From an uncultured Draconibacterium sp. (GTDB lineage Bacteria; Bacteroidota; Bacteroidia; Bacteroidales; Prolixibacteraceae): a DNA stretch of 64,000 bases. The translations under genes were made by a program, and so were the position numbers. Where the stretch lies: assembly GCF_913060805.1 (NCBI RefSeq), contig NZ_CAJXTC010000006.1, positions 124,001-188,000 on the forward strand. The letters are read 5' to 3'. The stretch's first letter is position 1; each line of letters begins with the position of its first letter. Below, piece by piece: positions 1-64,000 of the stretch. Below the pieces are notes generated by a model that saw only the letters and a program-made list of their open reading frames with translations, was not told the DNA's origin and ran no database searches.

Positions 1-410
1 GCCAGTATGTGGGAGCCTCGTTAAGTATCCCGGTTTTTAGCCGGTGGAGCAATCGTTCCGAGGTAAAAAAGGCAAAACTGGAACTGGAACGTGCCCAAAA
101 TAATCTGGACGATGAACGTCAAAAAATGTTTTTCGAGATGGTGAATGACCTTACAGAATTGGAAGCTTTATACAAAGAACACAGTCAGTATGTAAAACGC
201 ACTGAGGTTGACGAACTGGCTTTTCAGGCTGCTGAAAAGAAATTCGACCAGGGACTGATTGACATTAACGATTACTACATTGCTAAAAACCGCCTGGCAA
301 ACACACAAAGTCAGGTTTTGCGCTCGCGTACGCAGTGGGAGATAAAAATGAAAGTATTGCAGTTTTATCGCGGACAGCGCTTTTGGGAGTTGGATGAAAG
401 TGCTCAGTAA
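1..410 (+). CDS. TolC-family outer membrane efflux protein, C-terminal fragment
   Basis: Only the last ~136 codons are present; the frame is already open at base 3, so the true start lies upstream of the window. The fragment begins with a beta-strand-like segment (LSIPVFSRWSNRSEVKKA) and continues as long amphipathic helices rich in E, K, Q and L, with a KKAKLELERAQNNLDDE pattern. This matches the second repeat of outer membrane efflux (OEP) channel proteins. The product would be the outer-membrane exit duct of a tripartite exporter. The HlyD-type adaptor starts about 50 bp downstream and the ABC ATPase and permeases follow on the same strand, which supports that role. The call is by family pattern only; the substrate is unknown. 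Confidence 0.85.
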   Translation, partial: QYVGASLSIPVFSRWSNRSEVKKAKLELERAQNNLDDERQKMFFEMVNDLTELEALYKEHSQYVKRTEVDELAFQAAEKKFDQGLIDINDYYIAKNRLANTQSQVLRSRTQWEIKMKVLQFYRGQRFWELDESAQ

Positions 411-459
411 TCAGTTGCAGTTGACAGAAAATTAATTGAAAAAAGTAAAGACCATAGAT

Positions 460-1716
460 ATGGGAATGGATAAAAAAATTGAAAAAAAGAAAGGCTTAAA
501 AGCCAAGCACATTATTTGGATTGTTGGCGGATTGGCGTTTGCCTTTCTGTTGTACAAAGTCGTTTTGGGAAGCAGCGGTTCGGTGTTTCGGGCCGAGAAA
601 GACAAGCTGACCATAAGTTCCGTAACCGACGGCGAGTTTAATGATTACATTACTGTAATTGGACAAGTGGAGCCGATTACTACCATTTTCCTTGATGTGG
701 AAGAAGGCGGAAAAGTGGAAGAGATTTTCATTGAAGAAGGCGAGATGGTAAAAAAAGGTGACGTTATTCTTCGTTTGAAAAACAACGACCTGAACACCAC
801 CATTATGAACAGCGAGTCGAATATGGCCTACCATTCCAACGAACTTAGGAATACACAAATTGCCATTGAGCAGCAGCAAATCGGTAACCAACGTGCCAAG
901 TTGCAGATCGATCTTCAGGTAACACAGGCCGAGCGAAAATACAAGCAATTTAAAGCATTGTACGACGATGACCTGATTGCCCGCGAGGACTATCTGCAAG
1001 CCAAAGAAGATTACGAACTGGCACTTAAAGAAAAGGAATTGACTTACCTGAAATTTGAACAGGACTCGATTTTCCGTGCCAACCAAAAGAAAAACATGGA
1101 CGAGAGTCTGGACAATATGCGTGATAACCTGGCAATGGCGCGCCTGCGTTTAGATAACCTGAATGTAAAAGCTCCTGCCGACGGTCAGTTGGGCTTATTA
1201 AATGCTGAGATCGGGGAGTCAATCGCCCGTGGACAGCGAATAGGTATGGTGAATATTTTAACCGACTTTAAAATCAATGCGCTTATCGACGAGCATTACA
1301 TCGACCGCGTTCGCCGTGGTTTGAATTCGTCGTTCGATCGCGGGGGTGAAAACTATAACCTTACCGTTAAAAAGGTCTACCCTGAAGTGCGCGAAGGACA
1401 GTTCGAAATTGACATGATCTTTGAAGGAGACAAACCGGATAACATTCGTACCGGACAAACATATCATACAAAATTACAGCTTGGTCAACCCGAAAAGGCG
1501 GTGTTAATTCCAAAAGGTGGTTTCTTTCAAAGTACCGGCGGCCAGTGGGTTTATGTGTTGAACGACAACGGAACGGAAGCCGAAAAACGCAGCATTCGTA
1601 TCGGGAAACAAAATCCACAATACTACGAAGTTTTGGAAGGTTTAACACCGGGCGAGAAAGTAATTACTTCCAGCTACGATTTGTTTGGTGATAATGATCG
1701 GATTGTGTTTAAGTAA
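460..1716 (+). CDS. HlyD/MacA-type periplasmic adaptor subunit
   Basis: This is the membrane-fusion (adaptor) protein linking an inner-membrane ABC permease to a TolC duct. A basic, lysine-rich N-terminus is followed by one membrane anchor (HIIWIVGGLAFAFLLYKVV). The two halves of a lipoyl/barrel-sandwich domain are visible (VEEIFIEEGEMVKKGDVILR at about residues 86-105 and VKAPADGQLGLLNAEIGES near 240-260), separated by a ~110-residue coiled-coil hairpin rich in E, Q, K and L. A beta-barrel and membrane-proximal region ending DNDRIVFK follows. An in-frame TTG at 436 extends the frame, but the ATG at 460 (or a second one at 466) is the more natural start. It lies between the TolC fragment and ATPase 1, as in MacAB/TolC-like operons. 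About 419 residues, usual for the family. Confidence 0.9.
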   Translation: MGMDKKIEKKKGLKAKHIIWIVGGLAFAFLLYKVVLGSSGSVFRAEKDKLTISSVTDGEFNDYITVIGQVEPITTIFLDVEEGGKVEEIFIEEGEMVKKGDVILRLKNNDLNTTIMNSESNMAYHSNELRNTQIAIEQQQIGNQRAKLQIDLQVTQAERKYKQFKALYDDDLIAREDYLQAKEDYELALKEKELTYLKFEQDSIFRANQKKNMDESLDNMRDNLAMARLRLDNLNVKAPADGQLGLLNAEIGESIARGQRIGMVNILTDFKINALIDEHYIDRVRRGLNSSFDRGGENYNLTVKKVYPEVREGQFEIDMIFEGDKPDNIRTGQTYHTKLQLGQPEKAVLIPKGGFFQSTGGQWVYVLNDNGTEAEKRSIRIGKQNPQYYEVLEGLTPGEKVITSSYDLFGDNDRIVFK

Positions 1717-1718
1717 AA

Positions 1719-1857
1719 GCAGAGGGCGAATAGCTTTACCCCTCTGCCTTTCGGCATCTCCCCTCACGAGGGGAGAACGTTCTAATCTGTTTAGCAGAAA
1801 ATAAGTTCAGAAAGCTTTTCCCTTTTTAAGGGAAAATGTCGACAGACAAAAGGGTAA
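1719..1857. repeat. Intergenic cluster of hairpins; inverted partner near 45663-45706
   Basis: Between the adaptor gene and ATPase 1 lie several palindromes: GCAGAGGG/CCCTCTGC (1719-1726 with 1740-1747), CTCCCCTC-AC-GAGGGGAG (1758-1775), and TTTCCCTT with AAGGGAAA around 1818-1836, followed by a GTCGACAGACAAAAGGG tail. The last part (1816-1857) recurs almost exactly in the opposite orientation at 45663-45706. Repeats of this kind are scattered between genes in Bacteroidota. Whether they act as terminators, mRNA stabilisers or mobile REP-like units cannot be told from the sequence. Confidence 0.7.
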
Positions 1858-1890
1858 AAAATACGAGTAGAATCAAATAACAAAAATATC

Positions 1891-2589
1891 ATGATAAAGA
1901 CAGAAAATCTTACAAAAGTATTTCGCACAGAAGAGGTGGAAACCAGTGCATTAAATGAGGTAAGTTTACACGTAAAAAAAGGTGAGTTTGTGGCCATTAT
2001 GGGACCTTCGGGTTGTGGGAAATCAACCTTAATGAATATCATCGGGTTGCTGGATAATCCTACCAGCGGTAACTATTATTTCGACGGTTCGGAAGTTGGT
2101 CAGCTAAAAGAACGCAACCGCACTATGCTGCGCAAAGGAAACATCGGTTTTGTATTTCAGAGCTTTAACCTGATCGATGAGCTGAACGTTTACGAAAATG
2201 TGGAACTTCCATTGATCTATCTCAAACTAAAAGCGCGCGAGCGAAAAGAAATGGTAGAGAAAGTACTGGAACGAATGAAAATTGCTCACCGTGCGAAACA
2301 CTTCCCGCAACAACTTTCGGGTGGTCAGCAGCAACGTGTGGCCATTGCCCGTGCGGTAGTTGCCAATCCGAAGCTTATTCTTGCCGATGAGCCGACAGGT
2401 AACCTCGACTCGAAAAACGGATTGGAAGTAATGAACCTGCTTACCGAACTCAATCGCGAAGGAACAACCATTGTTATGGTGACTCACTCGCTGCACGACT
2501 CAGAATTTGCCCACCGCGTTGTAAACCTGTTCGATGGTATGATCATTACCGAAGAGGTGAAAAAGGAAATGGGAGAAATCCTGTTGTAA
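1891..2589 (+). CDS. ABC transporter ATP-binding protein 1 (LolD/MacB type)
   Basis: This is the cytoplasmic ATPase that would power MacB/FtsX-type permeases. All motifs are intact: Walker [10 protein letters not shown] (residues 38-46), Q-loop GFVFQSF with Gln90, signature LSGGQQQR (142-149), Walker B LILADE (162-167), D-loop TGNLDS and H-loop VTHS with His199. Length (232 aa) and the DEPTGNLDS sequence are typical of the LolD/MacB/FtsE group. It is the first of only two ATPases in a locus with eleven permeases, so it presumably serves several of them (inference). A 66-bp inverted repeat separates it from permease P1. No alternative start is favoured; the ATG at 1891 fits the domain start. 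Confidence 0.93.
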
Positions 2590-2629
2590 CAGGTTGAATA
2601 TTGGGGCGTCAAAAAAAGTAATCCAGAGT

Positions 2630-2695
2630 GTCATTCTGAGCGGAGTCGAAGAATGTATGACATAAAATACATTCTTCGACTACGCTCAACATGAC
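2630..2695. repeat. 66-bp inverted repeat between ATPase 1 and permease P1
   Basis: Two 29-bp arms (2630-2658 and 2667-2695) are inverted copies with about three mismatches and an 8-nt loop; the arms start GTCATTCTGAGC and end AAGAATGTAT. The arm resembles a repeat common in Bacteroidota intergenic DNA. On the transcript it would form a long stem-loop between the ATPase and permease coding regions. There is no T-run after it, so it is not a classical terminator. Confidence 0.85.
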
Positions 2696-2740
2696 GTACT
2701 AATTATTTAATTTTTTTGAATAAGCCTGATTGACCATAAA

Positions 2741-5101
2741 ATGATATCCGCCATGAAAAATTTACGATTTATATTCAGAATGTTTCGGCGAAATCCCTTG
2801 CTGGTTTTTGTAAACCTGCCCGGATTAGCCATCGGATTAAGTGCAGTATTGCTGTTGTCGGTTTACCTGAAACACGAGTTAAGTTACGACCAGCATTTTA
2901 AAACAAAAAACAATGTTTTAAGACTCTACAACGCAGTTTCCGAAGAAGGCAATATTACAAATTGGGGAATCTGTTTGCGCAGTTCTTACACTGAAATTCC
3001 GTCGAGAGTTCCGGAAATACAATCGGCCACACAAATTTACAGAGGATGGGGAACAACAGCGGAATACGAGAAACAAAAATTCCCCAACTTGCAATTGCTG
3101 TTTGCTGATAAGGATTTCTTCGATGTATTCGGATTGGAGTTAGTTCAGGGAAACACCAACGACGCTTTGGTGGGTGAAAACAACGTGGTAATTACCCGGT
3201 CAACTGCACTGAAAGTTTTTAACACCATTGATTGTGTTGGCAGGGTTTTGAATGTTTCGGAGGAGCCGGCTACAGTAACGGGTGTAATTAATGATTTACC
3301 CAATAACACGCACTTTAATTTCGATTTACTGGTGTCGATGCAGACGGTTCATCCCGAAAATTGGGGAGGGCTGGAACTTTATACCTATTTCAGAATTGAT
3401 GAAAATGCTGACTTAGCTACGGTTGGCGAAAAAATTGCTGTTGCAAACAACGAGTTGATGAAACCATGGGGTGAACCGTTTAACGCGACTGTAGAAACCG
3501 GAACAGAACTGCTGGCAGATTTGCATTTGCATACCGTTGTTGATTTCGATCTTTCGCCAAAAGCCAATTTAACGCACGTGTTTATTATTGCCGGCATTGC
3601 CTTTTTGGTGCTGCTAATTGCCATGGTAAACTACATTAACCTGTATGTTTTGCATGGCGAAAAACGGATCGCCGAAATTGCCTCACGAAAATCGTTGGGA
3701 GCCACGCAAAGCACGTTGAGTCGTTTATTCTTTACCGAAACATCTGTGATCAGTCTATTATCGTTTGTGCTGGCGTTGGGATTAACAGCACTTGTTCAGC
3801 CTGCGTTTGCCTCATTAATGAAAAGCCAGATCGAGCTGTCGGACATGTTTTCCCTCTCCGGCATTTTATTGGTTTTGGCAATTCTAACAGTTTTAATCTT
3901 TGTTTCGGGTGCTTATCCAAGTTATTATTTGTCGAAATTAAATCTGGTAAATGCACTCAAAGGAAAATCAACTAAAGTTAAACGCAAAAGCACTTTGTCG
4001 CGCATTGCGGTTATTTCGCAGTTTTCCATTTCGGTTTTTCTCATTAGTGCGCTGGTAATTGTATTTGCCCAGGTGAATTATTTGAAAGAAGTACCACTTG
4101 GTTTTAATCCCGAGAATGTAATCGGCATTACCAACCTGAATAACGAGGTGCGAAGAAGTGCGTCGTCCATTGCTGATGATTTAACGCAACTGGCATTTGT
4201 AGAAGATGTAGCTTTTTCTGATCATGGCATGGGGCAGGGTTCAAGCGGACAGGGAATAAAAAAATATGGCGATCCTGGAAATTTGAATAGCGTAAATGAG
4301 TACCGGGTACATCCCGGATTTGCAAAAACCATGCAGTTGGAATTGGTTGATGGTCGTTATTTCAATAAATCGGAAGCAGATAGAAATGCGGTAATTCTTA
4401 ACGAAGCGGCTGCAAAAATGTTGGGAGCTGATGTAAAAGTTGGGAGCTTGGTTCAAATGTTCAAAGAACCCTTAACGGTAATCGCCATTGCAAAAGATTT
4501 TTACTACATCGATCATCCCGGGGCTACCGTCGAACCTCTTGTTATTACAAACAAACCCAACAACGTAAATAACCTTTATGTGCGAACAAAAACCGGAAGC
4601 AATTCTGCTCAGCTGGCCCAAATTGATGAGGTAATTAAAAGTTATTCGCCGGAACTTATTGTTAGCAAGTTTCAGTTGACTGATGTTTACGCCAATAAAT
4701 ACACCAACGAAGAGCGTATGATAAAACTGGTTACTACCGGTGCCGGACTGGCGATCATCATCAGTTTTATTGGTTTAATGGCACTTTCGGTACTAAATGT
4801 AAACCGCCGGAAAAAGGAGATTGGAATACGGAAAGTAATTGGCAGTACCGAAACACAGGTTGTTCGTGAGCTGCTGAAAGAAACGTTTGTCCTCGTACTG
4901 ATTGCCATTGTTATCGCTTTTGTTGGCACCTATTTTACCATGCATCAATGGTTACAACATTTTGTAAACCGCGTTTCCATTAGTCCTGTATACTTTCTGC
5001 TTAGTGCTGCATTTGCACTGTTTATAGCTTTTATGGCAGTGGGCTGGCAAAGTTGGCGGGCTGCTACGCGAAATCCTGTCGAAGCCTTACGGTATGAGTA
5101 A
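2741..5101 (+). CDS. MacB/FtsX-type ABC permease P1
   Basis: This 786-aa inner-membrane protein has the architecture shared by the whole array. TM1 is at ~19-43, then a MacB_PCD-like extracytoplasmic domain to ~275. Four TM helices follow (~280-305, 332-352, 372-397, 422-448), then a second extracytoplasmic domain (~450-660) and three final TM helices (~665-690, 715-735, 746-768), i.e. two FtsX halves. The motif following TM1 is SYDQHFKTKNNVLRLY. A second ATG at 2753 is an alternative start. P1 differs from most of its neighbours in the last membrane region (HQWLQHFVNRVSISPVYF), yet its final 18 residues, WQSWRAATRNPVEALRYE, are identical to theirs, which suggests a recombination junction near base 5046. 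It directly follows ATPase 1. Confidence 0.92.
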   Translation: MISAMKNLRFIFRMFRRNPLLVFVNLPGLAIGLSAVLLLSVYLKHELSYDQHFKTKNNVLRLYNAVSEEGNITNWGICLRSSYTEIPSRVPEIQSATQIYRGWGTTAEYEKQKFPNLQLLFADKDFFDVFGLELVQGNTNDALVGENNVVITRSTALKVFNTIDCVGRVLNVSEEPATVTGVINDLPNNTHFNFDLLVSMQTVHPENWGGLELYTYFRIDENADLATVGEKIAVANNELMKPWGEPFNATVETGTELLADLHLHTVVDFDLSPKANLTHVFIIAGIAFLVLLIAMVNYINLYVLHGEKRIAEIASRKSLGATQSTLSRLFFTETSVISLLSFVLALGLTALVQPAFASLMKSQIELSDMFSLSGILLVLAILTVLIFVSGAYPSYYLSKLNLVNALKGKSTKVKRKSTLSRIAVISQFSISVFLISALVIVFAQVNYLKEVPLGFNPENVIGITNLNNEVRRSASSIADDLTQLAFVEDVAFSDHGMGQGSSGQGIKKYGDPGNLNSVNEYRVHPGFAKTMQLELVDGRYFNKSEADRNAVILNEAAAKMLGADVKVGSLVQMFKEPLTVIAIAKDFYYIDHPGATVEPLVITNKPNNVNNLYVRTKTGSNSAQLAQIDEVIKSYSPELIVSKFQLTDVYANKYTNEERMIKLVTTGAGLAIIISFIGLMALSVLNVNRRKKEIGIRKVIGSTETQVVRELLKETFVLVLIAIVIAFVGTYFTMHQWLQHFVNRVSISPVYFLLSAAFALFIAFMAVGWQSWRAATRNPVEALRYE

Positions 5102-5156
5102 GGCGAAGATCCTCGATAGCAAAGCGTATCGGGATGAGGCGCTCAGATATGAATAA
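5102..5156 (+). repeat. Vestigial duplicated 3' tail after P1
   Basis: Directly after the P1 stop is a damaged second copy of the gene end: CGAAGATCC, then a short hairpin (TCGATAGC...GTATCGGGAT), then GAGGCGCTCAGATATGAATAA at 5136-5156, which reads E-A-L-R-Y-E-stop. Removing the hairpin gives a degenerate RNP-EALRYE tail like those ending the permease genes. Confidence 0.75.
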
Positions 5157-5197
5157 TTAAACAAAACCAAATATAATCACCCTTACAATTAAATTTT

Positions 5198-7522
5198 ATG
5201 AAGCATTATTTCTTAACGATTTGGAGTTCTATACGAAAAGCAAAACAAACCAACTTTTTCAATTTAATTGGCTTGTCTGTTTCGTTTGCTGCATTTGTAT
5301 TATTGTCGATTTATTTGTGGAATGAATTTACTTTCGACCAGTACAATAAGAATTACAAGCAAGTATACATGCTTGAAATGAATTCGGATGAAAATGGAGA
5401 AAATGAATCGACTTATTTTCTGCCAAATCCGATGGCCGATTATTTTGCCGAGAACATTCCTGAATTGTCTACGCTTTGTTCGTTTGCCTGGGGAGCCAGT
5501 ACTTATTCTTTGGAAAAGGATGGAGAAGCAAGCGTGAATCTTGCAACCAGGGCCGTTGATTCCACTTTTGCCCGGATGTTCGATTTGCAAATGAAGTTTG
5601 GAGACCTGAATACCTTGGCACAAAATGATGGAATTATTCTTTCTGAAACAGGAGCTAAAAGGTTATTCGGGAATGAAAATCCTGTTGGAAAAACCATCTA
5701 TGCCAATTTTCAATCGCCGTTTGTAATTGAAGGAGTATTTTTTGATCTTCCGCAAAATAGTTCGTATCACGAATACGATGCTTTTTGCTCTTTCCCAACC
5801 GCTTCATGGGCAACCAATTGGTCGGAATATAGTTTTAATCACTATTACCAATTGCCCGAAAATGCTTCCTTGTCCGAGGTAATTCTTAAAATGAATGAAT
5901 CGCAAGGTGTAAAAGATTGGAAAGAAAATTCGACCGAGGATTTTTCCTTTAGTTTGTTACCGATAAAAGAAAAACATTTTAATAACCAAATGGGTAGTGG
6001 GAACCTGCTTTTTACCCGCTCGCTGGTTGTAGTTGCCGCTTTGTTGCTATTTATGGCCTTTGTTAACTACCTGAATTTTGCCATTGCCAATGCTCCCAAA
6101 CAGCGTAAAGCTGTCAATGTTCGTCAGGTTTTAGGAGAAACGAAAAAGCATTTATTGTTCTTAGCTATTTCAGAGTCGGTAATAATAATTACCCTGGCGT
6201 TTATTGGAAGTATCATACTGAGTTCTGTCGTGACTTATTTCTGGCCGGATATTTTTTCGTACGAATTTCATCTGAAAAATTACGTTTGGATTTTTGCCTT
6301 ATGCTGGATACTGGTAGTTCTTTTAGGAGCTGTAATTGCTGTGATACCGGCCCGGATGAATGGAAATATGGCTCCGGCAAGGGCTTTAAGCGGAAATGTG
6401 CCGCAAGGTCAGCAACGTAATTTCACCGGAAAGGTTTTAACGGTTCTGCAATTCGGAATCTCTATTTTTCTGATTATTGGTGTGTTGTTTATTGAAAAGC
6501 AGGTTCGTTTTTTCAAAAACTACGACCTGGGATTTGATAAAGAAAACATTGTGGTCGTTGATATTACTCAGTCGATACAAGAACACGAAGATGCGTTTGT
6601 AAGTGAATTAGAAAAGAATGGTAATATCACGGACTATGCTTTTTCTCAATTTATACCCGGTGGAGTAGGAATGGGCTGGGGGCGTGACATTGATGGTAAG
6701 CGTGTTAGCTTCAAGTGCTGGCCGGTTGACGAGCGCTATATGAATTTTATGGGATTTGAGATTGTGGATGGAAGGGCATTTTCAGAGAATCTTAAGTCGG
6801 ACGAAAATAATTTCATAATGAATGAGGCTGCCTTAAAAGATTTTGGCTGGGAAACCGAATATTTGGGCAAACAGATTCCGGGATTTGGCTTTAGCGGTAC
6901 TTTAATTGGCGTTGTAAAAGACATGAAATATGCATCGTTAAGAGAAGAGGTTACACCCCTGGCATTTTGGCTCACCGAAACACGCCACAATAAACTAAGC
7001 GTAAAAATATCGGGGCAAAATGTTTCTAATACAATTGCACATATTAATAACGTTTATAGCCAATTCGAGAAAAAACGTACGTTTAATTATCGTTTTCTGG
7101 ATGAACAGTTAAACAGTATGTACAAGGCTGAGGAGAGACAAGCTCAACTCATTTCTATATTTTGTATTATTTCAATCATCATATCTGTTATTGGAGTTTT
7201 AGGATTGGCAATTTTACTTTCAGAATACAGAATAAAAGAAATAGGAATACGAAAAGTAAATGGAGCCAATATAGGCGAAATTATAGCCTTGCTAAACAGT
7301 GGATTTATTAAGTCGATTTTAATTGCCTCAATTATTGCCTGCCCACTTGGTTATTACGCCATGAATAAATGGCTCGAAAACTTTGCCTACAAAACAACTT
7401 TGAGCTGGTGGATTTTTGCCCTGGCCGGAGCGTTAGCATTGGGAATTGCATTATTAACCGTGAGTTGGCAAAGCTGGCGGGCCGCAACTAGAAACCCGGT
7501 TGAAGCTTTACGATATGAGTAA
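5198..7522 (+). CDS. MacB/FtsX-type ABC permease P2
   Basis: A 774-aa permease with the same eight-helix, two-domain layout as P1: TM1 at ~20-42 (FFNLIGLSVSFAAFVLLSIY), a mid-protein TM block at ~268-433, and a C-terminal block from ~648. The post-TM1 motif is divergent here (TFDQYNKNYKQVYMLE). The C-terminal block carries KEIGIRKVNGANIGEI and then the shared MNKWLENFAYKTTLSWWIF segment and WQSWRAATRNPVEALRYE ending. The middle of this shared block (NSGFIKSILIASIIACP) is more diverged than in P3-P6. It starts 42 bp after the P1 tail remnant. No duplicated tail follows its own stop, and P3 begins 28 bp on, so co-transcription is likely. Confidence 0.92.
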   Translation: MKHYFLTIWSSIRKAKQTNFFNLIGLSVSFAAFVLLSIYLWNEFTFDQYNKNYKQVYMLEMNSDENGENESTYFLPNPMADYFAENIPELSTLCSFAWGASTYSLEKDGEASVNLATRAVDSTFARMFDLQMKFGDLNTLAQNDGIILSETGAKRLFGNENPVGKTIYANFQSPFVIEGVFFDLPQNSSYHEYDAFCSFPTASWATNWSEYSFNHYYQLPENASLSEVILKMNESQGVKDWKENSTEDFSFSLLPIKEKHFNNQMGSGNLLFTRSLVVVAALLLFMAFVNYLNFAIANAPKQRKAVNVRQVLGETKKHLLFLAISESVIIITLAFIGSIILSSVVTYFWPDIFSYEFHLKNYVWIFALCWILVVLLGAVIAVIPARMNGNMAPARALSGNVPQGQQRNFTGKVLTVLQFGISIFLIIGVLFIEKQVRFFKNYDLGFDKENIVVVDITQSIQEHEDAFVSELEKNGNITDYAFSQFIPGGVGMGWGRDIDGKRVSFKCWPVDERYMNFMGFEIVDGRAFSENLKSDENNFIMNEAALKDFGWETEYLGKQIPGFGFSGTLIGVVKDMKYASLREEVTPLAFWLTETRHNKLSVKISGQNVSNTIAHINNVYSQFEKKRTFNYRFLDEQLNSMYKAEERQAQLISIFCIISIIISVIGVLGLAILLSEYRIKEIGIRKVNGANIGEIIALLNSGFIKSILIASIIACPLGYYAMNKWLENFAYKTTLSWWIFALAGALALGIALLTVSWQSWRAATRNPVEALRYE

Positions 7523-7550
7523 CTAAATAAATACACAAAGAATTTCCATA

Positions 7551-9938
7551 ATGCTGAAACATTACTTAAAATACGCAATAAGAAATTTCCGAAGCAACCG
7601 CTTAATTTTTGCCGGAAGCATTCTGACTGTTTTCCTGTGTGCGCTTTGTATATCGTTACTATTTACCTACGTGCACAACGAGCTTACCATGGACGATTTT
7701 CATAAGCGCGAGAAAGATATTTACATGGTAACTTATAAAGATGCGCCTGAAAGTAAACCTGAAGTCTGGGAAGCAAGTTTGTTTTTTGATTTTGAATATG
7801 CCAAGTATCCTGAAGTTGAAGCGTATGTAACGCTGAAAAAGTATCAGAAAGGCGAAATAAAATTTACTTATAACGAGTCGTCGTTTTCTCCGGCCGGAAT
7901 GGTAGCCGACAGTACATTCTTCGAAGTATTCGATTTTGAACTGGCACGGGGAGACAAAGAAAATGTAATGCATGATCCGGAAGCACTGATCTTTTCAAAA
8001 GAATTTGCTCGAAAGGTTTTTGGCGACGAAGACCCGATCGGTAAAAATGTTGTGGTAACAACCCACAATCAAAAACTATATACAGTAAAAGGAATATTGG
8101 CGGATATTCCATCCAATAGTTCTATGGAATTTGATTTTTTGATTCCTGACCATTCAATGCGATACAGCAGAATGGGAGGTGATTTTATTCTGGCCGGTAA
8201 TGGTTTTAATAAGGCTGATTTCGCGGAGAAACTTAATCAGGTTGGGCAACAGAATGAACGCTATAAAGACGGTATTTCTGATGTTATTGCCTTTAATAAA
8301 ATGTACTTTAACAATGCAGGAGTTGATACCATCGGAGTTGTTTCAAAACACGGCGATAAAAAGAGTATTCAAGTGCTTTGGGCAATCATGGGAGTAATTT
8401 TCCTGATTTCGTTGCTTAACTTCTCGAACCTTCAAATTATAAATATCAATTCATCGGTAAAGAATATAGGAATCAATAAAATTACAGGAGCCGGTAGCCG
8501 GCATATCTTTTATCAAAAGCTCTCTGAAATTGTTTTGCTGATTTTTATTGCAGCCGTTTTAATTACCATGACTTTTAAGGTAGTCGTTCCTTATTTTAAT
8601 CAAATAGCCGGAGTGGACTTGAACCCATCAGTTTGGCAAATTTTTGTACTGAATGTTGTCGTTCTTTCAGCGTTGATTCTGGTGTCAATGGTATATCCGT
8701 CGCTGGTTTATCTGAAAATTCCGATTACAAACAGCTTAAAAGATCAGGTTTTTGGCACGTCGAAACTGGCCGGTAGAAATGTGGTTGCAACCGTTCAGTT
8801 TGCCCTGTCGTTTGTGTTGCTCATTGCTTCAATAGTTGTTTTCAGACAATTGGATTTGATGCTTGATAAAGACCTTGGGTTTACTGCCGAAAATACCATT
8901 TGTACCCAGATGTTTCATGAGCCGCATTTTGATGACGCAATGACTAATGAGGAGAAGAGACAAAAATATGATGCCTACCAAAATAGCTTTCAGTTTGTAA
9001 AAAATGAACTGGAAAGTAACAGTTCTGTAAAAGCCTTTTCGTTGGGACATGCCCCAATCGATCCTTTTGAAATGTCGTGGAAATTAAATGGTGGGACAAA
9101 AGATTATACAACAGAAAAATCGCTTACTGTAACTCCTGAATATGCAAACCTATTAGGACTTGAGTTAGTTGAAGGAAGGTTTTTTGATCGCGATATAGAT
9201 AAAAGCCGCGATGAAAAACTGGTAATAAACGAAGCCGCGATGAAGTATTGGGGAATTACTGATATTTCAACACAACAAATATTAAATAAATCATGGTCAA
9301 GAAATGGGGGATACGAAATTATTGGCGTGGTTAAAGATTTTAATTTTGAGCACCTTTCAGTGCGTCCTCAGCCGCTGATGATCTTGTTTTTTGAAGATAT
9401 GGAAGCTAACTTTCTGATTCAATTCGAGGAGGGAGCAACTCAATCGGGATTACAATTTGTGGAGGGACTTTTTACAAAAAACAATCCGGGCGAGGCATTT
9501 CAATACACTTTCCTCGCCGACGAAATAGAAACGCTCTACCAAAAAGAAAAACGACTGAGCCAGATTTACATCATCTTTACTATAATCGCCTTCCTGATTT
9601 CGGCAACCGGGCTGTTTGCCATTTCGTTGTACGATACCCGCAAACGAACCAAAGAAATTGGAGTTAGAAAAGTAAACGGGGCGAAAGTTTCGGAGATCCT
9701 GGCGCTGTTAAATAAAGACTTTCTGAAATGGGTAGCCATTGCCTTTGTAATTGCCTGCCCGATTGCGTACTACACCATGTACAAATGGCTGGAGAACTTT
9801 GCTTACAAAACCAACTTGAGTTGGTGGATATTTGCCCTGGCCGGAGTAATGGCTTTGGGAATTGCATTGTTAACCGTTAGTTGGCAAAGTTGGCGGGCTG
9901 CTACACGAAATCCTGTCGAGGCACTCAGATATGAGTGA
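7551..9938 (+). CDS. MacB/FtsX-type ABC permease P3
   Basis: A 795-aa inner-membrane permease. The N-terminus MLKHYLKYAIRNFRSNRLIF leads into TM1, followed by TMDDFHKREKDIYMVT, the array's version of the D-x2-F...IYRV motif. The second extracytoplasmic domain contains IIGVVKDFNFEHLS, a motif recurring in most array members (GVVKDF). The end carries KEIGVRKVNGAKVSEILALL, MYKWLENFAYKTNLSWWIF and the common NPVEALRYE terminus, one of the closest matches to P4-P6. The stop is TGA and is followed without a gap by a second, hairpin-interrupted copy of the tail (9939-9983). Substrate unknown; the known relatives export lipoproteins, antibiotics or peptides, or transmit mechanical force without transport. 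Confidence 0.92.
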   Translation: MLKHYLKYAIRNFRSNRLIFAGSILTVFLCALCISLLFTYVHNELTMDDFHKREKDIYMVTYKDAPESKPEVWEASLFFDFEYAKYPEVEAYVTLKKYQKGEIKFTYNESSFSPAGMVADSTFFEVFDFELARGDKENVMHDPEALIFSKEFARKVFGDEDPIGKNVVVTTHNQKLYTVKGILADIPSNSSMEFDFLIPDHSMRYSRMGGDFILAGNGFNKADFAEKLNQVGQQNERYKDGISDVIAFNKMYFNNAGVDTIGVVSKHGDKKSIQVLWAIMGVIFLISLLNFSNLQIININSSVKNIGINKITGAGSRHIFYQKLSEIVLLIFIAAVLITMTFKVVVPYFNQIAGVDLNPSVWQIFVLNVVVLSALILVSMVYPSLVYLKIPITNSLKDQVFGTSKLAGRNVVATVQFALSFVLLIASIVVFRQLDLMLDKDLGFTAENTICTQMFHEPHFDDAMTNEEKRQKYDAYQNSFQFVKNELESNSSVKAFSLGHAPIDPFEMSWKLNGGTKDYTTEKSLTVTPEYANLLGLELVEGRFFDRDIDKSRDEKLVINEAAMKYWGITDISTQQILNKSWSRNGGYEIIGVVKDFNFEHLSVRPQPLMILFFEDMEANFLIQFEEGATQSGLQFVEGLFTKNNPGEAFQYTFLADEIETLYQKEKRLSQIYIIFTIIAFLISATGLFAISLYDTRKRTKEIGVRKVNGAKVSEILALLNKDFLKWVAIAFVIACPIAYYTMYKWLENFAYKTNLSWWIFALAGVMALGIALLTVSWQSWRAATRNPVEALRYE

Positions 9939-9983
9939 CGAAATCCCGACAGAATAGTCGGGGTCGAAGCACTTCGATACGAA
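9939..9983 (+). repeat. Vestigial duplicated 3' tail after P3, with a 15-bp hairpin insert
   Basis: CGAAATCCC (9939-9947) is followed by a 15-nt insert containing CCCGAC-agaata-GTCGGG (stem 9945-9950 with 9957-9962), then GTCGAAGCACTTCGATACGA plus A. Without the insert the segment reads R-N-P-V-E-A-L-R-Y-E, the exact end of the permeases. It differs by synonymous changes from the true end of P3, so it is not a simple recent tandem slip of P3 itself. Confidence 0.85.
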
Positions 9984-10001
9984 CAATTAAAAAAGAAAAC
10001 T

Positions 10002-12335
10002 ATGTTACGATTTAAAATAAAACTGGCATTCAGGAATTTGTTGAAGAATAAGCTGTATTCATCGCTTATTATTGGTGGGTTTGCCATTGGTTTTACAGCC
10101 TGTATTTTAATAGCCCTGTTCTACAGCGCGGAACACAATGTGGACAAACACTTTGCCCAACATGAACAGATTTACCGCCTTTATGATGCGAAGAAGAATG
10201 AATCGGGACTCGATTACAAAATCAACGCTGTAATTGCAGAGCATTACCCGGATGTTGAAAAAGCCTGTCCGCTCGGGTTCTCTTATTTCCCGATTACACT
10301 TAAAGACCCTGAAACACGAAATTACACACGCGTTGAGTACATCGTTTCCACCAATAATAACTTCTTCGATGTATTTTCAATACCCGTTTTATCCAGTTTG
10401 GAGGAAAAGCCTTTTAGTCAGCTAAATTCGGCAGTAATTACCGAGTCGGTGGCAAAAAAACTATTTGGTGATGAGAACCCGCTGGGTAGAACAATTAAAG
10501 AAGAATTCTTTACGGCAACGGTTACCGCAGTTATGCAGGATCTGCCGGATAATTCGAGTTTTAAAGCCGAATTACTGCTCAATAGCGAGAATGAAGAGTA
10601 TCAGATGGCACAAGCGTGCAATAACGGCGTTTGTATATTTCCCGTCGAGCACTTTCTTCTGTTAAAAAATGAAATCGATTCTTATGATTTCTCAACAAAG
10701 ATGAATGCCTCCATCGGGCAATTTAATACCACTACCGATAGCCTGGCCCTGCAAAGTTTATCCGATATTTATCTTTCTCCGACAAAATTGGGTTGGACCG
10801 ATGAGCATACCAAAGGCAATTCAAAAATGCTGTACATTTTTATGGCAATTGCTATTCTGATTATTCTCCTTTCCAGCATTAATTACCTCAATTACACGGT
10901 TTCAATGCAGTATGCAAAAATGAAAGAAATTGGCATCAACAAAACCAATGGTGCCGGGAAACCACATTTGCTCATCGATTCGCTGATTGAAGTTACCTTA
11001 GGAATTTTAATTGCGCTGACTATTTCAGTGGTGTTGGTGTCGCTGCTTTTACCGTCAACCGGAACCTTATTTGGAAGAGAAATCCATCTTGCCGATGTTA
11101 ATCTGCAACATTTGCTGCCAGTTGTTGTGGGTACCATTGTCGGCATTATTTTTCTGAACAGTTTAGCGCCTATTTATATTTTATCGCAGTTTAATATTAC
11201 CGATTTTTTGCAGGGAGGACGGAGGAGAAATGGTAAGCAGTTAGGTAAACAGCTAATGCTTACTTTTCAGTTAACGGTTTCCATTGCCCTGATTGCGGTT
11301 GTGATGCTGATTTTTAAACAGCTACAATACGTAAAACATTATGATCTAGGTTTTAACGAAGAACATCTGTTGAGGCTTGAACTTCCGTGGCTGAGCAAAA
11401 ATCAGACAGCATTACGAAATGAGTTCAGCAATCTTCCTTTTGTGGCAGGTAGCGCTTTGAGTAACGGTTATCCCGGGCACATTAATATGAGCATGGGAAG
11501 TGGGGTACAAGACGATGAATTTATGGTGGAATGTATTTACGTAACGGAAAATTTCCTGGAAACGATGGGCGTTCAGCTACTTGATGGGCGAAACTTTTTG
11601 GCGGGCGATAAAGGGAAGGCCTGTTTAATGAATGAAGCTGCAATAAAACGTTATGGTTGGGAAAATATTGATGGCAAAAAATTTAACAATGGAAGAGAAG
11701 GCGGCTACAATTTAGTGGGGACCGTGAATAACTTTAACGTGGAATCACTGCATTCTTCGCTAAGTCCGGTTGCTTTGATTTATGAATCCGACCGCGAGTA
11801 TAATACGCTTTCATTGCGACTGATTCCCGGAAACGTTGGACAGCAAATTAGTGAACTTCGGAAAGTTTGGGGGCGCCTGTTACCGGACGATCCCATGGAA
11901 TTTACTTTCTACGACGACCAGTTTCAGGCCATGTATGTAAAAGAAGATAAGTTGGCCAAATCCATTACTTTCTTTTCAATAATTGCAATCGTACTTACCT
12001 GCATGGGAATTCTTGGCCAGATTTTCCTGATCAGTCTGAACCGGACCAAAGAAATTGGTGTGCGCAAAGTGAATGGAGCAACCGTTTCTGAAATTCTGAT
12101 TTTACTGAATAAAGACTTTGTGATTTGGGTAGTTGTGGCTTTAATTATTGCCTCTCCAATTGCGTACTACGCCATGAATAAATGGCTCGAAAACTTTGCT
12201 TACAAAACCACGTTAAGCTGGTGGATTTTTGCGCTTTCAGGAGTACTGGCTTTGGGAATTGCACTGCTTACAGTTAGTTGGCAAAGTTGGCGGGCAGCTA
12301 CGCGAAATCCTGTTGAAGCACTTCGGTACGAGTAA
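10002..12335 (+). CDS. MacB/FtsX-type ABC permease P4
   Basis: A 777-aa permease of the array. TM1 lies in SSLIIGGFAIGFTACILIALF, followed by HNVDKHFAQHEQIYRLY. The mid-protein membrane block includes KMKEIGINKTNGAGKPH, the first FtsX-half version of the KEIG-RK-NGA loop. The C-terminal half ends with KEIGVRKVNGATVSEIL, MNKWLENFAYKTTLSWWIF and NPVEALRYE. Over the last 53 residues it differs from P5 by a single residue (Ser for Ala), although their first halves are only distantly alike by eye. It starts 63 bp after P3, with the P3 tail remnant in the gap; P5 begins 30 bp after its stop. Confidence 0.92.
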   Translation: MLRFKIKLAFRNLLKNKLYSSLIIGGFAIGFTACILIALFYSAEHNVDKHFAQHEQIYRLYDAKKNESGLDYKINAVIAEHYPDVEKACPLGFSYFPITLKDPETRNYTRVEYIVSTNNNFFDVFSIPVLSSLEEKPFSQLNSAVITESVAKKLFGDENPLGRTIKEEFFTATVTAVMQDLPDNSSFKAELLLNSENEEYQMAQACNNGVCIFPVEHFLLLKNEIDSYDFSTKMNASIGQFNTTTDSLALQSLSDIYLSPTKLGWTDEHTKGNSKMLYIFMAIAILIILLSSINYLNYTVSMQYAKMKEIGINKTNGAGKPHLLIDSLIEVTLGILIALTISVVLVSLLLPSTGTLFGREIHLADVNLQHLLPVVVGTIVGIIFLNSLAPIYILSQFNITDFLQGGRRRNGKQLGKQLMLTFQLTVSIALIAVVMLIFKQLQYVKHYDLGFNEEHLLRLELPWLSKNQTALRNEFSNLPFVAGSALSNGYPGHINMSMGSGVQDDEFMVECIYVTENFLETMGVQLLDGRNFLAGDKGKACLMNEAAIKRYGWENIDGKKFNNGREGGYNLVGTVNNFNVESLHSSLSPVALIYESDREYNTLSLRLIPGNVGQQISELRKVWGRLLPDDPMEFTFYDDQFQAMYVKEDKLAKSITFFSIIAIVLTCMGILGQIFLISLNRTKEIGVRKVNGATVSEILILLNKDFVIWVVVALIIASPIAYYAMNKWLENFAYKTTLSWWIFALSGVLALGIALLTVSWQSWRAATRNPVEALRYE

Positions 12336-12365
12336 ATTAGAATTAAACTGTAAAAACGTTCGTCG

Positions 12366-14669
12366 ATGTACACAATCCTAAAATCTTACTTTCGAAATTT
12401 TAAAAAGCAAAAGCTGATATACAGTATAACAATCGGTGGTTTTGCAGTTAGTTTGGCTGTTTTGGTGCTAATTGTATCATTTATCATCGAGGAAAAAAGT
12501 GTTGATAAGCATTACCCGCATATCGACAATATGTACCGGATAAAACAGTCCGATGAGAATCTGCAAATACCCAAACGGATTTACGAAGAAGTAATGGCAC
12601 TTGCTCCCGAAATTGAAAACATGTGTATTCTCAATCGAAATGGTGTGTTGTACAATTACAACGATAAAAAAGATTGGACTACAGCACTGGCAACAGATGA
12701 AAATTTTTTGGATGTATTTTCAGTTGATATTGTTAAAGGACAAAAGGAGGATTTGTTTTTAGCAAAATCTGACGTGCTGATAACCGAAGAATTTGCCCAA
12801 AAAGTGTTTGGTGAGAAAAACCCGATAGGTGAAATTATAGAATTTGGTGATATGGAAGAGAAAGCGGTTAAGGCAGTAATCGCAACTCCCCTAAAAACAA
12901 GTTCATTAAAGTATGATGTCGTTTTTAATCTCGAACAAAATATTTGGAAATCTTACAGGGGATATAATGAGGAGAAATACTACTTGTATGATATGGTTTT
13001 CTATTTAAATCAAGCAGCAACTCCATCGGAAACTGAAAGTAAAATAAAAGATATCCTAAAATCATACGAGGGCTATGAACAAGCAGAGTTGATGATTCAA
13101 CCATTTAAGGAAATTTATTTCGATAAGAGCAGGGGTGATAGTTATGTACATGCTAATGTAAATATGATCAAGTTGTTAGCAATAATCGCAATAATAATAC
13201 TTGTGCTGGCAATATTCAACTATATAAATCTAAGCACAGCATTTAATAACGAGCGTTTTAAAGAAATATGTATTCGGAAAACATCAGGGGCAAGAACCAA
13301 AACCATCTTTTACCAGTTTGTAGGTGAGTCTTATATTGCTTTTTTAGTAGCCTTAATTTTATCGCTGGTAATTGCGAGCGTGTTGAGCCCAATTTTTGAA
13401 GAGTTGTTCAACCGCAAAATAGATCTTTTTGAAGCATTAAAACAACCTTCAGTCTTACTGGCCGTAGCCATCATTTTTCTTGTTATTGGTTTGATTTCAG
13501 GACTAATTCCTGCTTTGGTAGCTGCAAAGTTTAATCCGGTTGATTTGTTGCAGCGTAATATAAAGCTTAAAAATTCAGGTTTTCGGGGAGTTTATAATAC
13601 AATTCAAATTTCGGTAACTGTAGCTTTAATTATTTGTTTACTCACAATTAATAAGCAAATAAGGTATGTAAAAACAAAAGATGTTGGTTTCGAGAAAGAG
13701 CTTCTGCTTGAAATTGGTTTGCAGGGAAAGGCCCGTGGAAAAGCAGATATCATTAAGGAAAAGCTTTTAAATAATCCACAAATTATTAACGTTTCCGGTA
13801 CACACGGATTACCTTTTAGCATATATAGTTATGGATCAGGAAGCTGGATCAGCGATAGCGTGGAGTATGAAATTGATGAACTGGTGAGTATGAATACTGA
13901 TACTTCTTTTCTTTCAACCTTTGGAGTTAATTTGGTTATGGGGCGTAATTTTCGTGTTACCGACAAAGAAGCTTGCATTATAAACAAAAAAACTTACGAT
14001 TATCTGCAAATGAACACGATTGAAGGACAGGAAATTTGGGGTAAAAAAATTGTGGGTGTTGTTGAGGACTTTCATTTTAAGAATATGCATGAAGAGTTAG
14101 GTTACCTTCAAATGAATTATGTGCCGGATGAAGTTAGTCACCTTAATATTCGGATTGCAGGGAACAATTTGCAAGCAACATTAATGGATATTCAAAACAC
14201 ATTAAAGGAGTTTGAACCATCAATGACTAATAACCCCAGGTTTTACGACGATTGGATTAACACCATGTACCAGAAAGAAGAGCAACAGGCTAAGGCGATA
14301 AAAATCTACTCTCTAATGGCGCTGTTTTTATCGTGCCTGGGATTGCTGGGTATGGCCGAGTTTGCATCGGTAAAACGCACAAAAGAGATAGGCATCCGAA
14401 AAGTAAATGGCGCCAAAGTTTCCGAAATCCTTTCTATGCTGAATAAAGACTTTATAAGATGGGTGGTAATTGCCTTTGTGATTGCAACACCCGTTGCCTA
14501 CTACGCCATGAATAAATGGCTCGAAAACTTCGCTTACAAAACGACACTAAGCTGGTGGATTTTTGCACTGGCCGGCGTGCTGGCTTTGGGAATTGCTCTG
14601 CTAACTGTTAGCTGGCAAAGCTGGCGGGCGGCTACACGAAATCCTGTAGAGGCACTCAGATATGAGTAA
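12366..14669 (+). CDS. MacB/FtsX-type ABC permease P5
   Basis: A 767-aa permease, the shortest of the array. It starts MYTILKSYFRNFKKQKLIYS, with TM1 in ITIGGFAVSLAVLVLIVSFI and the motif SVDKHYPHIDNMYRIK. The first periplasmic domain is shorter than in its neighbours. Much of the first two thirds is visibly more AT-rich than P1 or P10, whereas the shared C-terminal block returns to the codon style of the neighbours. That contrast fits replacement of the 3' end by recombination (inference). It ends KEIGIRKVNGAKVSEILSML ... MNKWLENFAYKTTLSWWIF ... NPVEALRYE. A duplicated tail follows the stop. Confidence 0.92.
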   Translation: MYTILKSYFRNFKKQKLIYSITIGGFAVSLAVLVLIVSFIIEEKSVDKHYPHIDNMYRIKQSDENLQIPKRIYEEVMALAPEIENMCILNRNGVLYNYNDKKDWTTALATDENFLDVFSVDIVKGQKEDLFLAKSDVLITEEFAQKVFGEKNPIGEIIEFGDMEEKAVKAVIATPLKTSSLKYDVVFNLEQNIWKSYRGYNEEKYYLYDMVFYLNQAATPSETESKIKDILKSYEGYEQAELMIQPFKEIYFDKSRGDSYVHANVNMIKLLAIIAIIILVLAIFNYINLSTAFNNERFKEICIRKTSGARTKTIFYQFVGESYIAFLVALILSLVIASVLSPIFEELFNRKIDLFEALKQPSVLLAVAIIFLVIGLISGLIPALVAAKFNPVDLLQRNIKLKNSGFRGVYNTIQISVTVALIICLLTINKQIRYVKTKDVGFEKELLLEIGLQGKARGKADIIKEKLLNNPQIINVSGTHGLPFSIYSYGSGSWISDSVEYEIDELVSMNTDTSFLSTFGVNLVMGRNFRVTDKEACIINKKTYDYLQMNTIEGQEIWGKKIVGVVEDFHFKNMHEELGYLQMNYVPDEVSHLNIRIAGNNLQATLMDIQNTLKEFEPSMTNNPRFYDDWINTMYQKEEQQAKAIKIYSLMALFLSCLGLLGMAEFASVKRTKEIGIRKVNGAKVSEILSMLNKDFIRWVVIAFVIATPVAYYAMNKWLENFAYKTTLSWWIFALAGVLALGIALLTVSWQSWRAATRNPVEALRYE

Positions 14670-14703
14670 CGAAATCCCGATCGAAGCATTACGGTATGAG
14701 TAA
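14670..14703 (+). repeat. Vestigial duplicated 3' tail after P5
   Basis: CGAAATCCCG is followed by one extra A and then TCGAAGCATTACGGTATGAG with a TAA stop (14701-14703). Dropping the extra A gives R-N-P-V-E-A-L-R-Y-E-stop. The copy keeps its own stop codon, and its codons differ from those of the real P5 end (GCATTACGG here, GCACTCAGA in P5). It is therefore a tail from another array member or an older P5 tail. Confidence 0.88.
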
Positions 14704-14754
14704 TACAAAGTGGATCAAGGAAATTAGTAAGTTTAATATATTGAAAGATAAAAT

Positions 14755-17157
14755 ATGCTACTTTTTCTTCGTTTATTTCTCCGAAATATAAAGAACAAAC
14801 CTCGGTTGTTTTTTATAAATATTACCAGTTTTTCTATTGGAATAACAGCTGTCATGTTTATTTTTCTTTTTGTAGTAAAAGAGTTTAATTCCGATACATT
14901 TCATTCTAAACACAAAAATATATATCGGGTTTTAATAAGTAGGGTAAATGCTCCTACAAAGATGTCATCCACGTCTTTTCCCATGGGCGACTTATTAAAA
15001 AATAATTACAGCGAAATAGAGCGTTATACACAATACATTGAGGGAGCGTATTATTTAGTGCATATTGAAGAGAATCATTTTAAAAATCAAAAAGTGAGCT
15101 TTGTTGATTCCTCATTTTTTCAAATCTTCGATTTCAAACTAAAAAGTGGCGACTATCATCAGTTATTTAGTAATCCAAATACGGCATTAATCGATTCAGA
15201 AACTGCTAAACGATATTTTAATACCACCAATGTTTTAGGTAGGAACATTGAGATTGAAGTGCCGGGAATAGAAGAGAAGCAATTACTCACTATTGTTGGT
15301 GTTTTAAAAAATTACCCCGAAGAGTCAACGCTTCAGCCTAAAATAGTCACCGATATTGGTGTTATAAAAAGAAAATATGCCGACGATTACTTTACTTCGT
15401 CTCCGCAGCTCTTTTTGTATATCCCGGGGAAAAGGAATATCACGGAACTATCAAAAGAATTAGCTGCAACCTATTTCAGCAAAGAAAACGAGTTCAGAAC
15501 CAGGAAAGCTCCGGTTGATGTAAACCGATTGAGTTTACAGAAATTGAGTTCCATATATTTACATTCAACAGATGTTGAGGATAACCTTCCTAAGGGAGAT
15601 TTTAAACTGCTGTGGATATTAACAGGAATAAGTATTTTACTGCTGGTCATAATTTTCGCCAATTACATTATCCTGAACATTGGACTGGGAATAAAAAATC
15701 AAAAACAAAATCAGATCAATCAGATTCTGGGGGCAAACTCCGGTTGGTTGAGGAAAAAATATATTTCAGAATCTGTTTTTTATGTCATTATTGTCTTTTT
15801 TCTGGCACTTTTTTTAATACCGCTTGCACAAAAAATAGTGGCTTATTCTTCTGAATATCATTATTCACTTTTTTCAAAATCGGATCTCAATATTCTGGGT
15901 ATATTTTTCTTCGGATTGATTCTGTTGGGAGTTTTTAGTGGATGGATACAATATATTGGTTTAACATATCGAAAAAAAGCCCAACCTGAGTTGATAAAAT
16001 TTAAGAATCAGCAGGCATTGTTCAAATATCTTGCTCCTTCCCAGTTATTTGTGTTCATCGTGCTTCTTACAGCTTTGTTTGTTTGTTATAGGCAGGTACA
16101 GTTTATTCATGATCAGGATTTGGGTTTTGATACTGAAAATACCATAACTGTAAACATAAATAATGGTCATGATAGTGACCTATTTGTAGAAGAATGTAGA
16201 AAGCTTGCATGTGTAGAAAACTTTTCTGTTGGGCACACGCTTTTTCAGCCAACGCCCTATTTGAACGATGTAACAATTGATGAAACCCTGAATACAGTAG
16301 GTTCTCAGACTGTTTTTGGAGATCAAAACTATATTGAAACATATGATATTGAACTTCTTGCAGGAACAAATATTAATGGAGACGACTTTCCTTTAATTGC
16401 TGATTACTACAACTATTCGAGAAAAAGGGGAATAATCGAAATCCTGGTAAACGAAGAATTTGTCAGGAAGTCGGGATTGAAAGATCCTTTGGGGGAAATA
16501 GTAACAATTGAACACAACGGAACTTGTAAAGGCAGGATAACAGGAATAGTTAAAGATGTTAAGAATTTGCCGTTTTATGAGTCGGTTACTCCTATGGTAA
16601 TTGGATTCGGTTTTAGCCATTCTCCATCTGTTATTGTTCGTGTAAAGAAGGGGCAGATAGAAGACTTTCGAATCGAAGTAAATCGTTTTTTAAAACGATT
16701 GGGTAAGGAGTCTTATTTCGGATACGGTACACTGAGTTACAATTTTGAAAATTGGTATGAAAAAGAAACGACGCTAAAAAATTTATTAATGTTGTTCTCG
16801 GTTGTTACGCTTGTTATACTCGTACTTGGTTTAGTAGGAGTTAGTCTGTTTATTACTCAAATAAAAACCAAAGAAATAGGTATCCGAAAAGTAAACGGTG
16901 CCAAAGTTTCGGAAATCCTTTCGATGCTGAATAAAGACTTTATAAAATGGGTAGCAATTGCATTTGTAATTGCAACACCCGTTGCGTACTACGCCATGAA
17001 TAAATGGCTCGAAAACTTCGCCTATAAAACCAATCTCAGCTGGTGGATATTTGCATTGGCCGGAGTGCTGGCTTTGGGAATTGCATTGTTAACCGTGAGC
17101 TGGCAAAGCTGGCGAGCTGCTACGAGAAATCCTGTAGAAGCACTTCGGTACGAATAG
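14755..17157 (+). CDS. MacB/FtsX-type ABC permease P6
   Basis: An 800-aa permease. The N-terminus MLLFLRLFLRNIKNKPRLFF leads to TM1, and the motif NSDTFHSKHKNIYRVL follows. Most of the gene is AT-rich and its middle is the least like the others (for example KNQKQNQINQILGANSGWLR in the first FtsX loop). The last ~100 residues nonetheless nearly match P5: KEIGIRKVNGAKVSEILSML, LNKDFIKWVAIAFVIATPVA, then MNKWLENFAYKTNLSWWIF and NPVEALRYE. Over the final 53 residues it differs from P5 only by Asn for Thr. The stop TAG is immediately followed by REP-like hairpins and the Y1 transposase gene, which interrupts the array here. Confidence 0.92.
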   Translation: MLLFLRLFLRNIKNKPRLFFINITSFSIGITAVMFIFLFVVKEFNSDTFHSKHKNIYRVLISRVNAPTKMSSTSFPMGDLLKNNYSEIERYTQYIEGAYYLVHIEENHFKNQKVSFVDSSFFQIFDFKLKSGDYHQLFSNPNTALIDSETAKRYFNTTNVLGRNIEIEVPGIEEKQLLTIVGVLKNYPEESTLQPKIVTDIGVIKRKYADDYFTSSPQLFLYIPGKRNITELSKELAATYFSKENEFRTRKAPVDVNRLSLQKLSSIYLHSTDVEDNLPKGDFKLLWILTGISILLLVIIFANYIILNIGLGIKNQKQNQINQILGANSGWLRKKYISESVFYVIIVFFLALFLIPLAQKIVAYSSEYHYSLFSKSDLNILGIFFFGLILLGVFSGWIQYIGLTYRKKAQPELIKFKNQQALFKYLAPSQLFVFIVLLTALFVCYRQVQFIHDQDLGFDTENTITVNINNGHDSDLFVEECRKLACVENFSVGHTLFQPTPYLNDVTIDETLNTVGSQTVFGDQNYIETYDIELLAGTNINGDDFPLIADYYNYSRKRGIIEILVNEEFVRKSGLKDPLGEIVTIEHNGTCKGRITGIVKDVKNLPFYESVTPMVIGFGFSHSPSVIVRVKKGQIEDFRIEVNRFLKRLGKESYFGYGTLSYNFENWYEKETTLKNLLMLFSVVTLVILVLGLVGVSLFITQIKTKEIGIRKVNGAKVSEILSMLNKDFIKWVAIAFVIATPVAYYAMNKWLENFAYKTNLSWWIFALAGVLALGIALLTVSWQSWRAATRNPVEALRYE

Positions 17158-17239
17158 AAGTCGCGTAGCGACGATATTATGGTAGAAATGAGATTTATCT
17201 CATCGAAGAAATCGCATAGCGATGATGTTTTGGTTAGAA
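17157..17239 (+). repeat. Two REP-like hairpin repeats upstream of the Y1 transposase
   Basis: Two related ~31-bp units (17157-17187 and 17208-17239), 51 bp apart, each have a hairpin and a conserved tail. The hairpins are GTCGC-gta-GCGAC (17160-17172) and ATCGC-ata-GCGAT (17211-17223); the tails read GATATTATGGTAGAA and GATGTTTTGGTTAGAA. The spacer is itself palindromic (ATGAGA...TCTCAT). A hairpin plus fixed tail is the form expected for REP elements handled by a REP-associated transposase. Confidence 0.8.
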
Positions 17240-17267
17240 TAACAATTACGAATAAAAATAAATAACA

Positions 17268-17729
17268 ATGGCAAATACCTATACCCAAATGAATATACAT
17301 GCCGTGTTTTCGGTAAAAGGGAGAGGTAATTTTATTTCAGAAAAATGGCGGGATGAATTGTTCCGATACATGGCAGGAACATTAAAGGAAACCAAAAATT
17401 ATTCGCTGGCGGTAGGTGGTTACAAAGATCACATTCACATATTTTTTGAATTACACCCAACAATTTCTGTTTCCGATGTTTTGAAGAATGCAAAAGCCAA
17501 ATCATCGAAATGGATAAATGAAAAAGGATTTGTTGCCGGTAAGTTTGAATGGCAGGCTGGCTATGGAGCGTTTTCCTATTCTCGTTCTCAACGGAACAGA
17601 GTTATTCAATACATCATGAAACAAGAAGAACATCATCGGAAAGGTTCATTTAAAGATGAATATCTAACGTTGTTGAGAAGGAATGAAATAAAATATGAAG
17701 ATGCATATTTGTTCGAATTTTACGAATGA
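17268..17729 (+). CDS. IS200-like Y1 transposase (REP-associated, HUH type)
   Basis: A 153-aa single-domain protein of the Y1_Tnp (transposase_17) family, which cuts and rejoins single-stranded DNA at hairpins. The HUH metal motif is His55-Ile-His57 (KDHIHIFF), and the candidate nucleophile is Tyr115 in VIQYIMKQEEHH. The segments KFEWQAGYGAFSYSRSQ and the ending DAYLFEFYE are typical of the Bacteroidota group of these proteins. The gene is intact. No tnpB accompanies it, and the flanking hairpin repeats favour a REP-associated transposase (RAYT) over a classical IS200. It lies between permeases P6 and P7, so it probably arrived in, or reshaped, the array. Confidence 0.92.
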   Translation: MANTYTQMNIHAVFSVKGRGNFISEKWRDELFRYMAGTLKETKNYSLAVGGYKDHIHIFFELHPTISVSDVLKNAKAKSSKWINEKGFVAGKFEWQAGYGAFSYSRSQRNRVIQYIMKQEEHHRKGSFKDEYLTLLRRNEIKYEDAYLFEFYE

Positions 17730-17744
17730 GGAAGCGATAACACC

Positions 17745-17797
17745 GTCCCTATGGGACTTTTGCCAATGCTGCATTTTCTTTGCTACCATAACATCGT
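17745..17797. repeat. Right-side hairpin and inverted repeat of the Y1 element
   Basis: GTCCC-tat-GGGAC (17745-17757) forms a hairpin just after the transposase stop. Bases 17783-17797 (CTACCATAACATCGT) are the reverse complement of the tail ACGATATTATGGTAG at 17170-17184, with one mismatch. The transposase is thus bracketed by inverted REP tails at about 17157 and 17797, which gives likely limits for the element. Confidence 0.75.
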
Positions 17798-17828
17798 ACC
17801 GCTGGCACTTAACAAAACTTAATTAACC

Positions 17829-20219
17829 ATGTTAAAAAACTACTTAACCACAGCTCTTCGGTTTTTAAAGCGAAACAAACTTTTTGCCGGAATCAACATT
17901 ATGGGGCTTTCACTCGCACTTGCCGCTTCGTTTATTATTTTGTTGTATGTAATTAACGAGTTGAGCTACAACACTTACTTTAAAAATCGTAAACAAATTT
18001 ACCGGGTGGTAAATTATTGGGATACTTTTAAAAGAACCAGTGCTCAAGCTCCCTATGTGCTTGGACAAACCATGAGAGAAGAGTTTTCGCATGTTCAAGA
18101 GGTAGCATCTGCTATCCATTTTGGGGAAATTGAGATTAAATTGAATCAAGAATTTGTTGCTATTAAAGATGCAGTTTCTGCTGACTCTGAAATATTTAAA
18201 ATATTTGATTTTAAACTTGTGGGGCAACAAGAAAACATTTTAGAAGAGCGTAACTCAATCGTTCTTTCTAAAAAACAATCGCAAAAGTTATTTCCCGATG
18301 TTAATCCCATTGGAAAAGAGATAACAGTAAGAATTAAAGAGAAAGAAGCGGTTTTTATTGTAAAAGGAGTTTTCGATGACATTCCCGTTAATTCAACTTT
18401 TAAGGCTGAATGTTTTGTAAGTTCTGCCTGGGGGATAGATTACCTTAACGAAAGACGAGAAGGTGAAAATGCAGAAACAGACTGGGCCGGATGGGATTGG
18501 GAAACCTGGTTGTTGCTTAATGAAAAACCAGATATTGTATCGTTGGATGCGCAGTTTAGGGCTGTAGAGAAGAAAGCATATGGTGAGAACGACAATTGCA
18601 ATTATTCGATTCAGAATTTATCTGATGTTTATTTGCATTCGCAACATATAGATGATTGGAATAGAATTCGGGGAAATTTGAAAAATATCCGCATTTTCTC
18701 AGCTATTGCAATACTTATAATTATTGTAGCTGCCTTTAATTATATCATTCTTTCAACAGCTGTATCATCAGGCAGGGCGCAAGAAATTGGAATTAGAAAA
18801 ACAAATGGAGCCAGTTCTCAATCCATTCGAAGACAATTACTAAACGAGTCGATGATACTCGCGTTATTAGTGTTTCCTATTGCGATGGTGCTAGCTTGGG
18901 TAGGCAAGCCTTATGCAGAAGAGTTATTTCAGACCAAATTGCTGATAATTAAATCAAATATTGTATTCTATATTTTGGTTTATGTATTTCTTACTTTGCT
19001 AATCGGTTTCGTATCAGGACTCTACACTTCTTCGTTTCTGGCGAAATTAAATGTAATCAGCATTTTAAAGAATCCAGTACAAACAGGGAAACGGAAAACC
19101 AGAATTCGTTCGGCTTTAATTGTGGTTCAACTCGTTATATTCTGCATTTTTGTATCAAGCACATTAATTATTCATTCGCAATACAAGTTTGCACTTGATA
19201 GAGATCCCGGCTATAACAACAAGAATATGTTGTTTGTCAATGTTGGAATAAATCCTTCAAGAACAGAAACTTTTATAAACAACATTAAGGCTTATCCTGA
19301 TGTAAAAATGGTCGGAGGTTCTTTATTTGCACTCCCCGTGCAAGGAGGGATGCCTACATATTTTCAGCATCTTCAGGATAAATCGAAAAAAGTGAGTGGT
19401 CAAATGCTTCCGGTGAATAAAGGCTTTATTAAGACGATGGGCCTAACACTTCTTGAAGGGGAAGACTTTTCGTGGAATCCAACGAATGATAACGAGGTAG
19501 CATTTTATATAAATGAAACTGCTGTTAAAGAGCTTGGAATTACTAACCCTATTGGTTTTGCTACCGATCCTTTTGGTCAACATGTGGGAGGAGGAAGAAT
19601 AATTGGCGTTGTCAAAGATTTTAATGTACACTCTATTCATGAAGAAATTCCGCCTCTGTTTTTGGCCATATTTGATAATTATGTAGAGCAGGTTGAAATT
19701 CGCTACGAAGCCGGAACACTTGGCACTTTGTTACCTCTGCTGAAAAAGGAATGGGAAAAAGTTGCCAAAGACGAACTATTCAACTACAAAACTATTAGTG
19801 AGTTTAATAGAGAACTTTATACGGCAGAGAAAGACCTGAATACTATCATTTCGTTTTTTGCTTTGTTTACGCTGTTTATTGCAGCAATTGGCCTGTTTGG
19901 AGTTACACTTTTTATCATGAAATCGCAAACCAAAGAAATCGGAATAAAAAGAGTTTTTGGAGGTTCAGAAAAGGGGATTGCTTTTTCATTCGTGAGAGAG
20001 AATTTTATTATGGTAGTTATCGCTACAGTTCTTTCAGTTCCTGTCACACTTGTAATAATGAACAGGTGGTTAGGCGAATTTGCCTTTAAAACCAACATTG
20101 CCTGGTGGGTATTTGCGATAACTTTTATTTTGGCAACGCTTGTGGTTTTAACTACCGTTTTGTTTCACTCATACCGAGCATCACGAGTTAATCCTGTCGA
20201 AGCCTTACGGTATGAGTGA
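17829..20219 (+). CDS. MacB/FtsX-type ABC permease P7
   Basis: A 796-aa permease. TM1 lies in INIMGLSLALAASFIILLYV, followed by SYNTYFKNRKQIYRVV. The first FtsX loop reads QEIGIRKTNGASSQSIRRQL and the second KEIGIKRVFGGSEKG, unlike the KVNGA form of the others. The C-terminal membrane block is also its own version (NRWLGEFAFKTNIAWWVFAI), but the final nine residues are still NPVEALRYE. It therefore does not belong to the group with the homogenised C-terminus. It lies just after the Y1 transposase element, and a fourth vestigial tail copy follows its TGA stop. Confidence 0.92.
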   Translation: MLKNYLTTALRFLKRNKLFAGINIMGLSLALAASFIILLYVINELSYNTYFKNRKQIYRVVNYWDTFKRTSAQAPYVLGQTMREEFSHVQEVASAIHFGEIEIKLNQEFVAIKDAVSADSEIFKIFDFKLVGQQENILEERNSIVLSKKQSQKLFPDVNPIGKEITVRIKEKEAVFIVKGVFDDIPVNSTFKAECFVSSAWGIDYLNERREGENAETDWAGWDWETWLLLNEKPDIVSLDAQFRAVEKKAYGENDNCNYSIQNLSDVYLHSQHIDDWNRIRGNLKNIRIFSAIAILIIIVAAFNYIILSTAVSSGRAQEIGIRKTNGASSQSIRRQLLNESMILALLVFPIAMVLAWVGKPYAEELFQTKLLIIKSNIVFYILVYVFLTLLIGFVSGLYTSSFLAKLNVISILKNPVQTGKRKTRIRSALIVVQLVIFCIFVSSTLIIHSQYKFALDRDPGYNNKNMLFVNVGINPSRTETFINNIKAYPDVKMVGGSLFALPVQGGMPTYFQHLQDKSKKVSGQMLPVNKGFIKTMGLTLLEGEDFSWNPTNDNEVAFYINETAVKELGITNPIGFATDPFGQHVGGGRIIGVVKDFNVHSIHEEIPPLFLAIFDNYVEQVEIRYEAGTLGTLLPLLKKEWEKVAKDELFNYKTISEFNRELYTAEKDLNTIISFFALFTLFIAAIGLFGVTLFIMKSQTKEIGIKRVFGGSEKGIAFSFVRENFIMVVIATVLSVPVTLVIMNRWLGEFAFKTNIAWWVFAITFILATLVVLTTVLFHSYRASRVNPVEALRYE

Positions 20220-20250
20220 CGAAATCCCGATTGAAGCTCTGTGGTACGAA
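20220..20250 (+). repeat. Vestigial duplicated 3' tail after P7
   Basis: CGAAATCCCG, one extra A, then TTGAAGCTCTGTGGTACGAA. Without the A this reads R-N-P-V-E-A-L-W-Y-E, i.e. the permease end with one Arg-to-Trp change (CTG-TGG in place of CTG-CGG). It begins at the base after the P7 stop codon, the same position as after P1, P3 and P5. Confidence 0.82.
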
Positions 20251-20284
20251 CAAATAAAATGGAATAATCCAAGTCTGATTTTTC

Positions 20285-20475
20285 GTCCTGAAAGGACAGC
20301 TAAATTAAGCACAAGACATCGCCTTGGGTAGATGAAGAAAAAAGGTTATCGGGCTGAAAGCCCAGCTTAGTAAGCTGCCCTTGCAGGGCGTCGGAAAGAA
20401 AAAGAACGGGTGTTATTCTCCCAAGGCGTCGCATTCGCTTTGCCGTTGGGTTAGAATAATTTGGGCTTACAGCCC
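20285..20475. repeat. Dense cluster of REP-like hairpins (gene-free stretch 20220-20581)
   Basis: This gene-free stretch holds at least five short palindromes: GTCCT-gaa-AGGAC (20285-20297), GGGCT-gaa-AGCCC (20351-20363), CAGCTTA-g-TAAGCTG (20363-20377), GCCCT-tgc-AGGGC (20377-20389) and GGGCT-tac-AGCCC (20463-20475). A longer-range pair is CGCCTTGGG (20320-20328) with CCCAAGGCG (20420-20428). No coding potential was seen. The cluster separates P7 from the SSGGGV-repeat protein and resembles nested insertion of REP-type units. Confidence 0.75.
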
Positions 20476-20581
20476 GACTAAATAATTATTGTAAGATCGA
20501 TTTGAAAATAATAGTAACTATTCGAAAAGTTTGTCGTCTTATAACTAATAATCAGATTAAAACAATTAAATCAAACTCGTT

Positions 20582-21583
20582 ATGAAAACTCAAAAGAACC
20601 ACAAAATTTATACGATAATTGTGCTGTTGATCGTTGCATTCTCGTTGAATGGATTTGCAAAAGACGGCGAACCGACAATCACAAAAACCTTCGATTTAAA
20701 CCAGCCGGGGCAGCTTAATGCTTCATCGTCGGGTGGCGGCGTGACCGTGCAAACACATGATCAGCCCAAAGTTATTATACAGGCCTTTGTTCGAAAAAAC
20801 GGAAGTGTATTAGCTCCAAACGACAAATCGCTGGATGAAGTTTTAGACGACTTCGATATCGATTTCTCAAAAAGCGGATCTACAATTACGGCAGTGGTTA
20901 AACGCAGAGGACAAATGAACTTCTGGAGAAATAATGTGGGGATAGCATTAACCATCATCGTTCCCGAAGAAATGTCGTGCGATGTGTCGTCAAGCGGTGG
21001 CGGCCTGAAAATTTCGGGAGTGAAAGGAACACACGATTTTTCAAGTAGCGGCGGTGGAGTTAAGCTGGAGAATACAAGCGGCAACACAAAAGCCAGCTCA
21101 TCGGGCGGCGGTGTTCATGTATACAAACACAAGGGCGATATTAAACTGACGTCGAGCGGCGGTGGTGTAACGCTCGAAAAAGCCAAAGGAAGTGTGTATG
21201 CGCGCAGCTCGGGTGGCAGTGTGAAACTCGAAGAAATTAACGGCGACGTGGATGCAAGTAGCAGTGGTGGCGGAGTTTATGTGCAAGGTGAAGCTGGTGT
21301 GGTTAAAGCCAAATCGAGTGGCGGCTCGGTGAAGGTTAATATTAGTAATTTAACTGAAGAGTTAAACCTGCAATCCAGCGGTGGCGGAGTTTCTGCAGTT
21401 ATTCACGATGGCGAAAAGATGGGTCTAGATCTTGATTTACGTTCAGGCAGAGTAAATATCGAATTGCATAACTTTAACGGTACTTCGGAAAAAGACCGCG
21501 TAAAAGGTAAAATGAACGGTGGTGGAATTCCGGTTTATGCCCACGCTTCAGGCGGGAATGTTAACATCACTTACGAGGATTAG
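20582..21583 (+). CDS. Secreted DUF4097-type protein with SSGGGV beta-repeats
   Basis: A 333-aa protein with an N-terminal signal peptide (TIIVLLIVAFSLNGFA, to about residue 26), so it is exported to the periplasm or beyond. The body is built from about nine imperfect repeats centred on SSGGGV or SSGGSV, roughly 20 residues apart and densest from ~130 to 270 (for example SSSGGGVKLENTSGNTKA). Such repeats are predicted to fold as a right-handed beta-solenoid, as in DUF4097/putative auto-transporter adhesin head families. Function is unknown. It stands on the same strand inside the permease array and could be an envelope partner or simply an inserted gene. It converges on the SGNH hydrolase gene, with stops 3 bp apart. 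Confidence 0.8.
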   Translation: MKTQKNHKIYTIIVLLIVAFSLNGFAKDGEPTITKTFDLNQPGQLNASSSGGGVTVQTHDQPKVIIQAFVRKNGSVLAPNDKSLDEVLDDFDIDFSKSGSTITAVVKRRGQMNFWRNNVGIALTIIVPEEMSCDVSSSGGGLKISGVKGTHDFSSSGGGVKLENTSGNTKASSSGGGVHVYKHKGDIKLTSSGGGVTLEKAKGSVYARSSGGSVKLEEINGDVDASSSGGGVYVQGEAGVVKAKSSGGSVKVNISNLTEELNLQSSGGGVSAVIHDGEKMGLDLDLRSGRVNIELHNFNGTSEKDRVKGKMNGGGIPVYAHASGGNVNITYED

Positions 21584-21586
21584 CAT

Positions 21587-22402
21587 TTACTCAACAAACG
21601 TTGACGGCAGACTCATTAACTGGTACTGAATTGTTTTTGCCAGGCGGTAATTCCCGAATGAATTGGGATGTAAACGGTCGGTTTTGTCGTCCATAAAATA
21701 CTTTACATGCGAATCTTCCATGGGATAAAGTCCGCTGATCGAATACAAGTCGATCAGTGGAACGGCCCAAACTGAAGCCGCTTGTTTTAAAGTTGTTACA
21801 TAATCATCGATGTAAAAACCAAGGTCGTTGGAATAACTTTCTTCGGGCTGAACATTGGTTTCGCTAAAGGTTGAAAAACCTCTATGAATCGGCGTCATTA
21901 CAATAATTTGCTGATCGGGATAATTGGCTTTTAAAAAGGCCATTACTTTGTTAATCCGGCCACAAAAAGTAACGTCATCTTCATTCAGTGTCCGGTATTT
22001 TCGGGTAACCATTGTCCCGATATAATTAGTCGCCTTGGCTGTTTCGGTGTAAAAACTGCCCATCGGAGTGTTGTGGTTGTAATCGTTGGTGCCCGCAAAA
22101 ATCAGGATGGCATCCACATCTGTTCCATGTTCTTCTTTCAGTTTCAGTGCCTGCCCGTAAATGCCTGTCCATTGATGTCCGCTAATTCCATACACATAAG
22201 GTTCAATTCCCATCATTTTGGTCAGGTATTCCCAGTAAACTGTGCGTGGCGTATTGTCTCTCTCCCATTTTTGCGTCATCGAATCTCCAAGGAAAGCTAC
22301 CTTTTTGTTTTTCCATTGCGAATCCTGCAAAGTGGTCTCTTGCCCGAAAGCTGACAATATCAGCACTGAAAATAAAAGGATGGTAGCGGTTAAAGTTTTC
22401 AT
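21587..22402 (-). CDS. Secreted SGNH/GDSL-family hydrolase
   Basis: A 271-aa protein with signal peptide MKTLTATILLFSVLILSAFG. The SGNH blocks are clear: GDSMTQKW with the nucleophile Ser (block I, near residue 41), GISGHQWTG (block II Gly), FAGTNDYNH (block III, G-x-N-D) and DRLHPNSFGN (block V, the Asp and His of the catalytic triad). The expected reaction is hydrolysis of an ester, often deacetylation of a carbohydrate, outside the cytoplasm. The substrate cannot be named. It is the only gene on the minus strand inside the permease array and has no obvious partner; its start faces the upstream region of P8. Confidence 0.87.
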   Translation of the reverse strand: MKTLTATILLFSVLILSAFGQETTLQDSQWKNKKVAFLGDSMTQKWERDNTPRTVYWEYLTKMMGIEPYVYGISGHQWTGIYGQALKLKEEHGTDVDAILIFAGTNDYNHNTPMGSFYTETAKATNYIGTMVTRKYRTLNEDDVTFCGRINKVMAFLKANYPDQQIIVMTPIHRGFSTFSETNVQPEESYSNDLGFYIDDYVTTLKQAASVWAVPLIDLYSISGLYPMEDSHVKYFMDDKTDRLHPNSFGNYRLAKTIQYQLMSLPSTFVE

Positions 22403-22582
22403 CGTAAAGATTTTAATTGAAATTGATTTTGCGGATATAAAATTAATCTAATTTATGTATTGCAAAAGATGATTCGGGTAGTAATGATCTGAATACTACA
22501 ACTATTCCGGTTTTCTAATCGGGATTTGAAGTGGTAAGAAATTATACAGTTTTTGTAAAAAAAATTTACACAGTAAAAATCT

Positions 22583-22590
22583 TAATTTTG
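22583..22590 (+). promoter_or_regulatory. Candidate -7 promoter element for P8
   Basis: TAATTTTG fits the Bacteroidota -7 consensus TAnnTTTG, 103 bp before the P8 ATG. A TTTG at 22552-22555 is the nearest -33 candidate, but the spacing (27 bp) is longer than usual, so the call is tentative. The 290-bp gap 22403-22692 shows nothing else recognisable. Confidence 0.35.
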
Positions 22591-22692
22591 CTAAGTGTTT
22601 GGAATACAATAGGTAGTAGTTTAGGCACGGAGTTGGTTAATAAGCTAACAAACAAAATTGCCGGTAAAATGCCGACACTTAAATACCAGTAA

Positions 22693-25068
22693 ATGTATAA
22701 CCTAAAAATTACGATACGCCGCCTGTTTAAAGACAAGGCTTTCTCGCTGATCAACATATTTGGATTGGCGATCGGTATTTCGTCTTTCCTGGTTTTGTTC
22801 ATTCACGTTTCAAACGAAAAAAGTTTCGATAAGCATTTTACCGACCACGAAAATATTTACCGCGTAACTTCGATTCCCGGAGGGCTCGAAAATGCAGCAT
22901 GGGCGCGCAGTATGGGAATTGTTTATACGGCGTCTGAAGAAATTCCTGAAGTGGAGTTAGCTACCCAGTTTACACATTGCGAAGAAGGAACCATTAAAAT
23001 GGGCGAAACCTCCATTTCGCAAAAAGATATTATGTCGGTGGATGAGGCTTTTATGCAGCTGTTTGAGGTGGAACCGCTGGTTGGAAATTTATCTGAGATC
23101 TCAAAACCGAATACTGTTTTTGTTACTGAAGATTTTGCCCGTAAATACTACGGCAACCTAAATCCTGTTGGGCAGACCATAAAAATTGAAGCATTGCAAT
23201 ATACACGGGATTTGGGTGATTACGAGATTCGCGGAGTGGTGAAAAATACCCATCCGAAAACCCACTTCCGGTACGAATTGCTGATCTCTCAAAAAGGAGC
23301 TCTGCAGGAACGTTTTGTATCGTTACCCGACCGAAAAATACAGTGGACATACAACTATTTCAAACTACAGAAAGATGCAGATCCCCAACTGGTAGCCGAA
23401 AAAGTGGCCGCTTTTTACGATAACAGCAACCTGAAAACAACACCCGGTCCGCAGGAATATGGTTTCGCCTTGTTCCCCATGGACGATATCCACTTAAAAT
23501 CGGATTACCGTTTTGAGTTGCGCGAAAGTTCAAGCAAGATAAATATTGGTTTGTTTATCCTTATTTCATTCGTCATTCTAACGATTTCGTTGCTGAACTT
23601 TACCAATCTATCCATTGCCAAGTTGATTAAACGCTCAAAAGAATTGGGCCTGAAAAAATCGATAGGAGCAACCAAATCACAGTTGGTTAAACAAGTGCTA
23701 ATGGAAGTGTTTTTAGTTTGTGTTATGGCCATTGGTATTTCGTTGCTGGCCATTGAAAGTTTAAAGCCAATGATTAACCGTTTATTCGAGATTGAATTCG
23801 ATATTTATTTTTCAGAGCCGGTTGTATACCTCACCATAACTGGCGTTTTGTTTACCTGTCTTTTGCTCACTGCCGTTTTTGTAGCAGCATTTTTACTGGC
23901 ACGCAGTTCTGCCATCGATATTCTGTCGGGGCGCAATAATTTTTCGGGCAGTTATGTGCTGAAGTCCTTGCTGGTGGTGCAGGTAACAATTGTGATTATC
24001 CTCATTTCAGGAACTTTTTTGGTAAATAAACAGATCAGTTTTGTGTTAAATAAACCTCTCGGATTCGATAAAGAAAATGTGGTAGTTATACGAGTAAAAG
24101 ATTTTTCAAAAGATCCGGCAGTTTTTGCCCGTGAATTGGAAAAACAAAGCGCGATAGAATCGGTAGGTTTTACGCAACAACATTTCGGTTATCCGGCACA
24201 GGGTTTTGGGCTCGAAGGACTGGGGCTTGATGGCACAGCTGAATTCGTTTTTGCCAACTACGACTACCTCAAAACCATGAATATTAAACTCGTACATAAT
24301 TGGATAAAACCGGATGCCGATACCGTGCGGGGAATGGTAATTAACAATCACTTGTACCAACGACTGATGGAGCGACACGGCAGTATGGAAAATCTCTTGG
24401 CTTATTCAAATGCACAGCCGTTGGAACCGGGAGAAACTCGCATAAATTACATTGGTGTTGCGGAAGATTTTAATTACAGTTCGGCGCACGAAAGTATTGG
24501 CGATTTTGCTTTTTGGCTGGATGAAGGAGGGAACCGGGCACGTTTTACCCACGTGCGAATTAACAACCTGCACGCCGGCATGGAAGCCATTAAAAACACC
24601 TGGAATGAGTATTACCCCAACCAGGAACTCGACTACTTTTTTATTGATGAAAAAATTGCTCAGCAATACAAAGCCGAAACCATTTTGAGCCGTATCCTTT
24701 TTGCGTTTTCAACCATTGGAATATTCATAAGCATTATTGGAATCAGTGCATTGGCCTTATTTATTTCGCAGCAGCGAACCAAAGAAATCGGTATCCGAAA
24801 AGTGAATGGTGCAACGGTTTCGGAAATACTGGGATTACTAAACCAGAGTTTTGTAAAATGGGTGCTTATTGCATTTGTAATAGCAACTCCACTTGCTTTT
24901 TATGCCATGAGTAAATGGCTCGAGAACTTTGCCTACAAAACCAGCATGAGTTGGTGGATTTTTGCACTGGCCGGAGTGCTGGCACTGGTAATTGCTTTGA
25001 TAACCGTAACCTGGCACAGTTGGCGTTCCGCTACGCGAAACCCCGTTGAATCATTACGTTACGAATAA
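22693..25068 (+). CDS. MacB/FtsX-type ABC permease P8
   Basis: A 791-aa permease beginning MYNLKITIRRLFKDKAFSLI, with TM1 in NIFGLAIGISSFLVLFIHV and the motif SFDKHFTDHENIYRVT. The first FtsX loop reads KELGLKKSIGATKSQLVKQV. The C-terminal block is a moderately diverged member of the shared type: KEIGIRKVNGATVSEILGLL, MSKWLENFAYKTSMSWWIF and an ending with His, Thr and Ser substitutions (WHSWRSATRNPVESLRYE). This is the first permease after the DUF4097/SGNH interruption and has its own promoter region, so it probably heads a separate transcript with P9 and P10. P9 starts only 10 bp downstream. Confidence 0.92.
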   Translation: MYNLKITIRRLFKDKAFSLINIFGLAIGISSFLVLFIHVSNEKSFDKHFTDHENIYRVTSIPGGLENAAWARSMGIVYTASEEIPEVELATQFTHCEEGTIKMGETSISQKDIMSVDEAFMQLFEVEPLVGNLSEISKPNTVFVTEDFARKYYGNLNPVGQTIKIEALQYTRDLGDYEIRGVVKNTHPKTHFRYELLISQKGALQERFVSLPDRKIQWTYNYFKLQKDADPQLVAEKVAAFYDNSNLKTTPGPQEYGFALFPMDDIHLKSDYRFELRESSSKINIGLFILISFVILTISLLNFTNLSIAKLIKRSKELGLKKSIGATKSQLVKQVLMEVFLVCVMAIGISLLAIESLKPMINRLFEIEFDIYFSEPVVYLTITGVLFTCLLLTAVFVAAFLLARSSAIDILSGRNNFSGSYVLKSLLVVQVTIVIILISGTFLVNKQISFVLNKPLGFDKENVVVIRVKDFSKDPAVFARELEKQSAIESVGFTQQHFGYPAQGFGLEGLGLDGTAEFVFANYDYLKTMNIKLVHNWIKPDADTVRGMVINNHLYQRLMERHGSMENLLAYSNAQPLEPGETRINYIGVAEDFNYSSAHESIGDFAFWLDEGGNRARFTHVRINNLHAGMEAIKNTWNEYYPNQELDYFFIDEKIAQQYKAETILSRILFAFSTIGIFISIIGISALALFISQQRTKEIGIRKVNGATVSEILGLLNQSFVKWVLIAFVIATPLAFYAMSKWLENFAYKTSMSWWIFALAGVLALVIALITVTWHSWRSATRNPVESLRYE

Positions 25069-25078
25069 ATTGAAAGAC

Positions 25079-27421
25079 ATGATTAAACATTTTATATTAA
25101 TAGCCTGGCGAAATATCAGAAGAAGGAAAACACTTTCTGCTATCCAGATTTTGTGCCTTTCGGTGGGGCTGGCAGCTTTTATTTTGGTTGCCCGCTATGT
25201 TCAATATGAAAAAGACTACGATAAGTTCAACGTAAATTTCGACCGGATTTATCGTGTTCAATCCTACAAAATAACCGATAGATTGGATGAAAGTGGGCAA
25301 ACCGTTATTCCGATGGCAAAATTCATCCGCGATAATGTCCCTGAGGTTGAGAATGCAATCGCTACCAACGAAATATGGAACGAGTATTTATCGCCCGATG
25401 AGGAGCGTGTTTTTAAGGAACAAACAGGACTAATTGTACCTTCTGAAATTTTTGATTTTTTCTCGTTTAAGTTGATTCGGGGAAATAAGGCGGATGTACT
25501 CGACGATCCCAATTCTATCGTATTGAGTGAAACGATGGCCGAACGATATTTTCCCGGGCAGGATGCGATGGGAAAAATTATTCTGGATGAAGAAAAACAG
25601 GAGCTTCGTGTAACGGGGATTATGCAGGATATTTCTGAACAGTCATCACTTGCAGCCACCTATTTTCGATCGAATGCCGACCTTGTAAAAAGATACAATG
25701 ATAACTGGTACAATAGTTCATTCGAAATCTTTGTCTTACTTAAACCCGGTGTTTCGGCCGGCACTGTAAATGATAAAATTGAGGATGTGATTATGCGATA
25801 CGATAAAGAATCGAAACGGATCGCATATCTGCAACCATTAAGCAATTTGCATTTGAAAGAATATGTCCAAGACGATCGGGGCTCAGTGATTTACTTCTTT
25901 TCTTTTATCGGAATTTTAACTCTCTTGCTGGCTTGCGTAAGTTTTATGAATCTTACTACATCGTTTTCAACCATGCGCGCTGTTGAAATTGGTATTCGAA
26001 AAGTGTCGGGAAGCAACCGAAATATTTTACGGGTGCAGTTTCTTACAGAAGCAGTTTTGATAGCACTAATTTCGCTGGCATTTGCGGTGTTTTTGGCTTA
26101 TCTTTTACTGCCCTTGTTTAATACCGTTGTAAACCGAAATATCGACCTGCAGTTATTGCAAAATCCTTTGTTTGTGCTGTTTTTGCTGGCTACCGTAGTA
26201 GTAACCGGGTTTATTGGCGGAAGTTATCCCGCCTTATTCATCTCGCGTTTAAAGCCGGTAAATGTTTTAAAAGGTCGAGGTTCTTTCAACAAAGGCAAAG
26301 TGCGTGGATTAACCGCCATGGTTTACCTTCAGTTTATACTTTCGGTTGTGCTGTTAACGTCCAGTATCTGGATGTACAAACAGGTTACATTCCTGAAAAA
26401 CAAAGACCTTGGCTACACAAAAGATAACCTGTTGTATTGTAAGTTGCCGAGTGTTAATACCACGGTTTCGTATCAGCGGGTGAGGGAGCGGATTCTTGAA
26501 AATCCCGGAATCGAGAACATGACAATATCGATTAATTCGCCGCTGCATTCGAGTTGGGGATCGCGGGTTCAATACGAGGGAGGCCCGACCGACGATCACG
26601 CGTATGCACGCTGGAACCAGGCCGACGAAAATTACCTGAATACCATGAGCATGACTTTGGCAGAAGGACGCAACTTTTCAACTGATTATTCTGCTGAAAC
26701 CAAAACATGCCTGATCAACGAAACCGCGGCAAAACAGTTTGGCTGGCAAGAACCTGTAGGGAAGTGGTTGGAAATGAATGGTGGTCACTTTTCGGTAATC
26801 GGAGTGATAAAAGATTTTAATAACGACGACGTACATAATCCGATAATTCCGTATGTATTGTTGTATCGGAATGAAGGTTTTGCGAGCAATAACGACCTCA
26901 CTTTTAAAGTGAATCCGAATACAACATCAAGCAGTCTTGCGCATATTAACTCGGTTTTGAACGAGGCTTTTCCGAACATACTTTTTGAAGTAAATGGTTA
27001 CGATGTGGGAACTTACCGTGTGGCACTTGAAATTTGGACCAGCGCGAAAAATACATTTGCATTTTTTACAATAATGGCGGTACTGATTGCTGCAATGGGA
27101 TTATTTGGCTTGGTGGTTTTTGCCTCTCAGCGTCGTGTAAAAGAAATTGGAATTCGCAAAGTTCAGGGAGCGCAGGCTGCACAAATATTGCCACTCATCA
27201 CGCGGCAGTTTATTATTCTGGTTGTGGCGGCAAATATTATTGTTTATCCATTGGCCAATTTCCTGGAGAACGTAACACCCGGGCATTTTAAATACCAGTT
27301 TACCGTTTTTGATCTGCTGCTTGTGTTAGGAATTTCCGTTGTTGTAACTCTACTATCGAGTGGATACCAGGCATTAAAAGCGTCGTTGTTAAATCCGGTT
27401 GAGGCGCTCAGATACGAATAA
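25079..27421 (+). CDS. MacB/FtsX-type ABC permease P9
   Basis: About 780 aa counted from the ATG at 25079. An in-frame ATG at 25046 lies inside the end of P8 and would add an implausible hydrophilic leader, so the later start is chosen; it begins MIKHFILIAWRNIRRRKTLS. After TM1 comes DYDKFNVNFDRIYRVQ. The first FtsX loop is EIGIRKVSGSNRNILRVQFL. The C-terminal membrane block differs from the common one: it has KEIGIRKVQGAQAAQILPLI and ENVTPGHFKYQFTVFDLLLV in place of NKWLENFAYKT. Even so, the gene still ends NPVEALRYE. It has not undergone the C-terminal homogenisation seen in P2-P6. Confidence 0.92.
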   Translation: MIKHFILIAWRNIRRRKTLSAIQILCLSVGLAAFILVARYVQYEKDYDKFNVNFDRIYRVQSYKITDRLDESGQTVIPMAKFIRDNVPEVENAIATNEIWNEYLSPDEERVFKEQTGLIVPSEIFDFFSFKLIRGNKADVLDDPNSIVLSETMAERYFPGQDAMGKIILDEEKQELRVTGIMQDISEQSSLAATYFRSNADLVKRYNDNWYNSSFEIFVLLKPGVSAGTVNDKIEDVIMRYDKESKRIAYLQPLSNLHLKEYVQDDRGSVIYFFSFIGILTLLLACVSFMNLTTSFSTMRAVEIGIRKVSGSNRNILRVQFLTEAVLIALISLAFAVFLAYLLLPLFNTVVNRNIDLQLLQNPLFVLFLLATVVVTGFIGGSYPALFISRLKPVNVLKGRGSFNKGKVRGLTAMVYLQFILSVVLLTSSIWMYKQVTFLKNKDLGYTKDNLLYCKLPSVNTTVSYQRVRERILENPGIENMTISINSPLHSSWGSRVQYEGGPTDDHAYARWNQADENYLNTMSMTLAEGRNFSTDYSAETKTCLINETAAKQFGWQEPVGKWLEMNGGHFSVIGVIKDFNNDDVHNPIIPYVLLYRNEGFASNNDLTFKVNPNTTSSSLAHINSVLNEAFPNILFEVNGYDVGTYRVALEIWTSAKNTFAFFTIMAVLIAAMGLFGLVVFASQRRVKEIGIRKVQGAQAAQILPLITRQFIILVVAANIIVYPLANFLENVTPGHFKYQFTVFDLLLVLGISVVVTLLSSGYQALKASLLNPVEALRYE

Positions 27422-27430
27422 GTTTTTGTT

Positions 27431-27561
27431 ATACCCCAAACCTCTAAAGGGGCTTATGGGCCAAGAAGTATTGAAATTTTGAAATGAAAATAAAGAAATA
27501 TTTAATGGAAAATATACTTTTCGAAGATAAGGGAAAGTCCCCTTTAGGGGATTTAGGGGTG
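27431..27561. repeat. Inverted REP-like pair, including a 28-bp direct repeat (left copy)
   Basis: Between P9 and P10, TACCCCAAACCTCTAAAGGGG (27431 onward, 27432-27451 the core) is a degenerate inverted match to the element at 27534-27561 (AAAGTCCCCTTTAGGGG, then ATTTAGGGGTG). The pair, ~100 bp apart, resembles a REPIN. The 28 bp at 27534-27561 recur without a mismatch, in the same orientation, at 30165-30192 beyond P10. Confidence 0.85.
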
Positions 27562-27648
27562 GAAATATGGATGCAAAGAATATTATCCTGAAAATCGATA
27601 AATTTTGATTATCTGGATTCAGACAATGATTGACAAGAAATAAAAAAT

Positions 27649-30066
27649 ATGTTTAGAAATTACCTGAAAGTAGCACTTCGCAGCTTGTTGAAAAACAAGC
27701 TTTTCACTTTTATAAATATTACCGGTTTAGTAATTGGAATGGTAGTGGCTCTGCTCATTTTTAACTATGTAAGTTTCGAGCGCAGTTACGATTCGATGCA
27801 TAAAAATGCGGATCGTATTTATCGTGTGGAAAGTAAATTCTACGAAGGTGAAACACTTACCGACGACTGGGCAACAGCGTCGTTTGGTTACGCAAGTGCC
27901 ATGAAAGAAAATATTCCCGGCATTCAGGATTACGTGCGAATTGCCATTAACAGTACCGAGCAAATGGTAAGTTACGAAGAGGAAAAATCGCGCGAAAATA
28001 CGGTTGTTGTTACCGAACCTTCCTTCTTTTCCATTTTCTCGTTTAATTTGGTTGACGGGGATGCGTCAACAGCGCTTAGCAGTCCGAATAAAGTCGTGAT
28101 CTCGCAGCTGGCAGCGCATAAGTTTTTTAAGGATGAAAATGCGTTGGGTAAAATTCTAAAGTTCAGAACGCTGAACCAGGCTTATGAATGCGAAGTGACT
28201 GGTGTGCTGGAAGATATTCCGGCGAACAGCCACTTTAATTTCGATTATTTTGTGTCATGGGATACGCAACCCGACTGGATTAAAAACTTCTGGTACCTGC
28301 ACGAAACTTACTCGTATGTGCAGCTGGAACCCGGAATTTCGCCCGCAAGTATCGAGAAGGCTTTTCCGGCCATGTCAGAAAAGTATAAAACCGAAGATGC
28401 GCTAAAAAATAAAACCTGGGCCATTGAATTACAACCACTGGCAGCTATTCATCTAACGCCGCAAAAACAATACGAACGCGAAGCCAAAGGAAACGCGAAG
28501 GCCGTAAAAGCTTTGATTCTCATCGCGCTGGCTATTCTTCTTATCGCCTGGATTAATTACATCAATCTTACCACCTCGCGTTCGCTTGAACGTGCCCGCG
28601 AAGTGGGAGTACGAAAGGTGTCGGGCGCGCAGAAAAAGCAACTGATCATTCAGTTTTTAATTGAATCAACCCTGGTAAATGTGGTTGCGCTGGCCGTTTC
28701 AATCGGATTGTTTATTTTGCTAATTCCTTCGTTTAATTCGTTTATCGGCAAAAACATTGGCTTTTCAATTTTGTACATGCCGCGCTTTTGGGTGTTGATC
28801 ACCCTGTTTCTTTTAACGGGCATCATACTTTCCGGATTGTATCCGTCGCTTGTTCTTTCGAATGTAAAACCTGCAATTATTCTGAAAGGAAAATACCTGA
28901 ATTCGCAACGTGCAGGCATGGTACGAAAAGGTTTGGTGGTTTTTCAGTTTGTGGCGTCGCTGGTTTTAATTTGCGGAACCCTGATCGTTTATGCGCAGCT
29001 CAAATACATGCAGAATCAACCGCTTGGGATAAATATTGATAAAACTCTGGTCGTGAAATTTCCGGCACAAACTCCAAATCTAATGGAGAAAGTAATGAGT
29101 TTCAAACGCCAGTTAAAAGATCTGCCCGATGTAAGAAATGTGGCAATTTCAAACGCGGTGCCGGGAATGGAAGTGGCCTTTTTTGCATCGAATCGTTTGT
29201 TTGAAGATGCAGCAAAACAGAATCGACTGTACGAAATGCAAACGGTTGACTACGATTTTATCGACACTTACGGGATGAATATTCTGGAAGGAAGAGGTTT
29301 TGACAAAACATTTACCAACGATATTAGAAAGGTTATTCTGAATGAAGAAACGGTGAAACAACTGGGCTTTGCGAACAATGCCGATGCCATTGACCAGAAG
29401 GTTTTAATTGAAACAGTGGAAGAACCGTACCAGGTAATTGGCGTGGTTGAAAATTACCACCAGCAATCGCTCAATAAAGCTTATACACCGATTATGATGA
29501 TCATGTACAACAGTATCGGGTGGCTGCCACCAAAATATTTATCTATGAAAATATCGGGCGTTGATGTTGCTTCGGCTTCGGGAAAAGTAAACGAAATCTG
29601 GAATCAGTTTTTCCCCGATTCAACTTTCGATTATTTCTTTTCCGATCAGTTTTACGAAGCGCAGTATTCGCTCGACAGAAAGTTTGCTACCATCTTTGGG
29701 TTGTTTGCTTTGATGGCCATTTTTATCGCCTGTTTGGGTTTATGGGCACTGGCATTGTTTGCCGGATTAATCCGCAAAAAGGAAATGGGTGTTCGGAAAG
29801 CTTTGGGAGCATCAACACCAAGCTTGTTTTACAGTCTTTCCAGCGAGTTTATCTATCTAACCTTGTACTCGGCAGTATTAGCCATTCCGCTGGCCTTTTT
29901 TATAATGAATGAATGGCTGAAGTCGTACGCATTCAGAACCGATATGAATTGGTGGTTTTTTGCTTTGCCAATTGTGGTGCTGGTGTTGATCGCTTCTTTA
30001 ACAGTGAGTTATCAAACACTAAAAACAGCACATTCGAGTGCGGTGGATAGTTTAAAGTATGAATAA
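27649..30066 (+). CDS. MacB/FtsX-type ABC permease P10
   Basis: An 805-aa permease, the longest of the array. TM1 lies in INITGLVIGMVVALLIFNYV, followed by SYDSMHKNADRIYRVE. The first FtsX loop is REVGVRKVSGAQKKQLIIQF and the second KEMGVRKALGASTPSLFYSL. The C-terminus is unlike all the others (NEWLKSYAFRTDMNWWFFAL, ending SAVDSLKYE), so it has neither the shared membrane block nor the NPVEALRYE ending. The gene is framed by an exact 28-bp direct repeat (27534-27561 and 30165-30192), so it could behave as a cassette gained or lost by recombination (inference). ATPase 2 follows ~200 bp downstream. Confidence 0.92.
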   Translation: MFRNYLKVALRSLLKNKLFTFINITGLVIGMVVALLIFNYVSFERSYDSMHKNADRIYRVESKFYEGETLTDDWATASFGYASAMKENIPGIQDYVRIAINSTEQMVSYEEEKSRENTVVVTEPSFFSIFSFNLVDGDASTALSSPNKVVISQLAAHKFFKDENALGKILKFRTLNQAYECEVTGVLEDIPANSHFNFDYFVSWDTQPDWIKNFWYLHETYSYVQLEPGISPASIEKAFPAMSEKYKTEDALKNKTWAIELQPLAAIHLTPQKQYEREAKGNAKAVKALILIALAILLIAWINYINLTTSRSLERAREVGVRKVSGAQKKQLIIQFLIESTLVNVVALAVSIGLFILLIPSFNSFIGKNIGFSILYMPRFWVLITLFLLTGIILSGLYPSLVLSNVKPAIILKGKYLNSQRAGMVRKGLVVFQFVASLVLICGTLIVYAQLKYMQNQPLGINIDKTLVVKFPAQTPNLMEKVMSFKRQLKDLPDVRNVAISNAVPGMEVAFFASNRLFEDAAKQNRLYEMQTVDYDFIDTYGMNILEGRGFDKTFTNDIRKVILNEETVKQLGFANNADAIDQKVLIETVEEPYQVIGVVENYHQQSLNKAYTPIMMIMYNSIGWLPPKYLSMKISGVDVASASGKVNEIWNQFFPDSTFDYFFSDQFYEAQYSLDRKFATIFGLFALMAIFIACLGLWALALFAGLIRKKEMGVRKALGASTPSLFYSLSSEFIYLTLYSAVLAIPLAFFIMNEWLKSYAFRTDMNWWFFALPIVVLVLIASLTVSYQTLKTAHSSAVDSLKYE

Positions 30067-30093
30067 TGTGTTCGCTTTTGCACCCTCTAACTC

Positions 30094-30192
30094 TCCGCCA
30101 GCTGGCGGAAGAACCAGCAAAAGCTATTGACAGAATAGGGAAAATTTAATTGAAATACAGATCCAAAGTCCCCTTTAGGGGATTTAGGGGTG
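30094..30192. repeat. Palindrome and 28-bp direct repeat (right copy) after P10
   Basis: TCCGCCAGCTGGCGGA (30094-30109) is a perfect 16-bp palindrome. The 28 bp at 30165-30192 are identical to 27534-27561. The first unit resembles CCGTC-tgct-GACGG followed by GAGGGG at about 45629-45648, so a common REP-like family is likely. The gap 30067-30264 has no coding sequence. Confidence 0.8.
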
Positions 30193-30264
30193 AAAAGAAG
30201 ACAAATATAAATATGAATAAAAGGAGAGCTCGAAGCTCGTTGCTCTCTGCTCAAAGCTTGTAAA

Positions 30265-30933
30265 ATGATACAACTAAAAAACATTGACAAATACTACGAC
30301 GCAAAGTTTCAACGAACTTTTGTATTAAAAGGAGTAAACCTTGATATTGACCAAGGCGAATTTGTTTCAATTATGGGGCCTAGTGGTGCCGGTAAATCAA
30401 CCTTGCTGAATATTATTGGCTTTCTGGACGAACCTAACGAAGGCGAATATTTGTTCCTCGATCAGCCGGCTAATCAGTTAAAAGAAAAACAAAAGGTGCA
30501 GTACCACCGAAGTCACATCGGTTTTATCTTTCAGGCTTTTCACCTGATTGAAGAAATGAATGTGTACGAAAACATCGAAACGCCGTTGGTTTATCGTGGG
30601 GTAAAAGGCAAAGAGCGCAAAGCCATGGTTGCCGAAATGCTTGATCGTTTTAACATTGTGGCAAAAAAAGATCTGTTCCCAAGTCAGTTGTCGGGTGGTC
30701 AGCAACAATTGGTAGCTATTGCCCGTGCCATTGTAGGAAGTCCGAAACTTTTACTGGCCGACGAGCCTACCGGAAACCTGCACAGCGAGCAGGGACAAAT
30801 GATTATGGAATTACTGAAAAAACTAAACGATGAAGGAATGACGATTATTCAGGTAACGCACTCTGAAGAAAATGCAAAATACGGAAACCGTATAGTTCGT
30901 TTAAAAGATGGTTATTTGAAAGAAGACGAATAG
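30265..30933 (+). CDS. ABC transporter ATP-binding protein 2 (LolD/MacB type)
   Basis: A 222-aa ATPase with Walker A GPSGAGKST (38-46), Q-loop GFIFQAF (Gln90), signature LSGGQQQ (142-148), Walker B LLLADE (162-167) and H-loop VTHS (His199). Two positions differ from ATPase 1. The residue after LSGGQQQ is Leu where most have Arg, and the D-loop reads TGNLHS, with His in place of the usual Asp; this form is seen in some Bacteroidota homologues. The overall alignment with ATPase 1 is otherwise without gaps through the motifs. It lies between P10 and P11 and, like ATPase 1, is separated from the next permease by a long inverted repeat. It probably powers P11 and perhaps P8-P10. Confidence 0.92.
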   Translation: MIQLKNIDKYYDAKFQRTFVLKGVNLDIDQGEFVSIMGPSGAGKSTLLNIIGFLDEPNEGEYLFLDQPANQLKEKQKVQYHRSHIGFIFQAFHLIEEMNVYENIETPLVYRGVKGKERKAMVAEMLDRFNIVAKKDLFPSQLSGGQQQLVAIARAIVGSPKLLLADEPTGNLHSEQGQMIMELLKKLNDEGMTIIQVTHSEENAKYGNRIVRLKDGYLKEDE

Positions 30934-30950
30934 GAAAAATTAACAACTAT

Positions 30951-31032
30951 GTCATTTCGAACGCAGAGAGAAATCTGTTACTAAGCTGATTTCCGGTTAC
31001 AGATTTCTCGTTTATGCTTCACTCGAAATGAC
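30951..31032. repeat. 82-bp inverted repeat between ATPase 2 and permease P11
   Basis: The arms at 30951-30978 (beginning GTCATTTCGAACGC) and 30999-31032 (ending CACTCGAAATGAC) are inverted copies with a small internal indel; the loop is ~20 nt. The sequence resembles a repeat widespread in Bacteroidota (GTCATTTCGAGTGAAG type). It occupies the same place relative to ATPase 2 and P11 as the 66-bp element does relative to ATPase 1 and P1. Confidence 0.82.
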
Positions 31033-31050
31033 AACTTAATCAAGCAACAA

Positions 31051-33459
31051 ATGGTCCTGAAAGTCGTATTAAGAAACCTGCAAAAGCATCCGTTTTTAAA
31101 CCTGGTAAAAATAATTGGGCTGGGTTTGGCGTTGACGGGGATAATTTTCATCGCGCTGTTTTTGAAAAATGAGTTGACTTACGATTCGTTTCATCAGAAA
31201 TCAGCTCAAATCTATCGCTATACAACTACCGATCCCGATTTTTTCAGTGGGAAACATTTTGCCCGTGTTATCAATCCCGGGTACATTCACGAAATGAGTG
31301 ATGCGCTGCCGGAGGTGGAGGAGTTTGTCCGCTTGCGTCCGGTGCGTGGCGGTTTAATGAAATACGATGAGCGGTATTACAAAATTGCGCAGGCTTTTGA
31401 ATGCGACAGCACTTTTTTCAATGTTTTTGATGCAAAAATGTTGATTGGCAATAAAGAAACGGTGCTTGAAAATCCGGCATCGATGGTTGTTACTCAAAGC
31501 TTTGCTCAAAAGGTGTTTGGAGAAAGGAATCCGGTGGGCGAGGTGCTTACTTTACCATCCGGCCAGTATTACGGCGAGGACCAGGATTTTACCATTGCAG
31601 GTGTAATGGAAGACTTTCCGGCAAACAGTCACTTTCATCCCGATTTTGTGGCTACTCCGCTGGCTAATCAGTTTGCGTACGGTTGGGCATGGACTTACCT
31701 CGTTTTAAACGAAAATACTACGGTTGAGAATGTTACAGTAGGAATTTCCGATTACCTGAAAAACAATCGCGAAGCTAATCCGGAGGAAATGGATACCGAG
31801 GTGCATTTGCAACGGATTTCCGATATTCATTTAAACTCGCACAAACTCCGCGAGATAGAGGAAAACAGCAACATCCGAAACGTTTATGTGCTGGCCATTG
31901 CAGCTTTTATTTTGCTGCTTATTTCAATTAGTAATTACGCTAATCTGAATATCGGCATGAGCGGTTTCAGCGCAAAATACCTGTTTATAAATAAGCTGCT
32001 CGGCTCGTCGAAAAGTGCGGTGGTCAAGTATTTCTTTTTCGAGGGGATTTGTATTCTTGGGGCAGCCTTGTTGTTTACCGTTTTACTATCGGTGCCGGTT
32101 AATACCGGTGTCATTCGTTTTTATAAGCTGAATTTGCTGGCCGGCAATTCTACTACAATCGTTCTGTTAGTATTGGCATTCAGTTTACTATCGCTGGTTT
32201 TTGGAATGCTTCCGGTTCTGAAATCTGTATTCTCCTCCATTCGGTTGGGTGGAAACAGGAGCTCAGCCGTGGCGGTTCATCGAAATGGTGTGAGCCGTGT
32301 TCTGATTGTCTTTCAGTATGCTTTTTCCATTGCTTTAATTATTACCGTAATTGTTATTTCGCGGCAAACCAATTATGCGCTAAAACACAGTATGGGCGTG
32401 GAGCAAGACAATGTGCTTTGTTTTGAATCGGTTCATGCCAGCATTCAGCAAAAGTTTGGCGTGCTGAAAGAGGAGTTGCTGCAATACAACAGTATCGAGT
32501 CGGTTTCGGCGATGTTGGAACCGCCGGGTGGCGAGGCAAACGATATGTTTCCGTTTGAAATGGAAGGTTACGAATCGGAAAATCCGGAACAGAATTTTGA
32601 GAGCATCGGTGTTTTCCCCTGCGATTATTCATTTGCGTCAATATTCAACCTGCAGTTTTTGGCCGGAAATAATTTTACTGAAAACAATAAAGACAACGAA
32701 GGTTTGGGCGAATACATCATCAATAAAGCGGCGATGGAACGCTTGCATTATTCCAATCCGGATGAAATTATTGGCAAAGACTTTAAGTTGATTTTTTCCA
32801 CTCCGGGATCGGGAATTACCATTCCGAAAGGCAAGATTATTGGCGTGGTTGAAGATTTTCATTTATCAAGTTTACGGAAACAGGTAGAGCCGCTGGTACT
32901 TTTTAAACGCGATAAATTGTGGCTTTTAAACTTTGTGGTGTCGTTTAAACCCGGAATGAAAGAGGAAGCGCTGGCCGATATGAAAAAGGTGTGGGGCGAA
33001 CTGTTTCCTGAATATCCGTTTCAGTACGAGCATGTTAATGCCATGTATAAACGCGTGTACAAAGCCGAGTTGTTGCAGGCGCGTTTGCTATCGGTTTTCA
33101 CGCTTATTGCCTTGTTTATTTGTTCGATGGGATTGTTTGGCCTGGCGCTGATTATTACGCAAAACCGTACCAAAGAAATTGGTGTACGAAAAGTTAATGG
33201 TGCGCGCGTTTCAGAAATTCTTACGCTGCTGAATAAAGATTACATAAAATGGGTAGCGCTTGCGTTTGTAATTGCTTGTCCGGCGGCGTGGTTTGCCATG
33301 GATAAATGGCTCGAAAACTTTGCTTACAAAACCACTTTAAGCTGGTGGATTTTTGTGGTGGCCGGAGTTTTGGCGCTGGGAATTGCGTTGTTTACGGTTA
33401 GTTTTCAATCGTACAGGGCAGCCAGTCGAAATCCTGTTGAAGCCTTACGATATGAATAA
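31051..33459 (+). CDS. MacB/FtsX-type ABC permease P11
   Basis: An 802-aa permease, the last of the array. It begins MVLKVVLRNLQKHPFLNLVK, with TM1 in IIGLGLALTGIIFIALFLKN and the motif TYDSFHQKSAQIYRYT. The first FtsX loop is unusual (SAKYLFINKLLGSSKSAVVK). The C-terminal block is of the shared type with a few substitutions: KEIGVRKVNGARVSEILTLL, MDKWLENFAYKTTLSWWIF, then FQSYRAASRNPVEALRYE. The shared nucleotide stretch around ATAAATGGCTCGAAAACTTT is the same as in P2, P4, P5 and P6. That is notable because P11 lies about 16 kb from P6. It follows ATPase 2 and converges with the AraC-type regulator, 23 bp between stops. Confidence 0.92.
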   Translation: MVLKVVLRNLQKHPFLNLVKIIGLGLALTGIIFIALFLKNELTYDSFHQKSAQIYRYTTTDPDFFSGKHFARVINPGYIHEMSDALPEVEEFVRLRPVRGGLMKYDERYYKIAQAFECDSTFFNVFDAKMLIGNKETVLENPASMVVTQSFAQKVFGERNPVGEVLTLPSGQYYGEDQDFTIAGVMEDFPANSHFHPDFVATPLANQFAYGWAWTYLVLNENTTVENVTVGISDYLKNNREANPEEMDTEVHLQRISDIHLNSHKLREIEENSNIRNVYVLAIAAFILLLISISNYANLNIGMSGFSAKYLFINKLLGSSKSAVVKYFFFEGICILGAALLFTVLLSVPVNTGVIRFYKLNLLAGNSTTIVLLVLAFSLLSLVFGMLPVLKSVFSSIRLGGNRSSAVAVHRNGVSRVLIVFQYAFSIALIITVIVISRQTNYALKHSMGVEQDNVLCFESVHASIQQKFGVLKEELLQYNSIESVSAMLEPPGGEANDMFPFEMEGYESENPEQNFESIGVFPCDYSFASIFNLQFLAGNNFTENNKDNEGLGEYIINKAAMERLHYSNPDEIIGKDFKLIFSTPGSGITIPKGKIIGVVEDFHLSSLRKQVEPLVLFKRDKLWLLNFVVSFKPGMKEEALADMKKVWGELFPEYPFQYEHVNAMYKRVYKAELLQARLLSVFTLIALFICSMGLFGLALIITQNRTKEIGVRKVNGARVSEILTLLNKDYIKWVALAFVIACPAAWFAMDKWLENFAYKTTLSWWIFVVAGVLALGIALFTVSFQSYRAASRNPVEALRYE

Positions 33460-33482
33460 CTTTAGGTAAAATTCGGAAAATT

Positions 33483-34643
33483 TTAATCCATTTTGTGGCT
33501 GTGTTTTTCGCGGTACTTACCCGGAGTAGTGCCTTCAATTTCTTTAAATACCCGCGAAAATGATGCAACCGAACCAAAACCGGCTTGCTGGGCAATATAC
33601 TCCATCGTGAATTTGTTGTTTTCCCGCGAAAGCAAAAGTTGTTTGGCTTCTTCAACCCGGTACTTATTTACAAATTCATTAAAATTCATTTCAAATTCGT
33701 CGTTTATCAGTTTCGAAATGTAGGTGCGGTTAGTAAGCAGCGATTCGCAAATAGTACTTATCCTAAGGTCGTTTACCTGGTATATTTTGTCTTGTTCGAA
33801 TAGTTTTAAAAGGCGTGATTTTAAATCATTTTCAGCGGACTCCTCACTTTCTGCATTCGTATTATTTTCCTCCTGTTCGTACAGTGGTTCAAAAATCTGG
33901 CGCTGCATATTTCCTTTGTAACCAACCAGAAAAAATATGGTGGTGAAAAATACAGAAGGACCAAGAAGCGAAAGGTTGTGATGGATAAAATAACTTCTGC
34001 CCATCAGTGCAAAAACAATGGCAGCAATCGATACCACAAATGCAATTATGCTCACGTCTCTTACCCAGTTCATTGTTTTTCCTTCGGTGTTCGAAAAATA
34101 GTGATTAATGGTTTTGTTATGTTGATTGGCCAAACGAATAGCCAGGATCAGGTAAACTATAGTCTGGATAACAAAAACAATCCGGCTCAAGAGAAAAACC
34201 CAACCTTTTATTCCGGGTAAAGTGCTAAAGTTTATTCCTTTAAGGTTTGTGTCGATGAGGATGTGTTTAACGTAGAATATGCGTTGCTCGGGCGAAAGTA
34301 TCAGCGTTAATAGTAATGAGACTATCCCAAACAAAATGCCTGGCAGGAAGTGAAATAAATACCGTCGTGATTTAAAGCGAAGTGTTGTAAGCTTTAAAAT
34401 GTAAGTGTAAAAAAGAGGGTAGACAGTCAGACCGGTGTATAAATAAACACTTTCGAAAAAAGCATACAGGTGATACAATCTGGAAAAGAATATGGCATGA
34501 CTAACATATAGAAAGCAGGCAAAAATTAAAAACAGGCCAAGTACCCATCGTGCGGGGTTATCCGATTTTTTTTGCAATAAAAATATGATGCCCCAAAATA
34601 AGGTGATGTAAATGGGAGATAATAGAGCAATCGTTTGAATCAT
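33483..34643 (-). CDS. Membrane-anchored AraC-family transcriptional regulator
   Basis: A 386-aa protein. Residues 1-~250 hold about seven hydrophobic segments, beginning IALLSPIYITLFWGIIFLL and including FHFLPGILFGIVSLLLTLIL and VSIIAFVVSIAAIVFALMG. A charged linker (EQEENNTNAESEESAEND) leads to a C-terminal AraC/XylS DNA-binding domain (~285-382) with two helix-turn-helix units: LRISTICESLLTNRTYISKL, and MEYIAQQAGFGSVASFSRVF before the family's TPGKYR motif. The protein should sense a signal at the inner membrane and bind DNA directly. The target is unknown; the nearest candidates are the permease array that it converges with, or the glycan operon behind it. Its upstream region (34644-34750) contains a TAATTTCG-type promoter-like sequence. 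Confidence 0.9.
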   Translation of the reverse strand: MIQTIALLSPIYITLFWGIIFLLQKKSDNPARWVLGLFLIFACFLYVSHAIFFSRLYHLYAFFESVYLYTGLTVYPLFYTYILKLTTLRFKSRRYLFHFLPGILFGIVSLLLTLILSPEQRIFYVKHILIDTNLKGINFSTLPGIKGWVFLLSRIVFVIQTIVYLILAIRLANQHNKTINHYFSNTEGKTMNWVRDVSIIAFVVSIAAIVFALMGRSYFIHHNLSLLGPSVFFTTIFFLVGYKGNMQRQIFEPLYEQEENNTNAESEESAENDLKSRLLKLFEQDKIYQVNDLRISTICESLLTNRTYISKLINDEFEMNFNEFVNKYRVEEAKQLLLSRENNKFTMEYIAQQAGFGSVASFSRVFKEIEGTTPGKYREKHSHKMD

Positions 34644-34875
34644 TTGTGAATTAAGTTGTCATGTAAAAGTACGAAATTATGTTTTATGAATATGCTTTTT
34701 ACGATATGGAACTTAATTTTTACGATTTGAAGCTATGATTATCGAATGTAGAACGATCTTTGCTAAACGTTCTGAGATTAACAACAGCGCAATCAATTAA
34801 AAAAGATATTGGACAGTTCTTCGGTGGTCTTTATTGCTGTAAACTGTCTCCCTCCTCTTAGATGAAACATAAATG

Positions 34876-34907
34876 AAAAAAGGTGGTTTGCTAGCAACCA
34901 CCTTTTT
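34876..34907. terminator. Rho-independent terminator of the isomerase operon
   Basis: AAAAAGGTGGTT-tgctagc-AACCACCTTTTT is a strong hairpin with A/T tracts on both sides, 23 bp after the end of the minus-strand isomerase gene at 34930. It can work in both directions. The rest of the gap 34644-34929 shows no gene. Confidence 0.85.
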
Positions 34908-34929
34908 CTGTTTATATGTTTTCAAACGC

Positions 34930-35859
34930 TTAAACTTCGAATGAATCGGCTTTTCTGTAAGCCTCAATAAACGCAATTTCGCCTTCTTTTCCGGGAATAC
35001 TTTTACCATGCTCGGCGCAAATTGTACCGTTGTAGCCTTTGTCGTACATATGTTTGAAGATATTGACAAAGTTAATCTCTCCGGTTCCGGGTTCTTTACG
35101 TCCGGGGTTATCGCCGCAATGGAAAGCGCCAATATAATCCCAGCAAATATCCATGTTCATAATAAGGTTGCCCTCGGTAATTTGCTGGTGATACAAATCG
35201 TCAACAATTTTACAACTTGGGTGATTAACGGCAACACAAATCATTTTTGCCTGCGCCATTTTTGTGAGGAATAATTTTGGATGGTCAACCTGGTGGTTCA
35301 GTGGTTCCATAACCATTTCCAGTCCGCTTTTTCCGGCAACATCACAACAAGCGCGCATATTATTGATCACATTAATGGTTTGATAGTCCCAATCCAATTT
35401 TTCGTCGTATATACCAAAAGTTATCAATCCTGTTTTTGCACCTGTTCTTTTTTGTACGTCAAGTGCTTCTTCGGTTTTTCCTACCAACATTTTAGTTACT
35501 TCAGGATCGTCGGTAACAGCGTATTTGGCACCATGATCGGCATAAACGATAAACGGGCCAATATCAAGTCCTAAACGGGCTGCTTCATTTCCGATTTTCT
35601 CCTGCATTTCGGCGGGTTTCCACATCAATCCGTTATCAAAAAATGCTGTAAATCCCTGGTCGGCAATAAACTTCAGGTTTTCAATCGGATCTTCTCCAAC
35701 ATGTTCGCGGAAGGTTCCGAGTCCCGGAGCATATTTCAAATTAAACTTTGCCGAATTTGAGACTTTTGAGTCAGAAACGGAAGCATTTGCAATGCCCGAA
35801 ATACCGCTGAAAGCCAGAGTTCCCGCTGCTGCGTTACGAATAAAATTTCTTCTCTCCAT
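34930..35859 (-). CDS. TIM-barrel sugar isomerase, hydroxypyruvate isomerase-like, Tat-exported
   Basis: A 309-aa protein of the xylose isomerase-like TIM-barrel family. The N-terminus MERRNFIRNAAAGTLAFSG is a twin-arginine-type signal, so the folded protein is probably exported to the periplasm. Metal-ligand positions typical of the family are visible: Glu in VMEPLNHQ, Asp in IVDDLYHQQ, a His/Asp region GDNPGRKEPGTGEINF, and Glu in ICAEHGKS. The NPGR-EPGTGEIN string is the hallmark of hydroxypyruvate isomerase (Hyi)-like members, but these are often annotated too narrowly, so the substrate is open. It lies 113 bp downstream of the sulfatase pair on the same strand and ends at a strong terminator, so it may be the last gene of the glycan operon. 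Confidence 0.85.
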   Translation of the reverse strand: MERRNFIRNAAAGTLAFSGISGIANASVSDSKVSNSAKFNLKYAPGLGTFREHVGEDPIENLKFIADQGFTAFFDNGLMWKPAEMQEKIGNEAARLGLDIGPFIVYADHGAKYAVTDDPEVTKMLVGKTEEALDVQKRTGAKTGLITFGIYDEKLDWDYQTINVINNMRACCDVAGKSGLEMVMEPLNHQVDHPKLFLTKMAQAKMICVAVNHPSCKIVDDLYHQQITEGNLIMNMDICWDYIGAFHCGDNPGRKEPGTGEINFVNIFKHMYDKGYNGTICAEHGKSIPGKEGEIAFIEAYRKADSFEV

Positions 35860-35972
35860 GGTTATGTGGTTTAAATTATGTGCTGTAATGCCTGTTTACA
35901 AATAAGCATCTTTGCAGATGTTTTGTTCTAATAAGACGCAAAAAAATGAAATATAACTAATTCCGTTTTTGG

Positions 35973-37547
35973 TTAATCGATGGTGATTTTGCTTCCCCAC
36001 CAATCGTTACCCGGATCAAAATCCTCTGATAGCATCCAAAGTCGTTCTTTTTCCAGTGCCGGCCATCTTTTTTCGATCACATTTTGCAAGTGTGCTTTTT
36101 CGCGTTCTGCAGTCCATGTTGGATCTTGTGTTGGGAAACGTGCTCCCATGTCGTCCAGCATTTCAAAAAGCTGACTGCTCATTTCTTTCACTTTCTCCAG
36201 ATTTTCTGAGGCGAGATCATTTGTTTCGCTTAAATCGTTTTCCAGGTTGTAAAGTTCCTCTCTATCGTCTTCGTAATAATGAATGAGTTTCCAGTCGCCC
36301 AAACGAATTATCGATGATGGTTCGCCACCTTGGTTTCCGTAGTGCGGATAATGCCAGATTAGCGGTCTTTCGGCAAGCGATTCGCCTTTTAAAAGCGGAA
36401 CAAGACTGACTCCGTCCATGTGTTCTTCCGGTTTTAAATCGGCGCCGCAAAGTTCAAGAATTGTTGGATAGAAATCGGTACCTGTAACAGGTGTGTTGCA
36501 TTGCAGTCCATTTCCCAGTTCTGGAACTTTGATAAAGAAAGGTTCGCGAATTCCACCTTCAAACTGATATCCCTTTCCGCCACGTAGCGGTTTGTTCGAT
36601 GTTGCAAATGCATCGCCGGCTGCCACGCCGCCATTGTCGCCGGTAAAACAGATTATGGTATTTTCTGCCAAGCCCAATTCGTCCAAAGCATCCAGCACAT
36701 AACCAACTGCATCATCGGTGCTTTCTACCAGCCCGGCATAAATGGGGTTATCCTGATGTTGGCGAATGGGCAGAAAATGCCCCATTTCAAATCCTGTTTC
36801 GGCAATGCCCAAAGTTTCGGCTTTATCGCGGTATTTCGCCCATTTTTCCTCTGTAGTTTGAATGGGGCCATGTACCGCATAAAACGAAAGGTAGGCAAAA
36901 AATACAGTGTCTTTATGTTCTTGTATAAAGTTGACCGTTTCTTTTGCGAGACGCATAGTTAGGTTCTCGCCATCGGGGCCACTCGGGAGATTTGGATTTT
37001 CCCAAGGGGCGTAATAACCACCAATTGGACTTCCAACATCCCAGCCACCTTTGTTGATGTCAAAACCATGATCTTCGGGCCACGATCCTTTTTCACCTAG
37101 GTGCCATTTGCCGGCAAAAAATGTGGTGTACCCAGCTTCTTTTAGCGCTTCCGGTAAAGTGGTATAGCTGTGTTCAAGATGATGAACGTATTCTGGTGGC
37201 AGTAACTTAGTAGCCCTGCCCGTTTTACTCCAGGCTTCTCCGGTTGGTGCACCGATCCAGTCGGTAATACCGTGCCGTGCAGGAAACTTCCCACTTAAAA
37301 TACTGGCTCGCGACGGGCTGCAAACCTGGCAAGTTGCATAACCGTCGGTAAACAACATTCCTTCGTGTGCAATTCGATCGATGTTGGGTGTTTCGTAGTA
37401 TTGGCTGCCCATTACACTGCAATCGGTGTAGCCATAATCGTCAACCAGAATAAAGAGAACATTCGGTTTTGAAACTTCCTGCTTTTCCGGTTTGCACGAA
37501 AGCAATGTAACCGCAATTAGAATCAGAATCGTGATCTTGTTACTCAT
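35973..37547 (-). CDS. Lipoprotein sulfatase (arylsulfatase A-like), formylglycine type 1
   Basis: A 524-aa sulfatase hydrolysing sulfate esters, probably of a polysaccharide. The chosen start (37547) gives a lipoprotein signal ending LLSC (Cys18) and is preceded by a near-perfect Shine-Dalgarno sequence; an in-frame upstream start at 37619 lies inside the previous gene. The core motif CSPSR (76-80) is the formylglycine site, with Cys76 to be converted by an anaerobic-type or FGE maturase. The metal-binding Asp pair is at 36-37 (LVDDYGY), and the second motif is GKWHLGEKG. A metal-site DNG appears in FTGDNGGVAAGD. The substrate subfamily cannot be assigned by eye. It is immediately downstream of the second sulfatase gene (10 bp), so the two are made together. 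Confidence 0.92.
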   Translation of the reverse strand: MSNKITILILIAVTLLSCKPEKQEVSKPNVLFILVDDYGYTDCSVMGSQYYETPNIDRIAHEGMLFTDGYATCQVCSPSRASILSGKFPARHGITDWIGAPTGEAWSKTGRATKLLPPEYVHHLEHSYTTLPEALKEAGYTTFFAGKWHLGEKGSWPEDHGFDINKGGWDVGSPIGGYYAPWENPNLPSGPDGENLTMRLAKETVNFIQEHKDTVFFAYLSFYAVHGPIQTTEEKWAKYRDKAETLGIAETGFEMGHFLPIRQHQDNPIYAGLVESTDDAVGYVLDALDELGLAENTIICFTGDNGGVAAGDAFATSNKPLRGGKGYQFEGGIREPFFIKVPELGNGLQCNTPVTGTDFYPTILELCGADLKPEEHMDGVSLVPLLKGESLAERPLIWHYPHYGNQGGEPSSIIRLGDWKLIHYYEDDREELYNLENDLSETNDLASENLEKVKEMSSQLFEMLDDMGARFPTQDPTWTAEREKAHLQNVIEKRWPALEKERLWMLSEDFDPGNDWWGSKITID

Positions 37548-37560
37548 AGTGGCCTCCTTA
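37548..37560 (-). promoter_or_regulatory. Shine-Dalgarno site overlapping the upstream stop codon
   Basis: Read on the minus strand, TAAGGAGGCCACT lies directly before the ATG at 37547. The TAA is the stop of the preceding sulfatase and GGAGG is the ribosome site. Strong SD sequences are rare in this window, so this arrangement points to translational coupling of the two sulfatases and fixes the start of the downstream gene. Confidence 0.85.
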
Positions 37561-38994
37561 TTCTTCGTTTCCGAATTTGAAAAGATCAGACTTTGTATGT
37601 GACTTTTCGATAAACGCACTCAGTTCCTTCACCAATTCAGGATGATCGCTGGCAATATTGTTTTCCTCGCCAACATCGGTGGCCAGATTGTACAATTCGG
37701 TAGTCGTTTTTTCGGGTGTAAAAACATTGTAGCGAACCAGTTTCCAATCACCTTTTCGAACAGCTTGTCTTCCTCCCATTTCGTGAAATTCCCAGTATAA
37801 ATAATCGTGCTGAGCCGATTGCTCTTTACCAAGGAGTGTAGGTAAGAACGAAATTCCATCAATCGAAACGGGAGTTGAAATGCCGGTAATTTCGGCCACG
37901 GTTGGAAATACATCCCAGAATGCAGAAATGTGATCGGACGAACTGCCGGCAGTAATCTTTCCGTCCCAAACAGCGATCATCGGAACACGAATCCCTCCTT
38001 CATACAGATCGCGTTTATAACCTTTTAATGGTCCGTTGGAGTTGAAATAATCAGGATCGGCTCCACCTTCCAAATGCGGCCCGTTATCGGATGTAAAAAT
38101 GATCAGCGTGTTTTCATAAATCCCCAGTTCTTTCAGTTTGGCAACGATCTCGCCAACCTGCATATCAAGGTAGTCCACCATGGCAGCAAATGCGGCATGT
38201 GTTTCCGGTTGCGAACCGTAGCCGCCCTGTTTATATCTTTCTCCATCATCAACTCCTTTGTAAGCTTGTTCGGGCTCGAGTTTGCCACGGTATTTTGCTA
38301 TGTATTCTTCAGGTGCAAACAACTCGGCATGCGGAATAATCGAAGGATAGTACATAAAGAACGGTTGATCCTTATTGTTTTCGATAAAATTGAGCGCTTC
38401 GGTATGGATGAGTTCCGGTCCGTAAGCTTCCGTTTTTTTACCGGCATTACCTTCAAGAATTACCTTTTCCTGGTTATGCCAAAGATGATAAGGGTAGTAG
38501 TTGTGTCCCATTCGCTGGCAGTTGTAGCCATAAAACTCGTCGAATCCCTGGTTGTTCGGATCGCCCTCAGAGCCCGGGTAACCCAGTCCCCACTTGCCAA
38601 AAGCTCCGGTTGTGTAGCCGGCTTCTTTTAAAGCTTCGGCAATAGTAACGGCACCGGCCGCCATTGGATATTGTCCTTCGGGTTGCCACTCTTTGTTGCC
38701 TCTAACCGGCGTGTGGCCGGTGTGTTGCCCGGTCATTAAGGCCGAGCGCGAAGGTGCACAAACTGTTGAACCCGAATAGTGCTGGGTAAAGCGCATTCCG
38801 TTTTCGGCCAGCTTATCGATATTGGGCGTTGAAAAATGCGTTTGCCCGTAACAACTCAGATCGCCATATCCGAGGTCATCGGCCAGAATGTAAATAATAT
38901 TTGGCCTTGCCGGTTGCGTTTCGTTCGTTTTTGTTTTTGGCTGGCAAGCCAGCAATAATAAGCTTAGAATAGTTGGTAAGATTAGTTTTCTCAT
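37558..38994 (-). CDS. Lipoprotein sulfatase (arylsulfatase-like), formylglycine type 2
   Basis: A 478-aa sulfatase, paralogous to its neighbour but clearly different in sequence. A lipobox LLAC (Cys17) predicts a lipid-anchored extracytoplasmic protein. The formylglycine motif is CAPSR (79-83, in GSTVCAPSRSALMTG). Metal Asp residues are at 39-40 (LADDLGYGDLS), with GKWGLG further on and TSDNGPH supplying the distal metal ligands. It starts 16 bp after the GH2 gene ends. The combination of a GH2 enzyme with two different sulfatases points to a sulfated glycan with more than one sulfate position (inference). Confidence 0.92.
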   Translation of the reverse strand: MRKLILPTILSLLLLACQPKTKTNETQPARPNIIYILADDLGYGDLSCYGQTHFSTPNIDKLAENGMRFTQHYSGSTVCAPSRSALMTGQHTGHTPVRGNKEWQPEGQYPMAAGAVTIAEALKEAGYTTGAFGKWGLGYPGSEGDPNNQGFDEFYGYNCQRMGHNYYPYHLWHNQEKVILEGNAGKKTEAYGPELIHTEALNFIENNKDQPFFMYYPSIIPHAELFAPEEYIAKYRGKLEPEQAYKGVDDGERYKQGGYGSQPETHAAFAAMVDYLDMQVGEIVAKLKELGIYENTLIIFTSDNGPHLEGGADPDYFNSNGPLKGYKRDLYEGGIRVPMIAVWDGKITAGSSSDHISAFWDVFPTVAEITGISTPVSIDGISFLPTLLGKEQSAQHDYLYWEFHEMGGRQAVRKGDWKLVRYNVFTPEKTTTELYNLATDVGEENNIASDHPELVKELSAFIEKSHTKSDLFKFGNEE

Positions 38995-39010
38995 AGTTTA
39001 GTTAGTCGTA

Positions 39011-41449
39011 TTAAATCTCTTTGGTTTGAATTGAAATTGTTGCAGGTTCAAGTCCTTCGCCGCTCACCTCCAATTGCATTTCTCCGGCTTCCTCAAGCGA
39101 TTGAACGGTTACCACCAGTTTGCCGCTAAAAGCTTTCATTGTTGGGAGGTGGAACAACTCGAGCGAAGTAGCATCGCCATTGCAAACGGCTTTGTATTTT
39201 CCGGCACCACTAACATTAAAATTTAGTTGGTTAGTAGCAGTTGGGCAGAAGTTCCCGTCTTTGTCAACCACAGAAACGGTGATGTAGCTAAGGTCGTTTC
39301 CGTCGGCAGCAATTCCATCACGATCGGCTGTTAATTGCAAGTGATGAGGCGCTCCTGCAGTGTGGATTTCCTGCTCTGCCACAGCATTCCCGGCATCGTC
39401 GAAAGCCACCACTTTTACGGTTCCCGGTTCGTATTTTACATCCATCCACATCAGCCGGTTTCTGTTCAACAAGGTCTCTTTGCTTTTATTCTGAACACCC
39501 TGACTTTTGCCATTTACAAATAACTCGGCGCTGTTATAATTGGTGTATACAAAAACAGGCGTTGTTTCTCCTTCGCGACCTTCCCAGTTCCAGTGTGGAA
39601 GAATGTGCAAGGTTTCGTCTTCCGTGTTCCAGCGGCTGCGGTACAAGTAGTAGCGGTCTTTTGGTAAACCAGCCAGATCGCAGATTCCAAAATACGAGCT
39701 GCGCGATGGCCATGCTTCGTTGTATGGAGTAGGCTCTCCGAGGTAATCAAATCCGGTCCAGACGAACTCGCCAATTACCCAGTCAAAGTCGTCCTGCCAG
39801 TAAAAGTCTTCGTCTGGAATATTCGACCATGAACAGGCTTCTAAATCGTACGATGAACTTTGGAAATCATCGTATCGCAACATTTTACCCTCTTTTACCG
39901 GGAACTTGTAAATTCCGCGGGAACTTACTGTTGAAGCCGTTTCCGAACCCAAAATAAATCCTTGCGGAAAACGCTCGTAAGCTTCGTCGTACAAATGCAG
40001 GCGGTAATTTAAACCGGGGATATCCATAATGGCGCCAAATCCGTTTTTCAGTGTGTTACCCACCTGGTCCATTCCAACGGTTACAGGGCGTGTTCCATCT
40101 TCACGATGGAAAATATCCTGCAGCCATTTTGCCAGTTTTACGCCTTCGGTACCCCACTGATCGGGAACTTCGTTGCCCGAGCTCCACATAACGATACACG
40201 GGTGATTACGTGTGGCACGAACCAGATTTACCACATCTTTTTCGGCCCAATCGTTGAAATACAAGTTGTATCCATTTTCAACCTTTGGTTTGGCCCACTC
40301 ATCAAAACTTTCAGCAAGGAAAAGGAAGCCCATTTCGTCGCAAAGTTCCAATTGCTCCATCGATGGCATATTGTGCGACGAACGGATGGCATTACAGCCC
40401 ATATCTTTCAAAATTGTCAACTGGCGTTTTAGTGCCGCTTTGTTAACTGCGGCACCGAGCGGCCCCAAATCGTGGTGCAAACAAACACCTTTAAACTTGG
40501 TAACTTCGCCATTTAATACCAACCCTTTGCCACGTTCGTATACCACACTTCGCACTCCAAAACGAATATTCTGTTCGTCTTTCAGCGTGTTGCCTTCGTA
40601 CAATTTCATGTTTGCGGTGTACAAGTATGGCGATTCGGTGTCCCAAAGTTTTGGGTTCGGAATGGCAATATTTTGTTCTGTTTTGTTGCCAAACAATTCG
40701 TTGGTGGTGTTCGTTGCTACTACATTTCCTTCAGCATCTTTTATTTCGGTAACCACTTTAACGTTGCTTCCGTTAACTTCGGCTTTCAGGTTTACCTGCG
40801 CCTCTTCTTCCGATACAAATGGCGTGGTAATAAACGTACCCCACTGGTTAAAATTCACCTCGTCTTTTACAATAAGCTGCACTTTGCGGTAAATTCCTGC
40901 GCCGGGGTACCAACGCGATGATGATTCTTTATTTTCGAGGCGAACAGCCAGCAGGTTTTCTTCGCCAACATTCACATAATCGCTGATATCGAAATAGAAA
41001 TAGCTGTAGCCGTAAGGGCGGTTACCAACTTTCTTTCCGTTTATGTATACTTCGGCATTGCTCATGGCACCATCAAAAACAAGCAGCGCTTGTTTACCCG
41101 GGCCAAAATCGAGCAATTCGAATGTTTTGCGGTACCAGCCAATTCCAATGTGTGGCAATGCGCCGGTACGTCCGGTTCGCAGGCGAGCCTCTTTCTCCAT
41201 GTCCTGACTAACCAGCACTTTCTGTGCATCAATTTCTTTGTCAAACGGTCCTTTAATAGCCCAGTCGTGTGGAACCTCAACGGTTTCCCAATCTGCTGCA
41301 TCGGTTTGTGGCAGCTGGGCATCGGTAACTTCCTGGTTAATAAATTTCCAGTCTTTTGAAAGTGTTTGTACACTTCGGGTTTCGCTGCTTGTTTCAACAC
41401 ACGCCGAGAAAATAAATAGGATGAAGATGAAAGAAAATAAAGATTTCAT
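39011..41449 (-). CDS. GH2 family glycoside hydrolase (beta-galactosidase-like), lipoprotein
   Basis: An 812-aa enzyme. The start at 41449 gives a lipoprotein signal (IFSAC, Cys17); the frame extends to 41488 but without a signal. Domain order is GH2 jelly-roll sugar-binding (~30-195, with HDWAIKGPFD), immunoglobulin-like (~200-300), TIM barrel (~305-600), then DUF4982/Ig-like C-terminal domains (~620-812, ADGNDLSYITVSVVDKDG). Catalytic residues of clan GH-A are visible: acid/base Glu427 in WSSGNEVPD and nucleophile Glu503 in ILGSETAS. It heads the GH2-sulfatase-sulfatase operon, so it probably cleaves beta-linked galactose or a uronic/amino sugar exposed by desulfation. The exact linkage is unknown. 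Confidence 0.92.
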   Translation of the reverse strand: MKSLFSFIFILFIFSACVETSSETRSVQTLSKDWKFINQEVTDAQLPQTDAADWETVEVPHDWAIKGPFDKEIDAQKVLVSQDMEKEARLRTGRTGALPHIGIGWYRKTFELLDFGPGKQALLVFDGAMSNAEVYINGKKVGNRPYGYSYFYFDISDYVNVGEENLLAVRLENKESSSRWYPGAGIYRKVQLIVKDEVNFNQWGTFITTPFVSEEEAQVNLKAEVNGSNVKVVTEIKDAEGNVVATNTTNELFGNKTEQNIAIPNPKLWDTESPYLYTANMKLYEGNTLKDEQNIRFGVRSVVYERGKGLVLNGEVTKFKGVCLHHDLGPLGAAVNKAALKRQLTILKDMGCNAIRSSHNMPSMEQLELCDEMGFLFLAESFDEWAKPKVENGYNLYFNDWAEKDVVNLVRATRNHPCIVMWSSGNEVPDQWGTEGVKLAKWLQDIFHREDGTRPVTVGMDQVGNTLKNGFGAIMDIPGLNYRLHLYDEAYERFPQGFILGSETASTVSSRGIYKFPVKEGKMLRYDDFQSSSYDLEACSWSNIPDEDFYWQDDFDWVIGEFVWTGFDYLGEPTPYNEAWPSRSSYFGICDLAGLPKDRYYLYRSRWNTEDETLHILPHWNWEGREGETTPVFVYTNYNSAELFVNGKSQGVQNKSKETLLNRNRLMWMDVKYEPGTVKVVAFDDAGNAVAEQEIHTAGAPHHLQLTADRDGIAADGNDLSYITVSVVDKDGNFCPTATNQLNFNVSGAGKYKAVCNGDATSLELFHLPTMKAFSGKLVVTVQSLEEAGEMQLEVSGEGLEPATISIQTKEI

Positions 41450-41754
41450 ATGCGATAAATTGTTTGTTTTTAGTGGATAATACGCCATGTGTTACAAAGA
41501 GTGAACTTGTATTCTAAAGGTTGCTTTTCGATTAACGTTTGTTCTTTGTGTTTCATTGCAAACGGATTTCAATAGTTCGTTTATATAACAGACGCATTTT
41601 CAATACTACATACATACGCTCGCAGTAAAATATTTGTTGCTGCAAATTCAATTTTTACTGGTGGGTACTGGTATGGTGCAAATATGCAAAGAAATCCGAT
41701 AATTCAAATGATTTCGGAACCTACTGTGCAACACTAGATTGCTAAGAATGTTGA
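41450..41754. other. Gene-free upstream region of the GH2 operon
   Basis: This 305-bp gap must contain the promoter of the GH2-sulfatase operon, because the preceding kinase gene ends at 41755. No convincing TAnnTTTG element or operator palindrome was found in it. Confidence 0.4.
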
Positions 41755-43839
41755 TTATGACAACGATAAGGGAAGACTGAAGTGGAAACTGCTACCCTGG
41801 CCTTTTTCGCTCTCGACCCAGATATTACCGCCGTTTATTTTAACAAATTCCTGGCAAAGAATCAATCCTAATCCTGTTCCTTTTTCGTGAGCAGTTCCAT
41901 CGCGTTGCACCGATTTTTCAATTTTAAACAGGTTCTTAATCATCTCCTGCGTCATTCCAATGCCATCGTCTTTTACCGTGACGATCAGCATTTCGTCATC
42001 CTTTTTGGCAAGCAGTTCAATTTTGCCGTTTCTATTTGTGAATTTTATGGCGTTATTCAGCAGATTTCTGACAATAAAGTTTACCATATCGAAATCAGCA
42101 TAAACCATGGTTTTCTTTTCCGAGATTTCGATGGTAATACCTTTGGTTTTGGCCACCTCGAGATTGAGGTCTTTATTGATTTCAAAAACCTTATGAATAA
42201 AGAACGACTGTGGTTCGAATTTAATGGTGCCGGTTTGTGTGCGCGACCATTCCAACAGGTTTTCCAACAGCTCGTAGCCGCTGGTAGCCGCCTGGTACAT
42301 GCCATCGATCAGCACATCAAAATCTTCGGTGTTTTTGGCCTCTTTTTCGTTGCGCAGTAAATCGGAAATACCGATCAACACATTGAATGGATTTTTTAAA
42401 TCGTGCGCAATAATCGAAAAGAATTTATCTTTTGTGGCGTTTAGCTTTTTAAGGTTTTGCTCGTCTTCGGCAAGTTTTACAAGGTTGTCTTCGAGCAATA
42501 ATTTCTGCCGGTTTATGGTGTTGTAGTTGGCTTTTAGCTCGTCGGTGTGTTTTTTGCGCAGAATGAGAAAAAAGCTGAGTGCCACCAAAATAACCAACAA
42601 GGCAACAATAGCAAAGGCCGATTTTACGCGAAACTTAAATTGATCGCTTTCCATTTTAGCCGAAGCCAATTGCTGTTCGAGCATAATTTTATTTCGTTCG
42701 GCCTTACTGGCTTCGTCGGCTTCAAAATTACCCAGTGCCTCAATAATTTCGTCGGGTTTTAACAGCTGAAATGCCGCTTTGGCATCCGAATTCATTTGGT
42801 AAGCTTTTTCGTATTGCCCAAGGCCGGCATAAGCTTCTCCTGCTTCGGTGTAATAGTCGGACAGGTAGTCAAATTTTTCCAATTCCTTGCTTTTCGAAAT
42901 GGCCTGGTTGTAGTAGTTTATGGCCGTTTTGAAATCTTTCTTTTTAAGGTAGTATTTGCCTTGCAGGTAATTGATTTCTACTTCGTATTTGGTGAGGTTA
43001 TTTTGGTTTTTTAGCTTATTAACGCGTTCAATATAGTTTTTTGCAGTCGACAAATCTGCGGTCTCGAGGTAATAATTGATAAAGCTTAGCAGTACTTCAA
43101 TTTCACGCTGTTCGTCGTTAATTTGCGGTAAAAGCTCCAGCGCATCATTCAAATGAGTAAGGGCTTGTTCCTGTTGGTTAAGTTTTAGATTACTGTAGCC
43201 CAGCGAGGTGTAGTTCAGACACTGGTTTCTAATGTTCTGTGTTTCAATATCAACATCCAAGGCCTTTTGGTAGTAGAGCTGCGCACTCCGGAATTCTTTT
43301 AGGTATTCGTAATACGAGGCAATGTTCCCGTATGCTTCTGAAAGCCCGTATGTATTGCCTGCCTCTTCGCAAATATTTTTTGCCTTAATCATGTAATTCA
43401 ATGCCTGTACCTGGTCTTTTCCGTAAGAATATAACACGCCCAGGTTAAGGTAGCACGCAATTAACGACACCGAATCTTTGGTCTCGGTAAATATGGTAAT
43501 GGCTTGTTCAAGATTGGCAATGGCCGGAATCCAGTCGCCGGTTTGGTCGTACACATAACTGATAAGAAACAGCGCTGTTCCTTCGCCGTATTTGTAGTTG
43601 ATTTTCTGCGATAGCTCTAGCGCTTTTTGTCCGTAAGCTAACGAACTATCGGGGTTGATATAATCGTATAAATCGGACAGATCGATGTAAATATCGACGA
43701 TTTTCTCCGCATTTGTTTCCGTTTTAACAGCGGTTTTAAGCGAATCGATCTGTGTTGTTTGGTTTTCAGAAGCAGATGAAATACCAACAATAAATACGAA
43801 CAATAGGGGTAGTAAAATATGTTTATTCAGATTTTTCAT
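41755..43839 (-). CDS. TPR-containing sensor histidine kinase without receiver domain
   Basis: A 694-aa protein. The start at 43839 gives a signal/leader (MKNLNKHILLPLLFVFIVG); the frame continues upstream to 43923 without support. Residues ~35-370 are tetratricopeptide repeats (for example YGNIASYYEYLKEFRSAQLY and YTSLGYSNLKLNQQEQALTH), probably periplasmic. One TM helix follows (~402-424, SAFAIVALLVILVALSFFLI), then a coiled coil, a HisKA domain with His479 (FFSIIAHDLKNPFN) and an HATPase domain (N-box NLLNNAIKF, DDGIGM, KGTGLGL). There is no receiver or DNA-binding domain and no response regulator gene beside it, so its partner is elsewhere. Its position upstream of the GH2 operon is suggestive only. 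Confidence 0.9.
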   Translation of the reverse strand: MKNLNKHILLPLLFVFIVGISSASENQTTQIDSLKTAVKTETNAEKIVDIYIDLSDLYDYINPDSSLAYGQKALELSQKINYKYGEGTALFLISYVYDQTGDWIPAIANLEQAITIFTETKDSVSLIACYLNLGVLYSYGKDQVQALNYMIKAKNICEEAGNTYGLSEAYGNIASYYEYLKEFRSAQLYYQKALDVDIETQNIRNQCLNYTSLGYSNLKLNQQEQALTHLNDALELLPQINDEQREIEVLLSFINYYLETADLSTAKNYIERVNKLKNQNNLTKYEVEINYLQGKYYLKKKDFKTAINYYNQAISKSKELEKFDYLSDYYTEAGEAYAGLGQYEKAYQMNSDAKAAFQLLKPDEIIEALGNFEADEASKAERNKIMLEQQLASAKMESDQFKFRVKSAFAIVALLVILVALSFFLILRKKHTDELKANYNTINRQKLLLEDNLVKLAEDEQNLKKLNATKDKFFSIIAHDLKNPFNVLIGISDLLRNEKEAKNTEDFDVLIDGMYQAATSGYELLENLLEWSRTQTGTIKFEPQSFFIHKVFEINKDLNLEVAKTKGITIEISEKKTMVYADFDMVNFIVRNLLNNAIKFTNRNGKIELLAKKDDEMLIVTVKDDGIGMTQEMIKNLFKIEKSVQRDGTAHEKGTGLGLILCQEFVKINGGNIWVESEKGQGSSFHFSLPLSLS

Positions 43840-43856
43840 AGGTTTGCACAGATCTG

Positions 43857-43884
43857 CAAATATAATTAAATCAACTGTATACAA
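43857..43884 (-). promoter_or_regulatory. Candidate promoter of the TPR histidine kinase
   Basis: On the minus strand TATATTTG (43857-43864) matches TAnnTTTG, with TTG (43882-43884) 17 bp upstream as the -33 element. It is 18 bp from the chosen ATG at 43839, which also argues against the longer upstream start. Confidence 0.5.
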
Positions 43885-44058
43885 TAATAAATGTAGGGTG
43901 GGTGGCTTATTTTTAACGAACATTTTTATGTTTCGTAGCCGTTCGTGAACATTGTTGCTAAAATGTAAATGAAGTAGGTGTAAAAACTGATAAATTTCAT
44001 ATTTCTAATTCTTTTTATACCTTGTCGGCGTAAGATCAGTGATTATAAACCGTGAAGT

Positions 44059-45492
44059 ATGATAAAACATTGCTTTGGTATTATTTGCATCGTCTTGCTT
44101 TTAATGGTGACTGCATGCTCCTCAAACAAAAATCCAAAAGACAAGAAAGAAGATCGCCCAATTATTGATCGTGATTTGCCTGAGATTTTGGATGATGGCG
44201 TGCTAAATGTTGTTACCACCTACAGCAGTACCAGTTACTTTTTGTACCGCGGGCAACCGATGGGTTACGAGTATGAGCTGCTGAAGCGTTTCGCCGATCA
44301 CCTTGGGGTTGATTACAAACTCGAGATATCGAATGACTTTGAGAACATGTACGAAATGCTGATAAGCGGCAAAGTCGACCTCATTGCACATGGATTAACC
44401 ATTACCGGGAAGCGTAAAGAGTTGGTGCAGTTTTCCGATTATTTGTACCTCACGCACCAGGTGTTGGTGCAAAAAAAGCCCGACAACTGGCGAAAAATGA
44501 AATGGAGTGCGGTACAAAATTCGTTAATACACGATGCCATTGAATTGATCGACGATACCGTTTCGGTGCGTTCCAACTCGTCGTATTTAAACCGGGTAGA
44601 AAACCTGATGGATGAGATGGGCGGTAAAATTTATGTTGATACACTGGCCGGAGACTTGTCGACCGATAAAATTATTGAAATGGTATCGAACGGCGATATT
44701 AAATACACCTTTGCCGATAACAATATTGCCAGCATTAATGCCTCGTATTATCCCAATCTCGATATCCGCGTGCCTGTTAGTTTTTCGCAGCGTATGGCCT
44801 GGGCAATCCGGCCAAACTCGGATGAGTTGCTGACGGAGCTTAATGGCTGGATCGATTCGATGAAAAACGGTACAACTTATTACGTAATTTATAACAAGTA
44901 CTTTAAAAACGAGCGTTCGTTTAGGATGCGCGAAAACAGCGTGTACTACAGTATAAATCATAACCGGATTAGTGAATACGACGACCTGATACAAACCTAT
45001 GCCGATACAATTGGTTGGGACTGGCGACTGATGGCGTCGATGATCTACCAGGAATCCAGGTTTAACCCGGTTTCCGAATCGTGGGCTGGTGCAAAAGGAT
45101 TGATGCAAATGATGCCACAAACTGCCGAACGATATGGTGTTGAAGATAGGACAGATCCGGAAGATAACCTTGAAGGGGCTACCAAAGTGTTGAAAGTTTT
45201 GTGGGATCGTTTTATTGATATTCCCGATTCGGTGCAGCGCATAAAGTTTACGATGGCCGCCTATAACTGTGGTTACAGCCATGTGATAGATGCACGAACA
45301 TTGGCCGAAGAGGAAGGAATTGACAGTTATCGCTGGGACGAATGTGTTGAGGAATCGATGTTAAAACTAAGCTATCCCGAGAATTACAATAAGCCGTTTA
45401 TAAAATATGGTTATGTGCGCGGGATTGAACCGGTGAGTTACGTAAAACAGATTTTTAGTCGCTACGAGCATTATACCCAGTTGCTGGAATAA
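44059..45492 (+). CDS. MltF-like membrane-bound lytic transglycosylase
   Basis: A 477-aa lipoprotein (VTAC, Cys20). Residues ~45-285 form a periplasmic solute-binding protein domain (SBP_bac_3: LNVVTTYSSTSYFLYRGQPM ... DLIAHGLTITGKRK). Residues ~300-450 form an SLT/GH23 lytic transglycosylase domain with the catalytic Glu332 in MIYQESRFNP and the supporting motif AKGLMQMMPQTA. The order matches E. coli MltF: a regulatory binding domain controlling glycan strand cleavage that produces 1,6-anhydromuropeptides. The signal binding the first domain is unknown in this family. It is transcribed away from the TPR kinase and stands alone; the next gene converges with it. Confidence 0.92.
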   Translation: MIKHCFGIICIVLLLMVTACSSNKNPKDKKEDRPIIDRDLPEILDDGVLNVVTTYSSTSYFLYRGQPMGYEYELLKRFADHLGVDYKLEISNDFENMYEMLISGKVDLIAHGLTITGKRKELVQFSDYLYLTHQVLVQKKPDNWRKMKWSAVQNSLIHDAIELIDDTVSVRSNSSYLNRVENLMDEMGGKIYVDTLAGDLSTDKIIEMVSNGDIKYTFADNNIASINASYYPNLDIRVPVSFSQRMAWAIRPNSDELLTELNGWIDSMKNGTTYYVIYNKYFKNERSFRMRENSVYYSINHNRISEYDDLIQTYADTIGWDWRLMASMIYQESRFNPVSESWAGAKGLMQMMPQTAERYGVEDRTDPEDNLEGATKVLKVLWDRFIDIPDSVQRIKFTMAAYNCGYSHVIDARTLAEEEGIDSYRWDECVEESMLKLSYPENYNKPFIKYGYVRGIEPVSYVKQIFSRYEHYTQLLE

Positions 45493-45628
45493 AAGGGGCA
45501 TTCTCAAAGACTCCCTTACAACTTCCTAAAAATGATTCGTGATTTCTGTAAATCGCTAACAGAAATTAAGTTAAATAATCTTGTTACAGAATACAGTTTC
45601 CGTAACTGACTCTCTTTTGAGGGGCTTC

Positions 45629-45706
45629 CGTCTGCTGACGGATGAGGGGTAGTGTATTTTCCTTACCCTTTTGTCTGTCGACATTTTCCCTTAAAAAGGG
45701 AAAAAA
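45629..45706. repeat. REP-like repeat block, inverted partner of 1816-1857
   Basis: In the gene-free gap 45493-45810, CCGTC-tgct-GACGG with GAGGGG (about 45629-45648) is followed by 45663-45706. The latter is the reverse complement of 1816-1857 with only a 2-nt length difference in the T-run. Nothing coding was seen in the gap. Confidence 0.8.
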
Positions 45707-45753
45707 GCTTTTGTGTTGGGTTACAAAAGAAGGGAGAGTTTGAGACTCAGCAT

Positions 45754-45787
45754 AAAAAAACCGCTTCCCAAACGAGAAACGGTTTTA
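45754..45787 (-). terminator. Rho-independent terminator of the class IIA aldolase gene
   Basis: AAAACCG (45757-45763) pairs with CGGTTTT (45780-45786), with partial pairing inside the loop. On the minus strand a run of T follows the stem, 24 bp past the aldolase stop. Confidence 0.8.
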
Positions 45788-45810
45788 CTATTTTATATCG
45801 AAAAGTGTTC

Positions 45811-46887
45811 TTACTGAACGTCGATAGCATTTAAATCTTCGAATGCAACTTTCAAACGTGCAATCATTGATTCTTCTGCTTTACGCAACCAAACACGTGG
45901 ATCGTAGAATTTTTTGTTTGGTTTTTCGTCACCCTCAGGGTTACCAATTTGTCCTTGCAGGTAATCGTGGTTCGCAGCTTCGAAAGCACGAACGCCATCC
46001 CAATATGCCCACTGAGTATCGGTATCGATGTTCATTTTAACAACACCGTACGAAATAGCTTCGCGAATTTCTTCGTGTGACGAACCTGATCCGCCGTGGA
46101 AAACAAAGTTTACTGGTTTTTCGTCAGTTCCCAGTTTTTCCTGGATGTACTTCTGTGAGTTATCAAGAATTTTTGGAGTCAATTTAACGTTACCTGGTTT
46201 GTATACACCGTGCACGTTACCAAACGATGCCGCAATTGTGAAGTTAGGAGATACTTTGCTCAACTCTTCGTAAGCATAGCAAACTTCTTCCGGCTGAGTG
46301 TACAATTTTGATGCATCAACATCGCTGTTGTCAACACCATCTTCTTCACCACCGGTAATACCCAACTCAATTTCCAAAGTCATGCCCATTTTGGCCATGC
46401 GCTCCAGGTATTTTTTGCTGATCTCGATGTTCTCTTCCAATGGCTCTTCACTAAGGTCAAGCATATGCGAGCTGAAAAGAGGTTTACCAGTTTCTTCGAA
46501 GTGTTTTTCGCTGGCATCTAACAAACCGTCAATCCAAGGCAACAATTTTTTTGCTGCGTGGTCGGTGTGAAGGATAACACGTACACCGTAAGCTTCAGCT
46601 AAAGTGTGAATGTGTTTTGCACCTGCAACAGCACCTAAAACAGCTGCTTCCTGGCCTTCAAGTTTTAAACCTTTACCGGCGTTAAATGCAGCACCACCGT
46701 TTGAAAATTGAATCATTACCGGAGCGTTTACCTCTTTGGCAACTTCCATAATGGCATTAACTGATGAAGAACCAACAACGTTTACTGCCGGCATGGCAAA
46801 TTGTTTGGCTTTAGCTTCTTCGAAAATAAATTGTACGTCAGCACCGGTAACAACTCCCGGTTTAACGTTTTCGGCTATTTTTCCCAT
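45811..46887 (-). CDS. fbaA: Class IIA fructose-bisphosphate aldolase
   Basis: A 358-aa zinc aldolase of glycolysis/gluconeogenesis, interconverting fructose 1,6-bisphosphate with glyceraldehyde 3-phosphate and dihydroxyacetone phosphate. Length and sequence match the E. coli FbaA-type (class IIA): zinc ligands in ILHTDHAAKK, Glu in EIELGITGGEEDGVDN, His in GNVHGVYKPG and the phosphate loop FHGGSGSS. The NVDTD-like segment reads KMNIDTDTQWA. The long class IIA insertions (LLPWIDGLLDASEKHF) are present. It is divergent from the class IIB gene; the 252-bp gap holds both promoters. Confidence 0.94.
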   Translation of the reverse strand: MGKIAENVKPGVVTGADVQFIFEEAKAKQFAMPAVNVVGSSSVNAIMEVAKEVNAPVMIQFSNGGAAFNAGKGLKLEGQEAAVLGAVAGAKHIHTLAEAYGVRVILHTDHAAKKLLPWIDGLLDASEKHFEETGKPLFSSHMLDLSEEPLEENIEISKKYLERMAKMGMTLEIELGITGGEEDGVDNSDVDASKLYTQPEEVCYAYEELSKVSPNFTIAASFGNVHGVYKPGNVKLTPKILDNSQKYIQEKLGTDEKPVNFVFHGGSGSSHEEIREAISYGVVKMNIDTDTQWAYWDGVRAFEAANHDYLQGQIGNPEGDEKPNKKFYDPRVWLRKAEESMIARLKVAFEDLNAIDVQ

Positions 46888-46928
46888 AATTAAATCGTTT
46901 TACTTTTAAATCAAATAGAATAAGAACA

Positions 46929-46960
46929 CAAAATTACGATTTGAGTTTAGGTTAACCAAT
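46929..46960 (-). promoter_or_regulatory. Candidate promoter of fbaA
   Basis: On the minus strand TAATTTTG (46929-46936) matches TAnnTTTG, with ATTG (46957-46960) 20 bp upstream as the -33 element. It is 42 bp from the ATG. Among the promoters seen here it has one of the best spacings. Confidence 0.55.
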
Positions 46961-47028
46961 TTTTCCTTGTTAATGAACGTAAAAATCGGACAAAATTATC
47001 TGAAAATTAACGCTGTAACATTATTTTA

Positions 47029-47040
47029 TTTAACGTTAAA
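47029..47040. promoter_or_regulatory. TTTAACGTTAAA palindrome between the divergent aldolase genes
   Basis: A perfect 12-bp palindrome lies between the two aldolase start codons, with related TTAAC words nearby (GGTTAACC at 46951-46957 region, TTAACGCTGTAAC at about 47007-47020). It could be an operator shared by the two genes, but no regulator is known, and AT-rich palindromes arise easily by chance. Confidence 0.35.
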
Positions 47041-47139
47041 TATCGGTAGGGGTATTTAGCTAAACCACTTCATTCTTTGTTTTTTATTTACTTTCACGGC
47101 GCAAAAAAAATTAAAAACCAAAGATTAACTCGAATAAAA

Positions 47140-48135
47140 ATGGCAGTAAGTTACAAAGACTTAGGCTTGGCGAACAGTAAAGAAATGTTCGCAAAAGCAG
47201 TTGCAGGCGGATACGCTGTTCCAGCCTACAATTTTAACAACCTTGAACAAATGCAGGCAATTCTGCAAGCTTGTGTTGAAACAAAATCGCCTGTAATTCT
47301 TCAGGTATCATCAGGTGCACGTAATTATGCTAACGCTACTTTGTTGCGTAATATGGCGCGTGGTGCTGTTGAGTATGTAAAAGAACTGGGTTGCGAAATT
47401 CCGGTTGTTCTTCACCTGGATCATGGCGATACTTTCGAATTGTGTAAAGACTGTATCGATAACGGTTTCTCTTCAGTAATGATCGATGGTTCGCACCACT
47501 CATACGAAGAAAACGTTGCCTTAACTAAAAAAGTTGTTGAATATGCACACGCAAACGGTGTAACTGTTGAAGGTGAGCTGGGTGTTTTAGCAGGTGTTGA
47601 AGACGATGTAGTTGCTGAAGAATCAACTTATACACGTCCTGAAGAGGTTGAGGATTTTGTAAAACGTACCGGTGTTGACTCACTGGCTATTTCAATTGGT
47701 ACTTCTCACGGAGCACACAAATTTACTCCTGAGCAGTGTACTAAAAACGAAGATGGCGTTTTGGTTCCTCCTCCATTAAAATTCGATATCCTGGAAGAAA
47801 TTGAAAAACGTATTCCTGGTTTCCCAATCGTTCTTCACGGTTCATCTTCTGTTCCAATGGATCAGGTAGAAATTATCAATGCAAACGGTGGCGATTTGAA
47901 AGCTGCTGTTGGTATTCCTGAAGAGCAATTGCGTAAAGCGGCTTCTTCTGCAGTATGTAAAATTAACATCGACTCTGACGGTCGTTTGGCAATGACTGCT
48001 GCTATCCGCAAAACAATGAACGAAAAACCGGGTGAGTTCGACCCACGTAAATATTTAGGACCTGCTCGCGACTCGTTGAAAGAGTTGTACAAACACAAAA
48101 ACGAAAACGTTTTGGGTTCGGCAGGAAAAGCTTAA
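47140..48135 (+). CDS. Class IIB fructose-bisphosphate (ketose-bisphosphate) aldolase
   Basis: A 331-aa class II aldolase of the shorter IIB subgroup (Fba/GatY/AgaY). Motifs are HLDHGDTFELC (zinc His), EGELGVLAGVEDD (zinc Glu), GTSHGAHKF (zinc His) and VLHGSSSVP (phosphate loop), followed by KINIDSDGRLA. An in-frame ATG at 47077 would add 21 residues (MFFIYFHGAKK), but the ATG at 47140 starts with the usual MAVSYKDLG and is chosen. It probably acts on fructose 1,6-bisphosphate; tagatose bisphosphate is possible. It is divergent from fbaA, so this genome holds both subclasses side by side. A clear terminator follows. Confidence 0.92.
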   Translation: MAVSYKDLGLANSKEMFAKAVAGGYAVPAYNFNNLEQMQAILQACVETKSPVILQVSSGARNYANATLLRNMARGAVEYVKELGCEIPVVLHLDHGDTFELCKDCIDNGFSSVMIDGSHHSYEENVALTKKVVEYAHANGVTVEGELGVLAGVEDDVVAEESTYTRPEEVEDFVKRTGVDSLAISIGTSHGAHKFTPEQCTKNEDGVLVPPPLKFDILEEIEKRIPGFPIVLHGSSSVPMDQVEIINANGGDLKAAVGIPEEQLRKAASSAVCKINIDSDGRLAMTAAIRKTMNEKPGEFDPRKYLGPARDSLKELYKHKNENVLGSAGKA

Positions 48136-48156
48136 GAAAGCAATTCAAATTATATA

Positions 48157-48188
48157 GAAAAGGGACGGTTTATTAGCCGTCCTTTTTT
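48157..48188 (+). terminator. Rho-independent terminator of the class IIB aldolase gene
   Basis: GGACGG (48163-48168) and CCGTCC (48177-48182) form a stem with an 8-nt loop, followed by six T, 28 bp past the stop. The remainder of the gap up to 48404 shows no gene. Confidence 0.85.
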
Positions 48189-48404
48189 ATTGCTTAAAAA
48201 TGACATTTTGCTATTTTTCCTGCTAAACCCAAGAGTATATGTGCGAAATAAGTCGGTAAAATGTATGGTTGGTAGCAATATATTTCTTAAGTTTGGTTTC
48301 TCGAAACCCCTGACGCATAATAGGTAGTGAATTCCTTTTCAATCATTTATACGTCCTTGTTAAAGTAAAAGAAGTGCCGCAATTTTGGTTTTGTGAGTTG
48401 TGTG

Positions 48405-51400
48405 ATGATAGTAAAACAAGGGCATATAGGAATTATAGGGATTCTTCTGATTATTTCTTTTCAGATAAACCGCGTATTTGCACAACCCGTCTTTCTTCCT
48501 TTACATCATTTAGGAACAGATGAGGGCTTGTCTTCATCGTCTGTTACAAGCATTGCCCAGGATAAAAATGGTTTCATTTGGATCGGAACCCGCAAAGGTC
48601 TTAATCGTTACGATGGTGACCGTTTTAAAACCTACCAGCAAGACGAAAAGGAGCTGCAAAAAAATACTTTGCCCGATAATTTGATTCTGTCGATGTGTAT
48701 TGGCGATAATAACCGCTTGTTTGTTGGTTCTAATGCGGGATTAAGTTTTTATGATCCGGAGCTCGATAAATTGCACAATTTTAAATACGATTCAACTTCC
48801 TGTTTATACAATATTCCCATTCAGGCACGAGCCTTGCAAATGGACAAAAATGGTTCGGTGTACATCGCCAGTACTGATGGGATCTATTATTTCAATCAGC
48901 AAAATAATACCGTTGAGCATATAAATAATTTAGGCATTTCGGTTATTGATGCGGTGTATCTTGCCTCCGACGGGCGGCTCTGGATCGGTTCGGCTAACGG
49001 ACTTGCAGTGCTGAATCCCGAAACAAAAGAAATTGAACGGGTAGTTAAAGGCCTTGATGGTGAAGATTATTCGAAAACGCGAATAGGTAAAATTATTGAA
49101 GATCATTCGGGAACCATTTGGGCGGCCAGTTTCTCACACGGGCTGTTTATGGTGGAGAAGAAAGATAATGGCGAGAATCGATTAAAAAACTTCAGGCATA
49201 ACCCAAACGATGCGGGCTCTGTTTCTGAAAACCGCCTGTTGAGCCTTGTTGTGGATAAAGACAATAATATTTGGGTGGGGGCCGAAAATGATGGTATTTA
49301 CTGCCTCAACAAAAACAGACAACACTTTAAACATTATCTGTCAACTAAATCCGATCCGCTGGTTGCCAAAACTTATTCGGGCGAATATCTTTTTATCGAT
49401 AACGGCAATAATTTGTGGATTGGAACTTATACCAGCGGAGTACAAATAGCTTCCGAATATGGCGAGGCCATTGTGTCGTACAGCAAATTTAAAGGAGGAG
49501 ATTTAAGCAATACCAATAATATGGTAAATGCTTTTTTTGAGCTAAACGACAGCATCATTGCGTTAGCTACTGATGGCGGTGGAGTTAATTTTATGAACAA
49601 AAACACCGGGTTTTTTACCAACCTGAGTACTACAAATTCCGATTTACCCAACGATTACCTGTTGTCGATTATTGAAGATGACGAGGGAAATGGCTGGCTG
49701 GCAACATGGGGATCGGGGTTGGTGCGTTACGATGGAAAAACCGAAGCGTTTAGCACTTTTGATACTGAGAATTCTCCAATTCCTGACGACAACTTGTTCG
49801 ATGTTTGCCTTGGCAACCACTCCGACTTGTTAATTGCCACATTTAATTCAGGTGTTGCAAGGTATTTCCCAAAAGAAAACAGGTGGGAAGTATTTAATGA
49901 TGAAAACAGCGATCTTTCGTCGAATTATGTCAATGTAATTCGCCGGGCCGATGATGAATCCTTTTTTATCGGAACAAACTCGGGATTGGCGAGGTATTAT
50001 CCCGAAGATAATTCGTTTACCAACTGCTCGCTTAAAAAAGAAATGCAAACGCTGAGTTCAGCGCACATCTACGATATTTTTGTTGAAAGCCCAACTTCGG
50101 TTTGGGTGGGTAGCTTGTCGGGTTTATTTCATTTTAACCCGAAAACCGGAGACACACGGACTTATACGGTAAATGAAGGTTTACCGAACAATACGGTGAA
50201 TGGAATTTTAAAAGATGCCGACGGATTTCTGTGGTTTTCAACTTCGGGCGGACTGTGCCGCTACAACGACAACCAGGATGTATTTGATTGTTACTACAGC
50301 GACGACGGCTTGCAGAGCAATGAATTCAGGCCCCGGAGTACGCTGATCGACTCGGATAACAATTTGTATTTTGGAGGTATCAACGGCTTTAGCATTATTT
50401 TTCCCGAGAAGCTGAAAAAGAATGAACATCGGCCGGTGGTAAAATTTACAGAACTGGAGATCTTTAACAAAGTGGTGTATCCTAACGAGCCGGGTTCGCC
50501 ACTTAAACGAGTGATTTCAGAAGTTGATGAGATTAAACTACCCGAAAAACGATCGGTATTAACGTTTCATTTTAGCGTTTTGGATTATGCCAGTCCTTCA
50601 AAAAATGAACATGCTTACATGCTCGAGAACTTCGATAAAGATTGGATTTATTGCGGAACGCGGCGTCAGGCAACCTACACCAACCTTGATCCGGGAACCT
50701 ATATTTTGCGCGTGAAAGGCGCCAACGGCGATGGACTTTGGAACGAAAAAGGAATAGCACTGAAGATTATAATTGTGCCTCCGTGGTGGAAAAGCTGGTG
50801 GTTTGTCCTGATCCTGTTTGTAATTTTTGTTGGTATTTTCTGGTTCGTCAATCACTTGCGAATCCGATCGCTCGAGCAGCAAAAACAAAAGCTGGAAAGG
50901 GCAGTGGCAAGGCGAACCAAAGAACTTGCAGAAATAAATGCTACCAAGGATAAGCTGTTTTCGGTTATTGCGCACGATCTTCGAAATCCGTTTAACGTAA
51001 TTCTGGGGTACACTGATGTATTGATTGAAGGCTACCACAAATTCGACAAGAATATGATGGAGCAGATTCTTGAGAATCTGAAAACCGCGGGAGACGGTGC
51101 TTTTGCTTTGCTCGAGAACCTGATGAACTGGTCGAGATCGCAGCGTGGCGTGATCGAGTTTACGCCAAAATCAATTGTACTCGACGATTTTATTGCCGTG
51201 GCTCTTTTCGAGGTGGAAGCCGTTGCAAAGAAAAAGGGTGTTGCGGTTGAAAACGAGATTCAGGATAAATCGATAAAGGTGTTTGCCGATTACAATATGC
51301 TGCTTCTGATCTTCCGAAACCTGCTTACCAATGCAGTAAAATTCAGCAATCCCGGCAGTTCGGTTTATATTGTAAAAGGAAAATCGGATGATGGTTTTAT

Positions 51401-51644
51401 AACGCTGGGAGTTCGCGATGAAGGCATTGGAATGGAGCCCGATAAAATGAAGTATTTGTTTCAGTCGGAGAAACAGGAAACAATGCCGGGAACCAAAGGC
51501 GAAAAAGGCAGCGGACTGGGTTTAATGCTTTGCAAAGAGTTTATTGAAAGACACAATGGTAAAATTTGGGTGGAAAGTTCCTTGGGTAAAGGTTCTGTTT
51601 TTTGGTTTACCGTGCCGCTAAACGAAAAAGTGTTCGACAAGTAA
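48405..51644 (+). CDS. Reg_prop/Y_Y_Y two-component sensor histidine kinase
   Basis: A 1079-aa membrane sensor. The frame opens with a GTG at 48393, but the ATG at 48405 starts a normal signal peptide (HIGIIGILLIISFQINRVFA). Residues ~30-690 are two_component regulator propeller repeats (GFIWIGTRKGLNRYDGD, RLWIGSANGLAVLN, FLWFSTSGGLCRYND). A Y_Y_Y domain (~715-785, ending TNLDPGTYILRVKGANGDG), a TM helix (~795-820) and then HisKA (His857 in LFSVIAHDLRNPFN) and HATPase (DEGIGM, KGSGLGL) follow. Unlike classical hybrid SusR-type sensors, it stops after the kinase, with no receiver and no AraC domain. The response regulator is not in the window. The ligand is probably an oligosaccharide by family analogy. 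Confidence 0.92.
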   Translation: MIVKQGHIGIIGILLIISFQINRVFAQPVFLPLHHLGTDEGLSSSSVTSIAQDKNGFIWIGTRKGLNRYDGDRFKTYQQDEKELQKNTLPDNLILSMCIGDNNRLFVGSNAGLSFYDPELDKLHNFKYDSTSCLYNIPIQARALQMDKNGSVYIASTDGIYYFNQQNNTVEHINNLGISVIDAVYLASDGRLWIGSANGLAVLNPETKEIERVVKGLDGEDYSKTRIGKIIEDHSGTIWAASFSHGLFMVEKKDNGENRLKNFRHNPNDAGSVSENRLLSLVVDKDNNIWVGAENDGIYCLNKNRQHFKHYLSTKSDPLVAKTYSGEYLFIDNGNNLWIGTYTSGVQIASEYGEAIVSYSKFKGGDLSNTNNMVNAFFELNDSIIALATDGGGVNFMNKNTGFFTNLSTTNSDLPNDYLLSIIEDDEGNGWLATWGSGLVRYDGKTEAFSTFDTENSPIPDDNLFDVCLGNHSDLLIATFNSGVARYFPKENRWEVFNDENSDLSSNYVNVIRRADDESFFIGTNSGLARYYPEDNSFTNCSLKKEMQTLSSAHIYDIFVESPTSVWVGSLSGLFHFNPKTGDTRTYTVNEGLPNNTVNGILKDADGFLWFSTSGGLCRYNDNQDVFDCYYSDDGLQSNEFRPRSTLIDSDNNLYFGGINGFSIIFPEKLKKNEHRPVVKFTELEIFNKVVYPNEPGSPLKRVISEVDEIKLPEKRSVLTFHFSVLDYASPSKNEHAYMLENFDKDWIYCGTRRQATYTNLDPGTYILRVKGANGDGLWNEKGIALKIIIVPPWWKSWWFVLILFVIFVGIFWFVNHLRIRSLEQQKQKLERAVARRTKELAEINATKDKLFSVIAHDLRNPFNVILGYTDVLIEGYHKFDKNMMEQILENLKTAGDGAFALLENLMNWSRSQRGVIEFTPKSIVLDDFIAVALFEVEAVAKKKGVAVENEIQDKSIKVFADYNMLLLIFRNLLTNAVKFSNPGSSVYIVKGKSDDGFITLGVRDEGIGMEPDKMKYLFQSEKQETMPGTKGEKGSGLGLMLCKEFIERHNGKIWVESSLGKGSVFWFTVPLNEKVFDK

Positions 51645-51650
51645 AGAAAA

Positions 51651-51716
51651 AATGGCACCCACTCTCGCAGATGCCATTGTAAAACCTCAAACAAACTGTC
51701 CCTCAGTTTAAGGTTT
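51651..51716. terminator. Paired hairpins between convergent kinase and hcp genes
   Basis: AATGGCA/TGCCATT (51651-51657 with 51672-51678) and a nested stem AAACCT...AAACTG-tccct-CAGTTT...AGGTTT (51682-51716) fill the gap between two convergent genes. They probably end transcription from both sides, although neither has a long T-run. Confidence 0.55.
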
Positions 51717-51737
51717 GTCCTCCTCTCACTTCAACTT

Positions 51738-53393
51738 CTATTCTGCGCTCATAAATAATTCCAAATCTTTTTCAACCTCGGTTATACCGCCGATTCCGAA
51801 ATTCTCAACCAATACATTAGCCACATTTGGCGAAAGGAATGCCGGAAGTGTTGGTCCAAGGTGTATATTTTTTACGCCCAGGTGCAACAGCGCCAGTAAA
51901 ACGATTACTGCTTTTTGCTCGTACCAGGCTATGTTGTAGGCAATTGGTAGTTCGTTAATATCATTCAGCTCAAATACCTCTTTTAGTTTTAGAGCGATAA
52001 CTGCCAGCGAATACGAGTCGTTACATTGTCCGGCATCGATAACACGTGGAATTCCACCGATATCGCCAAGAGGCAATTTGTTGTATCGGTATTTTGCACA
52101 TCCTGCGGTAAGAATCACGGTGTCTTGTGGCAGCTGCTCAGCAAATTGAGTGTAGTAGTCACGGCTTTTCATACGTCCGTCGCAACCTGCCATTACAAAG
52201 AATTTTTTGATGGCACCCGATTGTACGGCGTCAACAATTTTGTCGGCCAATGCAAATACCTGTGCGTGTGCAAATCCTCCAACGATTTCTCCGGTTTCAA
52301 TTTCCTGTGGTGCAGCGCATTTTTTAGCGTGCTCGATAATGGCGCTGAAATCTTTCATGTTACCATCTTTGCGATCCGGAATGTGAATGGCTCCCGCAAG
52401 GCCTGATGCGCCGGTTGTATAAATCCTATCGGTGTAGGTTGCCGATGCTTTTGGCGGAACGATACAGTTGGTAGTAAACAGAATTGGGCCGTTAAAACTT
52501 TCGAATTCGGTATTTTGTTTCCACCATGCATTTCCGTAGTTACCCACCAGGTGATCGTATTTTTTGAACGCCGGATAGTAGTGTGCCGGCAACATTTCGC
52601 TGTGGGTGTACACGTCAACGCCGGTTCCTTCAGTTTGTTTCAGCAGCTCTTCCATGTCTTTCATGTCGTGACCTGAAATCAGAATTGCCGGATTATTACG
52701 TACCCCGATATTTACTTTTGTAGCCTCCGGATTTCCGTAAGAGCCTGTGTTGGCAGCATCCAACAATGCCATTACATCAACACCGAATTTTCCGGTTTCC
52801 AATGTTAAAGCAACCAATTCATCAACGCTCAAATCTTCGGTTGTGGCAACCAACGCACGTTGCATAAAAGCAAAAATCTCATCTTTTTGGCTACCTAAAT
52901 TGTAAGCGTGTTCAGCATAAGCGGCCAAACCTTTTACACCGTAAATGATCAACTCGCGCAACGAACGAATGTCTTCGTTTTCAGTGCTCAGTACTCCAAC
53001 TTCTTCTGCTTTTGCTTCAAACTCCTCGGTAGTATTTCCTGTCCAGGTTGCAATGGCCGGTAATTCTTCGGGTAAAGCCACGCCTGCTTCTTTGCTCAAT
53101 ACGTGCAGTTCGTTTCTCAGTTGAAGTGCTTTGATAATTCGTTTGGTAAATACTGCCGCATCAAAATTGGCATTGGTAATGGTGCTGAACAAACCATCGA
53201 AAACGATTTTATCCACTTTTTTAGGATTCGCGCCAACGGCCCGCAATTTCTCGTTATACCAACAAATTCCTTTTAATACATATAGTAAAGTATCTTGTAA
53301 ATTCGCTACATCGCTGGTTTTTCCGCAGACTCCTGCAATTGTACAGCCGGTTCCTTTGGCTGCTTCCTGACATTGAAAACAAAACATGCTCAT
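51738..53393 (-). CDS. hcp: Hybrid cluster protein (hydroxylamine reductase)
   Basis: A 551-aa cytoplasmic Fe-S/oxo protein that reduces hydroxylamine and, by current understanding, nitric oxide under nitrosative stress. The N-terminal cluster motif is C-x2-C-x8-C-x5-C ([19 protein letters not shown], residues 5-23), fitting the [4Fe-4S] form found in anaerobes. Downstream, hybrid-cluster ligand regions are visible: [50 protein letters not shown] and [14 protein letters not shown] codons at residues 1 and 3 are both possible starts. It lies 77 bp downstream of the ferredoxin-like gene on the same strand, probably in one operon controlled by the divergent Crp/Fnr regulator. Confidence 0.95.
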
Positions 53394-53470
53394 TTTTCTA
53401 TTTTTTAGTTCGTTAAACTTCTTGGGTTGAGTGTTAGGGCGCTGGTTTTATCACAACTTAATTGGGTATC

Positions 53471-54352
53471 TTAGATCCATTCCTCCGAAAGAATGTCTCC
53501 TTTAATTCCAATCACAACTTCTTTAACGGGTACCTTTCTTGATGCCATTTGAGTGGCCATTTTTACCATTTGCGACAATCCTCCGCAACATGGAACTTCC
53601 ATAATTACAACGGTTATGGTGTTTACTCTTGATTCATCAATCAGTTTTACCAGTTTCTGAATGTAAATGTCAGTTCCCTGATCGAGTTTTGGGCAGGCGA
53701 TTACCATTTTACGGCCTTTTATAAAGTCGTTGTGGAAATTGCCGTAGGCAAAACCTGCGCAGTCGGCTGCTACCAAAAGATCGGCGCCTTTAAAATAACT
53801 GGCTGCCGGATTGATCAAATGCATTTGTACCGGCCATTGGGTAAGTTCCGACGGTGTTTCTGTGGCAGGAGCGGCCATTTTTAAACCACCTGCATCGAAC
53901 GACATTGGTGCCGATCCCGGACATCCTCCGGTAGCGCAACCACCACCCGAAGCTTGTTCTTCTTTAGCTCCGTGAAGTAATTCATGCACTTCGCTGATTT
54001 GGAATGGCATTGCCTCGCGATTTGCTTTAATAAAACCGAGTGCTTGCTGTAAGTAACCGGTTTCGTTATGATCCTGCAAATGTTTCAGGTGCGCAAACAT
54101 GGTTGCTTTTCCCTGCTTTACCATTTGCGAAATAGTGGCAATCTCGTCGTAAGCATCAGCTTCGCGCTCTTCAATGGTAATCGCTCCTTCCGGACAATGG
54201 CCAATACAAGCACCGAGTCCATCGCACATTAACTCACTTATAAGTCGTGCTTTGCCATCGATTATTTGCAAAGCTCCTTCGTGGCAGTTCGGAACGCAGT
54301 TGCCGCATCCGTTGCACAATTCGTCGTCAATTTTAATTATCTCTCGTATCAT
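53471..54352 (-). CDS. Ferredoxin-like 4Fe-4S protein, likely electron partner of Hcp
   Basis: A 293-aa protein counted from the ATG at 54352; the longer frame to 54397 would cross the promoter and is rejected. The N-terminal ~65 residues have two cluster motifs. The first is canonical (CNGCGNCVPNC). The second is CDGLGACIGHCPEG, where the second Cys of the usual C-x2-C-x2-C-x3-C is replaced by Leu. A Gly/Cys-rich linker (GGGCATGGCPGSAP, near residue 140) and a C-terminal domain with AADCAGFAYG, IACPKLDQG and VPCCGGLS follow, so further metal binding is likely. Proteins of this layout commonly accompany hcp. The role as electron donor is inferred from that neighbourhood. Confidence 0.85.
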   Translation of the reverse strand: MIREIIKIDDELCNGCGNCVPNCHEGALQIIDGKARLISELMCDGLGACIGHCPEGAITIEEREADAYDEIATISQMVKQGKATMFAHLKHLQDHNETGYLQQALGFIKANREAMPFQISEVHELLHGAKEEQASGGGCATGGCPGSAPMSFDAGGLKMAAPATETPSELTQWPVQMHLINPAASYFKGADLLVAADCAGFAYGNFHNDFIKGRKMVIACPKLDQGTDIYIQKLVKLIDESRVNTITVVIMEVPCCGGLSQMVKMATQMASRKVPVKEVVIGIKGDILSEEWI

Positions 54353-54383
54353 CTTTCTTGTTCTTTTCTTTAAGTTTACGCAA

Positions 54384-54411
54384 CAAAAGTAGGTCACCGG
54401 CGTTAGGCAAA
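54384..54411 (-). promoter_or_regulatory. Promoter of the ferredoxin-hcp operon
   Basis: On the minus strand TACTTTTG (54384-54391) matches the -7 consensus TAnnTTTG, and TTTG (54408-54411) is the -33 candidate with a 16-bp gap. The 16-bp palindrome begins at 54413, directly upstream of the -33 element. That is the position expected for an activator contacting the polymerase. Confidence 0.6.
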
Positions 54412-54412
54412 A

Positions 54413-54428
54413 TGTACCAATTGTTACA
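54413..54428. promoter_or_regulatory. 16-bp palindromic operator between ferredoxin-hcp and the Crp/Fnr gene
   Basis: TGTACCAATTGTTACA is a near-perfect dyad (TGTAnCAATTGnTACA, mismatched only at positions 5 and 12). It abuts the -33 element of the ferredoxin-hcp promoter and ends 2 bp before the ATG of the Crp/Fnr-type gene. Size and symmetry fit a Crp/Fnr dimer site. The likely reading is activation of hcp and repression of the regulator's own gene. Confidence 0.65.
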
Positions 54429-54430
54429 AA

Positions 54431-55108
54431 ATGATAGATTATTCAATTCTTGTTAAAAGCCCTTTGTTTGGTGGCATTCCTGAGGAGGAGTGCCGGGCGT
54501 TGTTCTCAAAAATTCATTACCAGGTACGTAAATTCGAGAAAGATGCGATAATTGTTCAGGGAGGCGAGGAAGTCACCAACCTGTTTGTTGTGCTATCAGG
54601 CAGTGTTCGGGGCGAAATGATCGACTACTCGGGGAAAACGGTTAAGATCGAGGACATTGAAGCGCCGCGCCCCTTGGCAGCTGCTTTTTTGTTTGGTAAA
54701 GAGAATAAGTTTCCGGTTACGGTAACTGCCAATAAAAAGTCGGAGTTGCTGGCCATTCCCGTTGTTGAATTTCTGAAATTGTTGCAGTTAAACACGCGTT
54801 TGCTGCGTAACTATTTGAATAACATTTCAACCCGTGCGCAGTTTCTTTCGCAGAAGTTGCATTTTCTGAGTTTTAAAACCATAAAAGAAAAGGTTGCGCA
54901 TTTTTTGCTTCAACAAGCAGGAGACCGGTTTCATTCGTTTGAACTAAAAAATACACAGCAGCAACTTGCCGAACTGTTTGGCGTTACACGACCTTCACTG
55001 GCACGTGTTCTTGGCGAAATGCAAAACGAGAACCTGATAAAAATTGAAAAGAAAACCGTTACCCTGCTCGATAAACAGGGATTAAACAGCTTATTAAAAA
55101 ATGGATAG
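54431..55108 (+). CDS. Crp/Fnr-family transcriptional regulator of the hcp module
   Basis: A 225-aa regulator. A cyclic-nucleotide-binding-like beta-roll (~12-120, PLFGGIPEEECRALFSKI ... VVLSGSVRGEMIDYSGK) and dimerisation helix are followed by a Crp-type winged helix (~150-215) with recognition helix region LAELFGVTRPSLARVLGEM. Only one Cys is present, so it has no Fnr-type iron-sulfur cluster. The cAMP-contacting residues are not evident, so haem or another cofactor for NO sensing (as in HcpR/DNR-like proteins) is possible. It is divergent from the ferredoxin-hcp operon with 78 bp between start codons. Its end overlaps pgeF by 8 bp. Confidence 0.9.
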   Translation: MIDYSILVKSPLFGGIPEEECRALFSKIHYQVRKFEKDAIIVQGGEEVTNLFVVLSGSVRGEMIDYSGKTVKIEDIEAPRPLAAAFLFGKENKFPVTVTANKKSELLAIPVVEFLKLLQLNTRLLRNYLNNISTRAQFLSQKLHFLSFKTIKEKVAHFLLQQAGDRFHSFELKNTQQQLAELFGVTRPSLARVLGEMQNENLIKIEKKTVTLLDKQGLNSLLKNG

Positions 55109-55838
55109 AAAACCGGATTTGATCCGCTACAACATATTTCAAGCGTTTCCGAATATTTGTGCTTTTACCACCACAAAAAGTACTTTGCCGATTGATCGGA
55201 TACGTTACAGCAATGTGCCCGAAAACAAAGCAAAACTGGCCGATGTTCTGGCCCTGAAAACGAATCAGATGGTTTACCCCGATCAAACGCACAGCAGTTG
55301 TGTGGCCGAAATTCAGGAAGCACCATCGTCCGTAATTTCAGAAACCGATGCACTGGTTACCAATCAAACCGGGCTGTGTTTGTGTGTGCAAACGGCCGAT
55401 TGTGTTCCGGTGTTGTTGTTCGATCCGGAGGCAAAAGTTATTGCTGCCGTTCATGCAGGGTGGCGCGGTACCGTTGGTGGGATCGTTGAAAAGGCGATTG
55501 AAAAAATGTCGAATAATTACGGTTCATCTGCTGAAAATATTGTGGCTGCAATTGGCCCGTCAATCAGTCCTGAAATTTACGAAGTGGGCGATGAGGTGGT
55601 TGCCGCCGCCCGCAAATCGATTCCCAACGTTGAATTAACGCTTCACAAAAACGGTATGGGCAACTATCATTTCAACCTTTGGGAAGCTAACCGCCAGTTG
55701 TTGTTGAAAAATGGGGTATCAGTTCAAAATATTGAGGTGCTGGGTGAGTGTTCCTTTTCAGAAACCAAAAAATATTATTCGGCACGCCGCGATGGGATTG
55801 ATACCGGGCGAATGGTTTCGGGAATTATGATTTTGTAA
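55101..55838 (+). CDS. pgeF: Peptidoglycan editing factor PgeF / multicopper polyphenol oxidase family (YfiH)
   Basis: A 245-aa cytoplasmic protein of the DUF152/laccase-domain family. The expected zinc ligands are visible: His in PDQTHSSCVA, Cys in VQTADCVPVLL and His in AVHAGWRGTVGG. AIGPSISPEIYEVGDEV and the C-terminal SARRDGIDTGRM are also family hallmarks. In E. coli PgeF removes faulty UDP-MurNAc-L-Ser precursors; older annotations call the family a laccase. It overlaps the regulator gene by 8 bp, so the two are co-translated or at least co-transcribed, although no functional link is known. Confidence 0.92.
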   Translation: MDRKPDLIRYNIFQAFPNICAFTTTKSTLPIDRIRYSNVPENKAKLADVLALKTNQMVYPDQTHSSCVAEIQEAPSSVISETDALVTNQTGLCLCVQTADCVPVLLFDPEAKVIAAVHAGWRGTVGGIVEKAIEKMSNNYGSSAENIVAAIGPSISPEIYEVGDEVVAAARKSIPNVELTLHKNGMGNYHFNLWEANRQLLLKNGVSVQNIEVLGECSFSETKKYYSARRDGIDTGRMVSGIMIL

Positions 55839-55906
55839 CATAATTTAAGAAATTGTTCAGCAAAAAATCAATAAATTAGCGCCCAAAACAATAACATTAA
55901 CCCAAA

Positions 55907-56767
55907 ATGAAAACTCAAAACACTGGTTTATTCCCCAAAACGATTCTCATTATTTTAATCATTTTTCTTTGTTCTCAGCAAAAAAGCAGCGCCCAGGAAG
56001 GAGCTTATTGGATGGGGCTATCATCTAAGAACCCGGCACTTATAGGTACTCCGTCAGACTGGGTTTGGGGCATTGCAGAGTTTGCTGATATACCAAATTA
56101 CGATGATGCCCTTAACAGCTTTGCATTAATTGCTGACTACACCATTTCGCAAAAGGCAGGAAGTATAGGTGCAAATTTTATTCGTACTAAAATAGGAGAT
56201 GATAAGGCATTTTTGGCAGAATTGCTATATGCATATACGCTTACACGAAAAAAGAACAGGCAATGGAATTTTGGTGTATTGACAGGTGTTGAGGGGCAAG
56301 AAAGTGATTATAGCAGCTATGGTTATGGTAATCCGAAAGCAAGTTATCTGAAAACAAACCTTGGTACTTTATATCGTTCGCGAAAATTAGATTTAGGGCT
56401 TAGCTATGCTTTTTTTAATGAGTTAAATAACGAATATAGTTCAGGTAGTTTAATTGATAACTATGTTACTTTTATTACTGCTTACCGCTTTTATATAAAA
56501 GAAAAGTTTGTAATTGAGCCTAACCTTAGACTGGACTTTTTTGGTGAAGGCGACAATGATGGTTACCTGGGAATTCATACCGAGTACGACAATATAGCCT
56601 GGTTAGGGTATGAAACTAAAGGGGCTGACGGAGTAAATTCTATTTATACAGGGGCAGATGTTTCAAAACGATTCAGGATTGCATTGAGGTATTCTTTTTC
56701 CGAATACTACCAGCAGCTTGGAAGGTCAAAATATTATCAATTCACGCTGGGATACAAATTGAATTAG
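55907..56767 (+). CDS. Hypothetical secreted protein, probably an outer-membrane beta-barrel
   Basis: A 286-aa protein of unknown function. The signal peptide ends near residue 30 (TILIILIIFLCSQQKSSAQ). The remainder shows alternating polar/apolar strands with many aromatic residues: WNFGVLTGVEG, LGTLYRSRKLDLGLSYAFF, FVIEPNLRLDFFGEG. It ends in a beta-signal-like strand closing with an aromatic-rich stretch (YQFTLGYKLN). This fits a small outer-membrane barrel of about 10-12 strands. No family was recognised. It is a single gene with no close partner. Confidence 0.75.
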   Translation: MKTQNTGLFPKTILIILIIFLCSQQKSSAQEGAYWMGLSSKNPALIGTPSDWVWGIAEFADIPNYDDALNSFALIADYTISQKAGSIGANFIRTKIGDDKAFLAELLYAYTLTRKKNRQWNFGVLTGVEGQESDYSSYGYGNPKASYLKTNLGTLYRSRKLDLGLSYAFFNELNNEYSSGSLIDNYVTFITAYRFYIKEKFVIEPNLRLDFFGEGDNDGYLGIHTEYDNIAWLGYETKGADGVNSIYTGADVSKRFRIALRYSFSEYYQQLGRSKYYQFTLGYKLN

Positions 56768-56957
56768 TAAAGCCATCTTTTCGAAGTGGGAGAACGGTGT
56801 AGGGACTTGCAGTGAAAGTATAAACAAAGTGCGTACCTTATTTTTTATTCGGAGGCCTTACTTCAGATTATAAAAAACAAAGCTAGCGTAATTCTATCCA
56901 ACGCTGGCAAGCCGGTAGCCCTGTTTTTTGTCCCGAAAAACATGGATAGGTATTACA

Positions 56958-57125
56958 TATCTTTGGATATTGACTCAAAAAACAAGGATAGCAACACCAT
57001 ATCCAGGGATATGACCATAAAAAAGTGGGCTGGCGACATTCTGTCTTTGGATATTGTCATTCTATCCAAAGAAATCATCACCATATCTTAAGATATTGCG
57101 ACTGTATCCATTGATTTTACTGGGA
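56958..57125. repeat. Degenerate 21-bp tandem repeat array (8 units) in a 594-bp gene-free gap
   Basis: Eight consecutive units of exactly 21 bp start at 56958, 56979, 57000, 57021, 57042, 57063, 57084 and 57105. The best-conserved part of the unit is TATCTTTGGATATTG or TATCC-AGGGATATG, itself palindromic, followed by a CA-rich end (ACACCA, TCACCA). Because 21 is a multiple of 3, one frame reads as heptapeptides (ISLDIDS, ISRDMTI, LSLDIVI), with a stop in unit 7. The remaining parts of the gap (56768-56957 and 57126-57361) show no gene or clear signal beyond a weak promoter. Confidence 0.85.
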
Positions 57126-57305
57126 TTTAGCCATTAAGGATAATAATGGAATGTTTCGAAGTCCCGGCTCTCAGGATGTTTCTCTGCAATTCGATATCCT
57201 GAGTTTTCGTTGATAATTTTTTGAGGCAGTTTAATCGCTAATTACCAACGCACGTTAATAAGCTTTAAATTGCCCTTTAACTCTCTGAGTTTTCAGCAAA
57301 AGCCT

Positions 57306-57313
57306 TATCTTCG
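57306..57313 (+). promoter_or_regulatory. Candidate -7 element for the DUF2723 gene
   Basis: TATCTTCG differs from TAnnTTTG at one position and lies 49 bp before the ATG at 57362. No well-spaced -33 element was found. Confidence 0.35.
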
Positions 57314-57361
57314 CAACTATTAAAAATTTCGAACATTTACGCTTTCAGAAATCACTTGAAT

Positions 57362-60300
57362 ATGAAGCAATACAGATTGTTTAATATCGTCTTTGGCTGG
57401 GTTAGTTTTTTAATTGCAGCCATTGTTTATTTAATGACCATTGAACCCACTGTAAGTTTTTGGGACTGTGGCGAATTTATTACAACAGCATTTAAATTTG
57501 AAGTAGGTCACCCGCCGGGAGCACCGATCTTTATGATAGTCGGACGGTTCTTCACCCTGTTTGCCGGCCCTGAAGGCGCCGCAAAAATGGTAAATATTAT
57601 GTCTGCCCTTGCCAGTGCCGGAACCATTATGTTCCTGTTTTGGACCATCACCCACCTGGCAAAAAAGATAATGGTAAAAGCCGACGAGGTTTCTCTTGGG
57701 CAAACCATTTCAATATGTGCAGCAGGTTTGGTGGGAGCTTTGGCTTACACTTTCTCCGATACCTTTTGGTTTTCAGCAGTTGAAGGCGAAGTTTACGCCA
57801 GCTCATCGTTGTTAACCGCTGTGGTATTCTGGGCCATTTTAAAATGGGAAAACGTTGCCGACGAAAAATATGCCAACCGCTGGCTGATTTTTATTGCTTA
57901 CGTAATTGGCTTGTCAATCGGAGTTCACCTCTTGAACTTGCTGGCTATTCCGGCCATTGTTTTTGTCTATTATTTCAGAAAATACGAAGTAACCCGCAAA
58001 GGAATTATCTGGGCTTTAGTAGCGTCGGTAGTGTTGCTGGGAGCGATAATGTATGGTATTATTCCGGGATTTGTAACCATCGCATCGTGGTTTGAGTTGA
58101 TGTTCGTTAACGGTTTCGGGTTGCCTTATCACTCTGGAGTTTTCTTTTATGTTGTGCTGGTAATTGCCGCTCTTGCCTTTGGTATTTACTACACGCATAA
58201 AAAGCAAAAAGTGGTTTGGAACACCGTTTTGCTGGGTATCACCGTAATTCTTATCGGTTATTCGTCGTTTGCCATGATTATAATTCGCTCATCGGCTCAA
58301 CCGCCTATGGATCAGAATAGTCCGAATGATGCTTTCTCGCTGCTGGGTTATCTAAACCGCGAGCAATACGGATCGCGTCCGTTGTTTAGCGGGCAGTACT
58401 ACAATACGCCATACAAAGTGGGCGATCGTTTTACTGAAGGAAGCCCCGTTTATTCGCAAATCGACGGGAAATATGAAATTACATACCATCGTTTTAATCC
58501 TAATTACGATGAGAAATTCACCACGTTTTTCCCACGTATGTGGAGCTCGATGGATCCGCAGCATGCACAGGATTATCAGCAGTGGGCACAAATAAAGGGT
58601 ACGCGTATTCAGCACCGCAACGAGCGTGGCGAGGTGGAAACAATTGTAAAACCAACCATGGGCGAGAACCTGCGGTTTTTCTTTTCGTACCAGGTGAATT
58701 TCATGTATTGGCGCTACTTTATGTGGAACTTTGTGGGGCGCCAAAACGATATTCAGGGGCACGGAGATATTCTCCACGGAAACTGGCTGAGCGGTGTTAA
58801 ATTTCTTGATGAAGCACGTTTGGGCGATCAGGATAATTTGCCTGCCGAACTGGCCAATAACAAAGCCCGAAACACCTATTTCTTCCTGCCGTTAATTCTC
58901 GGAATTCTGGGCATCTTTTTCCAGTTCAACCGCGGTCAGGAAGGCCGGAAAGGACTTTGGGTGGTATTCCTGCTATTTGTATTAACAGGTTTGGCCATTG
59001 TAATTTATCTGAACCAGTATCCGCACCAGCCGCGCGAACGCGATTATGCTTATGCCGGTTCGTTCTACGCTTTTGCCATTTGGATTGGTTTGGGAGTGCT
59101 GGCCATTTCTGAAGCTTTGAAAAAATATATTCCTGAAACGCTTGCCGGAGGAATTGCCGGTGTGGCAGCACTGATTTTGGTTCCCGGAATTATGGGGGCA
59201 CAAAACTGGGACGACCACGATCGTTCGGGACGTTATACTGCCCGCGATTTTGGGGCAAACTACCTGAAAACATGCGAGCCCAATGCGGTGATCTTCACCA
59301 ACGGCGATAACGATACTTTCCCGCTGTGGTATAACCAGGAGGTTGAAGGTGTTCGGACCGATGTTCGTGTGTGTAACTTAAGCTATCTGCAAACCGATTG
59401 GTATATCGATCAGATGCGCCGAAAAGCATACGATTCAGAGCCTATCGATTTTACGTTAAAACCAGATCAGTATCTTTTAGGAACCCGCGACGCGGTTTAT
59501 TTACTCGATGATTCGCGCATTAAACGCGATTACATCGGATTAAAAGAAGGTATTGATTTTATTGCCAACGATAGTCCGGCGACCAAACTGCAGCAGGCCG
59601 ACAATGCGGCTTATCTTCCGAAAAAGAAAATTCACTTTAAGGTGGATAAAGAAGCGGTGATTAGAAATAAAGTGGTTGCACCGGAAGATTACGACAAAAT
59701 TGTTGACGAGATCGTTATTGACTTGTCTGGCAAAAGTATGTTGTCGAAAGATGAAATGATGGTGCTTGATATGCTGGCAACGAACAATTGGGAACGTCCT
59801 ATTTACTGGTCGATTACCGTTGGTCGCAGCAAATATCTGAATCTTAGCGATTATTTCCAGGTGGAAGGTTTCGCATTCCGTTTGGTACCGATTAAAACGC
59901 AGAGTAATCCGCAACAACTGAAGTTTGGTCGCGTAAATACTTCAATCATGTACGATAACCTGATGAATAACTTCAAATGGGGTAACATGAACGATCCGGA
60001 AGTATACCTCGACGAAACCAACACCCGCATGATGACCAACATCCGCAACAGTTTTAACCGACTGGCATCGGCATTGGTTGAGGAAGGTAAAAAAGATTCG
60101 GCCATTGCAGTTATCGACCGATGCAACGAGTTGTTGCCAAACAGCATTGTGCCTTACGAATATTTTGCATTGGAATTGGCCAATAGTTATATCCAGGCCG
60201 GTGCAAACGATAAAGGTCTTGAAATGGTTGAAACCGCGTATGGCCAATTCAACGACGAACTGAATTATTATTTCTCGTTACAGCCGAAGTTTATGGCCGG

Positions 60301-60439
60301 TATTGGCGAAGAAATTCAGCGCAAACTGTTCTACTTGCAGCAGCTGCAACGTACCGCCGCAAATGCGGGTAACGGCGAATTATCAGAACAAATTGGCGGA
60401 AGCCTGCAAAGCTATTTCGAACGATTTAGCAACATGTAA
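57362..60439 (+). CDS. DUF2723 membrane protein (O-mannosyltransferase-like)
   Basis: A 1025-aa inner-membrane protein from the ATG at 57362; a TTG at 57356 is an in-frame but weaker start. The N-terminal DUF2723 domain shows the family signature SFWDCGEFI...VGHPPGAPIF (residues ~30-55) within a series of about a dozen TM helices up to ~600. A large soluble C-terminal region (from ~640, with TNGDNDTFPLWYNQEVEGVR and a helical repeat near 950-1010) faces the periplasm. DUF2723 proteins are related to GT-C glycosyltransferases and have been linked to O-glycosylation and secretion in Bacteroidota, but the donor and acceptor are not settled. purD follows 26 bp downstream. Confidence 0.9.
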   Translation: MKQYRLFNIVFGWVSFLIAAIVYLMTIEPTVSFWDCGEFITTAFKFEVGHPPGAPIFMIVGRFFTLFAGPEGAAKMVNIMSALASAGTIMFLFWTITHLAKKIMVKADEVSLGQTISICAAGLVGALAYTFSDTFWFSAVEGEVYASSSLLTAVVFWAILKWENVADEKYANRWLIFIAYVIGLSIGVHLLNLLAIPAIVFVYYFRKYEVTRKGIIWALVASVVLLGAIMYGIIPGFVTIASWFELMFVNGFGLPYHSGVFFYVVLVIAALAFGIYYTHKKQKVVWNTVLLGITVILIGYSSFAMIIIRSSAQPPMDQNSPNDAFSLLGYLNREQYGSRPLFSGQYYNTPYKVGDRFTEGSPVYSQIDGKYEITYHRFNPNYDEKFTTFFPRMWSSMDPQHAQDYQQWAQIKGTRIQHRNERGEVETIVKPTMGENLRFFFSYQVNFMYWRYFMWNFVGRQNDIQGHGDILHGNWLSGVKFLDEARLGDQDNLPAELANNKARNTYFFLPLILGILGIFFQFNRGQEGRKGLWVVFLLFVLTGLAIVIYLNQYPHQPRERDYAYAGSFYAFAIWIGLGVLAISEALKKYIPETLAGGIAGVAALILVPGIMGAQNWDDHDRSGRYTARDFGANYLKTCEPNAVIFTNGDNDTFPLWYNQEVEGVRTDVRVCNLSYLQTDWYIDQMRRKAYDSEPIDFTLKPDQYLLGTRDAVYLLDDSRIKRDYIGLKEGIDFIANDSPATKLQQADNAAYLPKKKIHFKVDKEAVIRNKVVAPEDYDKIVDEIVIDLSGKSMLSKDEMMVLDMLATNNWERPIYWSITVGRSKYLNLSDYFQVEGFAFRLVPIKTQSNPQQLKFGRVNTSIMYDNLMNNFKWGNMNDPEVYLDETNTRMMTNIRNSFNRLASALVEEGKKDSAIAVIDRCNELLPNSIVPYEYFALELANSYIQAGANDKGLEMVETAYGQFNDELNYYFSLQPKFMAGIGEEIQRKLFYLQQLQRTAANAGNGELSEQIGGSLQSYFERFSNM

Positions 60440-60465
60440 TAGTAAAAATTAAAAGCAACATACTG

Positions 60466-61734
60466 ATGAATATTTTGATTGTAGGCTCGGGAGGAAGAGA
60501 GCACGCTTTGGGATGGAAAATAAAACAAAGCGAAAAAGTAGATAATTTGTTTTTTGCACCGGGAAATGCCGGTACATCTGAATTGGGAACTAACCTGGAT
60601 GCAGGAGTTTCTGATTTTCAGAAAATAAAAACACTGGTGCTTGAGAATAACATCGACCTGATGTTGGTTGGCCCGGAAGTGCCGCTGGTTGAAGGATTGC
60701 ACGATTTCTTTGCTGCTGATCCTGAACTGGCTTCGGTAAAAGTTGTTGGTCCGAAAAAAGACGGTGCCGAACTGGAAGGAAGTAAGGACTTCGCCAAAGC
60801 TTTTATGGATCGCCACGCTATTCCTACAGCAAAATATTTTACGGTAACTGCCGATAATGTGGAAAAAGGAGTTGAATTCCTGACTACCATGAAATCGCCG
60901 TATGTACTGAAAGCCGACGGTTTGGCTGCCGGAAAAGGTGTGTTGATCATCGACTCGCTGGAAGAGGCACAAAGTTCGCTGAAAGAAATGCTCGACGGAC
61001 AGTTTGGCGAAGCCAGCAGCAAAGTGGTAATCGAAGAGTTTTTAAGCGGAGTGGAAGTTTCGGTATTTGTTCTTACCGATGGTAAAGACTACAAAATTCT
61101 TCCCGAAGCAAAAGATTATAAACGAATTGGCGAAGGCGACACTGGTTTGAATACCGGAGGAATGGGAGCGATTACTCCTGTACCGTTTGCCGATGCTGTT
61201 TTCATGGAAAAAGTAGAGAAGCAAATTATCGCACCAACAGTTTCTGGTTTGGCAAAAGATGGAATCGACTACTGTGGTTTTATCTTCTTCGGACTGATCA
61301 ACGTAAACAACGAACCATATGTAATTGAATACAACGTACGTATGGGCGACCCGGAAACGGAAGCTGTAATGTTACGTGTAAAATCGGACTTTGTGGAGCT
61401 ACTCGACGGAGCCGCAAGCGGAACACTCGGCGAAAAAGAGATTGAATTCGACGATCGTGCTGCAGTAACTGTAATGTTGGTTTCTGGCGGATATCCCGGA
61501 GACTATGAAAAAGGGAAAGTGATTACCGGAACTGAAAAGGTAAACGACAGTATCGTTTTTCATGCAGGAACAAAACAAGCAGGCGACGATGTGGTTACTG
61601 CCGGAGGTCGTGTGATCTCGGTAAGTTCGTACGGAACCGATATGAAAGATGCCCTGGCCACTTCATTTAAAAATGCCGCGCATATCGAATTCGAAGGAAA
61701 ATATTACCGCAAAGACCTGGGATTCGATCTGTAA
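60466..61734 (+). CDS. purD: Phosphoribosylamine-glycine ligase (GAR synthetase)
   Basis: A 422-aa purine biosynthesis enzyme that joins glycine to 5-phosphoribosylamine with ATP. The PurD domains are in order: N-domain with GSGGREHALGWKI, the GPEVPLVEGL loop, an ATP-grasp fold (YVLKADGLAAGKGVLI near 145-160, EEFLSGVEVSVF), GDTGLNTGGMGAITPVP, EYNVRMGDPETE near 285 and the C-domain AVTVMLVSGGYPG. Length is normal and no residue seems missing. It lies between two membrane-protein genes and is probably co-transcribed with them. Confidence 0.96.
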   Translation: MNILIVGSGGREHALGWKIKQSEKVDNLFFAPGNAGTSELGTNLDAGVSDFQKIKTLVLENNIDLMLVGPEVPLVEGLHDFFAADPELASVKVVGPKKDGAELEGSKDFAKAFMDRHAIPTAKYFTVTADNVEKGVEFLTTMKSPYVLKADGLAAGKGVLIIDSLEEAQSSLKEMLDGQFGEASSKVVIEEFLSGVEVSVFVLTDGKDYKILPEAKDYKRIGEGDTGLNTGGMGAITPVPFADAVFMEKVEKQIIAPTVSGLAKDGIDYCGFIFFGLINVNNEPYVIEYNVRMGDPETEAVMLRVKSDFVELLDGAASGTLGEKEIEFDDRAAVTVMLVSGGYPGDYEKGKVITGTEKVNDSIVFHAGTKQAGDDVVTAGGRVISVSSYGTDMKDALATSFKNAAHIEFEGKYYRKDLGFDL

Positions 61735-61754
61735 TCCTGGCTGAAAAAAAGATC

Positions 61755-61793
61755 CCGGACTTTGGTTGTTTTAATTGGATGGCCAAAGTCCGG
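61755..61793. terminator. 11-bp perfect hairpin after purD
   Basis: CCGGACTTTGG (61755-61765) and CCAAAGTCCGG (61783-61793) form a perfect stem with a 17-nt loop, 20 bp after the purD stop and 39 bp before the next ATG. There is no T-run downstream on the plus strand, so it may be an attenuator or mRNA-end structure rather than a simple terminator. Confidence 0.55.
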
Positions 61794-61831
61794 AGTCTCG
61801 GAAACCCTAAAGTTTTGAGAAGCAAAACGAC

Positions 61832-62827
61832 ATGATATTAAGTAAGTTAAAGTCGAATGGTTCTGTAAGTTTGTTCCTGGTGCCTTTGGTAACAATTGCG
61901 CTGTGGTTAAAGAGTTTGCAGCATCCGTTTGCTTATAACTATTTTCCGGGCGAAGATCAAAACATACTTTTTAATTTCATCTACCAACTGGTTGACGACA
62001 AACCTCTGGTACAGGTTATTATCGGAATTGTAATGGTCATTTTGTTGGCCTATACCATGCAATTGGTAAACGACCGATACATGTTCATCCGCATAAAAAG
62101 TAAGCTGCCGGCTTTGTTGTTTGTGGTTATTGTGGGTGGTTTTGTGCCGATGCACACTTTGCACCCGGTATATTTTGGCGCTTTATTTATGCTGCTTGCC
62201 GTTTACCGCCTGTTTGGCATTTTTGAAACGAAGAAAGCCTATTCTTCCACTTTTGATGTAGGTTTTTTGCTGGGAGTGGGAGCCCTTTTCTATCTGGATG
62301 TTGCAGTGCTGATACCTGCATTTATTGTTGGAATAGCCTTGCTGGGCCGTGAAGTTGGCTGGCGCGAATTTACCACCTTGCTCCTGGGTTTTGCACTTCC
62401 GTTTGCCTTTGCTGCAGCCTATGCTGTGTTAACCGACAGCTTGCCCGAGGTACTGAATATGATGAAAGAAAGTATTGTTACTCCCGTTAATCATTTCCGT
62501 TCAAATACTCCCCTGCAGGTTTACCTTGTAGCGCTAATTTTATTTACTATTGCCGGAAGTATCGGGATGTTCGGGCAGTACGATACGAAGAAGATCAGCT
62601 CGCGAAAATACTTTACTGTATTTTTCTGGATCTTTATCTTTTCGCTGGCAGGATTTGCTTTAAACCCGGTAACCTCACAGGAAATGCTGGTTATTACGGC
62701 AATCCCCGTTACCTATCTCATTGCTAACCATTTTGTGTTTATGAAAAGCCGCTTCTGGAGCGAGTTGTTTTTTATTCTTTTATTGCTTATTGTTGTTTCA
62801 ATGCAGTTCTCTTTCGATTTATTTTGA
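61832..62827 (+). CDS. DUF6427-type multi-pass membrane protein
   Basis: A 331-aa hydrophobic protein with about eight to nine TM helices spread over its length (SLFLVPLVTIALWLKSLQ, VIIGIVMVILLAYTMQLV, LPALLFVVIVGGFVPM, and so on to FFILLLLIVVSMQFSFD). It resembles the Bacteroidota DUF6427 family of unknown function; the short loop NDRYMFIRIKSKLPALLF fits that family. The stop overlaps the next ATG by one base (TGATG), so it is translationally coupled to the carbamoyltransferase. Confidence 0.78.
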   Translation: MILSKLKSNGSVSLFLVPLVTIALWLKSLQHPFAYNYFPGEDQNILFNFIYQLVDDKPLVQVIIGIVMVILLAYTMQLVNDRYMFIRIKSKLPALLFVVIVGGFVPMHTLHPVYFGALFMLLAVYRLFGIFETKKAYSSTFDVGFLLGVGALFYLDVAVLIPAFIVGIALLGREVGWREFTTLLLGFALPFAFAAAYAVLTDSLPEVLNMMKESIVTPVNHFRSNTPLQVYLVALILFTIAGSIGMFGQYDTKKISSRKYFTVFFWIFIFSLAGFALNPVTSQEMLVITAIPVTYLIANHFVFMKSRFWSELFFILLLLIVVSMQFSFDLF

Positions 62828-64000
62828 TGGACAAGAATAAGCCAACATTAGCGATTTATGGTATTCAGGATCGGTTTGATTATGAACACCCGTTTTATGT
62901 GCACGACCATAATCTGGCCCTGATGCAAAACGGAAAAGTGGAGTGGTTTCTGCAGCAGGAACGGATTTCGCGCCGTAAACGAGATAATTCGCTTCACATA
63001 CATCTGAAATCGATTTTAAAGGAAAAGAAACTATTGGGTAAAGATTACGACCTGTTTTTTGTAGATAATGTGGTGGGGCGAACCTTTCTGTTACAAAGTG
63101 GCGAAGTGCGGTTTGAAGCGCCGTTAAATAACGAATTATCCACCGATCTGGAAAAAGGAAAATGCTGGTGGTTTGGCGAAGAAAAAGAAGCGTGGGTGTT
63201 GAACCATGAGCTGGCACATATGTTTTCGTGCCTGCCATTTTACGGAAATTTGCAGGATAACAGTTTGCTGGTTCACTTTGATGGCGGTGCCAGTTTAAGC
63301 AATTTTTCGGCAGCAGTTTACAAGAACAATCAGTTGGACTGGATTGAATACCACTGGGATTTAAAACCGTACTCAACGCTGTTTAATGCCAACGCACTGG
63401 TGTTTGCAATAATCGGGGCAAAGCTGCCCGAACAAAATGCCGTTCCCGGAAAATTTATGGGATTTTCAGGGCTTGGAAATTACCGGTCTGAGTTGGGCGA
63501 CTGGTTAAAAAGCAACAATTTCTTTCAGGATATATGGGGAAAAACATCGGTGTTTTTCGAGGCTGCCAAAAAAGAATGGGGAGTCGATCTGAAATCGTTT
63601 AACCAGAAAGACCCTTTTATTCAGGATGTAGCAGCTACTTTGCAGGAGCTTTTTTCGCAGGCAATATTGAATAAACTTAAAGAGCTTCAGGAAAAAACCG
63701 GTGCTGAAAATTTGTACTACACCGGCGGGTCGGCATTAAATATTGTCGCCAATACACGCATTGTAAACAGCAAAGTCTTTAAACAGGTTTTTATTCCTCC
63801 GTGCACCGAAGACTCTGGTCTGGCGCTTGGGGCAGCAGCTTTTGCAGAGTGGAAAAAACACGGAAAAGTTGAGGCACATTCAGCGTATTTAAACAACTGG
63901 GGAATTGAAAATTATAAAGCTGATTTCTCAGAAGAAACAATTGCCGAAGTTGCTGAACAATTGGCCGCAAATAAGCTAATCGGCATTTGCAATAACTTTG
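62827..64000 (+). CDS. NodU/HypF-type carbamoyltransferase, N-terminal part (truncated by window)
   Basis: The frame opens at the ATG at 62827 and is still open at the window edge, giving 391 codons. Family motifs are visible: VHDHNLALMQNGKVEWFLQQ followed by ERISRRKRDN (N-terminal actin-like start), HELAHMFSCLPFYG (metal His residues), LLVHFDGGASLSNFSA, YYTGGSALNIVANTRI (the GGxAxN motif) and FIPPCTEDSGLALGAAA. This is the carbamoyltransferase N-domain (Kae1-like) plus the start of the C-domain. The enzyme uses carbamoyl phosphate and ATP to carbamoylate an acceptor, in known cases a sugar or nodulation factor; here the acceptor is unknown. A minus-strand frame at 62819-63376 is its shadow. 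Confidence 0.88.
   Translation, partial: MDKNKPTLAIYGIQDRFDYEHPFYVHDHNLALMQNGKVEWFLQQERISRRKRDNSLHIHLKSILKEKKLLGKDYDLFFVDNVVGRTFLLQSGEVRFEAPLNNELSTDLEKGKCWWFGEEKEAWVLNHELAHMFSCLPFYGNLQDNSLLVHFDGGASLSNFSAAVYKNNQLDWIEYHWDLKPYSTLFNANALVFAIIGAKLPEQNAVPGKFMGFSGLGNYRSELGDWLKSNNFFQDIWGKTSVFFEAAKKEWGVDLKSFNQKDPFIQDVAATLQELFSQAILNKLKELQEKTGAENLYYTGGSALNIVANTRIVNSKVFKQVFIPPCTEDSGLALGAAAFAEWKKHGKVEAHSAYLNNWGIENYKADFSEETIAEVAEQLAANKLIGICNNF

Follow-up and report, generated by a model that had tools for sequence, protein, structure and literature searches.

A Draconibacterium-like permease array whose near-constant 3' module is probably a motor-facing end and a recombination joint

Double FtsX permeases of the ADOP type (TIGR03434) form large paralogous families in Acidobacteria and are not known to have an adjacent ATPase. 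Integron arrays are fixed at one end and consist of variable, ordered cassettes that come from a shared pool; their hallmarks are a tyrosine integrase and attC-type recombination sites. MacAB-TolC is characterized by an ATPase fused to a dimerising four-helix permease, and DarBCD is the darobactin exporter. YbbAP-TesA of E. coli has a fused pseudo-dimeric FtsX/MacB-type permease of ~800 amino acids and a separate ATPase. PMC12646458 describes TesA, the partner of YbbAP, as a hydrolase; YbbP as having ten helices in all, including a linking helix pair, with coupling helices between TM2/3 and TM8/9; and two ATPases per permease.

We analyzed a stretch of 64,000 nucleotides (G000:C6:124001-188000), called the window throughout, from a genome of 5.48 Mb. 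The host is a sediment bacterium with a Draconibacterium-like genome; the adaptor in the window shares 97-98% identity with its counterparts in Draconibacterium mangrovi, D. sediminis and D. orientale. The original prediction, made from the window's sequence, had claimed eleven intact permeases together with one adaptor, one TolC-type gene and two ATPases. All of these are present at the locus, the permeases as 11 open frames of 767-805 amino acids. At the head of the locus, a histidine kinase and a sigma-54-type response regulator lie upstream and divergent, followed by the OEP/TolC-type gene, the adaptor, ATPase 1 and the permeases. The features are listed below in window coordinates; "tail" denotes the last 53 codons plus the stop.

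1..410, + strand, 3' end of TolC-type outer membrane efflux gene, start upstream of the window (Pfam OEP 69 bits; frame and stop)
436..1716, + strand, periplasmic adaptor, MFP/HlyD type (RND_mfp 148.9 bits, over cut-off; DarC 178.6 bits, below)
1891..2589, + strand, ATPase 1, MacB/LolD/FtsE type (ABC_tran; DarD 284.3 bits, below cut-off 375)
2741..5101, + strand, P1, first permease, type T3 (adjoins ATPase 1 in 8/8 genomes with T3)
5129..5156, + strand, vestigial second tail end in P1-P2 spacer (nhmmer 12.8 bits; sequence)
5198..7522, + strand, P2, cassette permease (core 94% DNA identity to G009 orthologue; 3' end replaced)
7361..7522, + strand, P2 tail
7551..9938, + strand, P3, cassette permease
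9777..9938, + strand, P3 tail
9939..9983, + strand, vestigial tail end behind P3 (12.1 bits for 9962-9983; sequence)
10002..12335, + strand, P4, cassette permease, type T1
12174..12335, + strand, P4 tail
12366..14669, + strand, P5, cassette permease (modelled structure)
14508..14669, + strand, P5 tail
14671..14703, + strand, vestigial tail end behind P5 (20.3 bits)
14755..17157, + strand, P6, cassette permease
16996..17157, + strand, P6 tail
17268..17729, + strand, X1, IS200-like Y1 transposase (Pfam Y1_Tnp)
17829..20219, + strand, P7, permease with different tail, type T5 (adjoins X2 in 5/7)
20221..20250, + strand, vestigial tail end behind P7 (13.5 bits)
20582..21583, + strand, X2, DUF4097 protein
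21587..22402, - strand, X3, GDSL lipase/acylhydrolase
22693..25068, + strand, P8, permease with class-A tail, type T0
24907..25068, + strand, P8 tail
25046..27421, + strand, P9, permease with different tail (start probably ATG at 25079)
27649..30066, + strand, P10, permease with different tail, type T4 (adjoins ATPase 2 in 6/8)
30265..30933, + strand, ATPase 2 (DarD 272.5 bits, cut-off 375)
31051..33459, + strand, P11, last permease, type T2 (adjoins ATPase 2 in 9/10)
33298..33459, + strand, P11 tail
33483..34643, - strand, D1, AraC-type regulator (locus border in five genomes)

Pfam MacB_PCD and FtsX domains were found in P1, P7 and P11, the three permeases scanned. A search of the genome with the FtsX model placed all eleven genes above the cut-off, with two matches each in P1-P10 and one in P11. 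An AlphaFold2 model of P5 (110 rows) had a mean pLDDT of 89.6, and its best matches in the PDB by Foldseek were YbbAP, a pneumococcal ABC permease, MacB and LolCDE. The domain matches, the FtsX search and the fold of P5 thus all indicate an FtsX-type permease with a MacB-like periplasmic domain, the combination that marks type VII ABC systems, and both ATPases in the locus are of the MacB/LolD/FtsE kind. Each permease is a fused pseudo-dimer, for which the helices of the P5 model suggest 8 transmembrane segments and two periplasmic domains.

The array resembles each of the described systems in part. YbbAP was the best structural match (9ge6; E 3e-17, TM 0.52) and shares the fused permease and the separate ATPase; the P5 model, however, has eight long helices compared to ten in YbbP, and here the permeases form arrays with an adaptor and a TolC gene. 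The adaptor, the TolC-type gene and the FtsX and MacB_PCD domains are shared with MacAB-TolC, but in the array the ATPases are separate genes and the permeases are of double length and present in 7-35 copies. The NCBIfam models for DarC and DarD were the top matches of the adaptor and the ATPases, and DarB was second for P1, P2 and P7; unlike DarBCD, the array has many permeases, and all scores fell under the curated equivalog cut-offs (the two ATPases 284.3 and 272.5 of 375 bits, the adaptor 178.6 of 450, and P1, P2 and P7 82-115 of 700). The top NCBIfam match of these three permeases was ADOP, at 189-277 bits against a subfamily cut-off of 622; here, in contrast to ADOP, ATPases are adjacent and the genes lie in one array. 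As in integron arrays, variable ordered cassettes with a fixed end come from a shared pool, whereas the joint here would be the coding sequence of the gene's own 3' end. No integrase was found among the genes scanned (a subset of the frames); hairpins were seen by eye in some spacers, and similar ones occur elsewhere in the genome. No description of such permease arrays was recognised in the open-licence literature by titles and abstract openings, which is weak evidence of absence.

Searches for other kinds of element gave little. PADLOC returned nothing for P5, the adaptor, X1 or X2; ATPase 1 matched models, which we read as generic ATPase matches. No Rfam family matched in window positions 1-36000. 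A regulon study ties sigma-54 to FtsX-like permeases (PMC12316311). Sigma-54 promoters were considered and set aside: a strict pattern gave 2 matches over all loci read, one within a permease and one upstream of an array, and a relaxed scan, run on six loci, matched at scattered places, among them a site upstream of TolC in both the window's genome and G005.

The C-termini of the window's permeases were then compared. P2-P6 had been said to share their last 53 residues with one to three differences; the near-identity is real, but the pairs differ at 1-4 positions. P4/P5 and P5/P6 each differ at 1, exactly as described, as do P2/P5, and P2/P3 and P3/P4 differ at 4. P8 and P11 are close to this group (7-10 differences) and differ from each other at 14; P7, P9 and P10 lack this version of the tail, again in agreement with the original prediction, and P1 has only the last 18 residues in common with it. 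The N-terminal parts are strongly diverged, as claimed, with 18-28% identity among permeases. Over the last 60 codons, P2-P6 have 78-86% DNA identity, and codons for the same residue are identical in 50-67% of cases; the near-identity is therefore a protein-level fact. The longest exact DNA runs in this segment (P4/P6 37 nt, P5/P6 35, P4/P11 34, P1/P7 27) were longer than those in simulations in which the protein and its codon usage were preserved (each with p at most 0.003, uncorrected for 55 pairs).

A search with the C-terminus over 21 genomes (the window's own, 12 of the genus and 8 of the order) gave matches in 19, and locus regions were read from ten other genus genomes (G001 and G011 left out). 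The comparison with relatives proposed in the original prediction revealed a variable array, with 7-35 permeases per run across ten genus genomes. Full-length permeases per stretch numbered 7 in G005, 8 in G003, 9 in G002, 11 in G004 and in the window, 12 in G009, 15 in G008, 19 in G006, 21 in G007 and 23 in G012. G007 has one further, frame-broken gene, and its stretch stops soon past ATPase 2. These counts leave out permease frames of <700 residues, including the two pieces of the broken G007 gene; frames short of the C-terminus were left out of a tail tabulation. ATPase 1 opens the run and ATPase 2 closes or nearly closes it in ten genomes (the window, G002-G009 and G012), with 7-23 permeases from one to the other, and searches with both ATPases as queries found no third ATPase within the runs. 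A T2 permease lies directly past ATPase 2 in nine genomes, not in G004. Among the eleven genomes read, X2 was on the ATPase-2 side of the array in nine; it lay on the main run in G010 and was not found in G004. G006 has an extra ATPase-like gene beyond its adaptor and TolC-type gene. G010 has 35 full-length permeases on one contig and 23 on three other contigs; ATPase 1 is on the same contig as the run and ATPase 2 on a different one.

Two further observations concern the distribution of such runs. Contigs C22 and C122 of G010 (L075, L076, L077) carry more runs, of 6 and 9 permeases, with no neighbouring ATPase in the stretch read. Two Emcibacter MAGs (L163, L164), assemblies named as an alphaproteobacterium, contain a related adaptor (38% identity) and the same kind of permeases, by either transfer or mis-binning.

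Grouped by single linkage at 50% N-part identity, the 196 permeases that reach 700 residues fell into 84 N-terminal types; two of the 196 are singletons that lie elsewhere in the window's genome. The median best N identity was 29% within genomes and 75% between genomes. Class A, defined by an identity of at least 75% to the typed consensus over the last 56 residues, comprised 150 of the 196. Neighbours were seldom conserved: the ten genes of type T1 (P4), spread over nine genomes, have ten different upstream neighbours, with type T8 downstream in three. For 105 class-A orthologue pairs (N identity at least 70%), the downstream permease was the same in 5, different in 83 and absent in 17, so that the type was kept in 5 of the 88 pairs having a downstream permease in at least one genome. 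With border genes included, class-A pairs kept the upstream neighbour in 33/105 and the downstream one in 17/104, compared to 36/56 and 21/57 for pairs without the tail (three mixed pairs left out). That the interior order of the array has been reshuffled, with its ends largely fixed, is well supported by these gene orders.

Synonymous identity distinguished single cassettes from their flanks. Among the 24 of 66 genome pairs listed, the values for cassette versus flanks were 0.92 versus 0.62-0.67 in G002/G012, 0.81 versus 0.50-0.60 in G002/G008, 0.81 versus 0.49-0.55 in G006/G007 and 0.75 versus 0.40-0.52 in G010/G012. Some cassettes were far closer between species than the adaptor, the ATPases, X2 and D1, and others in the same genome pairs were not. 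Because single cassettes are much more similar between species than their flanks, cassettes move horizontally; hidden paralogy was rejected as a source of the high similarity, since it would give less similarity than the flanks, not more. Acquisition of cassettes from other species of the genus is well supported by these comparisons. The N-parts of 165 orthologue pairs averaged 84% protein and 64% synonymous-codon identity, and the cassettes therefore look like constrained, working genes. The earlier idea of a repertoire, in which the permeases would be exporters or sensors, fits with a genus-wide cassette pool.

The original prediction had further proposed that conversion or 3'-end exchange homogenises the C-terminal module, with a fall in dS between paralogues. 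In its simple form this fall was not seen: mean tail DNA identity was 0.775 within and 0.776 between genus genomes, slightly higher within in 8/11 genomes, and synonymous sites inside tails mostly differ. Since mean tail identity is equal within and between genomes, recent homogenisation is rare and conversion slow, and the near-identity of the proteins is due in large part to purifying selection. Exchange itself is real, as shown by synonymous breakpoints, distance decay, near-identical tails and lineage-specific tails, so the homogenisation holds only in part. Four close orthologue pairs lost identity between the core and the last 50 codons (G000 P2/G009 0.94 to 0.77; G002_06/G012_07 0.95 to 0.82; G002_05/G008_10 0.92 to 0.78; a fourth pair 0.93 to 0.84); the contrary class-A pair G002_01/G009_12 hardly drops (0.96 to 0.93). 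DNA identity between close orthologues declines over the last 130-270 bases and is gone past the stop. Synonymous codons of 75 pairs whose core identity was at least 0.84 were scanned by maximum chi-square (1000 permutations; p<0.01); a drop in the last 110 codons was found in 17/42 class-A pairs versus 2/33 others, and a rise in none. Twelve other breakpoints were significant: nine, all in class-A pairs, were 3' drops located 111-188 codons before the end, and the remaining three lay near the 5' end in non-class-A pairs. The single-contig genomes G005, G007 and G012 argue against alignment or assembly errors as the source of the breakpoints. Across the whole set, orthologues were no more similar than unrelated pairs in the last 50 codons and much more similar farther upstream. 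The last 50-100 codons are, to judge from these alignments, uncoupled from N-type.

Tail similarity followed position and lineage. Array neighbours at most 2 positions apart had more similar tails (+0.0195 DNA and +0.029 synonymous, p 0.0005 each), and the control codons showed no such decay with distance (p 0.51 and 0.90). Tails counted as near-identical, with an identity of at least 0.90 across 150 nt, occurred in 9/1695 pairs within genomes versus 4/9213 between. Tail loss was not significantly associated with a change of downstream neighbour (5 vs 83 pairs, p 0.50). Because the same gene can occur in several orthologue pairs, the pairs are not independent, and p-values are optimistic. In directed comparisons of N-part orthologues (at least 40%) between different genera or loci, with the Draconibacterium loci L087-L092 left out, an own-genome paralogue had the more similar tail in 196/312; in the control segment the number was 8. 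Trees built with FastTree from 153 permeases (58 columns for the tail, branch supports unused, one Draconibacterium permease per type) gave 1 change on the tail tree and 5 on the N-part tree for 15 Flavobacteriaceae tails in five loci, and 29 and 51, respectively, for Draconibacterium. Concerted evolution is thus visible as synonymous breakpoints and as similarity by position or lineage over orthology, and is invisible in the within-genome mean.

The junctions between genes were also informative. Spacer similarity tracked the downstream gene (p 1.4e-8; 8/19 over the null's 95th percentile), and no relation to the upstream gene was found (p 0.37; 1/24). When unrelated upstream genes preceded orthologous downstream genes, their codons 8-25 from the end were more alike (p 1e-4 and 1e-3), with no excess in the last 8 codons (p 0.60). 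The spacer and tail pattern is what crossovers in successive tails would leave; the absent excess in the last 8 codons fits this less well. A degraded second tail end (VEALRYE-stop) on the same strand was found in 27/187 post-stop regions, at four sites in the window and in 23 further regions of genus genomes, compared to 0/935 single-base-shuffled regions and 0/187 reverse complements. Judged by eye, many of them have a hairpin, variable in sequence, that separates the NP codons from the VEAL codons. We read these vestigial tail ends as putative junction scars.

REP-like hairpins (CGAAATCCCGA-loop-TCGGG) are scattered over G000 (C13:16476, C33:14416, C1:73512, C7:157947, C10:79075 and others; L167-L177), and several begin with the same CGAAATCC as the tail. 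Insertion at a specific site, the spacer hairpin, was not taken as the main reading, because similar hairpins elsewhere in the genome had no tail remnants on inspection by eye. The Leu CTC codon of the tail lies in a DNA motif that is conserved in the genus (67% vs 7% background); this was rejected as a general recombination site, since CTC is used by 28/66 tails in other loci and 0/15 in Flavobacteriaceae.

In the P5 model the conserved end comprises a helix at 672-680, whose position makes it the second coupling helix, followed by two long helices and a short one at the C-terminus. A C-terminal minor coupling helix contacts the ATPase in MacB, according to PMC5985334. By analogy with MacB and YbbP the tail is probably the motor-facing end. 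We infer that the permeases use shared ATPases; if P7, P9 and P10, which are without the tail, work with the same ATPases, the tail would not be obligatory.

We consider it probable, at roughly 0.7, that the locus encodes a type VII ABC system, with a regulator pair, TolC, adaptor and two ATPases, in which the permease genes are cassettes of an array shuffled by recombination, the constant 3' module being a probable motor-facing end and a recombination joint. The module, comprising the second coupling helix, the last two long helices and the C-terminal minor coupling helix, would be held near constant by purifying selection, probably through the need to fit shared ATPases, and because it is constant it would also serve as a homology joint. 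Crossovers or conversion tracts in it, mostly in the last 15-100 codons, would add, remove or exchange whole genes, each together with the spacer upstream of it. The N-part of ~650-700 residues would change in one piece, with the motor-facing end staying compatible. The cassettes would come from other species of the genus, and the array ends would stay largely fixed. The agent would be homologous recombination, and the outcome a changing repertoire of export or envelope-extraction pumps.

Other explanations were weighed against these data. Ordinary purifying selection, by which the C-terminus is conserved through contact with shared ATPases and is never exchanged, accounts for high protein identity with about half of the synonymous codons different. 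It also agrees with the finding that FtsX C-termini match the tail in 65/149 genomes of the order, a weak form of the observation that the original prediction had named as speaking against its own conversion idea, the same C-terminus in single-copy permeases elsewhere. Among the matches listed, most outside the window's genome have 40-79% identity, with 81-96% in six genomes, one of which (G060) has a single tail match at 87%. Selection on protein, however, would not scramble synonymous sites in the tail alone of genes otherwise 92-95% identical, and gives no account of the synonymous distance decay or of tails that follow lineage across N-types; as the sole explanation it is very improbable. 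Within-genome gene conversion alone, swapping tails while the order changes by separate duplication, transfer and loss, is a doubtful but not negligible reading. The excess of near-identical tails within genomes, the greater similarity of near neighbours and the lack of a significant link between tail loss and a new neighbour all agree with it, but conversion of tails alone does not predict that the spacer and the preceding gene's distal tail travel with the downstream cassette.

We think it unlikely that the array is a dedicated integrase-free cassette-capture system, in which tail, hairpins and vestigial ends would together make up a recombination site capturing N-parts from the genus pool in frame with a universal motor-facing end. 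A different function is also conceivable, though we hold it rather improbable: the permeases might act in the fashion of YbbAP-TesA, lifting different lipophilic molecules from the inner membrane for secreted hydrolases, with no drug export. YbbAP is the top fold match, a GDSL lipase lies within the window's array, and four of the seven other non-permease array genes scanned are hydrolase-like (a metallophosphoesterase, an SMP-30 protein and two alpha/beta hydrolases; the other three are DUF4932/DUF4933). Yet the adaptor and TolC gene at the locus head are export-pump-like, and the hydrolase genes vary between genomes and are few relative to the permeases. Hydrolase-like genes in or at the edge of arrays were noted at L066:18907-19941, L050:4557-5552, L053:7369-8331, L057:5632-6546 and window 21587-22402.

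If the shuffled-array reading is true, nature has here a modular system that needs no integrase: species exchange the variable part of an ABC permease, which faces the environment, and keep the energised end constant. The spread of new transport specificities, and whether one ATPase pair can drive dozens of permeases, would become open to test, and the array supplies numerous natural junctions with which chimeric transporters could be studied in laboratory strains.
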